This document shows, piece after piece, positions 1-59,123 of a DNA stretch of 59,123 nt (within the stretch, counting starts at the first letter, position 1; the number at the start of each line of letters is the position of its first letter). The position numbers and the translations under genes are program-made. The stretch comes from Planotetraspora silvatica (GTDB lineage Bacteria > Actinomycetota > Actinomycetes > Streptosporangiales > Streptosporangiaceae). Under the pieces are notes generated by a model. The model was not told the origin of the DNA. It did not search any database and worked only from the letters and a program-made list of their open reading frames with translations. The stretch is from assembly GCF_016863315.1 (NCBI RefSeq), contig NZ_BOOQ01000043.1, forward strand, positions 1 through 59,123, read 5' to 3'.

Positions 1-100
1 GCTAGCGTTGCCCAGTCAGAACGGACAAAGCTGACAAAATAGTGCGAGAAATGATGATTTAGCTTGGTGACGGGCCGGATCCCCTTGTTACCGTCATGCC

Positions 101-1120
101 GTGCTCACCCCCGAAACCACCGAGTTCATCGCCGGGCTGCCCAAGGCCGAGCTGCACGTCCACCACGTCGGCGCCGCCTCCCCCCGGATCGTCGCCGAGC
201 TGGCCGCGCGCCACGAAGGGTCGACGTCCGTTCCCGCCGACCCCGCGCTACTCGAGACGTTCTACGACTTCCGCGACTTCGCGCACTTCATCGAGATCTA
301 TCTGGCCGTCGTGGACCTCATCAGGGAGCCGGACGACCTCTGGGCCCTGATCCATGGGGTCGGCCGCGACCTGGCCGGTCAGCGGGTGCGCTACGCCGAG
401 CTGACCGTCACGCCCTACACGCACCTGCTGCGCGGCTTCGCGGACGCCGAGTTCTGCGAGATCATCGAGGACGCGCGCCACCGCGTCGAGGCCGACTTCG
501 GCACGACCCTGCGCTGGTGCTTCGACATCCCCAGCGAGTACGGCGTGGCCGGCGCCGACCGGACGTTGTCGGTCGCCCTCGACCAGCGGCCCGAGGGCCT
601 GGTCTCCTTCGGCCTCGGCGGACCGGAGATCGGCGTGCCGCGCGGCATGTTCACCTCTCACTTCGCCGCCGCCAGGGCGGCCGGCCTGCACTCCGTGCCG
701 CACGCCGGAGAGAGCACCGGCGCGGAGACGGTCTGGGACGCCATCCGCGAGTTGGGCGCCGAGCGGATCGGCCACGGTGTGCACAGCGTCGAGGACCCCG
801 CCCTGCTGGAGCACCTGGCGACCCACGGCATCACGCTGGAGGTCTGCCCGACCTCCAACATCCGCACCCGCGTCGTCCCCAGCATGGCCGACCACCCCCT
901 GCCCGAGCTGGTCAAGGCGGGCGTGCCCGTCACGATCAACTCCGATGATCCGCCGATGTTCGGCACGACCCTCAACCAGGAGTACGCGGTCGCCGCAGAG
1001 TTGCTCGATCTCGACCGGGACGGGATCGCCGACCTGGCACGGTCGGCCGTCCGGGCCTCCTTCCTCGCGCCCGAGGGGAAGTCCGCCCTCATCGCCGAGA
1101 TCGACGCGTACGCGGGGTAA
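101..1120 (+). CDS. add: adenosine deaminase
   Basis: A 339-residue member of the adenosine/AMP deaminase family (metal-dependent amidohydrolase fold), expected to convert adenosine to inosine in the cytoplasm for purine salvage. Visible motifs are the N-terminal metal site LHVHHVG (residues 18-24), HAGE (201-204), GHGVHS (224-229), VCPTSN (248-253) and SDDPPMFGT (281-289). The usual first motif is LHxHLDG; here the Leu-Asp after the second His is His-Val, a variant I believe occurs in a subset of actinobacterial enzymes. The GTG at 101 is used because the protein starts to match the family a few residues later; no clear Shine-Dalgarno lies upstream, so the transcript may be leaderless. It converges on the UTRA gene, one base apart. 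Confidence 0.9.
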   Translation: MLTPETTEFIAGLPKAELHVHHVGAASPRIVAELAARHEGSTSVPADPALLETFYDFRDFAHFIEIYLAVVDLIREPDDLWALIHGVGRDLAGQRVRYAELTVTPYTHLLRGFADAEFCEIIEDARHRVEADFGTTLRWCFDIPSEYGVAGADRTLSVALDQRPEGLVSFGLGGPEIGVPRGMFTSHFAAARAAGLHSVPHAGESTGAETVWDAIRELGAERIGHGVHSVEDPALLEHLATHGITLEVCPTSNIRTRVVPSMADHPLPELVKAGVPVTINSDDPPMFGTTLNQEYAVAAELLDLDRDGIADLARSAVRASFLAPEGKSALIAEIDAYAG

Positions 1121-1720
1121 TCAGAACTCGTCGGCGCCGGTCACCTGGACGATGGGGAAGACGTGGCGGGACGCGGCGCAGATGGTCTCCAGGACATGGA
1201 TCGGCACGTCGTCGGCGGAGTAGCCGGCACGCACGATCTGCACGACCCACTCTCCGCGCTCGAGATCCAGGACGGCGGCCTCCACCTCCGTGGGAGGCCG
1301 CGCGGTCAACTGCTCCTCGGCCCGGCCGAAGCGGTGGCCCAGCGCCTCGATCCCCGCCTGCAGGCTCGGCCGTACGAAGCCCGGCTCGCAGAGCGGGGTC
1401 CCGCCGAAGACGTCGAGCCGGAAGTAGCTCGTCGCGACCCGGACCGGCACGTCGTCGGCCAGCATCATCTTGCGCCGGGCCAGGATCTCGGCTCCGGGCT
1501 CGACGCGCAGGGCCAGGGCGATGTGCTCGGAGGCCGGCTCCGGTCCCACGTACAACATGCGCCGGTCGGCCCGGATCCCCTGCCACCCGGCCTCGGTCAT
1601 GAACAGGGACGCCGAGCCGCGCACCGCCGGTTCGGTGGGCAGGGCACGCCGGACGACGACACGCGGGCGGTCCTTTCCGCTGGTGACGGGAGTCGTCCCG
1701 CCTCGTACCCGCTCGTCCAC
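1121..1720 (-). CDS. UTRA-domain protein lacking the GntR DNA-binding domain
   Basis: About 199 residues that match the effector-binding UTRA domain of GntR/HutC-type regulators (for example the segment around ILARRKMMLADDVPVRVATS, and PIHVLETICAASRHVFPI near the C-terminus). The usual N-terminal winged helix of about 70 residues is absent: an in-frame stop (1763-1765) lies only 14 codons upstream of the chosen start. The GTG at 1718-1720 is preferred because GGAG lies 11 bases upstream of it; the longer frame opens with an unsupported GTG at 1741. It is either a genuine stand-alone ligand sensor or the 3' remnant of a regulator. It lies between the adenosine deaminase gene and the ssrA terminator. 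Confidence 0.7.
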   Translation of the reverse strand: MDERVRGGTTPVTSGKDRPRVVVRRALPTEPAVRGSASLFMTEAGWQGIRADRRMLYVGPEPASEHIALALRVEPGAEILARRKMMLADDVPVRVATSYFRLDVFGGTPLCEPGFVRPSLQAGIEALGHRFGRAEEQLTARPPTEVEAAVLDLERGEWVVQIVRAGYSADDVPIHVLETICAASRHVFPIVQVTGADEF

Positions 1721-1820
1721 AGCCGCTTGGTCTCCTTCCACCCGTTCACCACCACAGCGACTCTAACCAGCGACCGGGGCGGCCTGACGCGAGGCCATGA
1801 GACCCCTCAGAAACGATCAA

Positions 1821-1860
1821 AGGGCGGCCGGTCCGGCGATGTCGCCGAACCGACCGCCCT
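1821..1860 (-). terminator. terminator of the tmRNA gene
   Basis: On the minus strand AGGGCGGTCGGTTCGGCG and CGCCGGACCGGCCGCCCT form an 18-bp stem with G-U pairs around the loop ACAT, followed by TTTGATCGTTTC. It sits 33 bases beyond the tmRNA 3' end. Confidence 0.75.
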
Positions 1861-1893
1861 CAAGCGATCCGTACGTCAGGAAAGACGTACACG

Positions 1894-2276
1894 TGGAGGT
1901 GGCGGGAATCGAACCCGCGTCCTTCAACACCAAGACAAGGCTTCTCCGGGCGCAGCCTGTTGCGATTTTCTCAGCCCCGGCAATCTCACAGGCGAGTCGC
2001 CGACGGGCTCAGTCACTGTTTGTTTTCCCGCTCGACCCCGTGACCGGGTCGGTCGGTTGAGCCTCCTAGCGATGTCAGCTCCGGGCCGGAGGCCCTCCCG
2101 GGCTGACAGAGGTCACTCGCTGCTTAGGCGGCGAGAGCCAGGGAACCCTGGCTAGCCTCAGTGCGCATGTTATTGGCACTTATTGGTTTGCGGTCACAGT
2201 GTTAACGAGGTTATGTCCGCAGTCCTCGGCCCGCTTCCCTTGACTTGCAATGCCGAAGTCGAAACCGGTCACCCCC
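1894..2276 (-). ncRNA. ssrA: tmRNA (SsrA)
   Basis: The 5' end begins GGGGGTGACCGGTTTCGAC, the hallmark tmRNA start. The 3' end has a T-arm-like GGTTCGATTCCCGCC and closes with CCACCTCCA. The 5' GGGGGUG pairs fully with 3' CACCUCC to give the acceptor stem, which fixes the ends at about 2276 and 1894; CCA is not encoded (CGT follows the discriminator A). The tag reading frame runs from a GCC resume codon at 2177 to TAA at 2124 and encodes ANNMRTEASQGSLALAA, ending in the expected LALAA degradation signal. With SmpB, encoded 2.2 kb away on the same strand, it rescues stalled ribosomes. Confidence 0.95.
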
Positions 2277-2569
2277 TGTTGAGTTGTCAATCCCCAGCTC
2301 AAGGAGCCAGGAATGGAACCCTACATTCTCAACGTTCGCGGCGCGAACCGAATTCCAGCCGGTACGGCGAAGCCCCCGGGGACGCGGCATAGCACGCGCC
2401 CCCGGGGGCCGACCGGCAGGGTCGAGCCGGTCCGGACGGAAGGGCTCCCCCCGAGATGGAGCCCTGATCTCATCACGGTGACCGGGACCGCAACCCCCCA
2501 AGCGGTGCCCAGTCACCTAGGAAGACGCAGTGAGCGCCCCCGATGGTTGCCTCTGGTGCGGAAGTTTTT
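2277..2569. other. intergenic region between PBP-like gene and ssrA
   Basis: No credible gene. It contains a long GC hairpin at 2372-2409 (GCCCCCGGGG pairing with CCCCGGGGGC, continued by CGCG/CGCG) without a T-tract. The ssrA promoter must lie here on the minus strand; a TTGACA occurs only 9 bases before the mature 5' end, so either the primary transcript starts further upstream and is processed, or this hexamer is coincidental. Confidence 0.4.
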
Positions 2570-4492
2570 TCAGGTCTGTGAATCGACCGGCGCGTTGGTC
2601 TGCGGGTCGCTCTGTTTCTGCAGGTAGCGGAAGAAGTCCCCGGCGATGACGGCGGACGTCGTCGCGTCTGCGCTGTGGGAGAGCACGGCCACGGCCACGT
2701 CGCCCTGATAGCCGACGAACCACGACAGGTTGGTGCGCTTCTTCTTCACCACCTGCGTCACCTCAGACGCCACACCATGCACAGGCTCACCTCGGGCCGC
2801 GGCACCGCGGGCCGTGCCATGCGTGACGCCCAGCCGCATCAGGGTCCGCAGCGTCTCGACCCTGGCGGGGTCGAGCACCTGCGGCGCCGGCGGGACCGTC
2901 GGGGGCGCCTCGGCCGAGGCGTCCGGCGTGGAGGGTGAGGTGACGAGCACGGGGGGCCGCCAGGTGCCGGAATCGACCGCCGCCGCGACCAGCGCCATCG
3001 ACAGGGGGCTCACCTGGACGCTCCGGCCGGCGATCATCTTGGCCACGGCGGCATCGGTCGCCGCCTCCGGAATGGACCCGGTGAAGGTCTTGAGCGGGAG
3101 GCCCCAGTCTCCGCCGATGCCGAACTTCGACGCGCTCTCGGCGATGGCGGCCCCGTCGACCCGCCGGGCCAGGGAGGCCAGCGCGGTCACGCATCCCTGG
3201 GCGAAGTCTCCCGAGAACGTGGGTGTCACGGCCCCCAGCAGTCCGGGCTGGGTGAATCGCGCGCCGCCGACCGTTCGGTCGGCGCTGCAGGGCAGCCTCT
3301 GCGACGGTTTGAGGCCGCCCTTGAGGAGCGCGTCGGAGGCGACGATGGAGAACGCCGTTCCTGGCGGGTACTTCCCGGCGAGGGCGTCCTTCTCCTGGTT
3401 GAGCTGGTTCGTGGAGACCGCGAGGACCTCACCCGTGGTCGCGTTGACGGCGACGAGCGCGGCCGGTCGGGAACCGGCCACCGCACCGTCACCGGCGTGC
3501 TGGACGCGGCTGTCGATCGTGGTCCTGACGGACTCGTTCTTGCGCCCGGGCCAGGCCTTGAGCTCCTTGACCTGATCAGACGTGGCGGTGTCCAGGATGA
3601 CGACGCGGGTCTCCGTCGAGCCGGTCAGCTGGTCCTGGTAGGCCTTCTGGAGCCCGTCTCTGCCCACGGTGTCGCCCGCCCGCTGCGGCCCGCCGAGCTG
3701 CTGCTCGGCCTCCGGCGTGATCGCCGCGACGCGGCCCACTATCTGGACGGGCGACTTCGGGGCGACCGGCGGGGTGTCCGGCTGGATCTCAAGGTCCTTG
3801 ATCGCCGCCAGCTTGGCCTGGATGCTGGCGTACTTGGTGCCGCCGAAGGTGGCGAGCGGGACGAATTCCCGCGGCGGCGAGGAGAGGATCCGGCTCAGCA
3901 GGCGGTCCTGGGCGAAGCCGGTGACCTTCGAGAGCTGGTCGCACAGCCGGCCCGGGTCCTTGACCTTCGCGGGGTAGACCCCGGCCACGTAGAGCTTCGT
4001 CTCCTCCTGGAGCGGGTTGCCCTGGTTGTCGAGGACGGGCTTGCGGCCTTCGGGCACCGTCGCCACAGCGAGGCGCTGCCCCGCGTGGAGATCCGGGTGG
4101 ATGATGCTCGGCGACCAGCGGACCTTCCATACGCCGTCCACCAGGTGCATCGGCAGGGCGCCGTCGTACTCCCACAGAGGGTTGTTCTCCCCCAGGTCGA
4201 CCTGGGCGTGGAACTCGGCCTTGGCGTCGTCGCCGGTGCGCTGGATGCCGGTCAGCGAGAACCGGATCGAGGCGGCGTCGAGTTGTACCTCGAAGTTCTG
4301 CAGAGCGCTCCGCACGGTCGCCGGATCGCCGTCGACCCGCTGAGCGGCGTCGGCGTAGTCGCCGGTCTGCCAGCCGACCAGGAAACCTCGGACGGCCTCG
4401 TGCGGTGACGGCTCCTCGAAGCATCCGGTGAGCATCGGCGCCACCAGGCCGATCGCCAGCGCGGCGCGCAGGACTCTCGCGTGCACGGACAC
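2570..4492 (-). CDS. penicillin-binding-protein-like lipoprotein with degenerate transpeptidase motifs
   Basis: 640 residues. The signal peptide ends in the lipobox LTGC (Cys24). An NTF2-like N-terminal domain follows (about 30-130), then a PBP dimerisation-like middle region and a class B transpeptidase-like domain (about 340-620). The fold signature is present (AALVAVNATTGEVLAVS, YPPG, SWFVGY), but each catalytic motif is changed: SxxK reads TAFS (379-382), SxN reads GCV (433-435) and KTG is replaced by VAS (574-576). It should therefore be an exported, membrane-anchored pseudo-enzyme, perhaps a scaffold or peptidoglycan-binding protein. GTG start, 3 bases after the smpB stop, with GAGGGGG as ribosome site, so probably co-transcribed with smpB. 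Confidence 0.85.
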   Translation of the reverse strand: MSVHARVLRAALAIGLVAPMLTGCFEEPSPHEAVRGFLVGWQTGDYADAAQRVDGDPATVRSALQNFEVQLDAASIRFSLTGIQRTGDDAKAEFHAQVDLGENNPLWEYDGALPMHLVDGVWKVRWSPSIIHPDLHAGQRLAVATVPEGRKPVLDNQGNPLQEETKLYVAGVYPAKVKDPGRLCDQLSKVTGFAQDRLLSRILSSPPREFVPLATFGGTKYASIQAKLAAIKDLEIQPDTPPVAPKSPVQIVGRVAAITPEAEQQLGGPQRAGDTVGRDGLQKAYQDQLTGSTETRVVILDTATSDQVKELKAWPGRKNESVRTTIDSRVQHAGDGAVAGSRPAALVAVNATTGEVLAVSTNQLNQEKDALAGKYPPGTAFSIVASDALLKGGLKPSQRLPCSADRTVGGARFTQPGLLGAVTPTFSGDFAQGCVTALASLARRVDGAAIAESASKFGIGGDWGLPLKTFTGSIPEAATDAAVAKMIAGRSVQVSPLSMALVAAAVDSGTWRPPVLVTSPSTPDASAEAPPTVPPAPQVLDPARVETLRTLMRLGVTHGTARGAAARGEPVHGVASEVTQVVKKKRTNLSWFVGYQGDVAVAVLSHSADATTSAVIAGDFFRYLQKQSDPQTNAPVDSQT

Positions 4493-4495
4493 GGC

Positions 4496-4978
4496 CTAGC
4501 GGCCCCCTCGGCGACGGACCGCGGTGGACATGGCGCGAGCCATGTCCCGGTTCGCCTGCTTCTCCATCAGGGTCTGCCGTTTGTCGTAGTCCTTCTTACC
4601 CCGGGCGACGCCGATTTCGATCTTGGCCTTCCCGTCCTTGAAGTACATCGCGAGCGGGATCAGGGTCAGGCCGCGCTCCTTGAGGGTGGCGCTGATCTTG
4701 CTGATCTCCTTGCCGTGAAGCAGCAGCTTGCGCGTGCGTCGTGAGGCATGGTTGGTCCACGTGCCCTGGCTGTACTCCGGGATGTACACGTTGATCAGCC
4801 ACGCCTCGCCGTTCTCCACCGAGGCGTAACCGTCGGTGAGGTTGGCCTTGCCCGCGCGGAGGGATTTCACCTCGGTGCCGGTCAGGACCAGCCCGGCCTC
4901 GTAGGTGTCCTCGATGAAGTACTCGTGCCGGGCACGCTTGTTCTGGGCGATCAGTTTTCGCCCGATCTCACGTGGCAT
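4496..4978 (-). CDS. smpB: SsrA-binding protein SmpB
   Basis: 160 residues, full length for the family. It binds tmRNA and delivers it to stalled ribosomes. Recognisable blocks include [37 protein letters not shown] and the basic C-terminal helix after [14 protein letters not shown], which enters the mRNA channel. The ATG at 4978 has only weak ribosome-site potential (AGGCTCCCTGT); TAGGCT just upstream could serve as the -10 of a leaderless transcript. It lies downstream of ftsEX and upstream of the PBP-like gene; the common actinobacterial order prfB-ftsE-ftsX-smpB-ssrA is preserved. Confidence 0.95.
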
Positions 4979-5047
4979 ACAGGGAGCCTACCGTTGACGC
5001 GGGGGGCGGAAACGACGTGCGCGTACGCTCGGGAGACCGCCCACCGG

Positions 5048-5947
5048 TCACACGCGCAGGTAACGACGGAGCGTGACGAACGAGGCGAGCACACAGATCA
5101 CCACGCCGACGGCCATGGTGAACGTGATCACACCCGCGACCGTGTTCCATCCGAGGGGGATGGCCATGTAGGTCTGGATTCCCTCGAACAACAAGATCTT
5201 GGTGACGATCAGCAGGACCGCGGCGAACACGCCGCCGATGAGGCCCGCGATCACACCCTCCATCACGAACGGCAACTGGATGTAGATGTTCGAGGCGCCG
5301 ACCAGCCGCATGATGCCGGTCTCCCGGCGCCGGTTGTACGCCGACAATCGGACCGTGTTGCCGATCAGCAGTGTCGCCGCGAACACCATCAGGATGGCCA
5401 CACCCAGGGCCATGTTCCTCAGCTTGCCCAGGAACCCGAAGTAGGTGTCGAGGATCTCGCGCTGGTTGACGATGTTGGACACGCCCGCCTGTCCCGTGAT
5501 GCTCTCGGTCACGGCGGTGGCGTTGTTGGGGTCCTTGAGCTTGACGCGGAAGGACTCCGGCAGGTCGTCGGGCTGAACGACCGACAGCAGCAGGCTGTTG
5601 CCCTGCTGCGCCTGGAAGTTCTTGTACGCCTGCGCCTGGTCCTCGAAGTCGACCCGCTCGACCTCGGGCATGCCCCCGATCGTCTGCTTCAGGGCCGCCT
5701 TCTGCTCGTCGGTGAGCGGGGGCTTGTTCTTGCAGGACGGGAAGACGTCGTCCTTCTTGCACAAGAAGACCGACAGCTCGACCTTGTCGGTCCAGTAGCT
5801 GGTCATGGACGAGACCTGAGAGTTGATCATCAGTCCGATGCCGAGCAGTGCCATGCCGACCGCGACGGTCACGATGACGGCGATCGTCATCGTGAGGTTA
5901 CGGCGAAGGCCGATCCAGACCTCGGAGAAGATGAAGTTGGCCCGCAT
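5048..5947 (-). CDS. ftsX: cell division protein FtsX
   Basis: 299 residues, the membrane partner of FtsE. A first transmembrane helix follows MRANFIFSEVWIGLRRN (about 20-42). A large extracytoplasmic loop comes next (about 45-170), containing an unusual CKKDDVFPSCKN segment with two cysteines. Three more helices fill the C-terminal half (about 175-295). The FtsEX complex couples ATP hydrolysis to activation of peptidoglycan hydrolases, in actinobacteria RipC-like enzymes. The start lies 14 bases after the ftsE stop, with AGGAG just upstream, so ftsE and ftsX form one operon. Confidence 0.95.
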   Translation of the reverse strand: MRANFIFSEVWIGLRRNLTMTIAVIVTVAVGMALLGIGLMINSQVSSMTSYWTDKVELSVFLCKKDDVFPSCKNKPPLTDEQKAALKQTIGGMPEVERVDFEDQAQAYKNFQAQQGNSLLLSVVQPDDLPESFRVKLKDPNNATAVTESITGQAGVSNIVNQREILDTYFGFLGKLRNMALGVAILMVFAATLLIGNTVRLSAYNRRRETGIMRLVGASNIYIQLPFVMEGVIAGLIGGVFAAVLLIVTKILLFEGIQTYMAIPLGWNTVAGVITFTMAVGVVICVLASFVTLRRYLRV

Positions 5948-5961
5948 GCTCCCAGTTACTC

Positions 5962-6651
5962 CTAATACGCCTGACCGTAGACGCCACGCGACTGGTCACG
6001 GACGATCTTTCCGTCCTCCAGCTCGACCACGCGCTTGCGCATGGAGTCGACGATGGCGGCATCGTGTGTGGCCATGAGGACGGTGGTGCCGGTCCTGTTG
6101 ATGCGGTCGAGCACCTTCATGATGCCGATGCTCGTCGCGGGGTCGATGTTTCCAGTGGGCTCGTCCGCCAGAAGGATCATGGGCCGGTTGACGAAGGCGC
6201 GCGCCATGGCGACACGCTGCTGCTCGCCACCGGAGAGCTCGTCAGGCATGCGATGCGCCTTGCCCTCCAGCCCGACCAGCTCGATGACCTCCGGCACCAC
6301 CTTGCGGATGAACCGCCGCGGCTTGCCGATGACCTCCAGCGCGAACGCCACGTTCTCATAGACGTTCTTGTTGGGCAGCAACCGGAAGTCCTGGAAGACG
6401 CATCCGATGCGGCGCCGCAGGTGGGGAACCTTGAAGTTGGACAGCCGGGAGAGGTCCTTGCCGGCGACATGGATCGCCCCGGAGTTGGGCCGCTCCTCCT
6501 TGAGGACCAGGCGAAGGAAGGTGGACTTCCCTGATCCGGAGGGACCGACCAGGAACACGAACTCGCCTTTGTCGACGTCCACGCTCACGTGGTCGAGGGC
6601 AGGCCGGTTTTGGTTCGTGTAGACCTTGGTGACATTATCGAAATGGATCAC
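5962..6651 (-). CDS. ftsE: cell division ATP-binding protein FtsE
   Basis: 229-residue ABC ATPase starting [11 protein letters not shown]. It carries Walker [10 protein letters not shown], the Q-loop VFQDFRLLP, the signature [14 protein letters not shown], Walker [11 protein letters not shown] and the switch His in MATHDAA. The GTG at 6651 is chosen because the FtsE alignment begins there; an open frame continues upstream to 6912 but its residues look non-coding. No strong ribosome site is seen; a TAGACT hexamer lies 19 bases upstream. Confidence 0.95.
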
Positions 6652-6826
6652 AGGCGCATCACGGCAAGCCAGTCTAGGGGGCGGGGACATCCAGCGCGGA
6701 GGGCGACCGTAAGTTCCGATCGACGTTCCGGTTGGCCGTACCTCAGTGTAGGGGTAACACTGGCATGGAACGTCCATAACGGAAACAAAACGATTAGGCC
6801 TTGGGTCATGGGACGGTAAGGGTGTT

Positions 6827-7015
6827 ATGAGCTGCGAACATTTGATCTGCGCGGCCTGCGCGGGCCCTGTGGTAGAGGGCCGGTGCCCCGTCTGCCGCGA
6901 AGGACGCGCCAAACTTCACCATCACGGGTTCATGGGTCTTCCGCCCGTGCTCATCGCACTGGCCATCCTGCTCGCCGTCGCTCTGCTGGCCCTGTCACAC
7001 ATCAGCGGGTACTAG
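6827..7015 (+). CDS. small membrane protein with paired CxxC motifs
   Basis: 62 residues. The N-terminal half has cysteines spaced like a zinc ribbon (CEHLICAAC ... CPVC), then a HHH patch, then one hydrophobic helix (about 38-57) near the C-terminus. The ATG is preceded by TAAGGGTGTT. It is transcribed divergently from ftsE and converges on prfB, whose stop lies 5 bases away. Function unknown; a small metal-binding membrane protein is the most that can be said. Confidence 0.7.
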
Positions 7016-7020
7016 ACCGC

Positions 7021-8130
7021 TCACTGCGCCTCCTGGCGGCGCATCCACCGGATCTCGCCCTCGATGAACTCGTCGAGGTCGCCGTCCAGGACGGCGGTCG
7101 GGTTCCCCGCCTCGACGCCGGAGCGCAGGTCCTTGACGATCTGGTAGGGGTGCAGCACGTAGTTGCGGATCTGGGTGCCCCAGGAGGTGGTGGACTCGCC
7201 GCGCAGCTCGTTCATCGCGGCCGCCTCCTCCTGGCGCTTGCGCTCCAGCAGTTTGGCGGACAGGACGGTCATCGCGGAGGCCCTGTTCTGCAACTGGGAC
7301 CGCTCGTTCTGGCAGGACACCACGATGCCGGTCGGCAGGTGGGTGATCCGGACGGCGGAGTCGGTGGTGTTCACGCCCTGGCCGCCGGGCCCGGACGACC
7401 GGTAGACGTCGATGCGCAGATCGTCTTCGTTGATGTCGATGTGGTCGGTCTGTTCCACGACCGGGACCACGTCCACGCCGGCGAAGGAGGTCTGGCGGCG
7501 GCCCTGGTTGTCGAACGGGCTGATCCGGACCAGACGGTGGGTCCCGTGCTCACCCCGGAGCGTGCCGTACGCGTAGGGCGTCTTGATCACGAATGTGGCC
7601 GACTTGATGCCGGCCTCCTCGGCGTAGGAGGTGTCGTAGACCTCGGTCGAGTATCCGTGGCGCTCGGCCCACCGCAGGTACATGCGCAGGAGCATCTGCG
7701 CCCAGTCGGCCGCGTCGACGCCGCCCGCCTGGGAGTTGATCGTGACGAGCGCCTCCCGCGAGTCGAACTCGCCCGCCAGCAGGGTGCGCACCTCGAGCGC
7801 GCCGACGTCGGACTTGAGCGAGCCCAGCTCCTTCTCCGCCTCCGCGAGCGCGTCCTCGTCGCCCTCTTCGGCCGCCAGTTCGAACAGGACCGGCAGGTCC
7901 TCCAGGCGGCGGGCCAGGCCCTCGACGCGATTGATCTCGCTCTGCAGATGGGACAGCTTGCTGGTCACCTTCTGCGCCTGCTCGGGGTCGTTCCACAGAT
8001 CAGGCGCGGCAGCCTGCGCCTCCAGGTCGGCGACCTGCTTGCGCAGGGAATCGAGGTCGAGCACGTCCTGGATGCCCCGGAGGGTGCCGGTAAGCTCGCT
8101 GATCTCTTCGGCTGGATCGATGACTGCCAC
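7021..8130 (-). CDS. prfB: peptide chain release factor 2
   Basis: 369 residues. Recognises UGA/UAA stop codons and triggers peptide release. The tripeptide anticodon SPF is in [10 protein letters not shown] and the catalytic GGQ in [17 protein letters not shown]. The reading frame is continuous: no programmed +1 frameshift site as in Escherichia coli is present. The GTG at 8130 matches the usual actinobacterial N-terminus ([10 protein letters not shown]); an upstream GGAG is too close for a normal ribosome site. TACCCT ends 8 bases before the GTG, so a leaderless mRNA is plausible. Confidence 0.95.
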
Positions 8131-8213
8131 GTCTCCAAAGGGTACGCGAACGCGAGACCCTGTCGGGTCTCGCACCTCGGCTAGCATGTGGATCCTTGTA
8201 TTAGGAGGCTGGC

Positions 8214-9260
8214 GTGAACGGGGTCGTCCGGAGTGCGCTCGTCGTGGCGCTCCTCGCCGGTACGGCTGCCGCCTGCACCGGCCCGGCGCCGGCCGCGCCG
8301 TCGGCGAGCCCTGCCGCCGCCACGTCGAGCGCTCCCGTGCCGAGTCCCAGCCACAGCCCCGAACCGCAGGCCGTGACGGTCCCGGAGGCCGAGAAGGCCT
8401 TCAGCGGGTTCCTCGCCACCGACGACGTCCTCAGGGCGGCGGGCGCGGACAGATGGACGCTCTCACTCGCCCGTGACGGCCAGCGCCCCATCACCGCGGC
8501 CCAGATCCACTCGTACGGCGCCAAGCCGCCCCACTACACCTGGGCGCATCCCGCCGTCTTCGTGCCCCGGCAGAGCGCCGGAGCCGGCCTCCAGTGGTTC
8601 GCCGCGACGGCCGAGCGCCGGAACTCGACGGGTGACGTCCGCACGGCCGTGTTCGCCTTCACACGGCCCAGCGCGGCCTCCCGCTGGCAGAACAGCTTCG
8701 AGTCCCTGGTCTACCCCGGCGACGAGCCGCCGAAGATCTCCGTGGACGCTGAGGGCTATGCGACGTCGCTCGCCACCCGTGACCAGAGCGTCGCGATCAG
8801 TCCCAACCTGATGGGCCCCCTGCACGCCACGGTCGCCGAGGAGGGACAGGACGGCTACGCCTCGGGCCTCATCGCGCCGGGCCCGCAGACGACCGGCTTC
8901 TCCGCCGTGATCAAGGCCGACAAGCAGAAGGCGCTGAAGAACGGCCTGAACTACAACTCCCTCTTCGCGATAGCGGCGACCTACCCGAGCTTCGCCCTGC
9001 GGACGGGCGACGGAGGCGCGCTGATGTTCTACACGCTGATCCGCACGTCCACGTGGACGCCGGAGCTCGAGTTCGCCAAGGGGCGCCCGGTGCCCATCCC
9101 CCCGGCGGCTCGCTGGACGCTGCAGAACCCGGTCATCTGGGACGAGAGGCGGATCGAGGAGACGCAGCAGTACGTGAGCGCGGTGCCGCCCAAGACGTCC
9201 ACCGCGCCCGCTCGTGTCATCGCCTACGACAACTTCGTCACCAGGGCCTCCGCCACCTGA
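8214..9260 (+). CDS. lipoprotein of unknown function
   Basis: 348 residues. A short signal peptide ends in the lipobox-like TAAAC (Cys21). A Pro/Ala/Ser-rich linker (about 22-50) follows, then a soluble domain of about 290 residues. The domain has no motif I recognise; it resembles uncharacterised surface lipoproteins of Streptomyces and relatives. The GTG start is supported by a near-perfect AGGAGG six bases upstream (8204-8209), and TAGCAT at 8181-8186 could be the -10 of its promoter. It is divergent from prfB and converges on the glutamate dehydrogenase gene, nine bases away. Confidence 0.8.
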
Positions 9261-9269
9261 TCCCGGGTC

Positions 9270-12200
9270 TCACGACTCGGCGTGCGGCAGGTTGCTCGTC
9301 GCGACCAGGGTCCGAATGGCCCGCAGCGCCACGGAGAGCGTCGCGAGGTCGAACGTGTCGCTCTCCCAGATCTCCGACAACGTCTGCCTGGCCCGCTCGA
9401 CGGCCGCGTTGTTCGCCTCCGACCAGCTGGCCAGCCGTTCCTCCGGGGACAGGCCGGGCTTGCTGTGGATCAGCACGTCACGGGTGAGCGTGGCGTGGGC
9501 CGCGTACAGGTCGTCCCGCAGCGCGGACCGGGCCATCGAGTTCCACCTGCTGTCCCGCGGCAGGTGGATGACCCGCTCCCTGAGCCGTGCGAGCTGGAGC
9601 CGGTCGGCCAGGTCGAAGTAGACCTCGGCGACCTCGTTCACCGGCCTCCCGGTGAACGAGGAGATCTCCACCAGGTCGAACGTGGAGTAGGCGGGCACCA
9701 TCGAGGCCACGCGCTCGGCCAGGTCGTCCGGCACGCCGCGGGCCACGAAGGAGTCCCTCCTCTCCTCGTACGCCACCAGGTCGGGCCCGGTGAGGAGCTT
9801 CGGCAGGTGGGGAAGCAGGCCGTTGGAGCCCTCGATGAACGCCTTGGCCGTGGACGCGAGGTCGAGAGGCGGCCGGCGGTTGCCGAGCAGCCACCGGGTC
9901 CCGCGCTCGGACAGCTTCCGGCTCTCGAAGAGCATCGCGAGCTGGGTGGCGGTGTCGACCTTGTTGTCCAGCGCCTCCACCTGGCGTCGGAACGCGGCCA
10001 GGTCGAACACCTCGCGGGTCACCAGGTACGCCCGGACGACGTCGGCCGTCGAGGCGCCGGTCTCCTCCCCGAAGCGGAACACGAAGCTGGTTCCGCCCGC
10101 GTTGACCACGTCGTTCACGACGCGGGTCGTGATGATCTCCCGGCGCAGCGGGTGGGAGTCCATGTAGGTGCGCAGGCGTTGCCGCAGGGCCGAGGGGAAG
10201 TAGGACACGAGCCACGACGCGAGGTACGGATCGTCGGGGATACCCGAGGCGAGCAACTCGGCGTCCACCACGTGCTTGGTGTAGGCGAGCAGCACCGCGA
10301 ACTCCGGCGCGGTGAGCCCCAGCCCGGACTGGCGGCGCTCGGCCAGCATCTTGTCCGACGGGAGGAACTCCAGCTGCCGGTCGACCAGTCCCGCCCTCTC
10401 CAGGCGCCGCAGGTAGCGGGCGTGGATGTGCAACATCGAGGACGCCTGGGCGCGCGAGGCGGCCAGCACCACGTTCTGCGCGTAGTTGTCGTCGAGCACC
10501 AGCTCGCCCACCTCGTCGGTCATCTCGAGGAAGAGCTGGTTGCGCTGCTTGTCGGTCATCTCGCCGTCGCGGACGACCTGGTTCAGCAGGATCTTGATGT
10601 TGACCTCGTGGTCGGAGGTGTCCACCCCGGCCGAGTTGTCGATGAAGTCGGTGTTGACCAGGCCGCCGCCCAGTGCGAACTCGATCCTCGCCAGCTGGGT
10701 GAGACCGAGGTTCCCGCCCTCTCCCACGACCTTGCAGCGCAGGTCCGCGCCGTTGATCCGGAGACCGTCGTTGGCCTTGTCCCCCACGTCGGCGTGGGTC
10801 TCGGACGTGGCCTTGACGTAGGTGCCGATGCCGCCGTTCCAGAGCAGGTCCACAGGGGCCTTGAGGATGGCGCTGATGAGGTCGTTGGGGGCCAGCGCGG
10901 TGACGCCGCCCGGGATGCCGAGCGCGGCGCGCATCTGCGCCGACACGGGGATGGACTTGGCGGTCCGCGGCCACACGCCGCCGCCGCCGGAGATGAGCGC
11001 GCGGTCGTAGTCGGCCCAGGAGCTGCGCGGCAACGCGAAGAGCCGGCTGCGCTCGGCGAAGCCGCGGGCGGCGTCGGGCGAGGGGTCGACGAACACGTGC
11101 CGGTGGTCGAACGCCGCGACCAGCCTGATGTGCTCCGACAACAACATGCCGTTGCCGAAGACGTCACCCGACATGTCGCCGATGCCGACGACCGTGAAGT
11201 CGGTCGCCTGGACGTCGACGCCGATCGTGCGGAAGTGGTACCGCACCGACTCCCAGGCACCCTTGGCGGTGATGCCCATGGCCTTGTGGTCGTAGCCGAC
11301 CGAGCCGCCGGAGGCGAACGCGTCCCCGAGCCAGAAGGCGTACTCCTTGGACACCTCGTTGGCGATGTCGGAGAACGTCGCCGTGCCCTTGTCGGCGGCG
11401 ACCACCAGGTAGGTGTCGTCGCCGTCGTGCCGTACGACGTCGGGCGGGGGCACGACCTCACCGGCGACCAGGTTGTCGGTCAGGTCGAGAAGGCCGGAGA
11501 TGAACTGGCGGTAGCAGGCGATGCCCTCGGCGAGCTGCTCGTCACGCCCGCCCGCCGGTGGGCGCTTCACCACGAACCCGCCCTTGGAGCCGGTGGGCAC
11601 GATGACGGTGTTCTTCACGGTCTGGGCCTTGACCAGGCCGAGGACCTCCGTGCGGAAGTCCTCCATCCGGTCGGACCAGCGCAGACCGCCGCGGGCGACC
11701 TTGCCGAAGCGCAGGTGCACGCCCTCGACCCTGGGCGAGTAGACGAAGATCTCGTACTTCGGGCGCGGCAGCGGCAGCACGCTGATCGCCTGCGGGTCGA
11801 ACTTCAGCGCGATGTACGGCTTGCGCCGGCCGGAGACGAAGTGGCTGCCCCCGGCTCCGGCGTCCCTGCCCTCGCTGCCGGCGGCCTGGAAGATGTTGGT
11901 CCGCAGCGTGGCGGTGATCATCTCCAGGTAGGCCCGGAGGATGCGGTCTTCGTCGAGTGAGGCCACCTCGTCGAGCGAGGCGAGGATCTCCTCGGTGAGC
12001 GCGTCGCACACCTCGGATCTGCCGTCGTCGGGCCGTCTCGGGTCGAGCCGCGCCTCGAAGAGCCTGACCAGCAGCCGTGCCAGCCGTACGTTGCCGAGCA
12101 GCACGCGTTCTATGTAGCTCTGGCTGAACATGGTGCCGGCCTGCCGGAGGTACTTGGCGTACGCGCGCAGGATCTCGGCCTGTTCCCAGGTGAGGCCGCC

Positions 12201-14222
12201 GGCCAGCACGAGCGCGTTGAAGCCGTCGTTCTCCACGTCGCCGCGCCACAACGCGCCGAACGCGTCCTGGAACAGCTGCTTGAAGTCGTCGCGTTCCACG
12301 TCGTCCGCCGGCGTGTACCGCAGGCCGAAGTCGTAGATCCAGGCGTCCTGGGAGCCCTTGTCGTGGTCCCTGTCCACCTCGTACGGGCGCTCGTCGACCA
12401 CCTCGACGCCCATCCGCTGGAGCAGCGGCAACACGTGGGACAACGAGATGGGCGCGCCCATCCGGTAGAGCTTGAACCGCCGCTCGCCCTCTGCCGCGCC
12501 GTACGGCTCGTAGAGGTTCATGCCGATCTCGGACGGGTCCTCGGCGAGCTGCTCCAGCCGCCGGAGGTCGGCCACGGCCGTACGCGGCGGGAAGTCGGCC
12601 TTGTACCCCTCGGGGAAGGCCGTGCTGTAGCGGCGGATCAGCGCGGGCGCCTCCTCCTCCGCGCACAGCTCGTTGATGGCGACAGCCAGGTCGTCCTCCC
12701 AGGAGCGGGTGACGGCCGCGAGGCGCGTCTCCAGGTCCTCGACGTCGACCGGGAGATCGCCGAGCGGCTTGCCGCGCTCGCCCCGGATGACCACGTGCAG
12801 CCGGGCCAGCGCCGACTCGCCGATCATGGCGCTGTAGTCGAGCGTGGTGCCGCCGAGCGCCTTGAGCAGGAGCTGCTGCATGGCCAGGCGGACCTTGGTC
12901 GTGTAGCGGTCGCGCGGCAGGAAGATCAGGCAGGAGATGTACCGGCCGTAGTCGTCACGGCGCAGGAAGAGCTTGACCTGCTTGCGCTCGCGCAGCCGGA
13001 GCACGCCGAGCGCGATGGGCAGCAGCTCGTCCACGGAGATCTGGAAGAGCTCCGCACGCGGGTAGGTCTCCAGGATCTCGATCAGGTCCTTGCCGTCGTG
13101 GCTGTCCGGCGGGAGCCCCGCCCGGTCGAGGACCTCGCCGAGCTTGCGCCGGAGCACGGGGACCCTGGAGATCGACTCGTTGTACGCCACGTGGGTGAAC
13201 AGCCCGAGGAACCGGCGCTCGCCGGTCACCTCGCCGTCCGGGGAGAAGAACTTGACGCCGATGTAGTCGAGGTACTGCGGGCGGTAGACGGTCGCGCGGC
13301 TGTTGGCCTTCGTGACGATCAGGACCTGCTTCTCCCTCGCCTTCGCCCGCATCGCGGGCGGCATGGCGGCGAAGCTGTCCGATCCGGCCTTGTCGGCCCG
13401 CAGGATGCCGAGCCCGGTGCCGGGGATGGCCCGCAGGCTCTCCCCTCCCTCGGTCTCGACCAGGCGGTACTCCCGGGTGCCGAGGAACGTGAAGTGGCCG
13501 TCGGCCAGCCAGCGGAGCAGCTCCTGGCTGTCCTCCACCCCGGCGGGGTCGAGCGGGGGCGGATCGGCCGACAGCTCGTCCGCCGTGTGCACGGCCAGCG
13601 CCCGCATCTTGGCGAAGTCCTCTACGGCGCAGCGCACGTCGAGCAGGATCCGCTGCAGATCGCCTTCCAGCTGCTTGAGCCCGGCGGGGTCGGTCTGGCG
13701 ATCGATCTCGATGTGCATCCACGACTCGCGGAGCAGCTGGCCGGTGACCTCCTTGTGACCGGCGACGTCCTCCTGGCCGGCTCCGGCCACCAGCGCGCCG
13801 GTCATGTCACGGCGCACCTGCATCTGCGGGTGGACGATCAGATGGGTGCCGAGCTCGTGCCTGTCGATCTCGCTCGTCACCGAGTCGAGGAGGAACGGCA
13901 TGTCGTCGGTGACGATCTGCACCACGGAGCGGCCGGGGTCCCAGCCGTTCTCCTCCAGCGTGGGCGTGTAGACCCGGACCACCGCCCGTCCCTGCGGCCG
14001 GTGCTCGGCCAGGTGGCGGTGGGCCACGGCCGGCCCGAACACGTCCACGGGATCACGGTCGGCCAGGTCCTCGACGGCGACGTGGAGGTAGTACCGCCGG
14101 AGGAAGGCGAGCACCTCCTTGCCGTCGCCCGGCGCGCCAGGCGCGTGGGCGCACCTCTCGGCTGCGGTGCGGAGGAGCTCGTCCAGCGCTTCCTGAGAAT
14201 TTTGCGCCATATCGAGCGGCAT
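9270..14222 (-). CDS. gdhB: large NAD-dependent glutamate dehydrogenase
   Basis: 1650 residues, the size of the giant (about 180 kDa) NAD-GDH class that oxidises glutamate to 2-oxoglutarate and ammonia. The N-terminal half holds ACT-like regulatory regions (for example VRVYTPTLEENGW). The catalytic half contains GKVARGGLRWSDRMEDFRTE, the KAQTVKNTVIVPTGSKGGF lysine region and the dinucleotide-binding VVGIGDMSGDVFGNGMLLS. The ATG at 14222 is preferred over the extended frame (14447), which would overlap the tdo gene; AAAGGGG lies 11 bases upstream. It follows tdo on the same strand, so both may serve amino-acid catabolism. The gene symbol is by analogy. Confidence 0.9.
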   Translation of the reverse strand: MPLDMAQNSQEALDELLRTAAERCAHAPGAPGDGKEVLAFLRRYYLHVAVEDLADRDPVDVFGPAVAHRHLAEHRPQGRAVVRVYTPTLEENGWDPGRSVVQIVTDDMPFLLDSVTSEIDRHELGTHLIVHPQMQVRRDMTGALVAGAGQEDVAGHKEVTGQLLRESWMHIEIDRQTDPAGLKQLEGDLQRILLDVRCAVEDFAKMRALAVHTADELSADPPPLDPAGVEDSQELLRWLADGHFTFLGTREYRLVETEGGESLRAIPGTGLGILRADKAGSDSFAAMPPAMRAKAREKQVLIVTKANSRATVYRPQYLDYIGVKFFSPDGEVTGERRFLGLFTHVAYNESISRVPVLRRKLGEVLDRAGLPPDSHDGKDLIEILETYPRAELFQISVDELLPIALGVLRLRERKQVKLFLRRDDYGRYISCLIFLPRDRYTTKVRLAMQQLLLKALGGTTLDYSAMIGESALARLHVVIRGERGKPLGDLPVDVEDLETRLAAVTRSWEDDLAVAINELCAEEEAPALIRRYSTAFPEGYKADFPPRTAVADLRRLEQLAEDPSEIGMNLYEPYGAAEGERRFKLYRMGAPISLSHVLPLLQRMGVEVVDERPYEVDRDHDKGSQDAWIYDFGLRYTPADDVERDDFKQLFQDAFGALWRGDVENDGFNALVLAGGLTWEQAEILRAYAKYLRQAGTMFSQSYIERVLLGNVRLARLLVRLFEARLDPRRPDDGRSEVCDALTEEILASLDEVASLDEDRILRAYLEMITATLRTNIFQAAGSEGRDAGAGGSHFVSGRRKPYIALKFDPQAISVLPLPRPKYEIFVYSPRVEGVHLRFGKVARGGLRWSDRMEDFRTEVLGLVKAQTVKNTVIVPTGSKGGFVVKRPPAGGRDEQLAEGIACYRQFISGLLDLTDNLVAGEVVPPPDVVRHDGDDTYLVVAADKGTATFSDIANEVSKEYAFWLGDAFASGGSVGYDHKAMGITAKGAWESVRYHFRTIGVDVQATDFTVVGIGDMSGDVFGNGMLLSEHIRLVAAFDHRHVFVDPSPDAARGFAERSRLFALPRSSWADYDRALISGGGGVWPRTAKSIPVSAQMRAALGIPGGVTALAPNDLISAILKAPVDLLWNGGIGTYVKATSETHADVGDKANDGLRINGADLRCKVVGEGGNLGLTQLARIEFALGGGLVNTDFIDNSAGVDTSDHEVNIKILLNQVVRDGEMTDKQRNQLFLEMTDEVGELVLDDNYAQNVVLAASRAQASSMLHIHARYLRRLERAGLVDRQLEFLPSDKMLAERRQSGLGLTAPEFAVLLAYTKHVVDAELLASGIPDDPYLASWLVSYFPSALRQRLRTYMDSHPLRREIITTRVVNDVVNAGGTSFVFRFGEETGASTADVVRAYLVTREVFDLAAFRRQVEALDNKVDTATQLAMLFESRKLSERGTRWLLGNRRPPLDLASTAKAFIEGSNGLLPHLPKLLTGPDLVAYEERRDSFVARGVPDDLAERVASMVPAYSTFDLVEISSFTGRPVNEVAEVYFDLADRLQLARLRERVIHLPRDSRWNSMARSALRDDLYAAHATLTRDVLIHSKPGLSPEERLASWSEANNAAVERARQTLSEIWESDTFDLATLSVALRAIRTLVATSNLPHAES

Positions 14223-14254
14223 GTCGCTACTCACCCCTTTGTGAGCTTTTAGGT

Positions 14255-15076
14255 TTAAAGCCAGGCCCTTAATTCCCACAAGAGGGGAAAGAACTGCATT
14301 CGTGTGCGTCCGCGGAGGTACGGCGCTCCGGACGAGCCGCCCGTACCGGATTTGGTGCCGATCTGGCGCTCGACCATCTGAACGTGGCGCATCCGCCAAT
14401 GAGCGGTGGTCTCGTCGTGCGTCAGCAGATCTTCGGCGAGTTCCCACAGATCGTCGTACGATCCGCGATCCCTCGCCACGGCCAGCAGGGAGTCCATGAT
14501 CTCCTCATCGGAGACAGCGAGGCCACGCTGGGAAAGTGCGGTGAGGTAAGCATCCCACAGGGTGGGTTCGGCCAGCCGCCGCCTGAGTCTGGCGAGTTCC
14601 GCGTCGTCGGCGTCCCGGAGCCGGCTGAGATAGGCCTCGTCCTTCGCTCCGGAGAGGAACTCGAGCTCACGGAACTGGACCGACTGGAACCCGCTGGCCG
14701 GCGCGAGAACCGACCGGAACTCCAGGAAGTCCTGCGGCGTCATGGTCTCCAGCACCTGGACCTGCTCGACGAGGACCCGCTCCACCGCGTGGACCCGGCG
14801 GAACAGGTGCCTGGCGCGCCACAGCGCACCCTCGATCATCGCGTCCCTGATGCGCTCCAACTCGTGCAGGAGCAGCTTGAACCACAGTTCGTAGACCTGG
14901 TGGACCGTGATGAAGAGCAGTTCGTCGCTCGCGCCCGACTGGGGCGCCTGCTGGGCGAGGAGATCTCTCAGGCGGAGGTAGTCGCCATAGGACAGGCGAG
15001 CGCCTTCCTCGCCGAAACTACGCGGAGGAGGCGAAGCGTTCGCGGCCCGGGCCTGCCTATCCGGCAACGCAGCCAT
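14255..15076 (-). CDS. kynA: tryptophan 2,3-dioxygenase
   Basis: 273 residues. A haem enzyme that opens the indole ring of tryptophan to N-formylkynurenine, the first step of the kynurenine pathway. Family blocks seen are LSYGDYLRLRDLL, DELLFITVHQVYELWFK, MTPQDFLEFRSVLAPASGFQS and the C-terminal HWRMRHVQMVERQIGTKSGTGGSSG. The ATG at 15076 has GAGGAG 6 bases upstream; the open frame extends to 15142 but without support. No kynureninase or formamidase gene is adjacent in this window, so the pathway partners lie elsewhere. Confidence 0.93.
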   Translation of the reverse strand: MAALPDRQARAANASPPPRSFGEEGARLSYGDYLRLRDLLAQQAPQSGASDELLFITVHQVYELWFKLLLHELERIRDAMIEGALWRARHLFRRVHAVERVLVEQVQVLETMTPQDFLEFRSVLAPASGFQSVQFRELEFLSGAKDEAYLSRLRDADDAELARLRRRLAEPTLWDAYLTALSQRGLAVSDEEIMDSLLAVARDRGSYDDLWELAEDLLTHDETTAHWRMRHVQMVERQIGTKSGTGGSSGAPYLRGRTRMQFFPLLWELRAWL

Positions 15077-15166
15077 GCACCACTCCTCTGGTGGCACAGC
15101 ATCTCCCTGTCCCCATTGACAGGAAGCGTGGCACCACCGCACCCGATATCACCCGAAAAGGCCCCA

Positions 15167-15183
15167 TACGTCAACTTAACGTA
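15167..15183. promoter_or_regulatory. imperfect palindrome over a candidate tdo promoter
   Basis: TACGTCAACTTAACGTA is a 17-bp imperfect palindrome (TACGT arms). Read on the minus strand it contains TTGACG, which with TGATAT 17 bases downstream resembles a -35/-10 pair for tdo. A dimeric repressor bound here would cover the -35. The site is inferred; no regulator is assigned. Confidence 0.35.
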
Positions 15184-15191
15184 CAGGCGAC

Positions 15192-15389
15192 TCAGGGGCG
15201 GGTCCGCTCGGGGGACACGGAGTCAGCCTTGACCGCGTCGAGCATACCGGGAACGTCGTGGCTCTCCAGCAACTCCGACTGGCACTGCGCGCAGCCGTCG
15301 AGGTGGCGCTCGAATGCCTCCACGTCGTCGTCATCGAGCACTCCAAGGGCATAGGCGGCCACATCGAAGTGTTCCGACGACGCGGACAT
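15192..15389 (-). CDS. very short zinc-finger anti-sigma factor
   Basis: 65 residues beginning MSASSEHFDVAAYALGVLDD, with the zinc anti-sigma signature H-x3-C-x2-C (His29, Cys33, Cys36). The ATG overlaps the sigma-factor stop (TGATG), so translation is coupled. Typical relatives continue with a membrane helix and an extracytoplasmic domain; this one stops after about 30 more residues and is soluble. It should bind and hold the neighbouring ECF sigma factor, perhaps releasing it on thiol oxidation as RsrA-like proteins do (inference). No continuation in other frames was recognised. Confidence 0.8.
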   Translation of the reverse strand: MSASSEHFDVAAYALGVLDDDDVEAFERHLDGCAQCQSELLESHDVPGMLDAVKADSVSPERTRP

Positions 15390-15955
15390 CAGCTCGCCAC
15401 CCCCCTTTCCTTCAGTGCCGAACGCAGAGCGCGCAGGGCATAGAAGAGCCTCGATTTCACGGTACCCGGCGGAATCCCCAGAATCTCCGCCGCTTCGCTT
15501 ACCGTACGGTCCCGTAAGTATGTCTCTTCGATAACTTCCCGGTGCTGGACCGACAGTCCGCGTAAAGCGTCGGCGACCACGATGGCCGCCAGTGTGCGAT
15601 CGGAACCGTCCGGGACGGCGATGGTGTCCTCTTCCGGAGCCTCCACCTCTCTGGGGCGGACGCCCCTGCGCCGGCGCCCGTCGATCACGATGCGGCGGGC
15701 CACGGTCAAAAGCCAGGCCCACAGGAGGCCGGGTTCCCAGGTCAGCTTCGCGGAGTTACGCCAGGCGCGAACAAGCGTCTCCTGGACCACGTCCTCGGCC
15801 CATTGCAGATCGTTGCCGGTCGTCTTCCGCACTTGACGCAGCAGCGGACCACCGAACTCCTGGTACAGCTCCCTGATCAGATGATCGTCCCGATCAGGGT
15901 CGCCGTAGGAGTCCTGACGCGCGAACCGGCTGTCGAGTTGTCGACGCACGGGCAC
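15389..15955 (-). CDS. ECF-family RNA polymerase sigma factor
   Basis: 188 residues. Region 2 includes the helix ending DLQWAEDVVQETLVRAWR (core binding and -10 recognition). Region 4 is ALRGLSVQHREVIEETYLRDRTVSEAAEILGIPPGTVKSRLFYALRALR (-35 recognition, helix-turn-helix). No extra C-terminal domain is present. The ORF starts with GTG at 15955; GAGGA lies about 14 bases upstream, so a slightly later start is possible. It is coupled to the short anti-sigma and divergent from the DUF4142 gene. An AGTCA-N4-TGACT inverted repeat (16002-16015) lies in the shared promoter region. Confidence 0.92.
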   Translation of the reverse strand: MPVRRQLDSRFARQDSYGDPDRDDHLIRELYQEFGGPLLRQVRKTTGNDLQWAEDVVQETLVRAWRNSAKLTWEPGLLWAWLLTVARRIVIDGRRRRGVRPREVEAPEEDTIAVPDGSDRTLAAIVVADALRGLSVQHREVIEETYLRDRTVSEAAEILGIPPGTVKSRLFYALRALRSALKERGVAS

Positions 15956-16078
15956 ATGTTTGCATCAGTTTTCCTCGCCTGTACTCGACTCCGCTAACTC
16001 CAGTCATTTCTGACTATTTCCTGAACCGCCTGCCACACCTCCGCGTACCTCCCACCGAAGGTCACGAAAGGAGGCACG

Positions 16079-16666
16079 ATGCGGTTCCGGTTTGGGGAAC
16101 TCCTGGTGTTCGGCGTCTTCCTCTTCGCCGCGGCCATCGCCGTGGTCGTGGTCGTCCCCCGAGGTGAGGCGGCCCAGGCTGGATGGACTCAGACGCAGTG
16201 GGGGCCCCTCAGCCCGGCCGACCGCGACCTGCTCGTGCGGGTCCGGTGGGCAGGACTCTGGGAGATCCCCGCCGGCCGATGGGCTCAGGATCGCTCGAAC
16301 AGCGACAAGGTCAAGGACGTCGGCATGCACCTGGTGACCGACCACACCAAGCTCGACGCCGAGGTGCGCGCCCTGGCCGACAAGCTCGGGGTCCTGTTGC
16401 CCAACGAGCCCAACCCCGACCAGCAGGGGTGGCTCGACGAGATGTCGGGAGCCAGAGGGCCCGAGTTCGACCGGATCTTCGTCGACCGGCTGAGAAACGC
16501 CCACGGCAAGGTCTTCGCGGTCGTCGCCGCCGTACGCGCGGGCACCCGCAACGACCTGATCCGCGAGTTCGCCACGACGGCGAACAACGTCGTCATGAAG
16601 CACATGTCCCTACTGGAGAGCACAGGCCTCGTGGATTACTCCACGCTTCCCGCCCCCACGGTCTAG
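16079..16666 (+). CDS. exported DUF4142-family protein
   Basis: 195 residues. An N-terminal hydrophobic segment (about 8-27) acts as a signal peptide or anchor. The rest matches the DUF4142 (ferritin-like four-helix) family: blocks such as DRDLLVRVRWAGLWEIPAGRWAQDRSNSDKVKDVGMHLVTDHTKLDAEVRALADKLGV are typical. AAAGGAGG lies 4 bases before the ATG. It is divergent from the ECF sigma gene and 22 bases upstream of the DUF1996 gene, so likely one transcription unit and a candidate target of that sigma factor. Molecular function unknown. Confidence 0.85.
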   Translation: MRFRFGELLVFGVFLFAAAIAVVVVVPRGEAAQAGWTQTQWGPLSPADRDLLVRVRWAGLWEIPAGRWAQDRSNSDKVKDVGMHLVTDHTKLDAEVRALADKLGVLLPNEPNPDQQGWLDEMSGARGPEFDRIFVDRLRNAHGKVFAVVAAVRAGTRNDLIREFATTANNVVMKHMSLLESTGLVDYSTLPAPTV

Positions 16667-16688
16667 TCAGGTTCAGGAGCTATCAAAC

Positions 16689-17972
16689 ATGCGAAAACGG
16701 CTGATGCTTGCGAGTGCCGGCCTCCTGCTGAGCAGCGCGCTCGTCGGGCTCGACGTGCCGGCGGCCTCCGCTCACTGCGATCCCACCGTGCAGGGACACG
16801 ACGAGTGTGAGGACGTCGGCCCCTTCCTGGAGGACTTCGTCGACATCCGGAAGGTCCCCCGCGCGAACACCGGCGTCGTCGCCGGTCGCGGGTCGTTCAT
16901 CTCCCGCTGCGGCCGCAACGAGAACGGGCACCACAACTCGGACAACCACATCGTCGCCCCCGGCGTGTCGAACGGCGCACACCACATCCACGACTACGTC
17001 GGCAACCTGACCACCAACGGGTTCTCCACAGACGAGAGCCTCGCCGCAGGCGGCACCACCTGCCGCCTGGGCGACAAGTCCACCTACTTCTGGCCGGTTC
17101 TGCGGAGCAGGACCGGAGCGACGCCGATCAAGAGCCGTGCGGAAGCGGACGCCGACGCGAACGCCGACGCCGATTCCGAGGCGCCGGCCTCCGAGCCTCC
17201 CGCGTCCGAACCCGCAGCGTCCGAGGCGCCGGCTTCCGACGCCCCGGCTACCGACGCCCCGGTTGACCCCGCGGTCGCCGAGACTCCGGCTTCGGAGACT
17301 CCGACTTCCGAGACGGCGACTTCCGAGACTCCGACGGACGCGGCGACGTCGCCGGGCGCAGAGGCGGATCCCGCCGCGCCCGCCCCGGCGGACACGGCTC
17401 CGGCCCCCAGCGCGTCGGCTCCCGCTCCTGCGGACCCGGGACACGGCGCGGAGGGGAACGTCGGGACGATCCTCCTGCCGAAGGTCGTGACGCTGCAGTT
17501 CCGCGGCAACCGGTTCAACCGGGTCGTGGCCATGCCCCGATTCCTCCGGCTGATCACCGGTGACGCCAAGTCCGCCACCAACGGCCCCGCGAACGCGCGC
17601 GCCCAGTGGACCTGTTCGGGATTCACCAACCGCACCACCACCAAGTACCCCATCTGCCCCAGAGGCAGCATGGTGTTGCGGATCCTGGACTTCCCGAGCT
17701 GCTGGGACGGCGCGAACATCGACAGCGCCAACCACCGTACGCACGTCACCTTCCCCGCCGCCAACGGCCGGTGCGCGGCCGGGACCAAGCCGATCCCGCA
17801 GCTGCGCATGACGCTCGGCTACTCGGTGCCGCGTGGCGCGTCCTTCGCCGTCGACAGCTTCCCCGAACAGCTGCACAACCCGATAACCGACCACGCCGAC
17901 TTCGAGAACGTGATGCCGGCACGCCTGATGAACACGGTCGTCAACTGCATCAACCGCGGCCGCCGCTGCTGA
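16689..17972 (+). CDS. secreted DUF1996 protein split by a low-complexity acidic linker
   Basis: 427 residues with a Sec signal peptide (cleavage near ASAHC, about 28-29). DUF1996 features include GVSNGAHHIHDYVGN (about 92-106), a TYFWPVL block, WTCSGF, LRILDFPSCWDGANIDSANHRTHVTFP and six or more cysteines for disulphides. Between the two halves (about 150-256) lies an Ala/Ser/Pro/Glu/Asp/Thr-rich linker made of short ASExP, ASDAP and TSETP-like repeats, about 105 residues not usual in the family. The ATG has AGGAG 11 bases upstream. The secreted product may be surface-associated; its activity is unknown. Confidence 0.85.
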   Translation: MRKRLMLASAGLLLSSALVGLDVPAASAHCDPTVQGHDECEDVGPFLEDFVDIRKVPRANTGVVAGRGSFISRCGRNENGHHNSDNHIVAPGVSNGAHHIHDYVGNLTTNGFSTDESLAAGGTTCRLGDKSTYFWPVLRSRTGATPIKSRAEADADANADADSEAPASEPPASEPAASEAPASDAPATDAPVDPAVAETPASETPTSETATSETPTDAATSPGAEADPAAPAPADTAPAPSASAPAPADPGHGAEGNVGTILLPKVVTLQFRGNRFNRVVAMPRFLRLITGDAKSATNGPANARAQWTCSGFTNRTTTKYPICPRGSMVLRILDFPSCWDGANIDSANHRTHVTFPAANGRCAAGTKPIPQLRMTLGYSVPRGASFAVDSFPEQLHNPITDHADFENVMPARLMNTVVNCINRGRRC

Positions 17973-17997
17973 TCGCGCCGTCCCGGAAACCCAGGAC

Positions 17998-18055
17998 GTG
18001 CCGTTCCCCGTCCGAACTCCCGCGGTCCACCCCGCGTGAGGACGGGGAGCGGCAC
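17998..18055 (+). terminator. long hairpin after the DUF1996 gene
   Basis: GTGCCGTTCCCCGTCC (17998-18013) pairs along all 16 bases, with one G-U pair, with GGACGGGGAGCGGCAC (18040-18055). The inner loop carries CCCGCGG/CCCGCG. There is no T-tract, so it may be a terminator or processing site that separates the DUF1996 gene from the downstream redox pair. Confidence 0.5.
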
Positions 18056-18153
18056 CCTTCCGCGTCCTGAGCCTCGCACTCCCCGCGGCGATCTCCTCGC
18101 TCGTGCCGAGATCGCCGGAACACCGATCACGGTTTCATCCGACGGAGGAATCC

Positions 18154-19023
18154 TTGCCCCACCGACGGGCTCCACGGCACACCCGGCCAGACGAAGGTCT
18201 GGATCTCAACAAACCGGGCGTGCGCATCGGCCTAGGCGCCGCGGTCACCGTGGTGATGACCGGTGCGCTCTTCGCCGCCTACAACGGGATCGGCACGCCG
18301 CTGCTGGACGCGGCGCAGACCTTTCTCACCTATTACGCGGGCGTCATCTCCCTGGTCGCCCTCACCACGACCGTCGCGCTCGGGCTCGCCGCCAGCGAGC
18401 GCGTGGTGTTGCCGATCCCCCAGCGCGTCCGCGCCCAGCTCGTGCACCGGGCCGCCGCCCTGGTCGGCGTCGGCTTCCTGGTCACCCACATCGGCATGAA
18501 GATCGCCGCTGGGCTCGTTCCCGCGTACGGCTCGATCGTGCCCACCACCTCGCTGTACGTGGGGATGGGCGCGCTGGCGTCCGACCTAATGATCGTCGTC
18601 GTCGCGACGGGCGTGATGCGCGGCCGGTTCGCCCAGGCCGAGCGTCCCTGGACGTGGCGCGTCCTGCACGACCTCGCCTACCTGGCGTGGCCGCTGTCCA
18701 TCCTCCACGGGCTCATGGCCGGCCGGACCCCCGCCGCATGGGTGAGCTGGAGCTACGTGCTCTGTCTCGTGGCCGTCGGATCGGCTCTGCTGATCCGGGT
18801 CATGGCCACCTTCCGGCCCGCCCTCGAGGCCGGCGTGGTCAACGCCGTCGACATGACGCAGACGCAGCCGATGCCGCGAGCCGTACCCAAGTCGTCCCCG
18901 GAGAAGGCCCCCCGGACGATGCCGGAACCGGTTCCCCTGCTCGGCCGCACCGGCACGGACGCGACGCCCATCGGACGGGCCTCGCGGAGATCACAGGACA
19001 CCAAACTTCGGAGGATCGTGTGA
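18154..19023 (+). CDS. ferric-reductase-like haem-binding membrane protein
   Basis: About 289 residues with roughly six transmembrane helices (starting GVRIGLGAAVTVVMTGALFAAY). Histidines are paired in the membrane as expected for b-type haem coordination: VHRAAALVGVGFLVTHIGMK and VLHDLAYLAWPLSILHG. The cytoplasmic C-terminal tail is basic and proline-rich with no FAD/NAD domain, so electrons must come from a partner. The TTG at 18154 is chosen because GGAGG lies 5 bases upstream; the longer ATG frame (18103) has no support. Its stop overlaps the start of the NuoF-like gene by 4 bases, arguing for a complex. Confidence 0.8.
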   Translation: MPHRRAPRHTRPDEGLDLNKPGVRIGLGAAVTVVMTGALFAAYNGIGTPLLDAAQTFLTYYAGVISLVALTTTVALGLAASERVVLPIPQRVRAQLVHRAAALVGVGFLVTHIGMKIAAGLVPAYGSIVPTTSLYVGMGALASDLMIVVVATGVMRGRFAQAERPWTWRVLHDLAYLAWPLSILHGLMAGRTPAAWVSWSYVLCLVAVGSALLIRVMATFRPALEAGVVNAVDMTQTQPMPRAVPKSSPEKAPRTMPEPVPLLGRTGTDATPIGRASRRSQDTKLRRIV

Positions 19024-20483
19024 TTCCCTATCGCGTGTCCCAGATCCGGCGGCTCGGTCCCGCACGGCTCACGGCCGGGCTGGACCAGCACCGCAGGCTC
19101 GACCTCGACGCCCACCGCGCCATCCACGGCGAGCTCGGCACCGAGTCCGTCGACACGCTCATCTCGATGGCGGAGGACGTCGATCTGCGGGGGCGCGGCG
19201 GCGCGGCCTTCCCGTTCGCGCGCAAGCTGCGCGCGGTCGCCGCGCGGGCCGGCGACTCCGAGACCGTGGTCCTGGTCAACGGCGCCGAGGGCGAGCCCGC
19301 CAGCGTGAAGGACAAGATGCTGCTCACCCGGGCCCCTCACCTCGTCCTGGAGGGCGCCCTGCTGGCGGCCGGCGCGCTCAACGCACGGCAGGTCGTGGTC
19401 GCGGTGCCCTCCGGCGACGTGGCGGAGGCCTCCATGACGGCCGCCGTCGCCGAGCGGGGCGCCGAGGACTCCGTCCGCGTCGCCGCCATCCCGGAACGGT
19501 TCATCTCGGGCGAGGGCGGCGCTCTGGTCAAGGCCGTGAACGGCCAGGCGGGCATCCCGCCAGGGCGCAAGGCCCGCTCCTCCGACAGCGGCGTGGACGG
19601 CCTGCCGACGCTGCTGTCCAACACCGAGACCTTCGCCCAGCTCGCCGTCCTCGGGGAACTGGGCGCGGAGGTGTACGGCTCGGTGGGAACCGTACAGGAG
19701 CCGGGGACGACCCTCCTGACCGTCGGCGGCTCGGCCGTCTTCCCGGCCGTCGTCGAGGTCACGCCGGGGGTGCCGCTGGCCTCTGTGCTCGACCTGTGCG
19801 AGGCGGCCGTCGGTGACGGCGTTCTGGTCGGCGGGTACCACGGGGCGTGGTTGTCCGCCGCCGAGGCGTATGGGGCGATCGTGTCCCGCCGCGGCATCTC
19901 GCAGGCCGGTGGATCTCTGGGCGCGGGCATCGTGGTGCCGCTCGGCGGCGAGACCTGCCCCCTCGGCGAGACGCTGCGCGTCGCGAACTACCTGGCCGCC
20001 CAGTCGTCGGGCCAGTGCGGCCCCTGCCGGCTCGGCCTGCCCGATCTCGCCCGCGCCGTGGCCGAACTGTCGGGCGGTTCGTCGCACGGCATCGAGCTCG
20101 TACGGCGGGCCGCGTCAGCCGTACGAGGTCGGGGGGCGTGTTTCCACCCCGACGGCTCGTCCCGGTTCGTCATGTCGGCGCTCGAAGCGTTCGCCGACGA
20201 CGTGGAGGAGCACCGGATCCACGGGACCTGCGGGCGGCCGGTGCTCGAGATGCTGCCCCTCCCGGCCTCCGAATCGCCCGAGGCCAAGCTGGTGGTCGAC
20301 TGGACCCGCTGCCAGGCCCATGGGCTCTGCGCGCACGTCGCCCCCGAACTGGTCAAGCTCGACCAGCACGGCTTCCCTGTCGTCGAGGAGGGCGGCGTAC
20401 CCCCGTGGTTGCGTGCCGAAGCCCGCCGAGCCGTGGAGATGTGCCCCGCCCTAGCCCTCCGCTTCCCCCCCACCCCAGCGTGA
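19020..20483 (+). CDS. NuoF-like NADH/FMN flavoprotein fused to a 3Fe-4S-type ferredoxin
   Basis: 487 residues. The N-terminal NuoF-like region shows the FMN-site GRGGAAFP (58-65) and the NADH-site NGAEGEPASVKDK (87-99). The SLBB region follows. The 4Fe-4S region has Cys333, Cys336 and Cys374, but the first cysteine of the usual CGxCxPC is Ser (Ser330). The C-terminal 65 residues are a small ferredoxin with Cys431-x2-His434-x2-Cys437 and Cys475-Pro, the pattern of actinobacterial [3Fe-4S] ferredoxins. GTG start with GGAGG 5 bases upstream, overlapping the membrane cytochrome gene (GTGTGA). Inferred role: carry electrons from NAD(P)H to the haem protein. It is not part of a Complex I operon. 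Confidence 0.85.
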   Translation: MIPYRVSQIRRLGPARLTAGLDQHRRLDLDAHRAIHGELGTESVDTLISMAEDVDLRGRGGAAFPFARKLRAVAARAGDSETVVLVNGAEGEPASVKDKMLLTRAPHLVLEGALLAAGALNARQVVVAVPSGDVAEASMTAAVAERGAEDSVRVAAIPERFISGEGGALVKAVNGQAGIPPGRKARSSDSGVDGLPTLLSNTETFAQLAVLGELGAEVYGSVGTVQEPGTTLLTVGGSAVFPAVVEVTPGVPLASVLDLCEAAVGDGVLVGGYHGAWLSAAEAYGAIVSRRGISQAGGSLGAGIVVPLGGETCPLGETLRVANYLAAQSSGQCGPCRLGLPDLARAVAELSGGSSHGIELVRRAASAVRGRGACFHPDGSSRFVMSALEAFADDVEEHRIHGTCGRPVLEMLPLPASESPEAKLVVDWTRCQAHGLCAHVAPELVKLDQHGFPVVEEGGVPPWLRAEARRAVEMCPALALRFPPTPA

Positions 20484-20509
20484 TCACACCCAGCGTGATC
20501 ACACCCGGC
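20480..20509 (+). repeat. two 15-bp direct repeats leading into array 1
   Basis: GTGATCACACCCAGC followed at once by GTGATCACACCCGGC. The first copy begins inside the stop codon of the NuoF-like gene. They share GTGATCA with the 53-bp repeat box that starts at 20510. Confidence 0.7.
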
Positions 20510-20862
20510 GTGATCATGCACACATTCGTGCGATGCCCCACCGACCTGCGCCTCTTTCAACCGTGATCATGCACAGATTCGGAGAATGCCCCTACCACCT
20601 GCGACTCTTCTGTTCGTGATCATGCACAGGTTCGGCGCGACCACCGGCGACCTGTGCTTTTCTGCTGCGTGATCATGCACACCCAGGCCTACTGCATGAT
20701 CACGGAAGGCGTTCCCCCAGCTCGTACGGCACGCAAGCGAACCTGTGCATGATCACGAAAACAGTCTGCGCAGCTCAAGGACTCCAACCCCGAATCTGTG
20801 CATGATCACGACAAGGAGTCACGCAGCTCAAGGGGCCTGATCACGAACCTGTGCATGATCAC
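20510..20862. repeat. 53-bp periodic inverted repeat array 1 (4 + 4 boxes)
   Basis: Boxes reading GTGATCATGCAC on the plus strand start at 20510, 20563, 20616 and 20669. The reverse complement (GTGCATGATCAC) ends at 20703, 20756, 20809 and 20862; every step is exactly 53 bases. In most units the box continues AGRTTCG, and positions 33-41 carry YGASCTGSG: CGACCTGCG in the left arm and TGAGCTGCG in the right arm (read in unit orientation). The innermost boxes face each other around 20686 and can form a hairpin. The array lies between convergent genes and covers the last 11 codons of the acetoacetyl-CoA synthetase frame. Confidence 0.95.
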
Positions 20863-22813
20863 GCGGAGGGTGCGGGGGGCACGGGGGGTGGAAATGGCGG
20901 AGGACCTCTGGGTTGGCCATGGCGTCGGGGTTGGCGGCCTGCTCGACGGGTGTCCCGAGAAGGATCTTCCGTACCGGGATCTCCAGCTTCTTACCGGACA
21001 ACGTCCGGGGGATGCCGGGGACCTCGTGGATCTCGTCGGGCACGTGCCGCGGGGACAGCTCGCTTCGCAGCGCCCCCTTGAGCCGGCTCACGAGATCGTC
21101 GGAGAACGCGCCGCCCTCAGCCAGCGTGACGTACAGCAGGAGACGGCCCTCCTGTCCGAGCCGTCCGGTGTCGATCACCAGGCTGTCGGCGATCTCCTCG
21201 AACCGCTCGACGACCCGGTAGAACTCGCTGGTGCCCATCCGGACGCCACCCCGGTTGAGGGTCGAGTCGGACCGCCCGTAGATCACGCAACTCCCGTCGG
21301 GGTTGAGCTTGATCCAGTCGCCGTGCCGCCAGACGCCGGGGTAGTCGGCGAAATAGGACTCGCGGTAGCGGTCACCGGACGGGTCGTTCCAGAACATGAC
21401 CGGCATCGAGGGCATGGGTTGCGTCACCACGAGTTCGCCCACCTCGCCGATCACGGACGCCCCGGACGGGTCGAACGACTCCACCATCGCCCCGAGACAC
21501 CGGCACGGGATGACACCTGCCCTGACCGGCAGCGACGGCACCCCGCCCACGAAACCCGTGCAGACGTCCGTGCCCCCGGAGAACGACCCGAGCTGCACAT
21601 CGGCCTTGACGTCGGAGTAGACCCACGCGAACCCCTCCGGCGGCAGCGGCGATCCGGTCGAGCCGATCCCCTTCAGCCGTGAAAGGCCCGTCGGCTTCAG
21701 CCCCGCCTTCATCGAGGCGACGATGTACGGCGCGCCCGTGCCGAAGTAGGTGACCCCCTCCTCGTCCGCCAGCCTCCACAGGGCGTCGGGCCCGGGATGG
21801 GCCGCGCTGCCGTCGTAGAGGACGACGGTGGCGCCCACGAGAAGGCCGCCGATGAGGTAGTTCCACATCATCCAGCCGGTCGTGGTGTACCAGAAGAACA
21901 CATCCCCGTCGCCGAGGTCCTGGTGGAAGGAGAGCGACTTGAGGTGTTCGAGCACGATTCCGCCGTGCCCGTGCACGATGGGCTTGGGCAGGCCGGTCGT
22001 GCCCGAGGAGTACAGCACCCACAGCGGGTGCCCGAACGGGACCGGCTCGAACACGAGCTCGCCGGTCTCACCGCTGAGGTCCTCCCAGGTCAGTCCCCCC
22101 TCCCCAGTACGGCTCTCGCCGACGACTGAGGCGACGGATCCCAGATGGGGGATCCACACGGTCGCCGCGAGGGTGGGCAGCTTGGCCGCGATCTCGCGGA
22201 CGACGCCCGAGCGGTCGAAGGCCTTGCCGCCGTACCGGTACCCGTCGACCGCGATGAGCACCTTGGGCTCGATCTGGGTGAACCGGTCGATGACGCTCGG
22301 CGCGCCGAAGTCCGGCGAGCACGAGGACCAGATGGCCCCGAGCGAGGCGGTGGCCAGGAAGGCGATCAGCGCCTCGGGGATGTTGGGGACGTACGCCGCC
22401 ACCCGGTCGCCACGCCCCACCCCGAGTCTGACCAGCCCCGCGCGCACCCGGCCGACCTCTTCGCGCAGGTGCCCGAGCGTGTACGTCCGCCGATTCCCCG
22501 CTTCATCGCGAAAAATCACAGCAAGGTGGTCGGAGTCGCCGCGCAACGCATTGGCGGCGTAATTGATCGTGGCTCCGGTGAACCATCGGACGTCCGGCAT
22601 CGTCCCACTGATGACGGGCCCGTCACCACGCTCCCCCACCACGCCGAAGTAGTCCCACACCGACGTCCAGAAGTCGGCCGGATGGTCGACCGACCACTGC
22701 CAGATGTCGTCGTACGTCCCGGACCGCCCGAGCCGGTCCGCGTAGCGCGTCACCCGAGCGTCGCGGACGATCTCCGGCGTCGGTTCCCAGAGCAGAGCGC
22801 CTTCCTCAACCAT
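20828..22813 (-). CDS. acetoacetyl-CoA synthetase
   Basis: 661 residues of the ANL (acyl-CoA synthetase) family, acetoacetate-CoA ligase type. The AMP-binding motif is YSSGTTGLPKPIVHGHGG, with GSTGSPLPPEGF, FSGGTDVCTGF and the hinge/A8 region YGRSDSTLNRGGVRMGTSE; the catalytic lysine lies in RTLSGKKLEIPVRK. It activates acetoacetate with ATP and CoA for use in lipid or ketone-body metabolism. The ATG at 22813 has AAGGA in front. Family similarity ends around residue 641 (EVLRHF); the Pro/His-rich tail and the final RDHAQVRDQAP are read from flanking DNA and the 53-bp repeat. Confidence 0.92.
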   Translation of the reverse strand: MVEEGALLWEPTPEIVRDARVTRYADRLGRSGTYDDIWQWSVDHPADFWTSVWDYFGVVGERGDGPVISGTMPDVRWFTGATINYAANALRGDSDHLAVIFRDEAGNRRTYTLGHLREEVGRVRAGLVRLGVGRGDRVAAYVPNIPEALIAFLATASLGAIWSSCSPDFGAPSVIDRFTQIEPKVLIAVDGYRYGGKAFDRSGVVREIAAKLPTLAATVWIPHLGSVASVVGESRTGEGGLTWEDLSGETGELVFEPVPFGHPLWVLYSSGTTGLPKPIVHGHGGIVLEHLKSLSFHQDLGDGDVFFWYTTTGWMMWNYLIGGLLVGATVVLYDGSAAHPGPDALWRLADEEGVTYFGTGAPYIVASMKAGLKPTGLSRLKGIGSTGSPLPPEGFAWVYSDVKADVQLGSFSGGTDVCTGFVGGVPSLPVRAGVIPCRCLGAMVESFDPSGASVIGEVGELVVTQPMPSMPVMFWNDPSGDRYRESYFADYPGVWRHGDWIKLNPDGSCVIYGRSDSTLNRGGVRMGTSEFYRVVERFEEIADSLVIDTGRLGQEGRLLLYVTLAEGGAFSDDLVSRLKGALRSELSPRHVPDEIHEVPGIPRTLSGKKLEIPVRKILLGTPVEQAANPDAMANPEVLRHFHPPCPPHPPRDHAQVRDQAP

Positions 22814-22875
22814 GTGTCCATCCTTACGAGGCGGACGGCGTATGTCACCGTCACCGCCCACATAGAAACCAGCTG

Positions 22876-23064
22876 TCATATGTGTGCGCTCAGGTGGTCG
22901 ATCGCGATCCGCGCGGCGGACCCGATCGCGGCGTCCGCCCGGGGCTGGTTCTGGGCCGTCCCGGACGAGCGGGTGAAGGTCGCGACGGCGTACCGGCCTC
23001 CGTCGGGGTGCTCGACGACACCGATCTCGCTGCGGAGTGTGGGCGGCGTCCGGTCTCGAAACCG
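22876..23064 (-). pseudogene. C-terminal fragment of a class A beta-lactamase-like serine hydrolase
   Basis: An open frame encodes GRFRDRTPPTLRSEIGVV followed by EHPDGGRYAVATFTR and ends NQPRADAAIGSAARIAIDHLSAHI. This is how the last 60 or so residues of the beta-lactamase/D,D-peptidase-like hydrolase family usually look. The SxxK and SDN parts are missing: upstream sequence leads directly into the HAD gene. It is best read as a gene remnant, or as a small ORF derived from one. Confidence 0.55.
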
Positions 23065-23137
23065 ACCGCACGTCGTCGAACGGAAACTCCGAAGCACACC
23101 CGGAGCGGCCGCGCTTCCTCGACGCGCTCTGACGCGC

Positions 23138-23932
23138 TCAGCCGGCCTTGCGGTCGGCGGGGCTGGTGAGCCGCGCGACGGCGGCCACGACTTCCGAGGC
23201 GTTCGTCAGGTCGGGGAGCACTATGTCGGCGCCGGCCTCGTGCAACTCGGCCGCCATGGAACGGCCCGAGGCGACGGCGATCACCGCGGCCCCGCCGATC
23301 CTGGCCGCCTGCACGTCGCGGGTCGAGTCGCCGATCAGCACGGTGTTCTGCGCCGTGAAGGGCGCACCGTACTTGGTCTTGGCCCTTCCCTGCGCCACCT
23401 GGAGGAGGGTCGCCTTGGGGTAGACCTCCTCGCCGTAGCCGCCCACCTCGAAGTCGACCCACTTGTTCAGGCCGAAGGCCGTCAGCTTGTGGACGGCGTT
23501 GCCCTTGATGGTCCCGGTCAGCACGGACTGGACGGCCCCGTCGAGCCGGGACACGGCAGTGAGCGCCTCCTTGGCGCCGGGCATCATCCGGCCCTCCTTC
23601 GCCAGTCGCTTGTGCTTGGCGGCGAAGCTGACGGCGAGCGCGTCGAGGAACTTGGGCAGGTGCTGATCCTCGACCACGATGCCGTTGATGGCCAGCGTCT
23701 CGAAAATGATCTCGGAGTCCGGGCGGCCCATCGCCGGAGCGAGCTTGACCAGCGGTCGGCCGGTCACCATCCGGAACGCGTCCGCGTAGGCCTCGCGGGT
23801 GACGATGGTCGCGTCGACGAGAGTGAGATCGACGTTCCAGAGGACGAGACGGTTGATAATGGCCTCCGTGGGGGATTCGGCATGGCTCGTGCCCAAGGGT
23901 ACGGCTATCACCCGGTCATGAGGACCTGTCAT
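23138..23932 (-). CDS. HAD-superfamily protein with Asn in place of the nucleophile Asp
   Basis: About 264 residues. HAD motif I reads LVLWNVDLTLVD: the first Asp of DxD is Asn33 (codon AAC). Motif II (VLTGT), motif III lysine (VYPKATLL) and motif IV (LIGDSTRDVQAAR) are intact. Relatives normally have WDVDxTL, so catalysis through a phospho-aspartate should be lost or strongly reduced. The start is uncertain: ATG 23932 is used, with no good ribosome site; ATG/GTG choices nearby differ only in a poorly conserved N-terminus. It is followed upstream on the same strand by a second HAD gene. Confidence 0.8.
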   Translation of the reverse strand: MTGPHDRVIAVPLGTSHAESPTEAIINRLVLWNVDLTLVDATIVTREAYADAFRMVTGRPLVKLAPAMGRPDSEIIFETLAINGIVVEDQHLPKFLDALAVSFAAKHKRLAKEGRMMPGAKEALTAVSRLDGAVQSVLTGTIKGNAVHKLTAFGLNKWVDFEVGGYGEEVYPKATLLQVAQGRAKTKYGAPFTAQNTVLIGDSTRDVQAARIGGAAVIAVASGRSMAAELHEAGADIVLPDLTNASEVVAAVARLTSPADRKAG

Positions 23933-24050
23933 ACCGAGGTTGTAGCCGCCCGGCCCGTTCTCACACCCCTGGTCACGCACGGGGTCACCCTGCGGGTCAG
24001 CGGTGGGTCACAGAGAACGGGCGAGAGCCGTCCACGGACCGCTTCCTCGG

Positions 24051-24686
24051 TCAGACGACCCTGCCGAGGGCGTCGGCGAGCGAGTCGACGACCGGGAAGC
24101 CCAGGGCCTCCAGCTCCGACCGTCTGGTCATGCCGCCGGTGTACAGGATCGCCTGCGCGCCGACGTGCTGGGCCGCGTGCCCGTCGTCGACGCTGTCGCC
24201 GATGACCACCACGGTCTCCGGGTCGAGGCCGAGGGCTCGCAGGTGGGCGACCATGTGCTCGGCCTTGGTGCCGCCCGAGGCGGAGCGCAGTCCGTCGACC
24301 CGGGCGAAGTGCCCGCCGATGCCGAACTCGCCGACCTTGGGGACCAGCCGGTCATGGGCCCACATGGACAGCAGCGACTGCGTCCGGCCGGAGCCCTCCC
24401 ACTCCCGGAGGCAGGACTGCGCGTCCTTCGCCAGCTCACAGGCCAGCATGAGCTGGTGGTAGTGCTCGTGGAACGCGACGTCGAGCCGCTCCCACTCGCC
24501 CTCGTCGAGCGGACGGCCGAGCATGCGCTCGTAGGCCACCCAGATCGGCCGGGTGTAGACCTCGCGGAAGGAGTCCGCGTCGAAAGGGGCCAGCCCGTAG
24601 GGGAGGAAGACCTCGTTGGTGGCCCCGACCACCGCGTCTATGTCGTGGAACAGCGTGCCGTTCCAGTCCCAAACTATGTGTCTCAT
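24051..24686 (-). CDS. HAD-family hydrolase (phosphoglycolate phosphatase-like)
   Basis: 211 residues with all HAD motifs: VWDWNGTLFHD (nucleophile and acid/base Asp), LLSMWAHD, GTKAEHM (lysine) and VVIGDSVDDGHAA. The cap segment is helical (subfamily I). The substrate cannot be told; small phosphosugars or phosphoglycolate are usual. The ATG at 24686 is 10 bases after TAAGCT, so it may be leaderless. It lies 118 bases upstream of the Asn-variant HAD gene in the same direction. Confidence 0.85.
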   Translation of the reverse strand: MRHIVWDWNGTLFHDIDAVVGATNEVFLPYGLAPFDADSFREVYTRPIWVAYERMLGRPLDEGEWERLDVAFHEHYHQLMLACELAKDAQSCLREWEGSGRTQSLLSMWAHDRLVPKVGEFGIGGHFARVDGLRSASGGTKAEHMVAHLRALGLDPETVVVIGDSVDDGHAAQHVGAQAILYTGGMTRRSELEALGFPVVDSLADALGRVV

Positions 24687-24737
24687 ATCGCTCTAGAGCT
24701 TAAGGGCGACCTGTGACAAGTCCGTGAACGTTCCAGG

Positions 24738-25244
24738 TCAACTCAGCAAGTCGGGGATTTCCTGCGTGGCGTACCACATCAGTTCGTGGTCCTCCGCGCC
24801 GTCGACGGCGAACTGTGCGTCGTCGTCCCCGTGGTCGGCTGCGGGCAACGCGGCCACGGCCGCCTCGACGTCGGCGGCGGCGGACAGGTCGTCGACGTGG
24901 ATGGACGCGAGCTCGGCGATCGGGACCGACTTCAGCAGGCGCACCCGCGCGCGTTCCTCCAGGTCGGTGCCCATCGTCACGATGCTGTCCGGAATCTCGG
25001 CCGCGACGACGACCCGCCGCGCGGCGACCTCGACGCCGTCCGCGCGGTCGGCGGCGAGCATCCGGAGGGAGGCGCGGGCGGCCTCGGTCAGCGCGACGTA
25101 CTCGAGTTCCTCCGTGTCACCCGAGGCGTACCACTCGACGAGTGCCGGGGTCACGGCGTAGCCGGTCAGCGGGGCCGGTCCCAGCTCTCCCGCGGCGACC
25201 ACCCGGGCCAGTGCGGGGAGCGTGCACGGCAGGTACACGCGCAT
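24738..25244 (-). CDS. conserved actinobacterial protein of the DUF6912 type
   Basis: 168 residues starting MRVYLPCTLPALARVVAAG, with TGYAVTPALVEWYASGDTEELEYVALTEAARASLRML, which I recognise as the pattern of a conserved actinobacterial family of unknown function. Acidic overall, no signal or membrane segment. It is 24 bases downstream of a HAD gene on the same strand, so probably co-transcribed. Confidence 0.75.
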   Translation of the reverse strand: MRVYLPCTLPALARVVAAGELGPAPLTGYAVTPALVEWYASGDTEELEYVALTEAARASLRMLAADRADGVEVAARRVVVAAEIPDSIVTMGTDLEERARVRLLKSVPIAELASIHVDDLSAAADVEAAVAALPAADHGDDDAQFAVDGAEDHELMWYATQEIPDLLS

Positions 25245-25268
25245 GTGTCTTCTCTACTTCCTCCCGGC

Positions 25269-25922
25269 TCACGCCCGGAACGGCAGGCTGAAAAGCTTCT
25301 CCATCTCGCTGATCGTCGTGACGGCCTCGCGGTGATGGACGCCGACGATGCCCAGAGCACGGGCGGCCTCGATGTTGGCCTCGATGTCGTCGATGAACAC
25401 GCACTGCTGCGGCTCCAGGGCGACCAGCCCGAGCGCGTGGTGGAAGATGCGCGGCTCCGGCTTGCGCATGCCGACCTCACCCGAGATGACCACGGCGTCG
25501 AAGAGCTCGTCCCAGGCGTCGCGGGGATAGTCGTTGGCCCACGAGTTCGACAACAGGCAGGTGGTGAGCCCGGCCGCGCGGGCCCGCCGCACCATCTCGT
25601 TCATCTCCTCGACCGGCTGGAACCCGGCGAACATGCGGGTGAGCAGCCCGTCGGCCTCCGGTGGCACGCCGTCCAGCGTCCGCAGCCGGGCGGCCAGGTC
25701 CCGTTCGAACTCGGCGGCCGGGACCTCCCCGCGCTCCAGCGCGTGGATCGGGTTCTCCGCGCCGCCGTCCGCACCCGTCTCGTACGCGTGCATGACGAGG
25801 TCGCGCATGACGTCGCGGTAGTGCACCGAGTCGATCCGGTCGGCCTCGAGCCAGTGGACGATGGAGTCGCCCAGGCTCGTGGTGAGGACACCACCCCAGT
25901 CGATCAGAACGCCCTTGAGCAC
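25269..25922 (-). CDS. HAD-IA family hydrolase
   Basis: 217 residues. Motif I is LIDWGGVLT: the second Asp is Gly, as is normal in the GxVL subgroup (YihX-like). Motif II is LLSNSWAND, motif III is GMRKPEPRIF and motif IV is VFIDDIEANIEAARALG. The GTG at 25922 has GGGAGG 4-5 bases upstream, better than the earlier ATG-like start of the open frame. Substrate unknown; sugar or nucleotide phosphates are likely. Confidence 0.88.
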   Translation of the reverse strand: MLKGVLIDWGGVLTTSLGDSIVHWLEADRIDSVHYRDVMRDLVMHAYETGADGGAENPIHALERGEVPAAEFERDLAARLRTLDGVPPEADGLLTRMFAGFQPVEEMNEMVRRARAAGLTTCLLSNSWANDYPRDAWDELFDAVVISGEVGMRKPEPRIFHHALGLVALEPQQCVFIDDIEANIEAARALGIVGVHHREAVTTISEMEKLFSLPFRA

Positions 25923-25980
25923 GGTACCTCCCGTTGACACGCGTTACAGGATATGCGGGTCGCCGCCGGGAGCGAACCGT

Positions 25981-27300
25981 TCAGGCCGCGGACCGCGCGG
26001 CCGCCTTGAGCCGCTTGGCGACCTTGAGATGCTCGCTCGACTTCAGCGCACCGGGATCGGTCTCGATCGGGCCGAACACGCCGCGCGCCTTCTTCAGCCG
26101 CAGGATGCGCAGGACCGACTCGTCGAGCCGCTGCTCGGTGATGCGTCCGGTCTCGACGGCCTTGAGCAGCGCCTTGTACGCCGTGGGGTAGTCGGGCGGC
26201 ATCAGCAGCACGTCGGCGCCGGCGAGGATCGAGCGCACGGCCACCTCGGCGTCGCCGTACTTCTTCCTGACGCCCGCCATGTCGAGCGCGTCGGTGGTGA
26301 CCACTCCGTCGAAGCCCAGTTTGTCGCGCAGGAGACCGGTGAGGATCTTGTGCGAGAGGGTCGCGGGGTCCCCGGAGGGGTCGAGCTTCGGCATCACGAC
26401 GTGCGCGGTCATGATCGCGTCGACGCCCCGCTTGATCGCCTCACGGAACGGCGGCGCGTCCAGCTTCTCCCACTGGGCCATCGAGTGCTTGATCACGGGA
26501 AGCCCGGTGTGGCTGTCGACCGCGGTGTCTCCATGGCCGGGGAAGTGCTTGGCGACGGTGGCGACGCCCGCGTCGTGGAACCCGTCCACGGCCGCCCCGA
26601 CCATCGCGGCCACCTTCTGCGGGTCGGACCCGTAGGCCCGCGGTCCGATCACCGGATTGCGCGGGTTGATGTTGACGTCGGCGACCGGCGCGAAGTCGAC
26701 GGAGATGCCGAGCGCCTTGAGTTCCTCACCGGTCACCCGTGCGGAGTCGCGCGCGTTGCCGGGATCGCCGGTCGAGCCGATGGCCAGGGCTCCCGGCAGT
26801 TCGGTGATCAGCGGGGACAGCCGGGACACGATGCCGTTCTCCTGGTCGACGCCGATCATGAGCGGCGTGTCCGAGGCCTTGCGCAGCCCGGTGGTGAGCG
26901 CGGCGACCTGTTTCGCGTCGGAGACGTTGTCCGCCCAGTTGAACAAGATCACGCCACCCGGCCGGTACTTCTCGACGACCTCCGCCGGGGTGTCCACGCC
27001 GTACCTGGCCTGGTTCTCCTTGCGGGCGGAGTCGGCGCGCCCGCCGTACACGACGGCCACCAGCAACTGCCCGATCTTGTCCTCGTCCGTCATCGCGGCC
27101 ACCGTCGCCTCGAGGTCCCCCGGCGACGGAGACGGCGTGGCGCTCACGACCGGGGACGGCGGGAGTGTGGGCGAGGGCGCGGACGGAGACGCGACCGGCG
27201 TGGCGGGCGATGACGACGACGCGGTGGCCCCGAACCCGGCCGAGCATCCGGTCATCAGGAGAGCCGCCAGACCAACCGCACCAGACCGCAGTTTTAGCAT
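25981..27300 (-). CDS. nagZ: lipoprotein beta-N-acetylhexosaminidase (glycoside hydrolase family 3)
   Basis: 439 residues. Signal peptide with lipobox LMTGC (Cys19), a Ser/Pro/Ala/Thr linker (about 25-60), then a GH3 domain. NagZ-type motifs are DQENGIVSRLSP and KHFPGHGDTAVDSHTGLPVI, whose flexible loop carries the catalytic Asp/His dyad. It should release GlcNAc from chitin or muropeptide fragments outside the membrane. It lies beside the PTS genes that import GlcNAc. The symbol is by function; a bacterial cytoplasmic NagZ is not implied. Confidence 0.9.
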   Translation of the reverse strand: MLKLRSGAVGLAALLMTGCSAGFGATASSSSPATPVASPSAPSPTLPPSPVVSATPSPSPGDLEATVAAMTDEDKIGQLLVAVVYGGRADSARKENQARYGVDTPAEVVEKYRPGGVILFNWADNVSDAKQVAALTTGLRKASDTPLMIGVDQENGIVSRLSPLITELPGALAIGSTGDPGNARDSARVTGEELKALGISVDFAPVADVNINPRNPVIGPRAYGSDPQKVAAMVGAAVDGFHDAGVATVAKHFPGHGDTAVDSHTGLPVIKHSMAQWEKLDAPPFREAIKRGVDAIMTAHVVMPKLDPSGDPATLSHKILTGLLRDKLGFDGVVTTDALDMAGVRKKYGDAEVAVRSILAGADVLLMPPDYPTAYKALLKAVETGRITEQRLDESVLRILRLKKARGVFGPIETDPGALKSSEHLKVAKRLKAAARSAA

Positions 27301-27381
27301 GTCTTTACGTTATCGGCGCTCTCCCGCCAACCGTGCGCGAACGCGCATCGGGGACCCCACACACGGTCCCGGTCGCGACGC

Positions 27382-29115
27382 TCAAAGCGCCAGCGACCCG
27401 AGTTCCGGAAGCTCCGCCCGTGCGGCCGCCCTCGCACCGGCGGGCGACGTGGCCGACCGGGCGCCCACGGCGGCCGAACGGCACTGCTCGCGCGTGTGCC
27501 GTGCCAGCGCGGCCCGCACCAACGGAAGCGCGGGCGCGGACATGGACAGCGAGGTCACCCCCATGCCCACGAGCACGCAGGCGAGGATCGGGTCGGCCGC
27601 GGCCTCTCCGCAGACCCCGCATCCCTTGCCCGCGGCCGTGGCCGCGAACGCGGCCATGCCGATGAGGTCGAGGACGGCGGGATGCCACGGATCCTGGAGC
27701 GCGGCGACCTCGCTGACCTGCCGGTCAGCGGCGAGCGCGTACTGCGTGAGATCGTTCGTCCCGATCGAGAAGAAGTCGACCTCCTCGATCAGGTCGGTGG
27801 CCCTGATCGCCGCCGACGGCACCTCGATCATGATCCCCGCGTTCTCCAGCCCCGCCGTACGGCAGGCCTCGGCGAACCACGCGGCCTCCTCGACGGTCGC
27901 CACCATCGGAGCCATGATCTCGGCCTTGGCCGCGGTGCCCGCCGCCGCGCGCGCGAGAGCGCCGAGCTGAACGGCCATGATGTCCGGATACCGCCGGAAC
28001 ATGCGGATGCCGCGCTCGCCGAGTGCCGGGTTCGGCTCCTCGCCGGGAGACGGCAGGAAGGCCAGCGGCTTGTCGGCACCGGCGTCGAGGGTCCTGACCA
28101 CGACGCGCCCTCCGGGGAACGCGTCGAAGACGGCCCGGTAGGCCGCCTCCTGCTCCTCGGGCGTGGGCGCGGTCTCCCGGTCCAGGAAGAGGAACTCCGT
28201 GCGGTAGAGGCCCACTCCCTCGGCCCCCGCCGCCAGGGCGGCGTCGAGGTCGCGCGGGCCGCCGATGTTGGCGAGCAGGGGGACGGCATGGCCGTCCGCG
28301 GTCGTGCCGGGCCCGGTGACCGCCGACAGGACGGCACGCCTGGCCTCGTCGGCGTTGCGTGCCGCGGTGACCTCGTCCTCGTCCGGCGAGAGCCGTACAC
28401 GCCCGGACGAACCGTCGACGAGCACGGCCGCGCCCTGCGCGATGGTGGTCGCACCGGCGCACCCGACGACCGCCGGGACTCCCATCGAACGGGCGAGGAT
28501 CGCGGTGTGGCTCGTCGGGCCACCCTGCTCGGTCACGAACGCGGCGACGACGTCCTTGGAGAGCAGAGCCGTGTCCGCCGGAGCCAGATCCTTGGCGACC
28601 AGCACGAACGGGACGGCGGCGCTGGTGGGGACACCGGACATCGGCAGCCCGGCGAGCAGGGCGATCGCCCGGTCGCGGATGTCGTCGAGGTCGGCGACCC
28701 GCTCGCCGAGGTATCCGCCCGCCGCCGACAGCAGATCCCGATATTTCCCGAAAGCTTCGAAGACGGCCCTGGGTGCGGCGACACCCTGGTCGATCAGCTG
28801 GCCCACCTCCACGGCGAGCCCCGGGTCGCGGGCCATCATGGCCTGCGCGCCGAGCACCTCCTCGGCCTCGCCGCCCGCCCGGGCGCCTCTCGACTCCAGG
28901 TCGGCGGCGACATCGTCCAGGGCCTGTTCGGCCCGGCCCCGCTCAGCCGGCGCGTCACCGTCGTGCCGCGATCCCGCGGCGGGCTCGGGGATGTCTCCCA
29001 CCACGAGAAAGGCCGGGCCGTACCCGGAGCCCGGGCTGACGCCCGTTCCCGTGAGCAGCCGGGGAGCCTGCTCCTGGGACTCCGGGGTGGTGCTCCCGGT
29101 CTCGCGCCGGTCCAT
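27382..29115 (-). CDS. ptsI: PTS enzyme I (phosphoenolpyruvate-protein phosphotransferase)
   Basis: 577 residues, complete. The phospho-histidine is in GGPTSHTAILAR. The PEP-binding C-terminal domain shows GVGLYRTEFLFLDR, GERGIRMFRRYPD, MIEVPSAA, SIGTNDLTQYALAADR and GCGVCGEAAADP. It starts the phosphorelay EI-HPr-EIIA-EIIB. The ATG is 5 bases after the ptsH stop, without its own ribosome site, so translation is probably coupled to ptsH. It is controlled from the dre-bearing promoter in front of ptsH. Confidence 0.95.
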   Translation of the reverse strand: MDRRETGSTTPESQEQAPRLLTGTGVSPGSGYGPAFLVVGDIPEPAAGSRHDGDAPAERGRAEQALDDVAADLESRGARAGGEAEEVLGAQAMMARDPGLAVEVGQLIDQGVAAPRAVFEAFGKYRDLLSAAGGYLGERVADLDDIRDRAIALLAGLPMSGVPTSAAVPFVLVAKDLAPADTALLSKDVVAAFVTEQGGPTSHTAILARSMGVPAVVGCAGATTIAQGAAVLVDGSSGRVRLSPDEDEVTAARNADEARRAVLSAVTGPGTTADGHAVPLLANIGGPRDLDAALAAGAEGVGLYRTEFLFLDRETAPTPEEQEAAYRAVFDAFPGGRVVVRTLDAGADKPLAFLPSPGEEPNPALGERGIRMFRRYPDIMAVQLGALARAAAGTAAKAEIMAPMVATVEEAAWFAEACRTAGLENAGIMIEVPSAAIRATDLIEEVDFFSIGTNDLTQYALAADRQVSEVAALQDPWHPAVLDLIGMAAFAATAAGKGCGVCGEAAADPILACVLVGMGVTSLSMSAPALPLVRAALARHTREQCRSAAVGARSATSPAGARAAARAELPELGSLAL

Positions 29116-29120
29116 GGGGA

Positions 29121-29378
29121 TCAGGAGGCCGCGGCGATCTCGGCGAGCCGGTCGAGCACCTCGTCGGCGCCCTCCCCCTCAGCCGAGATGACGATGGACT
29201 CGCCCTGCCTGACGTCCAGCGCCAGGACGGACAGGATGCTCTTCGCGCTCACCGGCTGACCTCCCGCCTTCGCGACGGTGACGTCGAACGGCGCCTTCGC
29301 CGCGGTCTGCACGAACGTCGCCGCCGGACGGGCGTGCAGACCCACCTCGGACTCGACACTGACCTTGCGCTCGGCCAC
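29121..29378 (-). CDS. ptsH: PTS phosphocarrier HPr
   Basis: 85 residues. The active histidine is in VGLHARPAA and the Ser-type regulatory site region in KSILSVLALD. It passes phosphate from enzyme I to EIIA. The GTG at 29378 is chosen: AAGGAGG lies 5 bases upstream, whereas the ATG at 29393 overlaps that ribosome site. A DasR-type operator lies 30-45 bases upstream. Confidence 0.95.
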   Translation of the reverse strand: MAERKVSVESEVGLHARPAATFVQTAAKAPFDVTVAKAGGQPVSAKSILSVLALDVRQGESIVISAEGEGADEVLDRLAEIAAAS

Positions 29379-29399
29379 GATTTCCTCCTTCAAGCGAAC

Positions 29400-30047
29400 C
29401 TAATAACGCGGTCTAGACCACCTTATTCCTGTCAAGGGCCAATCAATACCCGACAGATCGCTGATTACCAGATCCGCGTGCGACAGTTCATCGGGACGGT
29501 GTGTGGTGGCCACTCCCACACATGCCATACCTGCCGCCTGCGCGGCGGCGATTCCCGCCAGCGAGTCCTCGAACGCCACACAGTCTCCGGGCTCGACTCC
29601 GAGCCGGGCCGCGCCCTCCAGGAACCCGGCCGGGTCGGGCTTGCCCACCGCGACGTCCTCGGCGGACACGATGGTCTGGACCAGATCGATGACACCCACC
29701 TGGGCCAGCCGTTCCCGCGCCCACGCGAGGTTCGCCGAGGTGACCAGGCCGACGGGCGAGCCGTGGCCGGCCACCCGGCGCACCAGGTCGGCCGCTCCGG
29801 GGACGGGCACGATGTCCGGCAGGCCCGGACGGTCGTAGTAGGAGCGCAACTCGGCGAGCAGAGCGCCGACGTCGGCGTCCGGGAAGAACTCCGGGAGCAC
29901 GTCGGCGCCGCGGCGGCCCATGAAACGCCGCAGCACCACGGTGTCGTGCTCCACACCGTGGTTGTCCAGCAACATGGCCCACAGGGCGATGCTGCGGCGC
30001 TCGGTGTCGATCAGCGTGCCGTCCAGGTCGAACAGGGCCGCCCGCAT
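29400..30047 (-). CDS. HAD-IA hydrolase in the PTS operon (beta-phosphoglucomutase-like)
   Basis: 215 residues. Motif I FDLDGTLIDTE, motif II LVTSANLAW, motif III GKPDPAGF, motif IV VAFEDSLAGIAAAQAAG. The KPDPxxF and FEDSxxGxxAA signature is typical of beta-phosphoglucomutase and sugar-phosphate phosphatases. The ATG overlaps the crr stop (TGATG), so translation is coupled. Its last codons form the dre operator of ptsHI. A role in removing sugar phosphates formed by the PTS is likely but inferred. Confidence 0.88.
   Translation of the reverse strand: MRAALFDLDGTLIDTERRSIALWAMLLDNHGVEHDTVVLRRFMGRRGADVLPEFFPDADVGALLAELRSYYDRPGLPDIVPVPGAADLVRRVAGHGSPVGLVTSANLAWARERLAQVGVIDLVQTIVSAEDVAVGKPDPAGFLEGAARLGVEPGDCVAFEDSLAGIAAAQAAGMACVGVATTHRPDELSHADLVISDLSGIDWPLTGIRWSRPRY
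29408..29423. promoter_or_regulatory. dre (DasR operator) in front of ptsHI, inside the HAD gene
   Basis: GCGGTCTAGACCACCT contains the near-perfect palindrome GGTCTAGACC, the core of the DasR-responsive element known from Streptomyces. It lies 30 bases upstream of the ptsH start and is at the same time the sequence that encodes the last residues (WSRPR) of the upstream HAD protein. Confidence 0.85.
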
Positions 30048-30493
30048 CACGACCACTGGAAGAGTTCGTCGCCGACGACGATCCGCCCGGAGGCCACGTC
30101 GCTGATCGACTCGGCCGGGGCGTCCAGCGCCACGACGGGGCAGACGGGAGAGCGACCGCCCGCCTCGATCTCGGCCGGGTTCCAGCCCACGACGGGCTGT
30201 CCCGCCTCGACGTGGTCGCCCTCGGCGGCGAGCAGGCGGAAGCCCTCGCCCCTGAGCTGCACCGTGTCGATGCCGAGATGGACCAGGACCCCTCTGCCGT
30301 CGGCCCCGACCACCACATACGCGTGCGGGTGCAGCTTGACGATCGTCCCGGTGATCGGAGCCACCGCCTGACCCGGTGCCCGCTCGGGATCGATCGCCGT
30401 CCCCGGGCCCACCATGGCCTGGGAGAACACAGGGTCGGGGACGGCCGCCAGTCCAACGGCCGAGCCCGACATCGGCGCGAGAACAGTCGTCAA
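30047..30493 (-). CDS. crr: PTS glucose-type EIIA protein
   Basis: 148 residues, single EIIA-Glc domain. The two active-site histidines are in LHPHAYVVVG and VLVHLGIDTVQL. It takes phosphate from HPr and passes it to EIIB (PtsB). The TTG at 30493 is the only start before the conserved LAPMSGSAV; AAGGG lies 11 bases upstream. The downstream HAD gene overlaps the stop codon. In Streptomyces the stand-alone EIIA (Crr) serves GlcNAc uptake, which fits here. Confidence 0.9.
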   Translation of the reverse strand: MTTVLAPMSGSAVGLAAVPDPVFSQAMVGPGTAIDPERAPGQAVAPITGTIVKLHPHAYVVVGADGRGVLVHLGIDTVQLRGEGFRLLAAEGDHVEAGQPVVGWNPAEIEAGGRSPVCPVVALDAPAESISDVASGRIVVGDELFQWS

Positions 30494-30617
30494 GGTGAAG
30501 CGCCCTTCCTCCGGCGCGCGACGGCCGGCCCGCCAAGAGCCCGATCGCCGCGACGCGGGCCCGCTCGTGCACGCGAGCTGCGCGACCAGCGCCCGAGCTC
30601 GCGTCCACTGCGCGGGC

Positions 30618-30854
30618 TCAGCCGATGATGTCCTCGATGTCGCTGGCGATGGTGTCCGCCTCGGGGCCCACCACGACCTGGACGACGTTGCCCGCGGCCA
30701 TCACGCCGTGGGCGCCGGCCGCCTTGAGGGCCGCCTGGTCGACCTTCGAGGCGTCGTGCACCTCGGTGCGCAGCCGCGTGATGCACGGCTCGATCTCGAT
30801 GATGTTGTCGGCGCCACCGAGTCCGGCGACGATCGCCTCGGCGTCTGCGGCCAT
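30618..30854 (-). CDS. ptsB: PTS GlcNAc-type EIIB protein
   Basis: 78 residues, a single EIIB domain. The phospho-cysteine is in IEPCITRLRTEV. It transfers phosphate from EIIA to the incoming sugar bound by the membrane EIIC (NagE, 2 kb away). 13 bases separate it from the upstream nagB gene. In many bacteria EIIB is fused to EIIC; here, as in Streptomyces, it is separate. A 124-base GC-rich spacer with several inverted repeats separates it from crr. Confidence 0.92.
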   Translation of the reverse strand: MAADAEAIVAGLGGADNIIEIEPCITRLRTEVHDASKVDQAALKAAGAHGVMAAGNVVQVVVGPEADTIASDIEDIIG

Positions 30855-30867
30855 GGGGGTTCTCCGT

Positions 30868-31902
30868 TCAGTCGGTCTGGGTGACCTTGTTCAGACCACG
30901 GGGTGCGTCCGGGTCGATACCGAGCCTGCGCGCGAGCGCCTCGGTCAGCAACTGTCCCGGAACGATGAGTCCCAGCGGGGCCACCCACTCCGGCAGATCG
31001 GGGCCGTTCAGCGCGGCGGTGGACGCGGCGGCCAGTTCGGTGCCGCCACCGACGCCGAAGGCCGAGGCGCCCGCGCCGGTGACGCGCTGGGCGAGGGCGA
31101 TCGTGCCCGCGAGCGTCGGGCCCTCACCCGCCGCCACCAGGATCGCCGGGGTGTCCTCGTCGACGACCGCGATCGGGCCGTGCAGCAGGTCGGCGTAGGA
31201 CAGCCCCATGGCGTGCAGGTAGCACGCCTCCTTGAGCTTGAGCGCGAGCTCCAGCGCCGTCGAGAAGGCCAGGCCGCGGCCCGAGACGACCACCCCCGGC
31301 TTGTCGGCGAGCCCGTCGACGACGGCCTGCAGGTCACCGGGGTCGGAGATCAGCTTCTCCACCGCATCGGGAACCCGCCGCAGGTCGTCCGGGTCGACGT
31401 CGGCGCCGAGGCCCAGGGCCAGCACGGCCAGGGCGGCGAGCTGGGTGGTGTAGGTCTTGGTGGCGGGAACCGCCTTCTCCTCACCGGCCAGCGTGCACAG
31501 CGCGAGGTCGGCGACCTGGGCCAGCGGCGAGTCCTCGCCGCCGTTGGTGATGGCGACGGTCTTGGCCCCGCAGGCCTTCGCCCACTCGATGGTCTCGACG
31601 ATCTCCTCGGTGCGGCCGGACTGGGACAGCCCCACGGCCAGCACGCCCTCGAGATCGAGCTTGCGCCGGTAGGTCGTGGCGATGGAGGGGGCTCCGAGCG
31701 CCGACAACCGGCCCGCCCGGGCCTCGATCAGGTACCGGCCGTAGACCGCGGCGTTGTCCGAGGTGCCGCGCGCGACGAACAACGTCTGACGGGTGTCCCG
31801 CGCCAGCGCCTGGACCTCCGCGGTGCGGGGCAGCAGGGCGTCGATCGTCGCCCGCAACGCCGCCGGCTGCTCGGCGATCTCGCTGCGCATCTTCGTCGTC
31901 AT
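30868..31902 (-). CDS. nagB: SIS-domain glucosamine-6-phosphate deaminase-type protein
   Basis: 344 residues with two SIS (sugar isomerase) domains: FVARGTSDNAAVYGRYLIEA and GLSQSGRTEEIVETIEWAK in the first, GRGLAFSTALELALKLKEACY and LLHGPIAVV in the second. This matches the isomerase half of GlmS and the NagB-II class, which deaminates glucosamine-6-phosphate to fructose-6-phosphate. The location between ptsB and dasR supports this use. It is divergent from dasR with a shared dre-bearing control region. The symbol is functional; it is not homologous to classical NagB. Confidence 0.85.
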   Translation of the reverse strand: MTTKMRSEIAEQPAALRATIDALLPRTAEVQALARDTRQTLFVARGTSDNAAVYGRYLIEARAGRLSALGAPSIATTYRRKLDLEGVLAVGLSQSGRTEEIVETIEWAKACGAKTVAITNGGEDSPLAQVADLALCTLAGEEKAVPATKTYTTQLAALAVLALGLGADVDPDDLRRVPDAVEKLISDPGDLQAVVDGLADKPGVVVSGRGLAFSTALELALKLKEACYLHAMGLSYADLLHGPIAVVDEDTPAILVAAGEGPTLAGTIALAQRVTGAGASAFGVGGGTELAAASTAALNGPDLPEWVAPLGLIVPGQLLTEALARRLGIDPDAPRGLNKVTQTD

Positions 31903-31961
31903 CCGGTGCTCATCCTCGTTGGCGAATGGGGGCCGTTATCGATCCGACGCCGGCCCGTTCA

Positions 31962-31991
31962 TTGACACATATTTCCGGCCTATGGTCTAGT
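31962..31991 (+). promoter_or_regulatory. dasR: candidate dasR promoter
   Basis: TTGACA (31962-31967) is followed after 18 bases by TCTAGT (31986-31991), which lies inside the dre palindrome. Binding of the repressor would cover the -10, consistent with autoregulation. Inferred from position only. Confidence 0.45.
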
Positions 31992-32004
31992 CCGGACTAG
32001 ACCA
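31983..32004. promoter_or_regulatory. double dre operator between nagB and dasR
   Basis: A perfect 22-bp palindrome made of TGGTCTAGTCC and its reverse complement. Each half contains a dre-like GGTCTAG core, so two DasR dimers or one extended site could be accommodated. It lies between the divergent nagB and dasR genes and can control both. Confidence 0.8.
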
Positions 32005-32054
32005 GTAAGAACCTTAACTTATTTCACATGATCAGAACGAGAGGGGAGGGATCA

Positions 32055-32795
32055 GTGGCGCAGATCGATCCGGACAGCCCGGTGCCGAAGTACTTCCAGC
32101 TGAGAGAGATCGTGCTCGACCTCATCGAAAGCAACGAGCTGCCGATCGGCGCGGCGATCCCCTCAGAACGAGAGCTCTGCCAGCGTTTCGGCCTGTCCCG
32201 CATGACGGTACGGCAGGCCGTGGACCACCTGGTGTCGGAGGGCCGCCTGCACCGGGTCCCCGGCAAGGGCACGTTCGTCGCACGCCCGAAGATCGAACTC
32301 GCACTCCAGCTCACCTCCTTCAGTGACGACATGCGGGCACGCGGCATGGAGCCGGGGTCCCGCGACCTGGACCGGCGTGTAGTCCGGGCCAGCGCGCATC
32401 TGGCACGGGAACTCGGCATACAGCCGGGAGACTCCGTGCACTTCATCGAGCGGTTGCGCACGGCGGACGGGGAACCGCTGAGCATCGAGCGCGCCCACAT
32501 CCCGGTCGTGCTCGCACCCGACCTCGATGACTACGACCTGTCCGGCCGATCCCTGTACGCCCTGCTCGAGTCCCGCTACGGACTCGTGCTGGACGCCGGG
32601 GAGCTCACCATCGACGGCGGTATCGCCGATCCGAGTGACGCCGACCTGCTCAAACTGCCCCGCGGAGGGGCCGTGCTGCTTCTGCAGCGCCGGTCCTACG
32701 CCGGCGGGGTATGCGCCGAACTCGGGGTCTCCACCTACCGTGCCGACCGCTACCAGCTACGGACTCTCCTCGAGATCCCCACCCGACGCTCTTAG
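32055..32795 (+). CDS. dasR: GntR/HutC-family regulator, DasR type
   Basis: 246 residues. The N-terminal winged helix is VPKYFQLREIVLDLIESNELPIG ... IPSERELCQRFGLSRMTVRQAVDHLVSEGRLHRVPGKGTFVARPK; a UTRA effector domain fills the rest (from about 90). DasR senses glucosamine-6-P/GlcNAc-6-P and represses GlcNAc uptake and chitin genes. The GTG at 32055 has GGGGAGGG 4 bases upstream; the ATG at 32028 sits too early. It is adjacent to nagE and the dre sites, which supports the assignment. Confidence 0.9.
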   Translation: MAQIDPDSPVPKYFQLREIVLDLIESNELPIGAAIPSERELCQRFGLSRMTVRQAVDHLVSEGRLHRVPGKGTFVARPKIELALQLTSFSDDMRARGMEPGSRDLDRRVVRASAHLARELGIQPGDSVHFIERLRTADGEPLSIERAHIPVVLAPDLDDYDLSGRSLYALLESRYGLVLDAGELTIDGGIADPSDADLLKLPRGGAVLLLQRRSYAGGVCAELGVSTYRADRYQLRTLLEIPTRRS

Positions 32796-32831
32796 CGGTC
32801 TCCTCCCGCACCCCCACTCCTGGAGGACACC

Positions 32832-34166
32832 ATGACATCCTCGTCCGCAGACGCGGGTCTGCCCGCCGCTCCAGCGCGCCAATCCGCCGTGATGGCCGTG
32901 CTGTCCCGCATCGGCCGCTCGCTCATGCTCCCGATCGCGGCCCTGCCCGCCGCCGCCATCCTGCTCCGCATCGGGCAGGACGACCTGCTCGGCCGTACGG
33001 ACAACGCGACGCTCGACAAGATCGCCCAGATGGTGGGCGGCGCCGGCGGCGCGCTCTTCGACGCCCTGCCGCTGCTGTTCGCCGTCGGTGTGGCCGTCGG
33101 CTTCGCCCGGCGTTCCGACGGCTCCACGGCGCTGGCCGCCGTGGTCGGCTACCTCGTCTGGGACCGGGTCACGCACCTGATGTTCTTCGACGCCTCGGCC
33201 GACTCCGCGGTCCACACGAAGGTGGTCCAGAGCGTCGTCGGAGCGGACGGCAAGCCCACCGACGCGCTCAACCTCGCCTCGGCCAACCCCACCGGAGTGT
33301 TGGGCGGCATCCTCATCGGCCTCGTGGCGGCCATCCTGTGGCAGCGGTACTACCGCATCAAGCTGCCGGCCTGGCTCGCCTTCTTCGGCGGCCGTCGATT
33401 CGTGCCGATCATCACCGCTCTCGCCGCGCTCATCCTCGCCGTCGTCTTCGGCCTGATCTGGCAGCCCATCGGGCAGGGACTCAGCAGCTTCGGCGAGTGG
33501 CTGGCCGACAACTCCACTCTCGGCGCCGGCATCTACGGCGTGGTCAACCGGGCGCTGATCCCCTTCGGCCTGCACCACTTCGTCAACTCGATCGTCTGGT
33601 TCACCGTGCCCGATTGCACCGTGGGCGCCACCCACGCCGCGGGCGACCTGAACTGCTACTTCGCCGGCCAGGACGGCGCGGGCGCGTTCATGGCGGGCTT
33701 CTTCCCGGTCATGATGTTCGGCCTGCCTGCTGCGGCCCTCGCCATGTGGCGCACCGCCCTCCCCCACCGCCGCGCGGCGGTCGGCGGCATCATGATCTCG
33801 GCGGCGCTGATCTCCTTCGTCACCGGCATCACCGAGCCGATCGAGTTCGCGTTCATCTTCGTCGCACCCGTGCTGTTCGTGGTCCATGCCCTGCTCACCG
33901 GCGTCTCGATGGCGGTGGTCGCGGCGCTCGACGGCCGACTGGGCTTCGGCTTCTCGGCGGGCGCCATCGACGCCGGATTGAACGCGTCGAAGGACAACAC
34001 CCACAACTTCCTGCTGATCATGGTGATCGGCGTCATCTACTTCTTCGTCTACTACGGGGTGTTCACCTTCTTGATCAAGAAGCTGAACCTCAAGACCCCC
34101 GGCCGCGAGCCGGAGCCCGACGTGGACGCCGGAGAGACCGCCGAGACCGCTTCCAGCCGCACCTGA
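32832..34166 (+). CDS. nagE: PTS GlcNAc-specific EIIC permease
   Basis: 444 residues with about ten membrane segments (first SLMLPIAALPAAAILLRIG). EIIC-Glc family motifs are seen: HHFVNSIVWF, the substrate-site FMAGFFPVMMFGLPAAALAMW and TGITEPIEFAFIFVAPVL. No EIIB or EIIA domain is attached. It imports and phosphorylates N-acetylglucosamine using PtsB, Crr, HPr and EI encoded nearby. The ATG has TGGAGG a few bases upstream and follows dasR by 36 bases. Confidence 0.93.
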   Translation: MTSSSADAGLPAAPARQSAVMAVLSRIGRSLMLPIAALPAAAILLRIGQDDLLGRTDNATLDKIAQMVGGAGGALFDALPLLFAVGVAVGFARRSDGSTALAAVVGYLVWDRVTHLMFFDASADSAVHTKVVQSVVGADGKPTDALNLASANPTGVLGGILIGLVAAILWQRYYRIKLPAWLAFFGGRRFVPIITALAALILAVVFGLIWQPIGQGLSSFGEWLADNSTLGAGIYGVVNRALIPFGLHHFVNSIVWFTVPDCTVGATHAAGDLNCYFAGQDGAGAFMAGFFPVMMFGLPAAALAMWRTALPHRRAAVGGIMISAALISFVTGITEPIEFAFIFVAPVLFVVHALLTGVSMAVVAALDGRLGFGFSAGAIDAGLNASKDNTHNFLLIMVIGVIYFFVYYGVFTFLIKKLNLKTPGREPEPDVDAGETAETASSRT

Positions 34167-34215
34167 CCCACCCTCGCAGTACCCCGCACCTCCCTCTCGG
34201 GGCACGTATCGGGGA

Positions 34216-34246
34216 AAGGGGCGCCCGGCGATCCTGGGCGCCCCTT
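34216..34246 (+). terminator. rho-independent terminator after nagE
   Basis: AAGGGGCGCCC and GGGCGCCCCTT form an 11-bp stem around a 9-base loop, followed by CTGCGTTT. It sits 50 bases past the nagE stop. Confidence 0.8.
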
Positions 34247-34257
34247 CTGCGTTTCAC

Positions 34258-34341
34258 CGCGGTCCCGGTGGGTCTCGCCGTGGTCCCGGTGGGTCTCGCC
34301 GCGGTGCCGGTGGGTCTCGCCGCGGTGCCGGTGCGTTGCAC
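34258..34341. repeat. 21-bp tandem repeat (minisatellite), about four units
   Basis: Four 21-bp units with the core CGGTGGGTCTCGCCG start at 34258, 34279, 34300 and 34321; degenerate copies continue to about 34397. They lie downstream of the nagE terminator in a 413-base gene-free stretch (34167-34579). Nothing else was recognised in this stretch apart from the terminator. Confidence 0.8.
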
Positions 34342-34579
34342 CGTGGTTCCGCCTGGTCCCGGTCGGTTGCATCGTGGTTCCGGTCGCCGGAAATGCTCGG
34401 TTCCGGGATCCGTAACAGCCGGGCATCGTCCGCCTCCTCACCCCAACCCATGGGAATTTTCCCGCACAAATGACCTCATAAAGGCCTCTTGATCGGCAAA
34501 GTTGGCGGCCGCTGTATCAGCGCGCAGGACCGGAATCTCTATTAGTCGTCAGGTCAGACGACGACAAGGGAGTCCCCCG

Positions 34580-35098
34580 ATGCCCAAGCCGATCCCCCTG
34601 CCGAGGCTCGCCTCCGTCCCCCCGGCGGACCCTCCGTACGACGACGAGCGCGGTCCCTACGCGGGCCCTCCAGCCACGTACGGCTCGCTCGCCCTGGCCC
34701 GCGAGCCCCATGTGCACGGGGGGCACGAGGAGAACGGGGAGAACGGCACGGCCGGTGCGCGTGGCGGACTCATCGTCGCCCCGAGGGGATCGGCGCCGGA
34801 CGAGCGGCGCCTGCGCGGCCTGGGGCAGGCGATGGCCGAGATCCTCTCCGGGCGCCGGCCGCCGGAGGCGGTCCAGAACCGGCTGTCGGAGCGGGCCTAC
34901 CGCGGGCTGGTCAGAGCGGGGAAGATGATCGACACTCAGCGGCCGCCGATGGTCGGACTGCCCCACGTGCAGCAGTCCGTCGAGGGGGTCGTCGAGATGT
35001 GCGTGCTCGTCCATTGCGGGGAACGCAGCCGTGTCCTGGCCCTCCGCCTCGAGCGCTTCGGCGTGCAGTGGCTGGTCACCGACTTCGAGACCGCCTGA
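34580..35098 (+). CDS. Rv3235-family protein
   Basis: 172 residues. A variable, Pro-rich N-terminus (MPKPIPLPRLASVPP) is followed by a conserved domain of about 100 residues ending in LHCGERSR-like VLVHCGERSRVLALRLERFGVQWLVTDFETA. The same type of protein sits near secA in Mycobacterium (Rv3235). The ATG at 34580 has AGGGAG 7 bases upstream. Function unknown. It converges on secA, separated by a strong bidirectional hairpin. Confidence 0.8.
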   Translation: MPKPIPLPRLASVPPADPPYDDERGPYAGPPATYGSLALAREPHVHGGHEENGENGTAGARGGLIVAPRGSAPDERRLRGLGQAMAEILSGRRPPEAVQNRLSERAYRGLVRAGKMIDTQRPPMVGLPHVQQSVEGVVEMCVLVHCGERSRVLALRLERFGVQWLVTDFETA

Positions 35099-35134
35099 AG
35101 TCTTCCGAGACTCGTGGAGATCGTCCGGGAACGA

Positions 35135-35169
35135 CGAACCCCCGCCGGGGCCTGCCCGGCGGGGGTTCG
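35135..35169. terminator. bidirectional terminator between Rv3235-like gene and secA
   Basis: CGAACCCCCGCCGGG and CCCGGCGGGGGTTCG form a perfect 15-bp stem with a 5-base loop. It lies between two convergent genes, so it can stop transcription from both sides, although the T-tracts are poor. Confidence 0.75.
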
Positions 35170-35179
35170 TCACACTGCG

Positions 35180-37981
<2,802 letters not shown>

Positions 37982-38195
37982 TTTCGTGAGCTCCTCGCAG
38001 GTCTACCTCGGGGATCGGCCGGGGTGTGAGGACGAGATACTTCCCCGTTGCCATCGTAGGCCGTTCCATCACCAGACACAGCCACCGGCAACCGGACGGA
38101 GCGGCGCGTCATCGGTCGCTTGCTTTCAACGGAAAAACGGCATCTCAGGTTCCCCCAATGTGCGGACCGAGACGTTCATCAGGTAGAAATCGGGT

Positions 38196-38459
38196 ATGGC
38201 AGAGAGCGCGCATCAAGGCAGCCACGGCGGAAGCGCCAAGTCCTGGCTGGCGGTCACCGTGATCCTGATCGGCTTCACGGTCGGCGGGGTGGCCCTCACC
38301 ATCGGTCCCGACTGGTTCCTCTTCTGGGTCGGCGCGGGAGTCGTCGCGATCGGCGGGCTGCTCGCCCTCGCCTTCGACATCTTCTCCGACGTGATCGTCG
38401 ACGCGCCCCGCGACATGCCGGCGCTGGAGCACCACTCGCCCTTCGAGCAACGGCACTGA
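38196..38459 (+). CDS. small two-helix membrane protein
   Basis: 87 residues with a His/Gly/Ser-rich N-terminus (MAESAHQGSHGGSAKSW) and two hydrophobic helices (about 18-36 and 41-62), then an acidic, histidine-containing tail. Such short proteins are common in actinobacteria; no function is known. It is divergent from secA (214-base gap). Confidence 0.75.
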   Translation: MAESAHQGSHGGSAKSWLAVTVILIGFTVGGVALTIGPDWFLFWVGAGVVAIGGLLALAFDIFSDVIVDAPRDMPALEHHSPFEQRH

Positions 38460-38471
38460 TCACCCGTCTCA

Positions 38472-38498
38472 AGCGGCCGAAACCGCTGTAGGGGTTTT
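38472..38498 (+). terminator. weak terminator after the two-helix gene
   Basis: AGCGG-CCGAAA-CCGCT forms a small hairpin followed by GTAGGGGTTTTGT. Confidence 0.45.
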
Positions 38499-38513
38499 GT
38501 CGGTCACACCATC

Positions 38514-38519
38514 TAGCAT
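38514..38519 (+). promoter_or_regulatory. -10 element of a leaderless transcript
   Basis: TAGCAT ends 8 bases before the GTG start of the YcaQ-family gene, which has no ribosome site. This is the usual spacing for actinobacterial leaderless mRNAs. Confidence 0.5.
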
Positions 38520-38527
38520 CTCCAGGT

Positions 38528-39769
38528 GTGACCGACCTGACCGCCGACGAGGCCCGCCGCATCATCCTGCGAGCCCAGGGCTTCCTCGGCGCCGGCTCGC
38601 GGACAGGCGGGGTGCCCGCCATGCTCCGGCGGGTGGGCGCCGTCCAGCTTGACACCATCTCCGTGCTCGCCCGCTCGCACGAGCTGATCGCCTACGCGAG
38701 GCTCGGCGCCGTCGGGCGGTCCGCGATCGAGCGGGCCTACTGGCACAACCCCGCGCGGGCCTTCGAATACTGGTGCCACGCCGCCTGCATCCTCCCGCTG
38801 GAGGACTGGCCCCTGTACGGCTTCCGCCGCCGGGCCTACCGTGATCGCCGGTTCCGCTGGCACGAGGTGCCGCCCATCGTCGACAAGGTCCTCGAGCAGG
38901 TCCGCGCCGACGGCCCCCTCACCACCGGCGACATCGGCGGCGCCCGAGTCGACCTGCGCGCCTCCGGCACGGCAGAGGCGGCCGGGTGGTGGGACTGGTC
39001 CGACACCAAGATCGCCATTGAGTTCCTGCTGGACATCGGCGAGGTCGTCTGCACCCGGCGGGTCGGCTGGCGGCGGGTGTACGACCTGGCCGAACGGGTG
39101 ATCCCCGAGGAGCTTCTCGCCGGCGACCTGCCCGACGCCGAGGGCGTGACGGGCCTCACCCGGATCGCCGGGCGTGCCCTCGGCGTGGCGACCCGGGCCG
39201 ACCTCGTCGACTTCACCCGAGTCAAGGGCAAGTACGCCGCGCTGCTGGACGACGCCCTGCTGAGCGGGGCCGCCGGCCTCGTGCCCGTGCACGTCGCGGG
39301 GTGGCCCTTACCGCGGGCCGGGCGCGGCGCGCCCGCCTCCTCCGCCGTCCCGAACGCCTGGGCCGACCCCGCCGCGCTGGAGTCCGAGCCGCGGGGCCGC
39401 CACCGCACGACGCTGCTGTCCCCGTTCGACTCGCTCATCTGGGAACGTGCGCGCGCCGAGCGGATCTTCGGGCTGAGCCACCGCCTGGAGGCCTACGTGC
39501 CGAAGGACAAGCGGATCCACGGCTACTTCGCGATGCCGGTGCTCGCCGGCGGCCGGATCATCGGCCGGGTCGACCCGGCGCGGGAGGGGACCACCCTGAT
39601 CGCCCGCCAGGTGGGATTCGAGCCGGGCGGCAGCCCCGCCAAGGCGGTCGCCGCGATGAGCGACGCCCTCTGGGAGGCGGCGAGTTGGGTGGGCTGCACG
39701 GACGTCCGAGTCGAGCGGGTGAGCTCACCCGCTCTCGAGGCGCCCCTGCGCGCCGAGCTGGCTAGGTGA
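38528..39769 (+). CDS. YcaQ/AlkZ-family DNA glycosylase-like protein
   Basis: 413 residues of the winged-helix DNA glycosylase family (formerly DUF1006) that unhooks interstrand crosslinks or removes bulky alkyl adducts. The catalytic segment is VQLDTISVLARSHELIAYARLG, where Gln-x-Asp matches the YcaQ subgroup. The central winged helices and C-terminal beta-barrel region (DSLIWERARAERIFG, EAYVPKDKRIHGYFAMPVL) are intact. It overlaps the response-regulator gene tail-to-tail by 8 bases. Confidence 0.87.
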   Translation: MTDLTADEARRIILRAQGFLGAGSRTGGVPAMLRRVGAVQLDTISVLARSHELIAYARLGAVGRSAIERAYWHNPARAFEYWCHAACILPLEDWPLYGFRRRAYRDRRFRWHEVPPIVDKVLEQVRADGPLTTGDIGGARVDLRASGTAEAAGWWDWSDTKIAIEFLLDIGEVVCTRRVGWRRVYDLAERVIPEELLAGDLPDAEGVTGLTRIAGRALGVATRADLVDFTRVKGKYAALLDDALLSGAAGLVPVHVAGWPLPRAGRGAPASSAVPNAWADPAALESEPRGRHRTTLLSPFDSLIWERARAERIFGLSHRLEAYVPKDKRIHGYFAMPVLAGGRIIGRVDPAREGTTLIARQVGFEPGGSPAKAVAAMSDALWEAASWVGCTDVRVERVSSPALEAPLRAELAR

Positions 39770-40463
39770 TCTCCAGGAGACGCTCGCGCACGGCGTAGAC
39801 GACCGCCTCCATGCGGGAGTGGAGCTGGAGCTTCTCGAGGATGTTGCGGACGTGGTTCTTCACCGTGTTCTCGGAGATGAACAGGTCCTTGGCGATCTCC
39901 CGGTTGTTCATGCCCTTGGCGACCAGCCGGAGGACCTCCATCTCCCGGTCGGTCAGCCGGGGCACCGGCAGTTGCGGCGGCCGCTCCGCCTCCTTGCGGC
40001 TCATGTTCGCGAACTCGCTGATCAGCTTGGCCGCCATCGCCGGGTTGATGAGCGACTGCCCCTCGTGCACGCCGCGCACCGCGTCGGGCACCTCGTCGAT
40101 CTGGACATCCTTGAGCAGGTAACCGGTGGCGCCCGCCTTGATCGCCTCGAAGAGGTCCTCCTCCTCGTCGCTGACCGTGAGCATGATGATCCGCGTGCTC
40201 GGCACGGACTCCTTGATGCTCCGGGTCGCCCCGATCCCGTCCTGCCGTGGCATCCGGACGTCCATCAGGACGACGTCGGGCAGGAGGCGGTCGGCCATGC
40301 CGACCGCCTCCTGCCCGTCGCTCGCCTCGCCGACCACCTCGATGTCCGGCTCCGCGGCCAGGGCCAGCTCCAGGCTGCGCCGAATCAGCGCATGATCGTC
40401 AACGATCATCACGCGGATCGGCTCACGACCGGATGCTCGGGCCGCCTCGTCGGGTCGGGTCAC
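39762..40463 (-). CDS. NarL/LuxR-family response regulator
   Basis: 233 residues. Receiver domain RVMIVDDHALIRRSLELAL with the phospho-acceptor Asp in VVLMDVRMPRQDG, and Lys in YLLKDVQ. LuxR-type helix-turn-helix at the C-terminus: LTDREMEVLRLVAKGMNNREIAKDLFISENTVKNHVRNILEKL. The GTG at 40463 has AAGGAGG 4 bases upstream. No sensor kinase gene is adjacent: an orphan regulator in this window. Confidence 0.92.
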   Translation of the reverse strand: MTRPDEAARASGREPIRVMIVDDHALIRRSLELALAAEPDIEVVGEASDGQEAVGMADRLLPDVVLMDVRMPRQDGIGATRSIKESVPSTRIIMLTVSDEEEDLFEAIKAGATGYLLKDVQIDEVPDAVRGVHEGQSLINPAMAAKLISEFANMSRKEAERPPQLPVPRLTDREMEVLRLVAKGMNNREIAKDLFISENTVKNHVRNILEKLQLHSRMEAVVYAVRERLLEIT

Positions 40464-40591
40464 GGAACCTCCTTGCGGGGGCCAAGGACGCTGGATCGCC
40501 ATCATTACACGGGTTTCGCGCTCAGTGCTGATCTTCGTCATGCCGGATGCGCAGATCCGTGGATTCCGCACGGGTGGTCTACGGGCGACGA

Positions 40592-41251
40592 CTAGCTCTC
40601 GATGAGCCTCAGCACGCCGTAGTCGTAGCCTCGCCGCCGGTAGACGACGCTGGGCTGGCCGCCTTCCTTGTCGCGGAACAGGTAGAAGTCATGGCCGACG
40701 AGCTCCATCTCCAGGAGCGCCTGCTCGATCGTCATGGGATCGGCCTCGTGGAACTTCTCACGAACGACGAGCGGCCCGTCGCCGTCCATCTCGATGGGAA
40801 CGACCGCCTCGGCGGGGCTGCGCCGCTCCTGCGCGTACTCGACCCGGGCCGGCGGCTCCGTCCGACTGAGTGCCTCGGCCGCTTCCAGTCCCCCTTCGCC
40901 CATGAAGGCCGTGATCTCGGCCAGCGACGGCGGGCAGTTCTTGCCATGGTGGATCTTGCGCCGGTCACCGAGCCTGCGGAGGCGCTCGACCAGCTTGCCG
41001 AGCGCGATGTCCAGTGCGGCGAATCGGTCATCCGCATCCGCTTCCGCGCGGATCGCCGGACCACGCGAGTGGATGGTCAGCTCCACGCGTTCTCTTTGTC
41101 CGCTGACGCGGTTGCCGGCCTCCTTGGAGACCTCGACATCCACGCGTATGAGCTTGTTGTTCAGTCGCTCGATCCTGGCCAGCTTGGTAGTTGCATGATC
41201 GCGGAATCGGTCACTCACTTGCGTGTGCCGTCCCTTGACGATGATGTCCAC
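40592..41251 (-). CDS. hpf: long-form ribosome hibernation promoting factor
   Basis: 219 residues. N-terminal RaiA-like domain (MDIIVKGRHTQVSDRFRDHATTKLARIERLN) that sits in the ribosome decoding region; C-terminal domain (ADPMTIEQALLEMELVGHDFYLFRDKEGGQPSVVYRRRGYDYGVLRL) that dimerises ribosomes into 100S particles. The GTG at 41251 has AAGGGG a few bases upstream. The order secA ... hpf, comF, lpqB matches Mycobacterium. Confidence 0.95.
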   Translation of the reverse strand: MDIIVKGRHTQVSDRFRDHATTKLARIERLNNKLIRVDVEVSKEAGNRVSGQRERVELTIHSRGPAIRAEADADDRFAALDIALGKLVERLRRLGDRRKIHHGKNCPPSLAEITAFMGEGGLEAAEALSRTEPPARVEYAQERRSPAEAVVPIEMDGDGPLVVREKFHEADPMTIEQALLEMELVGHDFYLFRDKEGGQPSVVYRRRGYDYGVLRLIES

Positions 41252-41878
41252 ACAAAGCCCCCCTTCGCATATCGACTGTGACTCTGCGGCACCCGTCCGT
41301 CCGACCTGGTCTTCGTCCCCACATCCGCCTGCTGAGGGGTTCGCAGCTCAGTTGCCACTACTGCCCTTCTCCTCTTGCGGGGGACATCTGGACCCCCGGG
41401 AAGGCAGGACTTACCTCTAAGCCGCACCGTGATCGGTCGACCAAGAGTCGCCTTACGTGGACCGTTTCGCCTGCGGCTGGCATCGGCTAGCCAGACCGAT
41501 CCCCTGACGGGGAGAGGCCCGGTGCAACCACGGACCCGGACGGGTGCCATGTCTGCACGCTAGTCCCTAGCGGCCCGAATGTCAGCCAGGAGATCCGCGA
41601 AACGATCACTGCCCGTGATGTCGTCACGGGCGGATGCGCCGCCGGTGATGATCACCGGATCGTTGGATCCCCGCGCGCGGCGCGCTCCTTCATCCCGGTG
41701 AGCTGGCTGGACCTCCTGGACGGGTCACACAGGTATGTCCTGGCGGTCAGCATGAGAATTGGCCAACCTTTACTCTCCGTTACAAAGAGAGACTTGACGG
41801 TCCCGGCGTGTCGCGGTTCGCTCCGGCCGTAAGCCGCCGGGCGGCACGGGGTGAGCGCACGGCCGTCCGGCGGACGGA
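41252..41878. other. long intergenic region between hpf and comF with palindromic hairpins
   Basis: 627 bases without a convincing gene. Visible structures: GGGGG-N9-CCCCC (about 41379-41397) in the hpf leader; GCCCGTGA-TGTCG-TCACGGGC (41611-41631); the perfect palindrome CCGGTGATGATCACCGG (41642-41658); and CTCTC-N9-GAGAG (41773-41791). The hairpins near 41611-41658 may end comF transcription; the rest is probably the hpf promoter and a leader of up to 300 bases. Confidence 0.5.
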
Positions 41879-42610
41879 TCAGCGCCGGGGCGCCGCCGTA
41901 CGACCGTTTCCTGACGGCCGCGTGGAGATCGCCGACCGCCGTGAGGTCGCGGCGACGGTGATCGCCAGAGCGGCGGGAGCGCCGGCGGCGCTGAGCGCCC
42001 GCGCGGCCTCGGCCAGCGTCGCGCCCGTCGTGACGATGTCGTCGACCAGCACGACGCGGGCGCCCCCGAGCGGGCCGAGGCCGCCGCCCATGACGCCGAA
42101 GGCTCCCGACAGGTTCTCGGCACGCTGGGCGGACCCGAGCCCGGCCTGGTCGGCCACCCGCCTCTCCTGCCTCAGCACCGGTGTCACGGTCGCCCGGAGG
42201 CCACGTTCACGCAGCCGGGCCGCGGCCGCGGAGGCGAGCGCCCGTACAGGGTCGTGCCCGCGCCTACGTGAGGCCGCTCGCGCGCTCGGGACCGGAACCA
42301 GTGCCAGTGGGCCCCTCCCCCCGACGGCGGCCGCCAGGGCCGCTACGGCCACGACGGCGAGGCTCGTCCCCAGCACCGGCGCGAGAGCCGTACGGCCGCG
42401 CTCCTTGTAGGCGAGCACCATGCGCCGGGCCGCGCCGTCGTAGCCCGTCGCCGACCAGCACGGCGGCAGACCGGGCGGCGCCGGCTCGGGAGAACGGGCG
42501 GCGGGGGCCCGGACCAGCTCCGCGGTACACGAACGGCACGCCATGGACCCCGCTTCGCCGCAACCGGCGCAGCGGGCGGGAAGGATCAGGTCGACGAGCG
42601 CCGCGAGCAC
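41879..42610 (-). CDS. comF: ComF-family phosphoribosyltransferase-like protein
   Basis: 243 residues. A zinc-ribbon start CAGCGEAGSMACRSC is followed by a phosphoribosyltransferase domain with the PRPP-binding VVLVDDIVTTGAT and the LVPVPSARAASRRRGHDPVRALA segment. Family members are linked to DNA uptake in naturally competent bacteria; in actinobacteria the role is unknown. GTG start; 72 bases downstream of lpqB. Confidence 0.85.
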   Translation of the reverse strand: MLAALVDLILPARCAGCGEAGSMACRSCTAELVRAPAARSPEPAPPGLPPCWSATGYDGAARRMVLAYKERGRTALAPVLGTSLAVVAVAALAAAVGGRGPLALVPVPSARAASRRRGHDPVRALASAAAARLRERGLRATVTPVLRQERRVADQAGLGSAQRAENLSGAFGVMGGGLGPLGGARVVLVDDIVTTGATLAEAARALSAAGAPAALAITVAATSRRSAISTRPSGNGRTAAPRR

Positions 42611-42682
42611 GGTGTCACCCTGCCACCCGCCACCGACAGACTCGACATCGTCCGGAGGCCCCGGCGACGGCCCGGACCACCC

Positions 42683-44485
42683 TCAGCCGAGGGGATAGAC
42701 CGGATCGGTGGCGCCGTCCTTCGCGATGACGCCCCAGGCCTTCTTGTCGACGTTGTAGGTGCGGACCTCGCCGTCGGAGCCTGCCAGCACGTGGTCGGGC
42801 GGCGCGCCGACGATGGATCCGATCTCTGCCTGCGCGTCTAGCTTGATCGCGGCATCGGGGACCTCCATGCCCTCCATGACCGACCACGTGGACAACTCCT
42901 GGCCGCCCTTTCCCTTGGAGAGCACGAGCAGACTCGCCGCGTCCTGCCAGGCGATGTCCGCGATGTCCTGGTCGGTGCGGGCATCGAGCCTCTGGACGTT
43001 GGTGATCGTGGCCTCGTCTCCGGTCCTGACGATCGTCCCGATCTCGACTGCTTCGCCGGTGGCGTCCTGAGTGATCGCCGCGACGCGGGCGCCGTCGCGG
43101 GACACGCGAAGCGCCAGGACGCGACTTTCCGCCAGTTCCTTGCCGATGACGGTGACGCGCCTGGCCTGGCCCGCGACCGCCCGCCAGATCCGCGTCTCGT
43201 GGTCGCCGACCCGCTCCGCCGTCCAGACGGCGCCGTATCGGTCCCATGACGGCGGAGTCAGGTCGTTGGTCTTGCCCTCGATCCATCGTTGCCACTGACC
43301 GCCGACCGCGGTGCTGGTCACCCAGATCCCCTCGTCGCCGACGAGCGCGGCGACCTGGGGCGGGTAGTCCACGGACACCGCCGGCTTGTCGAAGCTCACG
43401 CCCTGCGTGCCAGCCGCCCCGCCCACCGGCTCGCCGCCCTTCTCCTTCGCCCGGAACAGCTTCCCGTCCTGCATGTAGTACTGCTGCGGCTGGGACGGCA
43501 GCACGTTGGGATCGAACCTCGAGTAGTCCCGGGGGTTGAAGCGCAGACCCGTACCGCGGAAGGGCTCCCCGTCGACCCGGATCTCGACGGTCCTGCCCGT
43601 GACCAGGTCGCCCAGCGTCCACGTGAGCTGCGCCTTCATCGCGTCGATGCGGTCATCGGGGACCGACTCCACCGCGGACGTGAAGTCGACCACGACCGTG
43701 TCCCCCTCGACGGTGATCTGGTTGAGATCGGTCCCGTCGGGGAAGGCGCTGGTGACGGAGTCCCTTATCGAGGCCGTCGGACCGGCGAGCAGCCTGCGGA
43801 CCAGCGTCTCCGGCACACCGGTGCCGGGGTTGATCGGCACCCACACACGGTCGACGACGAGCCCCACCGCCTGGGTGGCCGGAGGGTAGTAGAGGTCGAT
43901 CTGCCGGTAGTCGCGCTTGAGGTCGTCGGTCGAGAGCAGGCGGGCGTCGGGCGGCGCCTCGATCCGCCACTGCGCACCGGTCCCCCTGGCCAGGGTGAAC
44001 TGCTGGGCGACCACCCCCGAGGCGGGGGTGTACCGCCCCTCGGAGTCGATGGTGGCGACCGCCGTGCCCTTGAGGGTGACCGTCGTGTCCTTGGCGTCTT
44101 TGAGATCCTGGCCCGACAGGCCCTCCGGCACGAGCTTGGTCTCGAAGACCGTCGTCTGCCGCCAGGGGTTCCACTTCTGGGCGGCCGTTTCCGTGAGGTA
44201 CTGCCGCGCGACGGCGAGCGACGGGTCGTCGAAACTGGCCATCGCCGCCTGGAACCCCTTGACGATGTCCTCAGGAGAGGCGTCCTTGCGGGGCGGCGTC
44301 GCGATCATGCGGACGTACGGCTGGTTGAGCGTGTCCCTGCTGTTGTCCTCTTCCGCGGCACGTGGGCTGCCGGTCGTGGGCACGACGGCGCACGCGTTGG
44401 CCGCCGCGACCACGACGAGGGCCATCGCCGCGAAGGCCGCGCCCCGGCCGCGCCGCCCTCGGAATCGGGTGCCGTCAGTCCACAT
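42683..44485 (-). CDS. lpqB: lipoprotein LpqB
   Basis: 600 residues. Signal peptide with lipobox ANAC (Cys32). A GerMN-type domain is recognisable in the middle (VPINPGTGVPETLVRRLLAGPT ... LNQITVEGDTVVVDFTSAV), followed by a beta-propeller-like C-terminal part. LpqB interacts with the sensor kinase MtrB and influences cell-wall and division signalling. The ATG at 44485 overlaps the mtrB stop by 11 bases, so the three genes mtrA-mtrB-lpqB are coupled. The longer open frame upstream is rejected. Confidence 0.92.
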   Translation of the reverse strand: MWTDGTRFRGRRGRGAAFAAMALVVVAAANACAVVPTTGSPRAAEEDNSRDTLNQPYVRMIATPPRKDASPEDIVKGFQAAMASFDDPSLAVARQYLTETAAQKWNPWRQTTVFETKLVPEGLSGQDLKDAKDTTVTLKGTAVATIDSEGRYTPASGVVAQQFTLARGTGAQWRIEAPPDARLLSTDDLKRDYRQIDLYYPPATQAVGLVVDRVWVPINPGTGVPETLVRRLLAGPTASIRDSVTSAFPDGTDLNQITVEGDTVVVDFTSAVESVPDDRIDAMKAQLTWTLGDLVTGRTVEIRVDGEPFRGTGLRFNPRDYSRFDPNVLPSQPQQYYMQDGKLFRAKEKGGEPVGGAAGTQGVSFDKPAVSVDYPPQVAALVGDEGIWVTSTAVGGQWQRWIEGKTNDLTPPSWDRYGAVWTAERVGDHETRIWRAVAGQARRVTVIGKELAESRVLALRVSRDGARVAAITQDATGEAVEIGTIVRTGDEATITNVQRLDARTDQDIADIAWQDAASLLVLSKGKGGQELSTWSVMEGMEVPDAAIKLDAQAEIGSIVGAPPDHVLAGSDGEVRTYNVDKKAWGVIAKDGATDPVYPLG

Positions 44486-46226
44486 CGAAACCGCCCGCGT
44501 CGGCGTTCTCGAGCGACCGCGCGCCGACCTCCGCGACTGCCGGGGACATGACCGGGGTGACATGACCGCGCCACGCGCGCCGGATCTCGACCTCGGGCGG
44601 CACCAGCGGGAGCGGGGAGCCGCGCAGGTCGGAGCCCGCCAGCCGCGGCAGCGACAACCGGAACTGCGTCCCCTCCCCCGGCGACCCCCAGGCCTGGAGC
44701 CATCCGCCGTGCAACATCGCGTCCTCACGGGAGATCGCCAGACCGAGTCCGGTGCCGCCGATCGTGCGCGCGCGTGACGGGTCGCCCCGCCAGAAGCGGT
44801 CGAAGACCAGGTTCTCCTCCCCCGGTTTCAGCCCGACGCCGTGATCGCGTACGGCCACGGCCACCGCGTCGCGGTCGGCTCCGAGAGTGACCACGATGTC
44901 CCTGCCCTCGCCGTGTTCGATGGCGTTGAACAGCAGGTTGCGCAGGATGCGCTCGACCCTGCGGCTGTCGACCTCGGCCATGCAGTGCTCGCTGGGAAGC
45001 CTGAGCTCGAACCTGGTGGCCTGCCGCTCGGCGAGCGCCTCGGAGTCGCCGACCGCGCGCAGGACGACGTCGCGCATGTCGACGGACTCGACGTCGAGAG
45101 TCGCCGCGCCCGCGTCGTACCTGCTGATCTCGAGCAGGTCGGCGAGCATCGACTCGAAACGCTCAAGTTGGTTCTGCATGAGCTCGGCCGACCGGGCGGC
45201 CGCCGGATCGAAGTCCTCCCTGCTCTCGTAGAGCAGGTCGGCGGCCATCCGCACGGTGGTCAGCGGGGTGCGCAGTTCGTGGGACACGTCGGAGACGAAC
45301 TGCCGCTGGACCTGCGACAACTCCTCAAGCTGATGGATCTTCACGGCCAGGTTGGACGCCATCTCGTTGAAGGACGTGGCCAGCCGTGCGAGGTCGTCTT
45401 CTCCCCGGACCTTGAGCCGCTCCTCCAGCCGTCCGGCCGCGAGGCGCTCCGCCGCCTGGCGGGCGAGCCGTACCGGGGTGACCACCTGGCGGGTGACCAG
45501 GTAGGCGATCGCGGCGAGGAGCAGGACGAGCGCGACACCCACGCCGATCAGCACCCGCTGCACCGCGAGCAGCGTCGTCTCCTCCGCGTCGAGCGGGAAC
45601 AGGTGGTAGATCTCGTAGGTGCCGTTGACCCTGCCCCCGATGGCGAGGCCGCTCTCGGGCGACTTCGTCCCCAGATAGCGCAAGGTCACCGACTGGGTGA
45701 AGAGGACGCCCTCCTCGCTGCCCTGGACCTTGAGCCGCAACCTCGCGGGGATGCTCGTGTAATCGATCTTCCCTGAGGCCCGTCCGTCGCCGATGCCGCC
45801 CTCGTTGAAGACGACCACGTCGTAGCGGCCGCCGGATCTCTCCGTGAGGGCCGAGACGGCGGCGTCGACCGGATTGGCGGCCTGGCCGCCCGACCCGCCC
45901 TCCGGAGACGCGTCGGCCACCTCGGCGGACTGGGGAGCCAGGTATCCGCTCGCCGTGGCGATGTTGGCCCGCGACTCCTCGACCGCCGCCAGTTCGCGGC
46001 TCTTGAGGACAGACGTCGCGATCGACTGCATGAGGAACACGCCGAGCACCGCCACCACGGCCATCGAGATGACCAGCGTGCTCGTGACCACCCTCAACTG
46101 GAGCGAGCGCCGCCAGACGCGCCGCACCCTCCCGGCGGCACGCCGGGCGCGCCTGCGGACCCCCCGCGCTATCTGGCGCAGGGTCCTGCGGCGAGGCTTC
46201 TTCTTCGCCGGGGCCGGGGCGGGCAT
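44475..46226 (-). CDS. mtrB: sensor histidine kinase MtrB
   Basis: 583 residues. Basic N-terminus, first membrane helix LRVVTSTLVISMAVVAVLGVFLM, an extracytoplasmic domain of about 170 residues, second helix VLIGVGVALVLLLAAIAYLV, HAMP domain, then the H-box FVSDVSHELRTPLTTVRMAADLL and ATPase motifs (NLLFNAIEHGEG, RDHGVGL, GGTGLGLAISRE). Pairs with MtrA to control cell-wall metabolism, division and osmotic response. It begins 16 bases after mtrA. Confidence 0.95.
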   Translation of the reverse strand: MPAPAPAKKKPRRRTLRQIARGVRRRARRAAGRVRRVWRRSLQLRVVTSTLVISMAVVAVLGVFLMQSIATSVLKSRELAAVEESRANIATASGYLAPQSAEVADASPEGGSGGQAANPVDAAVSALTERSGGRYDVVVFNEGGIGDGRASGKIDYTSIPARLRLKVQGSEEGVLFTQSVTLRYLGTKSPESGLAIGGRVNGTYEIYHLFPLDAEETTLLAVQRVLIGVGVALVLLLAAIAYLVTRQVVTPVRLARQAAERLAAGRLEERLKVRGEDDLARLATSFNEMASNLAVKIHQLEELSQVQRQFVSDVSHELRTPLTTVRMAADLLYESREDFDPAAARSAELMQNQLERFESMLADLLEISRYDAGAATLDVESVDMRDVVLRAVGDSEALAERQATRFELRLPSEHCMAEVDSRRVERILRNLLFNAIEHGEGRDIVVTLGADRDAVAVAVRDHGVGLKPGEENLVFDRFWRGDPSRARTIGGTGLGLAISREDAMLHGGWLQAWGSPGEGTQFRLSLPRLAGSDLRGSPLPLVPPEVEIRRAWRGHVTPVMSPAVAEVGARSLENADAGGFDVD

Positions 46227-46242
46227 CGTCGGAGCCCGGACG

Positions 46243-46920
46243 TCAGGCCGGTCCGGCCTTGTAGCCCACGCCGCGGACCGTCACCACGATCTCGGGGTGC
46301 TCGGGGTCCTTCTCGATCTTGGCGCGGAGCCGCTGGACATGCACGTTGACCAGCCGGGTGTCGGCGGCGTGCCGGTAGCCCCAGACCTGCTCGAGGAGCA
46401 CCTCGCGGGTGAACACCTGGCGCGGCTTGCGGGCCAGCGCGACCAGGAGGTCGAACTCGAGCGGCGTGAGGTTGATCGTCTCGTCGGCCCGCTTCACCGA
46501 GTGGCCGGCGACGTCGATGGTGATGTCGCCGATCTGGAGGATCTCGGGCGTCGGCTCGTCCGTACGGCGAAGCCGCGCGCGGACACGGGCGACGAGTTCC
46601 TTGGGCTTGAACGGCTTGACGATGTAGTCGTCGGCGCCCGACTCCAGACCGAGCACCACGTCGATGGTGTCGCTCTTCGCGGTCAGCATGACGATCGGCA
46701 CACCGGACTCGGCGCGGATCCTGCGGCACACGTCGATGCCGTCGGCGCCGGGCAGCATGAGGTCGAGGAGCACCAGGTCGGGCCTGGTGTCACGGAACGC
46801 GTCAAGCGCCTTGTCGCCGTCCGCGACGAACGACGGCTCGAACCCCTCCCCGCGCAAGACGATGCCGAGCATCTCGGCGAGAGCGGCGTCGTCGTCGACG
46901 ACCAGCACACGACCTTTCAT
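46243..46920 (-). CDS. mtrA: response regulator MtrA
   Basis: 225 residues of the OmpR/PhoB class. Receiver: VLVVDDDAALAEMLGIVL, phospho-acceptor in LVLLDLMLPGADGIDVC, Lys in IVKPFKPKELVARV. Winged helix with VWGYRHAADTRLVNVHVQRLRAKIEKDPEHPEIVVTVRGVGYKAG. The ATG has GAGGGG just upstream. It heads the mtrA-mtrB-lpqB operon. Confidence 0.96.
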   Translation of the reverse strand: MKGRVLVVDDDAALAEMLGIVLRGEGFEPSFVADGDKALDAFRDTRPDLVLLDLMLPGADGIDVCRRIRAESGVPIVMLTAKSDTIDVVLGLESGADDYIVKPFKPKELVARVRARLRRTDEPTPEILQIGDITIDVAGHSVKRADETINLTPLEFDLLVALARKPRQVFTREVLLEQVWGYRHAADTRLVNVHVQRLRAKIEKDPEHPEIVVTVRGVGYKAGPA

Positions 46921-46937
46921 GGCCCCTCATTCGTTCT

Positions 46938-46967
46938 GCACTACCGGGAGATTTGGGCGTTTGTCAC
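46938..46967 (-). promoter_or_regulatory. mtrA: candidate mtrA promoter
   Basis: On the minus strand GTGACA (46967-46962) and TAGTGC (46943-46938) are separated by 18 bases, about 17 bases before the mtrA start. Several GTNAC sequences nearby (46962-47013) could be MtrA boxes, but their spacing is irregular. The whole 46921-47252 region holds no gene. Confidence 0.35.
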
Positions 46968-47252
46968 GGGTTCATCCGAAGGTTACCGGTGGCTGCCACT
47001 TACGTGTTACACGACCATGACAAAGGATGCAGTTTAAGGGGCCGGGGAAGAACGCGCGATGATCTGACCAGATGCGGCCACAACCGCGGGGAACGCTTCA
47101 AGGATGACACGTTCCAAGTTTGCGCAGGAATAGGCCGATTCTGCTATCCCCCGTGACCTGCTGATCGCAGTCTGACCATGGACTTCCGCTCGACTGGGAG
47201 CGCTCACGCGATCACCGCGCCATTAGTCCGTACATCGTGCCAGGATTGGGAC

Positions 47253-48770
47253 ATGACAGACGGCCCTGGCCCCACCCCCGATGTGCCATCAGGCTGGGCT
47301 GCCGAGCAGCCGCCACCGTACGGACGGTCCGAGGGGGCCTGGACCGCTCCGGGAGCCTCCGGCGCACCCGATTCCCAGGGGCAGCCCGCTCCGCCTCCCC
47401 CCGGCCAGCAGTACGGCGAACAGCAATACGGCCAGCAATACGGGGGTCAGCAGTACGGCGGGCAACCGTATGGCGGCCAGCAGTACGGCGGCCAGCAGGG
47501 TTACGGGCCGTACCCGACGGGGCCATACGGCGCCTACCCGCCTTCCCCGTACGGCTATCGCCCGCAGGCGCCGCGGCCGGGCATCATCCCGCTGCGCCCG
47601 CTCGGCCTCGGAGACATCCTCGACGGCACGATCAAGCTGATCCGGTCGAACCCCCGGGCCACGCTCGGCCTGTCGGCCATCATCGCGGCGATCAGCGCGA
47701 TCCCGCTCGCGATCGGGCAGGCGATCTCCTACTCCTACGGCGACCTGAGCGGGATCCTGAGCGACCCGGAGTCCTTCGACGGCACCTTCCCGCTCGGCGG
47801 CATCGTGGCACAGTACAGCGGTGCCATCCTGTCGACGATCATGGGCTTCGTCGCCACGACCATCCTCACCGGCATCCTGATGCGGGTGCTCGGACGGGCC
47901 GTCTTCGGCGGCCGCATCACCGCCGGGGAGGCCTGGCGGTCGGTGAAGTCCCGGTTCTGGGCCCTGTGCGGCCTGGTGCTGCTGCAGGGCCTGATCCTCG
48001 CGGCGCCACTGGTGATATTCGTGGCGCTGCTCACTGTGCTGATCGTCAGCCTCGCCTCCGGCAACGTGGACGTGACCCCAGGCACCGGTGTAGGGATCGC
48101 CGTAGTCACCATCCTGTTACTGATCGGGTATGCCGTCTACTACGCCTTCTTCAACACGAAGTTCGCATTGTCGGCTCCATCCCTCGTGCTCGAGCGACGT
48201 GGTGTCACTGACAGCATGCGGCGCTCGTGGCGGCTGGTGAAGGGCGATTTCTGGCGGGTGTTCGGCATCCTGATCGTCACGTCGATCCTCACCGCGCTGG
48301 TCAGCGGCATCCTGTCCGTGCCCTTCTCGCTGGGCTCGTCCCTGCTCGGGACGTTCGGCGACGGCACCGCGGGCTCGCTGGTCCTGTCCGGCGTCTTGTT
48401 CTTCCTCGGAAACGTGCTGGCCTCGATGATCGTGTACCCGATCACGGCGGGCGTGCACGGACTCCTCTACGCCGACAGGCGGATGCGCGCCGAGGCGTTC
48501 GACCTCGTGTTGCAGACGGCCGCCGGGCGGAACCAGGAGCAGGGCTGGATCCACGAGAGCGTCGACGACTACTGGCACCCCTCCTACGCGGCGGAGTCCG
48601 GCGCCCAGTACGGCGCTCAATACGAACAGCAATACGCGCAGCAGTACGCGCAGCAGTACGGCGGCGCGCCGTACGGCACGCCGGCCGCACATCCCTACGC
48701 CGCCCCGGGCACGGCGCCGTACGAGACCCCGGCCGCTCCTTCCTCCGGGGCTCCCGAGGCACCGCAACAA
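47253..48770 (+). CDS. membrane protein with N- and C-terminal Q/Y/G repeat tails
   Basis: The frame runs from the ATG at 47253 to the stop at 48807-48809 (518 residues); the listed end covers the conserved body. Residues about 51-85 form QQYGGQ-type repeats, followed by GPYPTGPYGAYPPSPYG. The core (about 110-430) has six or so membrane helices and resembles the glycerophosphoryl-diester-phosphodiesterase membrane domain family (LGDILDGTIKLIRSNPRATLG; SLVLERRGVTDSMRRSWRLVKGDFWRVFGI). The C-terminal tail repeats AQYxxQYAQQYGG. The tails are low-complexity and could drive self-association. It overlaps the next gene by 4 bases (GTGA). Confidence 0.8.
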
Positions 48771-48805
48771 GGGGCTGCGCAGACCCCTCCACACGAGCCG
48801 CAGCC

Positions 48806-49453
48806 GTGACCCTCTTCCTGTCGCCGTCCCTCGCACCGCTTGGGGCCCCCGTCGACATCGGGCGTGACCAGGCGCAGCAGGAGGCGGCGCGGGAACTGCT
48901 CAAGTCGGGCTACCAGCACGAGTCCCTGTTCGATCGGATAGGCCGTGTCATCCAGCAGTTCCTCGACGATCTCCTGGGCATAGGTGGAAACGCGAGCGGC
49001 AGCGCGATCTCGCTCATCCTCATCGTGGTCATCCTCGTGATCCTCGGCGCTCTGCTGGTGTGGGCCCTGCGCCGCACATCGCGCGGCAGCCGTACAGGCG
49101 TCGTCGTCTTCGGCGGGCAGGCGCGGACGGCCGCGGAGCACCGGGCGGAGGCCGAACGGCGGGCGTCGGCGGGCGACTGGACCGGAGCCGTCCAGGAACG
49201 TCTCCGGGCGATCGCCCGAGGGCTCGAAGAACGTGCCATCGTCAGCCCGCTGCCTGGCCGTACCGCCCTCGAACTGGCCCAGACCGCGGGACAGGCGCTG
49301 CCTTCGCACGCCTCCGACCTGCGGTCGGCCGCCCGGCTCTTCGACGACGTGACCTACGGCGAGGTGGCGGGGACGCCCGAGGCCTACGCCGTTCTCAAGG
49401 ACCTCGACGAGCGCCTGATGGCCGCCCGCGTCGCGCTGGAGGCCTCCGCATGA
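48806..49453 (+). CDS. DUF4129-domain membrane protein
   Basis: 215 residues with one central membrane helix (SLILIVVILVILGALLVWAL) and a C-terminal DUF4129 segment (AEAERRASAGDWTGAVQERLRAIARGLEERAIVSPLPGRTALELA ... ARLFDDVTYGEVAGTPEAYAVL). It starts with GTG inside the previous stop and its own stop overlaps the next start (ATGA): tight coupling in a four-gene operon with DUF4350, moxR and DUF58 genes. Confidence 0.87.
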   Translation: MTLFLSPSLAPLGAPVDIGRDQAQQEAARELLKSGYQHESLFDRIGRVIQQFLDDLLGIGGNASGSAISLILIVVILVILGALLVWALRRTSRGSRTGVVVFGGQARTAAEHRAEAERRASAGDWTGAVQERLRAIARGLEERAIVSPLPGRTALELAQTAGQALPSHASDLRSAARLFDDVTYGEVAGTPEAYAVLKDLDERLMAARVALEASA

Positions 49454-50670
49454 CGCTCCAGACGACCGAACGGTCGTACTCCGTCTCGCCCACGGCCGCA
49501 AGCATCTGGAAGCGGGGGCGCGCGATCGTCCTGGTCGCCGTCATCGTCGTGGTGGCGGCGGTCGTCCCGGTGTTGCTGCCGTCCGGGTCGACCGGCGGCG
49601 GCAGCGCGCTCGACCCCGGCGACTCCTCCCTCGCCGGCAGCAAGGCCCTCGCCCAGGTGCTGGGCGCGCATGGAGTCTCCGTCCAGCGCGTGGACGACGT
49701 CTCGACGGCGCTGGCCGCGCTCGGCACGGACGGCCAGCTTCTCATCACGGAGGCGACGGACCTGACGTCGAGCGAGGCCGGCCGGATCGCCGCCGCGCCA
49801 GCCGACAGGCTGATCGTCGGGCAGGTGCCGTACCTCGACGTGCTGGCGCCCGGCGTCATCAGCGAGGTCGGCGGCACCTCCTCACGGTCGCGGCCGCCGT
49901 CGTGCGGGCTGCGCGAGGCGAACGTGGCGGGCAGCGCCTACATGGGCGGCTCCGCGTTCACCGGCCCACCCGGATCGACGGGGTGCTACCCGTCGGACGG
50001 CAAGCCGACTCTCGTCCGCTACACGGTCGACGGCCGTACGGTGACCGTCGTGGGCGACGGCCAGTTCATGACGAACCTCAGGCTGGCCGAGGACGGGAAC
50101 GCCGCCCTCGCCATGAACCTCGCGGGCACGAAGCCGCGGCTCGTCTGGCTGGTGCCGCCGGCCGAACCCGACCAACCGTCCGGCCCGGACGGGTCCGGTG
50201 GGTCCGACGGGTCCGGTGGGTCCGACGGGGCCGGTTCCGAGCCGAAGAGCCTCGGCGAGCTGATCCCTTCGGGGGTGGGCTGGGCGATCGTCGAGCTCGT
50301 CGTCGCGCTGGGCGTGGTCGCCCTGTGGCGTGGACGACGGCTCGGGCCTGTCGTCGCCGAGCGCCTTCCGGTGGTCGTGCGAGCGGCCGAGACCGTGGAA
50401 GGCCGGGGACGCCTCTACCGGGCACGCCGCGCACGGGACCGGGCGGCCCTCGCGCTCCGCGCCGCCACGATCGACCGCATCACCCCGCGCCTCGGACTTC
50501 CCCGCACGGCGACACCCGATGAGATCGTCACAGGGGTGTCCGCGCGAACCGGAGAGGATCCGGAGCAGGTACGGCCGGCTCTGTTCGGCGGCGCTCCCGC
50601 CGACGACGCCGGGCTCGTCGCCCTGGCCGGATACCTCGACACACTCGAAAGGCAGGTACAAGACTCGTGA
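49450..50670 (+). CDS. DUF4350-domain membrane protein
   Basis: 406 residues. N-terminal helix IVLVAVIVVVAAVVPVLLPSG, an outer domain (ALDPGDSSLAGSKALAQVLGAHGVSVQRVDDV ... LLITEATDL), a Gly/Ser/Asp repeat segment (DGSGGSDGSGGSDG), a second helix (GWAIVELVVALGVVALWRGRRLGP) and a cytoplasmic C-terminus. The DUF4129-DUF4350-MoxR-DUF58 gene set is common in actinobacteria; the MoxR ATPase probably acts as chaperone for an envelope complex. Confidence 0.88.
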   Translation: MTLQTTERSYSVSPTAASIWKRGRAIVLVAVIVVVAAVVPVLLPSGSTGGGSALDPGDSSLAGSKALAQVLGAHGVSVQRVDDVSTALAALGTDGQLLITEATDLTSSEAGRIAAAPADRLIVGQVPYLDVLAPGVISEVGGTSSRSRPPSCGLREANVAGSAYMGGSAFTGPPGSTGCYPSDGKPTLVRYTVDGRTVTVVGDGQFMTNLRLAEDGNAALAMNLAGTKPRLVWLVPPAEPDQPSGPDGSGGSDGSGGSDGAGSEPKSLGELIPSGVGWAIVELVVALGVVALWRGRRLGPVVAERLPVVVRAAETVEGRGRLYRARRARDRAALALRAATIDRITPRLGLPRTATPDEIVTGVSARTGEDPEQVRPALFGGAPADDAGLVALAGYLDTLERQVQDS

Positions 50671-51671
50671 CGACACCTGGATCCGGAGCCTTCGGAGCCG
50701 GAGCCCCGCAGGCCTCCACACCGGGGGCCGACGCGGCGCGGGAGGCGCTCGCCACGCTGCGGGCCGAGGTCGGCAAGGCCGTGGTGGGGCAGGACGCCAT
50801 CGTCACCGGCCTCGTGATCGCCCTGTTGTGCCGTGGGCACGTGCTGCTCGAAGGCGTCCCCGGCGTGGCCAAGACGCTCATGGTCCGCGCCCTGTCCGCC
50901 ACGCTGTCGCTCGACTTCAAGCGGGTGCAGTTCACCCCCGACCTGATGCCGGGCGACGTGACCGGCTCGCTGGTCTACGACGCCAAGTCGTCGGAGTTCG
51001 AGTTCCGCGAGGGGCCGGTCTTCACGAACCTGCTGCTCGCCGACGAGATCAACCGAACGCCGCCCAAGACCCAGGCCGCTCTGCTCGAGGCCATGGAGGA
51101 GCGCCAGATCAGCGTCGAGGGCTCGGCCCGCATGCTCCCCGACCCGTTCATCGTGGCGGCGACCCAGAACCCCATCGAGTACGAGGGCACCTACCAGCTC
51201 CCCGAAGCCCAGCTGGACCGGTTCCTGCTCAAGCTGACCGTGCCGCTGCCTCCCCGGGAGCAGGAGATCGCGGTGCTCGAACGGCATGCCCTCGGCTTCG
51301 ACCCGCGCGACCTGACGCACCTCAAGCCGGTCGCGTCGGCGGCCGATCTGGAGGCCGGCCGGGAGGCCGTCAAGCAGGTGCACGTGGCTCCGGAGGTGCT
51401 CGGGTACATCGTCGACCTGGCCAGGGCGACGCGTCAGTCGCCGTCGTTGCAGCTCGGGGTGTCACCTCGAGGCGCGACGGCCCTGCTTGCGGCCGCTCGG
51501 GCGTGGGGTTGGCTGTCCGGCCGTTCGTACGTCACCCCTGACGACGTGAAGGCCCTGGCCCGGCCGGCTCTGCGGCACCGCGTCCAGTTGCGGCCGGAGG
51601 CGGAGCTCGAGGGCGCCACCCCCGACGGCGTCCTGGACGGCATCCTGGCCTCAGTCCCCGTCCCCCGCTGA
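50667..51671 (+). CDS. moxR: MoxR-family AAA+ ATPase
   Basis: 334 residues. Walker A GVPGVAKT, Walker B LLLADEINRTPPKTQAALLEAMEE, sensor 1 FIVAATQNPIEYEGTYQLPEAQLDRFLLK, arginine finger region and sensor 2 VSPRGATALL. MoxR proteins act as chaperones for neighbouring VWA/DUF58 proteins. GTG start overlapping the preceding stop. The partner DUF58 gene follows, but a 53-bp repeat array is inserted between them. Confidence 0.93.
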   Translation: MTTPGSGAFGAGAPQASTPGADAAREALATLRAEVGKAVVGQDAIVTGLVIALLCRGHVLLEGVPGVAKTLMVRALSATLSLDFKRVQFTPDLMPGDVTGSLVYDAKSSEFEFREGPVFTNLLLADEINRTPPKTQAALLEAMEERQISVEGSARMLPDPFIVAATQNPIEYEGTYQLPEAQLDRFLLKLTVPLPPREQEIAVLERHALGFDPRDLTHLKPVASAADLEAGREAVKQVHVAPEVLGYIVDLARATRQSPSLQLGVSPRGATALLAAARAWGWLSGRSYVTPDDVKALARPALRHRVQLRPEAELEGATPDGVLDGILASVPVPR

Positions 51672-51686
51672 CCCGCCCCCTCTGGC

Positions 51687-51804
51687 GTGATCATGCACAG
51701 GTTCGTGGACAGGCCGCCTGACCTGGCATTACTCCGGGCGTGATCATGCACAAGTTCGCGATCAAGTGGGCTGACCTGGGAAAATGGAGTTCGTGATCAT
51801 GCAC
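51687..51804 (+). repeat. 53-bp periodic repeat array 2 (3 boxes, one orientation)
   Basis: Boxes GTGATCATGCAC start at 51687, 51740 and 51793, exactly 53 bases apart. The first two continue ARGTTCG and have TGACCTGG at positions 33-40 of the unit, as in arrays 1 and 3. No inverted half is present. The array lies in the 186 bases between moxR and the DUF58 gene, which are usually adjacent or overlapping. Confidence 0.93.
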
Positions 51805-51810
51805 TGTCGG

Positions 51811-51840
51811 GCGGGAGCCGTACGAGCGGGAGCCGTACAA
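51811..51840 (+). repeat. two 15-bp tandem repeats beside array 2
   Basis: GCGGGAGCCGTACGA followed by GCGGGAGCCGTACAA, directly upstream of the DUF58 ribosome site. Confidence 0.7.
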
Positions 51841-51857
51841 GAAGGAAGGGCGGCACC

Positions 51858-53234
51858 ATGGCGCTGACAGGACGTGCGGGGCTGCTCGCGGCCCTCGGCG
51901 CCCTCGTGGTGCTCTTCGCCCCGCGGCCGGGGCTCGCGGTGCTGGGCATCGTGCTGCTCCTCGCCTTCCTGATCGTGGTCGACCTGATCTTCGCGGGCGG
52001 AGTGCGCCCCCTGCGCTTCAGCCGCGAGGGCGAGCGGCTCGTACGGCTCGGCCAGTCGGTCACCGTCGGCCTGATCGTGGAGAACCCCGGCACACGCCGG
52101 GTCCGCGGGGTGTTGCGCGACGCCTGGCCGCCCTCGGCGGGAGCCGCGCCGCGGCGACTCGCCATCGACGTGCCGAGAGGCGAGCGCCGGCGCCTCACCG
52201 TCACACTCACGCCGACCAGGAGGGGCGATCGTGAGGCGGTCACGGTGACGGTCCGCTCACTGGGGCCGCTCGGCCTGGCCGGGCGGCAGGGGCGGCATCG
52301 GGTTCCGTGGTCGGTACGGGTGTTGCCCCCGTTCCTGAGCCGCAGGCATCTGCCCGCCAAGCTGGCCCGCCTGAGGGAGCTGGACGGTCAGCACCCCGCG
52401 CTCGTGCGGGGCCAGGGCACCGAGTTCGACTCGCTGCGGGAATACGTGGTCGGCGACGACGTGCGGTCCATCGACTGGCGGGCCAGCGCGCGGCGCAACG
52501 ACGTCGTCGTGCGCACCTGGCGCCCGGAACGTGACCGCCGGGTCCTCATCGTGCTCGACACCGGCCGCACCTCGGCGGGCCGGGTGGGCACGGCTCCGGT
52601 CCCGACAGCGGCCGGACAGGCCGAAGCCGACCGAACGGACCAGGGGGACGGCAGGCGGCGGCCGCCTCCCGGATGGCCCCGGCTGGACTGGTCGATGGAC
52701 GCCGCGTTGCTGCTGGCCGCCCTCGCCGCCCGTGCCGGCGACCGCGTCGACTTCCTCGCCTACGACCGCGCGGTCCGTGCCTGGCTGTCGGGGGCGGCGC
52801 GTACGGAACTGCTGTCGTCCCTGGTCAACGTCATGGCGCCGATCGAGGCCGAGCTCGTCGAGGCGGACTCGCCCGGCATGGTGGCGGCCGTCCTCGCCCG
52901 GGCGAAGCGGCGTTGCCTGGTGGTGCTGCTGACCGACCTCAACGCCACCGCCATGGAAGAGGGCCTCCTGCCCCTGCTCCCGCAGTTGTCCTCGCGGCAC
53001 CTGGTGCTCGTGGCCGCCGTCGCCGATCCGCGCGTCGCGGCCATGGCCTCGGGCCGGGATACGTCGGAGCAGGTCTACGACGCGGCGGCGGCCGAGCAAC
53101 TGCGGGGCGAGAGGCGGCGGATCACGTCCTTGCTGCGCCGTCACGGCGTCGAGGTCGTGGACGCCCTCCCCGAGGACGTCGCCCCCGCGCTGGCGGACGC
53201 CTACATCGCGCTGAAGGCGGCGGGCCGTCTCTGA
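51858..53234 (+). CDS. DUF58-domain protein
   Basis: 458 residues. Two N-terminal membrane helices (ALTGRAGLLAALGALVVLFAP and LAVLGIVLLLAFLIVVDLIF), a beta-rich region, then the DUF58 core EFDSLREYVVGDDVRSIDWRASARRNDVVVRTWRPERDRRVLIVLD, which is a von Willebrand A-like fold with the start of a MIDAS-like site. An extra Ala/Asp/Pro-rich insertion (about 255-275) precedes the second part. Expected partner of MoxR. The ATG has AAGGAAGGG upstream. Confidence 0.88.
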   Translation: MALTGRAGLLAALGALVVLFAPRPGLAVLGIVLLLAFLIVVDLIFAGGVRPLRFSREGERLVRLGQSVTVGLIVENPGTRRVRGVLRDAWPPSAGAAPRRLAIDVPRGERRRLTVTLTPTRRGDREAVTVTVRSLGPLGLAGRQGRHRVPWSVRVLPPFLSRRHLPAKLARLRELDGQHPALVRGQGTEFDSLREYVVGDDVRSIDWRASARRNDVVVRTWRPERDRRVLIVLDTGRTSAGRVGTAPVPTAAGQAEADRTDQGDGRRRPPPGWPRLDWSMDAALLLAALAARAGDRVDFLAYDRAVRAWLSGAARTELLSSLVNVMAPIEAELVEADSPGMVAAVLARAKRRCLVVLLTDLNATAMEEGLLPLLPQLSSRHLVLVAAVADPRVAAMASGRDTSEQVYDAAAAEQLRGERRRITSLLRRHGVEVVDALPEDVAPALADAYIALKAAGRL

Positions 53235-53242
53235 CGCGTGCG

Positions 53243-54235
53243 TCAGCTGGTGGGGGCCAGGTCCGGGGCGAGCTCGATGTCGCCCGTCTCGTCCTGCCGT
53301 ACGGCCCGGCGCCCGAAGACGATCACGTAGGCGAGGAAGAGGGTCTCGGCGAGCGCGCCGATGCCGATGCGGGCCCATGTGGGCAGGCCGGACGGGGTGA
53401 CGCCGGCCTCGATGAGGCCGGAGACGAAGAGCACGGCGACCAGGCCCAGCGCGACGCTCATCACGGCCCGCCCCTGCTCGGCCAGCGCCTCCCCGCGCCG
53501 CCGCGGCCCGGGGTCGATGACCGTCCAGCCGAGGCGCATCCCGACCCCGGCGGCGAGGAAGACGGCGGTGAGCTCCAGCAGGCCATGCGGAAGGATCAGC
53601 CCCCAGAAGATGTCGGCCTTGCCATGCGCCGCCATCAGACCGCCGAGGAGGCCGCCGTTCGCCGCGTTCTGGAACAGGATGTAGGGAATCGGTAGGCCCA
53701 GCAGGACCGCGGAGGCGATGACCTGCATGCTCACGTACGCGTTGTTGATCCACACCTGTCCGGCGAACGACGCGGCCGGATTCTCCGAGTAGTAGTCGGC
53801 GAAGTCGTGGTCGACCAGTTGCCTGATGTCCTCGGGGGTGCCGATCGCGGCCTGGACGTCGGGATTCTTGGCTATCCAGACGCCGATGACCCACGCGACC
53901 ACCAGCGAGGCGAGCGTCGCCCCCAGCCACCACCGGCGCGCCCGGTAGGCGACCACGGGGAATGACACGGTGAAGAACCGGGCGACCTCACGCCAGGCCG
54001 GGCTGTGCGCCCCCGTGACGGCCGAGCGGGCCCGGGCGACCAGCGTGGACAGGCGGCCGACCAGGATGGCGTCCCTGGAACCGGACCGGACGATGGACAG
54101 GTGCGTCGCGGCCCGCTGGTACAACTCGACCAGTTCGTCGACCTCCGCGCCGTTCAGCGAGCGACGCCGCCGGACCAGGTCCTCAAGCCGGTCCCAGGTC
54201 GGCTTGCTGGCCGCGACAAACGCATCGATGTCCAC
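53243..54235 (-). CDS. SpoIIM-family membrane protein
   Basis: 330 residues. Cytoplasmic N-terminus (about 1-95), then about five membrane helices with conserved HGLLELTAVFLAAG and NAAYVSMQV-like NAYVSMQVIASAVLLG segments typical of the stage II sporulation M / DUF95 family. It usually sits next to MoxR, DUF58 and RDD genes, as here; in actinobacteria it may serve the envelope complex rather than sporulation. GTG start, 7 bases after TAGGGT: leaderless transcript likely. Confidence 0.88.
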   Translation of the reverse strand: MDIDAFVAASKPTWDRLEDLVRRRRSLNGAEVDELVELYQRAATHLSIVRSGSRDAILVGRLSTLVARARSAVTGAHSPAWREVARFFTVSFPVVAYRARRWWLGATLASLVVAWVIGVWIAKNPDVQAAIGTPEDIRQLVDHDFADYYSENPAASFAGQVWINNAYVSMQVIASAVLLGLPIPYILFQNAANGGLLGGLMAAHGKADIFWGLILPHGLLELTAVFLAAGVGMRLGWTVIDPGPRRRGEALAEQGRAVMSVALGLVAVLFVSGLIEAGVTPSGLPTWARIGIGALAETLFLAYVIVFGRRAVRQDETGDIELAPDLAPTS

Positions 54236-54242
54236 AGATCAA

Positions 54243-54269
54243 ACCCTATCGACCGCCGCACAGTAGGGT
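54243..54269. promoter_or_regulatory. divergent pair of -10 elements for leaderless transcripts
   Basis: TAGGGT on the minus strand (54248-54243) ends 7 bases before the SpoIIM-like GTG; TAGGGT on the plus strand (54264-54269) ends 6 bases before the RDD GTG. Neither gene has a ribosome site. The 40-base intergenic region thus seems to hold two mirror-image promoters. Confidence 0.5.
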
Positions 54270-54275
54270 GCGAGT

Positions 54276-55277
54276 GTGTCAGAAGTCGTGACGGGTGAGG
54301 CCGTCGTCGTCGAGGTGCGGATCGCCCAGCTGCCCAGCCGCGCAGCGGCCTTCATCATCGACTGGCTCGTGCAGGTGGCCGCCCTCATCGTGATCTCCCT
54401 GCTGCTCGCCAACGCGACCATCATCACCGACGGCGCGCTCGCCGCCGGCCTGGGCATCCTGTTCTCCGCGCTGGTCCTGGTCGGCTACCCGGTGATCTTC
54501 GAGACGGTCAGCAGAGGACGGAGCCTGGGCAAGCTCGCGCTCGGGCTCAGAGTCGTCAGCGAGGACGGCGGACCCGAGCGCTTCCGCCAGGCCCTCTTCC
54601 GCGGACTGGCCGGCCTGGTGGAGTTCTGGACGCTGTCCGGCGCTCCCGCGCTCATCACCTCGCTGATCAACCAAAAAGGCAAGCGACTCGGCGACATATT
54701 CGCGGGCACCATCGTCATCGGCGAGCGCTCGCCGCGACAGGCGCCGCCGCCCCCGATGCCGCCGCAACTCGCCGGATGGGCCTCCTCGCTGCAGCTCTCC
54801 CAACTCCAGGACGAGCTGGCCAACACCGCCCGGCAGTACCTCTCCCGCTGGCACCAGTTGTCCCCGAACGCCCAACACGACATGGGGATGCGAATCGCGG
54901 GCCAGGTGAGCGCCTGCGTCGCGCCGCCGCCCCCGCCCGGCGTCCCGCCGTACGCTTACCTCGCCGCCGTGCTCGCCGAGCGCCGCCGCCGGGAGGAACT
55001 GCGGCTCGCGCAGACCCGGGGTCCCGCCTCGCCGTACGGCCGGGCTTCGCAGTGGAATCAAGGGGCCTCTCAGTCGGTCGCCCCGCCGTACAACGGAGCG
55101 CCCGGATCACCCGCGTTCCCGTACGGCACGGCGTCGGCGCACCCGTCCGGCGTGACACCGGCGCACCCGTCGGGCATGGCACCTCGGAACCCCGGCCAGG
55201 AGACTCCCGGTTCCGTCCCGAACCCGCCCGCGGAGCCGGCCGGTCCGACACCGGGAGGATTCGTCCCCCCGACATGA
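54276..55277 (+). CDS. RDD-family membrane protein
   Basis: 333 residues. RDD domain in the first 150: QLPSRAAAFIIDWLVQVAALIVISLLL, second helix LAAGLGILFSALVLVGYPVIFETVSRGRSLGKLALGLRVV, third FRGLAGLVEFWTL. The C-terminal part is a soluble helical segment followed by a Pro/Gly/Ser/Ala-rich tail with PYxGAPGSPAFPYG and AHPSG repeats. Encoded beside SpoIIM, DUF58 and MoxR proteins, a recurring neighbourhood in actinobacteria. Confidence 0.88.
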   Translation: MSEVVTGEAVVVEVRIAQLPSRAAAFIIDWLVQVAALIVISLLLANATIITDGALAAGLGILFSALVLVGYPVIFETVSRGRSLGKLALGLRVVSEDGGPERFRQALFRGLAGLVEFWTLSGAPALITSLINQKGKRLGDIFAGTIVIGERSPRQAPPPPMPPQLAGWASSLQLSQLQDELANTARQYLSRWHQLSPNAQHDMGMRIAGQVSACVAPPPPPGVPPYAYLAAVLAERRRREELRLAQTRGPASPYGRASQWNQGASQSVAPPYNGAPGSPAFPYGTASAHPSGVTPAHPSGMAPRNPGQETPGSVPNPPAEPAGPTPGGFVPPT

Positions 55278-55286
55278 GGTGTAGAC

Positions 55287-55338
55287 CCAGACCATAGGGG
55301 CATTGGTCTGGAATGCAGGTCATGGGGCCATGCCTGCT
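55287..55338 (+). other. two adjacent hairpins after the RDD gene
   Basis: CCAGACCA ... TGGTCTGG (55287-55311) and GCAGGTCATGG ... CCATGCCTGC (55315-55338). They precede the main terminator and may protect or process the 3' end. Confidence 0.5.
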
Positions 55339-55354
55339 AATGGGGTTGAGGTGA

Positions 55355-55405
55355 GGCACGACCAGGTGCGGAGGAGAGGCCGCACGGGTCGTGCCCACCT
55401 TTCTT
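55355..55405 (+). terminator. rho-independent terminator of the RDD gene
   Basis: GGCACGACC and GGTCGTGCC form the outer stem, with an inner GTGCGG/CCGCAC stem, followed by CACCTTTCTTTT. Confidence 0.75.
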
Positions 55406-55423
55406 TTCAGCTCGTTTGTGAGC

Positions 55424-56671
55424 TCAGGAGCCGACCCGCCAGGAGTGGAGATAGTCCTCCTGCTCGGAGGTGAGCGCGTCGATCGTGATCCCCGCCGCTC
55501 CCAGTTTCAGTCTCGCCACCTGGAAGTCGACCTCCGCCGGAACGTCGTAGACGCCGGGCGTCAGCCGTACGGCCTCTTGGGCGAGCCATGCGACGGCGAG
55601 GGCCTGGGCGGAGAAGGACATGTCCATCACGGCGGCCGGGTGCCCCTCGGCGGCGCTCAGGTTGACCAGGCGGCCTTCGGCGAGGAGGAGCAGTCGCCTG
55701 CCGTTCTCCAGGACGTATTCATCCGTGTTCGGGCGGATCCCGAAATGCACGGTCTGCGCCATCTCTTCCAGGGCGCGGACGTCGATCTCGACGTCGAAAT
55801 GACCGGCGTTGGCGAGGATCGCGCCGTCCTTCATGGCGGCCAGGTGCTCGGCGCGGATCACGTCGCGGTTGCCGGTGACGGTTACGAACACGTCGCCGAT
55901 CTCCGCGGCCCGCCACATCGGCTGCACGTCGTATCCCTGAAGCGCCGCGTCCAGGGCCTTCACCGGGTCGATCTCGGTGACGACGACCCGTGCGCCCAGG
56001 CCCTTGGCCCGCTCCGCGACACCCCGGCCGCAGAAGCCGAAGCCCGCGACGACGACCGTACGCCCCGCCAGCAGGATGTTCGTGGCCCGCATGATGCCGT
56101 CGAGGGTGGACTGGCCTGTGCCGTACCTGTTGTCGAACATCCGCTTGGTGCGGGTGTCGTTGACCGCGACCATGGGGAACCTGAGGGCGCCCTCGGCCGC
56201 CATCTGGCGGAGCCGGATGATGCCCGTCGTGGTCTCCTCGCAGCCGCCGATGACCTCGTCGAGCAGTTCGACTCGTTCGGTGTGCAGGATGTTGACCAGG
56301 TCGCAGCCGTCGTCGAGCACGATGTTCGGCGCGATGTCGAGCGCCCGATGGATGTGCCGGTAGTAGGTGTCCCTGTCCACCCCGGCCCGGGCATGTACGG
56401 CGATGCCGTACGTGGACAGCGCCGCGGCCACGTCGTCCTGGGTGGACAACGGGTTGGAGGCGGCCAGCGCGATCTCGGCGCCACCCGCCTTGAGCGCGCC
56501 CATGACCACCGCGGTCTCCGCGGTCACGTGCAGGCAGGCGGCGATGCGCAGTCCGTCCAGCGGCCTGTCCTGGGCGAACCCCGCCCCGATGGCCTCGAGC
56601 ACGGGCATGGACCTGGCGGCCCAGCCGATCCGCCGCTCCCCCGCCTCCGCCATCCCGCCGTGATCATGCAC
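55424..56671 (-). CDS. second S-adenosylhomocysteine hydrolase-like enzyme (archaeal/thermophile type)
   Basis: About 415 residues. The SAH hydrolase fold is clear: CLHVTAETAVVMGAL, FPMVAVNDTRTKRMFDNRYGTGQS (catalytic Lys and Asp), NAD-binding VVVAGFGFCGRGVA and ANAGHFDVEID. It lacks the insertion and the C-terminal KPDHYRY found in the main enzyme and ends in EQEDYLHSWRVGS, as in archaeal and Thermotoga-type proteins, one of which (in Methanocaldococcus) is known to prefer S-inosylhomocysteine. The start is uncertain: the GTG at 56671 has GAGG five bases upstream but lies inside the 53-bp repeat; the ATG at 56653 is the next choice. Confidence 0.88.
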   Translation of the reverse strand: MHDHGGMAEAGERRIGWAARSMPVLEAIGAGFAQDRPLDGLRIAACLHVTAETAVVMGALKAGGAEIALAASNPLSTQDDVAAALSTYGIAVHARAGVDRDTYYRHIHRALDIAPNIVLDDGCDLVNILHTERVELLDEVIGGCEETTTGIIRLRQMAAEGALRFPMVAVNDTRTKRMFDNRYGTGQSTLDGIMRATNILLAGRTVVVAGFGFCGRGVAERAKGLGARVVVTEIDPVKALDAALQGYDVQPMWRAAEIGDVFVTVTGNRDVIRAEHLAAMKDGAILANAGHFDVEIDVRALEEMAQTVHFGIRPNTDEYVLENGRRLLLLAEGRLVNLSAAEGHPAAVMDMSFSAQALAVAWLAQEAVRLTPGVYDVPAEVDFQVARLKLGAAGITIDALTSEQEDYLHSWRVGS

Positions 56672-57035
56672 AGATTCCTCGATTCCCGCCGCCACCTGCG
56701 CCAACCACCCGCGTGATCATGCACAGGTTCGCCGTTACCCGCATTGACCTGGCCCTTCACTGAGCGTGATCATGCACAGATTCGGAAACGACCATCCTGA
56801 CCTGCGAAAATACAGTTTGTGATCATGCACCGTACGGCCACGCTTTGCGCGTGACCGTACGGCACCGCATGATCACGAACCTCGCAGCCCCGGCTCATGC
56901 ACCACTTTCACGAAGGTGTGCATGATCACGATCGGCGACGTGGCCGCTCAGCGGCCATTCGACCGAATGTGTGCATGATCACGCACAGGAGCGTCGCAGC
57001 TCAGAGGGCATGCGCACGACCCTGTGCATGATCAC
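56660..57035. repeat. 53-bp periodic inverted repeat array 3 (4 + 4 boxes)
   Basis: Boxes GTGATCATGCAC start at 56660, 56713, 56766 and 56819; inverted boxes end at 56876, 56929, 56982 and 57035, all in steps of 53. Left-arm units carry (T/C)CACCTG or TGACCTG and right-arm units TGAGC(T/C)G(C/G)G at positions 33-41. The centre (56831-56867) is a further inverted repeat, CCGTACGGCCACGC against GCGTGACCGTACGG, so the middle can form a long stem-loop. The array lies between two SAH hydrolase genes on the same strand and reaches into the start of one. Confidence 0.95.
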
Positions 57036-57119
57036 GCCCTACAGGCCTGGGATCACGCCCTACAGGCCTGGGATCACGCCCCACAAGCCTGGGATCACGC
57101 CCCACAAGACCGGGGTCAC
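57036..57119 (+). repeat. 21-bp tandem repeat flanking array 3, four units
   Basis: Units begin at 57036, 57057, 57078 and 57099; the shared core is CCTGGGATCACGCCC in the first ones, becoming ACCGGGGTCACGCC in the last. The unit ends in GATCAC, which is also part of the 53-bp box, so the minisatellite may have grown from it. It stops 15 bases before the ahcY stop codon. Confidence 0.85.
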
Positions 57120-57134
57120 GCCGTACAACGGGGC

Positions 57135-58562
57135 TCAGTAGCGGTAGTGGTCGGGCTTGTAGGGGCCCTCGACGTGCACGCCGATGTACTCGGCCTGCTT
57201 CTTCGTCAGCTTGGTCAGCTTGACCCCGAGCGCGTCGAGGTGGAGGCGGGCGACCTTCTCGTCCAGGTGCTTCGGCAGCACGTAGACGCCCACCGGGTAC
57301 TCCTCGGTCTTCGTGAAGAGCTCGATCTGGGCGATCACCTGGTTGGTGAACGAGTTCGACATCACGAACGACGGGTGGCCGGTGGCGCAGCCGAGGTTCA
57401 TCAGACGGCCCTCGGCCAGCACGAGGATGGAGTGCCCGTCAGGGAAGACCCACTCGTCGACCTGCGGCTTGATGTTGTTCTTCACGATGCCGGGGATGCG
57501 GCCCAGCCCGGCCATGTCGATCTCGTTGTCGAAGTGCCCGATGTTGGACACGATCGCCTGGTGCTTCATCTGCGACATGTGCTCGGCCGTGATGATGCCG
57601 AAGTTGCCGGTCGTCGTGACGAAGATGTCCGCGATGCCGACGACGTCCTCCAGGGTGGTGACCTGGAAACCGTCCATGGCCGCCTGCAGCGCGCAGATGG
57701 GGTCGATCTCGGTCACGATCACGCGGGCGCCCTGGCCGCGCAGCGCGTCGGCGCAGCCCTTGCCCACGTCGCCGTAGCCGCAGATCACCGCGACCTTGCC
57801 GCCGATCAGCACGTCGGTGGCGCGGTTGAGACCGTCGATCACCGAGTGGCGGCAGCCGTACTTGTTGTCGAACTTGGACTTCGTCACCGAGTCGTTGACG
57901 TTGATCGCCGGGAAGAGCAGCTGGCCCGACTTGTGCATCTCATAGAGCCGGTGCACGCCGGTGGTGGTCTCCTCGGTGACGCCCTTGATCTCCTGGGCGA
58001 TGGCGCTCCAGCGCTTCTCGTCCGTGACCGTACGGCGGAGCGTGTCGAGGATGATCGCCCACTCCTCCGGGTCGTCCTCGCCGGCGACCGGTACGGCCCC
58101 CGCCTGCTCGAACTCGGCGCCCTTGTGGACGAGGAGCGTGGCGTCGCCGCCGTCGTCGAGGATCATGTTCGGGCCGGAGCCGTCGGGCCACGCGAGCGCC
58201 TGCTCGGTGCACCACCAGTACTCCTCCAGCGTCTCGCCCTTCCACGCGAAGACCGGCACACCGGAGGGGTTGTCGGCGGTGCCCTCGGGCCCGACGACGA
58301 CCGCGGCCGCGGCGTGGTCCTGCGTGGAGAAGATGTTGCAGCTCACCCAGCGGACGTCCGCTCCGAGCGCGACCAGCGTCTCGATCAGCACGGCCGTCTG
58401 GATCGTCATGTGCAGCGAGCCCATGATCTTCGCGCCCCTGAGCGGCTGCGAGGCGGCGTACTCCCTACGGGTCGCCATCAGGCCCGGCATCTCGTGCTCG
58501 GCGAGGCGGATCTCCTTGCGGCCGAAGTCCGCAAGGGCAAGGTCGGCGACCTTGAAGTCCAT
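57135..58562 (-). CDS. ahcY: adenosylhomocysteinase
   Basis: 475 residues. Splits S-adenosylhomocysteine into adenosine and homocysteine, clearing the product of methyltransferases. Motifs: [39 protein letters not shown] (Lys/Asp pair), NAD-site [24 protein letters not shown] and the C-terminal KPDHYRY that closes the NAD site of the neighbouring subunit. The ATG at 58562 has GGAGGG 8 bases upstream. In Mycobacterium the same gene sits close to mtrA; here the DUF58/MoxR block and two repeat arrays lie between. Confidence 0.97.
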
Positions 58563-58592
58563 TTTCGTGTCCCTCCATTGTCCGTCGCAGCG

Positions 58593-58598
58593 AGTCTA
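58593..58598 (-). promoter_or_regulatory. candidate -10 of ahcY
   Basis: TAGACT on the minus strand, about 30 bases before the ahcY start. No convincing -35 was found, and the leader is too short for an SAH riboswitch. Confidence 0.35.
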
Positions 58599-58732
58599 GG
58601 CCGCGGATACGGCACGGCGCACGCCAGGATGGCCGAACCTGACACGAGAATGTGAGAATCAGCCGCAAGGGGCTGCCAAAGGGCCTCCGGACTGTCTAGC
58701 GTGAGCGCAGACGGGGTGCGAAAGGGGCAGGG

Positions 58733-59065
58733 ATGCGGATAACGGAAGCCGCGCGACGGCTGGGAGTGTCGCCGCGGATGTTGCGCTATCGCGAGTCCCT
58801 CGGTCTCCTGCCGCCGGTTCGTGACCGCGGATCGCACCGCAGGTTCGGCCCGGACGAGCTGGCCGCCGTCAGCCAGGCCATGGACCTGGAACGCCGTTTC
58901 GACATCTCCCCCGCCGAGCTGGCGTTCGCCCTCCGGGCGATGTCCGAGCCGGCGGTGGCCCAGGCCGTACGCGACCTCGGCGTCAGGATCGGCCGCATCC
59001 AGGCGCCGCGCCGGGCCCTCGACTTCGAGAAGGAGAAGGCCCTGCGGCTTCTGCGGCCCAGATGA
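58733..59065 (+). CDS. MerR-family transcriptional regulator
   Basis: 110 residues. Winged helix MRITEAARRLGVSPRMLRYRESLGLLPPVRDRGSHRRFGPDELAAV, followed by a short helical region (SPAELAFALRAMSEPAVAQAVRDLG) and EKEKALRLL at the end. No cysteine suited to metal sensing is present, so the effector is unlikely to be a metal. The ATG has AAAGGGG upstream. Divergent from ahcY; regulation of ahcY is possible but not shown. Confidence 0.88.
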   Translation: MRITEAARRLGVSPRMLRYRESLGLLPPVRDRGSHRRFGPDELAAVSQAMDLERRFDISPAELAFALRAMSEPAVAQAVRDLGVRIGRIQAPRRALDFEKEKALRLLRPR

Positions 59066-59123
59066 CCCCGGTGGCCCCGCAACCCCGGTGGCCCCGCAAC
59101 CCCAGTGACCCCGCAACCCCAGT
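59065..59123 (+). repeat. 17-bp tandem repeat at the window edge
   Basis: ACCCCGGTGGCCCCGCA at 59065 and 59082, ACCCCAGTGACCCCGCA at 59099, and a partial copy at 59116. It starts in the stop codon of the MerR gene and runs off the end of the window. Confidence 0.8.

Follow-up and report, generated by a model that had tools for sequence, protein, structure and literature searches.

Phased arrays of a 53-bp repeat unit at gene ends in Planotetraspora: candidate docking sites for a DNA-binding protein

The window analysed here, 59,123 nucleotides of a Planotetraspora silvatica contig (NZ_BOOQ01000043.1), carries three arrays of a 12-bp box, GTGATCATGCAC. Array 1 (positions 20510-20862) has two arms between convergent genes, with plus-strand boxes starting at 20510, 20563, 20616 and 20669, an 11-bp centre (20681-20691) and minus-strand boxes at 20692 (one mismatch), 20745, 20798 and 20851. 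Its left neighbour is a plus-strand NuoF-like/ferredoxin gene (18036-20483) and its right neighbour is a minus-strand AMP-binding, acetyl-CoA-synthetase-like gene (20828-23071). A 15-bp tandem repeat (CCCAGCGTGATCACA, 2.9 copies, plus strand) with a partial box occupies the outer edge of this array (20474-20516). Array 2 (51687-51804, plus strand) is a single arm with boxes at 51687, 51740 and 51793. It lies between two plus-strand genes, a MoxR-type AAA gene (50667-51671), whose stop codon is 15 bp from the start of the first box, and a DUF58 gene (51858-53234). Array 3 (56660-57035) again has two arms, with plus-strand boxes at 56660, 56713, 56766 and 56819, a centre (56831-56864) that contains a CCGTACGG hairpin, and minus-strand boxes at 56865 (two mismatches), 56918, 56971 and 57024. 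It is flanked by two minus-strand S-adenosylhomocysteinase-like genes (55424-56653 and 57135-58562), and a 21-bp tandem repeat (GATCACGCCCTACAAGCCTGG, 4.7 copies, plus strand, 57030-57128) begins inside its outermost box.

These nineteen boxes, exact except for those at 20692 and 56865, agree with the count of 17 exact copies given in the initial annotation, and the distance between same-strand neighbours within an arm is exactly 53 bp without exception, as had been reported. With up to two mismatches allowed, the window has 25 box matches against 4.1 expected. A second box described as YGASCTGSG at unit positions 33-41 (position 1 being the first G of the box) is real and wider, spanning approximately positions 32-42 (CYGACCTGCGC); array 1 has it at 20541-20551 (plus strand) in its first unit, and it recurs in the same phase, with some changes, in the other full units. 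The remaining positions had been thought to vary freely, but this holds only in part, with constraint also at positions 13, 16-19, 28-29, 45-46, 48 and 53. Similarly, the intergenic location holds overall but with small overlaps with gene ends, such as that of the outermost box of array 1 with the final codons of the ORF on the minus strand at 20828-23071. An Rfam search of the window at the gathering score matched tmRNA and raiA only, with no curated RNA family at the arrays.

Phased arrays are far more widespread than the window. In the whole genome from which it was taken (G000), that of a Planotetraspora soil bacterium, 708 box pairs at 53 bp were found with up to three mismatches, compared to 0 for the reversed control, and the total number of arrays is estimated at approximately 180. 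All 184 exact boxes in 1.26 Mb of G000 are inside arrays and 180 of them are outside predicted genes, while 40 permuted 12-mers averaged 0.2 copies (maximum 2) in the same DNA. Among 516 same-strand box pairs no more than 400 bp apart in this 1.26 Mb, 221 are at exactly 53 bp and 478 deviate from a multiple of 53 by no more than 1 bp per unit. Units scoring above 18 bits were not found outside arrays in 859 kb of G000 or in 782 kb from G004 and G003 together; G002 had five in the 394 kb scanned. An array is either a single arm or two inward-facing arms, each arm being made of 2-6 direct repeats, and two-arm arrays usually switch only once to the inverted arm. Of 546 Planotetraspora units, 55 carry a secondary GATCA at positions 21-22.

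The arrays occupy orthologous places in four species. Between G000 and G004, 26 of 579 box sites have changed (4.5%), as have 30 of 252 sites at unit positions 13-19 and 32 of 403 in the second block, compared to 13-15% of the filler (64/432 at positions 20-31 and 51/403 at positions 43-53). Gaps affect 1 of 2,070 unit positions, while outside the units there are 220 gapped to 768 aligned positions. Because array-less intergenic regions of these two genomes differ equally little (4.9%, 1200/24501), box conservation is conspicuous only relative to the filler of the same arrays. Between G000 and G003, box divergence is 8.4% and that of array-less intergenic regions is 13.8%. Filler identity is 0.54 for adjacent units and 0.50 for units from different arrays; as the boxes are held while the filler drifts, and units within an array are nearly as different as units from separate arrays, simple recent tandem duplication was ruled out. 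The arrays combine a spacing near whole helical turns (53 bp, five turns) with conserved boxes and divergent filler. The filler shows no more than a suggestive A+T periodicity of 10.6 bp (p 0.05-0.13).

Within the order, the array design was identified in 14 of 345 genomes, two of them marginal, while in the other 331 arrays are absent or the pattern is isolated, so that the function of the arrays is dispensable there. Distribution is patchy even within one genus (g69), where 5 of 15 genomes have arrays (G111, G115, G117, G120 and G121). The spacing in related genomes is 53 bp, with a minority at 51-54 bp. The initial annotation had staked its idea of a conserved phased element on recurrence of the arrays and their spacing outside the window, and both were found. 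In G110, an array-negative relative, the box was not among the enriched 9-mers of one 157-kb contig and a 53-bp peak was absent among the distances printed for it. Array-bearing genomes use two forms of the box, GTGATCATGCAC and GTGATCTTGCAG. The left half of the unit is altered in g80 and g69; the right half is unaltered and is common to four lineages despite the changed left half, with the second block retained in all four. Stand-alone palindromes with the same 11-bp ends are found in other actinobacterial families.

For placement relative to genes, genes were called by a purpose-written codon-score script rather than from annotation; one set of loci came from a genome scan that gave at least 93 stretches and was chosen for holding arrays. 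Arrays lie mainly at gene 3' ends and are commoner where genes converge or follow in tandem than at divergent promoters: of 102 ortholog groups with arrays, 49 are convergent, 44 tandem and 9 divergent. Such non-promoter placement is equally expected of any tolerated intergenic insert. Outside the window, the box supplies the TGA stop codon of the upstream gene in 38 of 161 sense arms, based on the script's gene calls; the background counts of gene pairs in that analysis include regions sampled twice. One-arm arrays in tandem gene pairs are sense in 16 cases and antisense in 10, which supports neither a strictly polar terminator nor strict polarity relative to transcription. Eleven divergent arrays were inspected by eye for an autoregulated gene encoding the binding protein, and most neighbours looked like ordinary genes. 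One divergent array (C3a) adjoins a gene for an HTH (XRE-like) regulator and another (C3b) adjoins a response regulator gene.

One alternative reading, in which the arrays are RNA elements in 3' untranslated regions with repeated RNA boxes and a central hairpin terminator, has in its favour that the centres of 19 two-arm arrays fold (median z -3.8), as do 2 of 14 one-arm ends. In addition, inner pairing exceeds that of shuffled partners in 27 stand-alone palindromes of G078, although this signal is partial and the search pattern itself dictates 10 of the 11 outer pairs. However, inversion alone makes facing boxes fold, three of the 19 centres fold weakly and 12 of the 14 one-arm ends show no better folding than shuffled sequences. 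That arrays stand in for hairpins was also considered and set aside, the sample being too small: a strong stem was found in 0 of 13 one-arm array regions and, among regions lacking arrays, in 30% of the 74 convergent and 11% of the 256 tandem ones. No terminator-like hairpin followed by a T run was identified at the three window arrays, and the longest T run within 12 nt of the 19 two-arm centres is 0-2 in 32 of 38 flanks and 3-4 in six; these results do not fit an intrinsic terminator (a GC-rich hairpin plus T run). Arms also run antisense to the adjoining gene. Within the unit, an AGGT/ACCT pairing was rejected: covariation is absent from 521 units, and in g80 and g69 the left half has changed without the right. 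Base dependence in these 521 units is mainly between neighbours and involves no pairing, a pattern that speaks for duplex DNA recognised by a protein, and we consider an RNA element unlikely. A DNA-uptake or other genome tag, with inverted pairs doubling as terminators, is far less probable still. Uptake sequences of Neisseria and Pasteurellaceae are 10-12-mers that form inverted pairs at gene ends, which the 12-mer inverted pairs described here recall for Neisseria, but they also abound in coding DNA and are not known to be phased. Uptake requires neither a 53-bp phase nor a second block, and there is no excess of single copies, every exact box in the 1.26 Mb being in an array. Arrays that serve as chromosome-architecture anchors, in which bound protein organises or bridges the chromosome (as loop or segregation sites) and gene ends are merely promoter-free space, are possible but rather doubtful. 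The estimated array number, vertically inherited positions, weak polarity relative to transcription and lack of solitary sites in the scanned DNA of G000, G003 and G004 are consistent with anchors. In contrast, the strong excess of convergent pairs, the sense arms abutting stop codons and the location of same-box palindromes between convergent stop codons at 11 of 25 places in array-less genomes hint at a link with transcript ends.

The remaining alternative is that the arrays are selfish or REP/BIME/MITE-like dispersed repeats with no host function. REPs and BIMEs sit near gene ends. One paper (PMC2817692) describes them as extragenic, composite clusters with more than 100 copies per genome that bind proteins, with suggested roles in chromosome organisation and transcription termination. 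The arrays share the high copy number and extragenic placement, as well as a 3' bias and a patchy distribution. REPs are regularly spaced in alternating orientation, whereas each arm of an array consists of direct repeats at a constant 53 bp, and the unit is not a palindrome, an inverted pair arising only where two arms meet. The REP-associated Y1 transposase (PF01797) was matched in 15 of 37 genomes, array-negative ones included. Among the 14 array-bearing genomes it was matched in G001, G111, G117, G121, G242 and G243 and not in the other eight (G000, G002, G003, G004, G105, G115, G120 and G130). Based on these results, a REP/RAYT origin was rejected. Among matchable gene pairs, no array of G004, G003 or G002 is missing from G000, and the filler drifts while the box is held. 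Viral contigs contain no exact match to the pattern, and blastn found no match of array 3 to plasmids or of array 1 to phages, though unrelated filler would escape blastn; a viral, plasmid or phage origin was rejected on these searches. Selfish repeats thus appear improbable.

Other repeated protein sites resemble the arrays in part. Iterons, parS, KOPS, matS and Chi are sequence-specific docking sites that recur, iterons locally at origins and the others mostly as single sites over the genome; arrays differ from the latter in that no single sites occur in the Planotetraspora DNA scanned, G002 excepted. Eukaryotic rDNA terminator repeats (TTF-I/Sal box, Reb1) are repeated, oriented protein sites downstream of genes that block polymerases. 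Those belong to one locus family, whereas the arrays are bacterial, occupy many loci, have a composite 53-bp unit and show weak polarity. The initial annotation knew of no described element of this design, and the open-access text searched likewise offered nothing that appeared relevant on GTGATCATGCAC, GTGATCTTGCA, TGATCATGCA or such arrays. The passages seen of a Streptomyces coelicolor ArgR paper (PMC5839063) concern ARG boxes and do not contain the 12-mer itself.

The best explanation, to which we give an even chance, is that cooperative arrays of a dedicated DNA-binding protein act as barriers at gene ends. In this model, each 53-bp unit would be a composite site, GTGATCATGCAC followed by AnnTTCG, CYGACCTGCGC and AYnC, for one dedicated sequence-specific protein that binds double-stranded DNA. 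The five-turn repeat would place neighbouring molecules on the same face of the helix and allow cooperative binding, and lone boxes would go unused in the G000 DNA scanned. The resulting nucleoprotein patches, of one arm or two inward-facing arms and mainly at gene 3' ends, may stop or insulate transcription and supercoiling from one gene to the next, above all where the two converge. That the arrays are protein-binding arrays of some kind is very probable; a barrier role at gene ends falls just short of an even chance. The initial proposal, that the array binds protein and keeps a constant phase of five turns instead of being a simple duplication, gains support from the spacing, the lower divergence of box than filler and the local, unpaired base dependence. 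The nucleoid, partition or restriction-type protein that it suggested is conjectural, and the interpretation as a whole is supported in part.

More tentatively, the arrays might constitute an undescribed bacterial boundary system in which a protein specific to the lineage binds cooperatively along arrays phased at five turns, often as convergent pairs, at very many gene ends, and splits the chromosome into units of transcription or topology. Its origin could lie in the expansion of a palindromic signal at gene ends (GTGATCATGCA...TGCATGATCAC), retained singly in other actinobacterial families, and in function it would parallel the terminator or boundary factors of eukaryotes. Should the arrays be docking sites, they would imply a new DNA-binding protein in the family of Planotetraspora and a mode of gene-end marking distinct from hairpin and Rho termination. 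Given the patchy distribution in g69 and the nearly all-or-none confinement of boxes to arrays, the protein as well as its function can be tested directly.

The 12-bp box GTGATCATGCAC occurs in the window as 17 exact copies and 2 copies carrying one or two mismatches, spread over three places (array 1, 20510-20862; array 2, 51687-51804; array 3, 56660-57035), and neighbouring boxes are always 53 bp apart inside each arm of direct repeats, just as the initial annotation had described. The 8.66 Mb genome containing the window (G000) has 708 box pairs at 53 bp with up to 3 mismatches, while a reversed control gave 0. The first 400 kb of its contig C2 hold 51 such pairs in 13 arrays, or about 3.9 pairs per array; extrapolation from this pair density, as opposed to a direct count, gives an estimate of about 180 arrays per genome. 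All 184 exact boxes in 1.26 Mb of scanned DNA (420 kb of G000, 382 kb of P. mira (G004), 400 kb of P. kaengkrachanensis (G003) and the window) lie inside arrays, and 4 of them fall in predicted genes. No unit above 18 bits was found outside arrays in the scanned DNA of G000, the window, G004 and G003; P. phitsanulokensis (G002), in which arrays are shorter, has five.

Constraint within the unit was analyzed in 521 distinct units from Planotetraspora, including 'Planotetraspora sp. A-T 1434' (G105, assigned to the separate genus g65 in the taxonomy scheme used). Constrained positions are the box, A13, TTC(G) at 16-19 and CC at 28-29, followed in the right half by CYGACCTGCGC at 32-42, AYnC at 45-48 and C53. 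Mutual information peaks between adjacent bases at 44-45 (AA/GA/TT), 14-15 and 22-23, and the eleven strongest pairs are all adjacent; the 40 strongest include distant pairs of low value, none of which is base-paired in more than 59% of units. When 546, 109, 33 and 30 distinct units from Planotetraspora, A-T 1434 and the genera g80 and g69 were compared, the right half was common to all four lineages and the left half varied, taking in order the forms GTGATCATGCACaggTTCG; ...TTCC; GTGATCTTGCA with an A/T triplet and CTCGCA; or GTGATCTTGCAGtttgtcgca. Spacing is predominantly 53 bp in each lineage: Planotetraspora (53:574, 52:18, 54:4, with the others of the eight commonest spacings at 21-62 and no more than 5 each), A-T 1434 (53:122, 52:19, 51:4, 54:1), g80 (53:33, 51:2) and g69 (53:33, 54:5, 52:4). 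These pair counts contain repeats, as some Planotetraspora loci were fetched twice, while the unit sets are repeat-free. B-DNA at 10.5 bp per turn completes five turns in 52.5 bp; the 10.6-bp periodicity of A+T in the filler (p 0.05-0.13) is suggestive only. A second GATCA half-box is present at positions 21-26, 18 bp past the first, in 55 of the 546 Planotetraspora units, and 61 of these units have GATCA anywhere in the filler (7 expected).

A genome scan returned at least 93 stretches, all from Planotetraspora records among the matches listed. An order-wide search of 345 genomes for GTGATCNTGCA pairs with up to 2 mismatches, which other box forms would escape, gave 711 pairs in G000, 726 in P. 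thailandica (G001), 187 in G002, 626 in G003 and 698 in G004. Further array genomes were G105 (514), G243 (310), G120 (189), G115 (76), G242 (72), G111 (70), G117 (51), G121 (11) and G130 (2), the last two being marginal. Fifteen others had one or two matches each, counted as chance or decay, and 316 had none. The full 12-bp box with up to 3 mismatches matched 15 of the 345 genomes: the 14 already named plus G314, where both matches have the look of a coding repeat arisen by chance. Within g69, 5 of 15 genomes have arrays; at one locus of the g69 relative G121 (L259) the arrays are degenerate and look like decay following loss of the system.

Arrays consist of a single arm or of two arms face to face, with 2, 3, 4, 5 or 6 boxes in 17, 71, 85, 44 and 6 arms, respectively. 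Facing boxes are offset by 22-23 bp in 10 of 30 two-arm centres (orthologs counted), the rest being scattered over 12-150 bp. Because the facing boxes are inverted, two-arm centres fold (n = 19, median z -3.8, three weaker than -1.4). One-arm ends fold no better than shuffles in 12 of 14 cases (median z 0.15), the other two having z of -3.6 and -4.1. The three window arrays showed no terminator-like hairpin with a T run; in the 12 nt after the 19 two-arm centres, T runs reach a length of 0-2 in 32 of 38 flanks and of 3-4 in the other 6. CGTGATCA was found only twice in the 100-bp flanks of fetched arrays. Short repeats may originate at the borders of some arrays: a 21-bp tandem repeat (57030-57128) grows from the outermost box of array 3, and a 15-bp repeat (20474-20516) flanks array 1. 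Elsewhere in the window, on the minus strand, are a tmRNA gene (1891-2276; Rfam RF00023; ARAGORN tag ANNMRTEASQGSLALAA) and a raiA RNA motif (41292-41544; Rfam RF03072, 150 bits).

According to a purpose-written gene caller, 156 distinct arrays comprise 68 in convergent, 77 in tandem and 11 in divergent gene pairs, versus 194, 568 and 327 background intergenic regions of at least 100 bp; with orthologs grouped (n = 102) the counts are 49, 44 and 9. The median distance from the upstream stop to the start of a sense arm is 15 bp, and the gene ends on the box's own TGA in 38 of 161 such arms. Since 53 is not divisible by 3, a run of three boxes puts TGA in all three frames; any other spacing not divisible by 3 does the same, so TGA does not explain the choice of 53. 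One-arm arrays in tandem pairs are sense in 16 cases and antisense in 10, so polarity is weak. Array 3 lies between two tandem S-adenosylhomocysteinase-like genes on the minus strand (55424-58562), its first plus-arm box 6 bp upstream of the likely start codon of the second (56653). On contig C3 of G000 (about 83461-84626, loci L228-L235), a divergent array adjoins a gene for an HTH (XRE-like) regulator, a possible candidate for a self-regulated binder.

Of 13 arrays from 400 kb of G000, 10 were matchable in G004 and 11 in G003, all present at the same gene pairs. Ten were matchable in G002, where 7 are present but shorter and 3 fall under the array criterion (by eye, one facing box pair, one set of box-like remnants and one site without trace). 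Among matched gene pairs, no array of G004, G003 or G002 was absent from G000. Between G000 and G004, differences number 26/579 in the box, 30/252 at positions 13-19, 32/403 in the second block, 64/432 (20-31) and 51/403 (43-53) in the filler, and 115/768 in the remainder of the array-bearing regions; gaps affect 1 of 2,070 unit positions, versus 220 gapped to 768 aligned outside units. In the G000-G003 comparison, the box differs at 49/584, the second block at 112/380 and the filler at 164/414 and 143/391, with 254 unit positions gapped because unit number differs by whole units. Array-less intergenic regions differ by 4.9% (G004) and 13.8% (G003), and this low divergence counts against reading the boxes as constrained. 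Filler identity is 0.54 between adjacent units and 0.50 between units of different arrays, and in 15-20% of comparisons within an array the identity lies above the 95th percentile for random pairs (5% expected); some units are therefore recent copies.

The inverted pair GTGATCNTGCA-N4-30-TGCANGATCAC also exists as a solitary palindrome. Inside the order, 31 of 342 genomes had any match (array genomes and those with one or two matches included), for example G037 of another family (119), G078 (43), G028 (35), G130 (13), G074 and G075 (9 each), G079 (7) and G076 (3). Outside it, counts were 40 (G432), 12 (G491 and G579), 3 (G373) and 1 (G414), from a search in which 7 of 296 genomes had any match, G000 and G111 among them. 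The inner stems vary among lineages; in 27 palindromes of G078 the inner positions are partly paired, above shuffled partners, with one pair unpaired in 12. In G028, a 49-bp palindrome (L300, 1501-1549) has an identical copy about 220 bp away, and several similar close pairs were listed. Of 41 palindrome places listed, 17 lie in convergent and 17 in tandem pairs, 1 is divergent and 6 are unresolved; without array genomes and two double-listed places, 25 remain (11, 9, 1 and 4). As a hypothesis, the arrays may represent an expansion of this stand-alone gene-end signal.

Four features fit cooperative binding of the arrays by a putative double-stranded-DNA-binding protein: the phase, the almost all-or-none occurrence of boxes in arrays, the division of positions into conserved and drifting ones, and base dependence that is local. 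Arrays at gene ends would then act as a barrier to transcription or supercoiling, a reading that their placement fits; the main rival is that they serve chromosome architecture instead. Membership of REP/RAYT was tested and fails, a DNA uptake sequence fails on the confinement of every exact box in the 1.26 Mb scanned to arrays, and an RNA family fails because the window's Rfam matches do not include the arrays. Among described elements, the BIME comes closest (PMC2817692). We found no earlier description of the arrays in the open-access literature searched.
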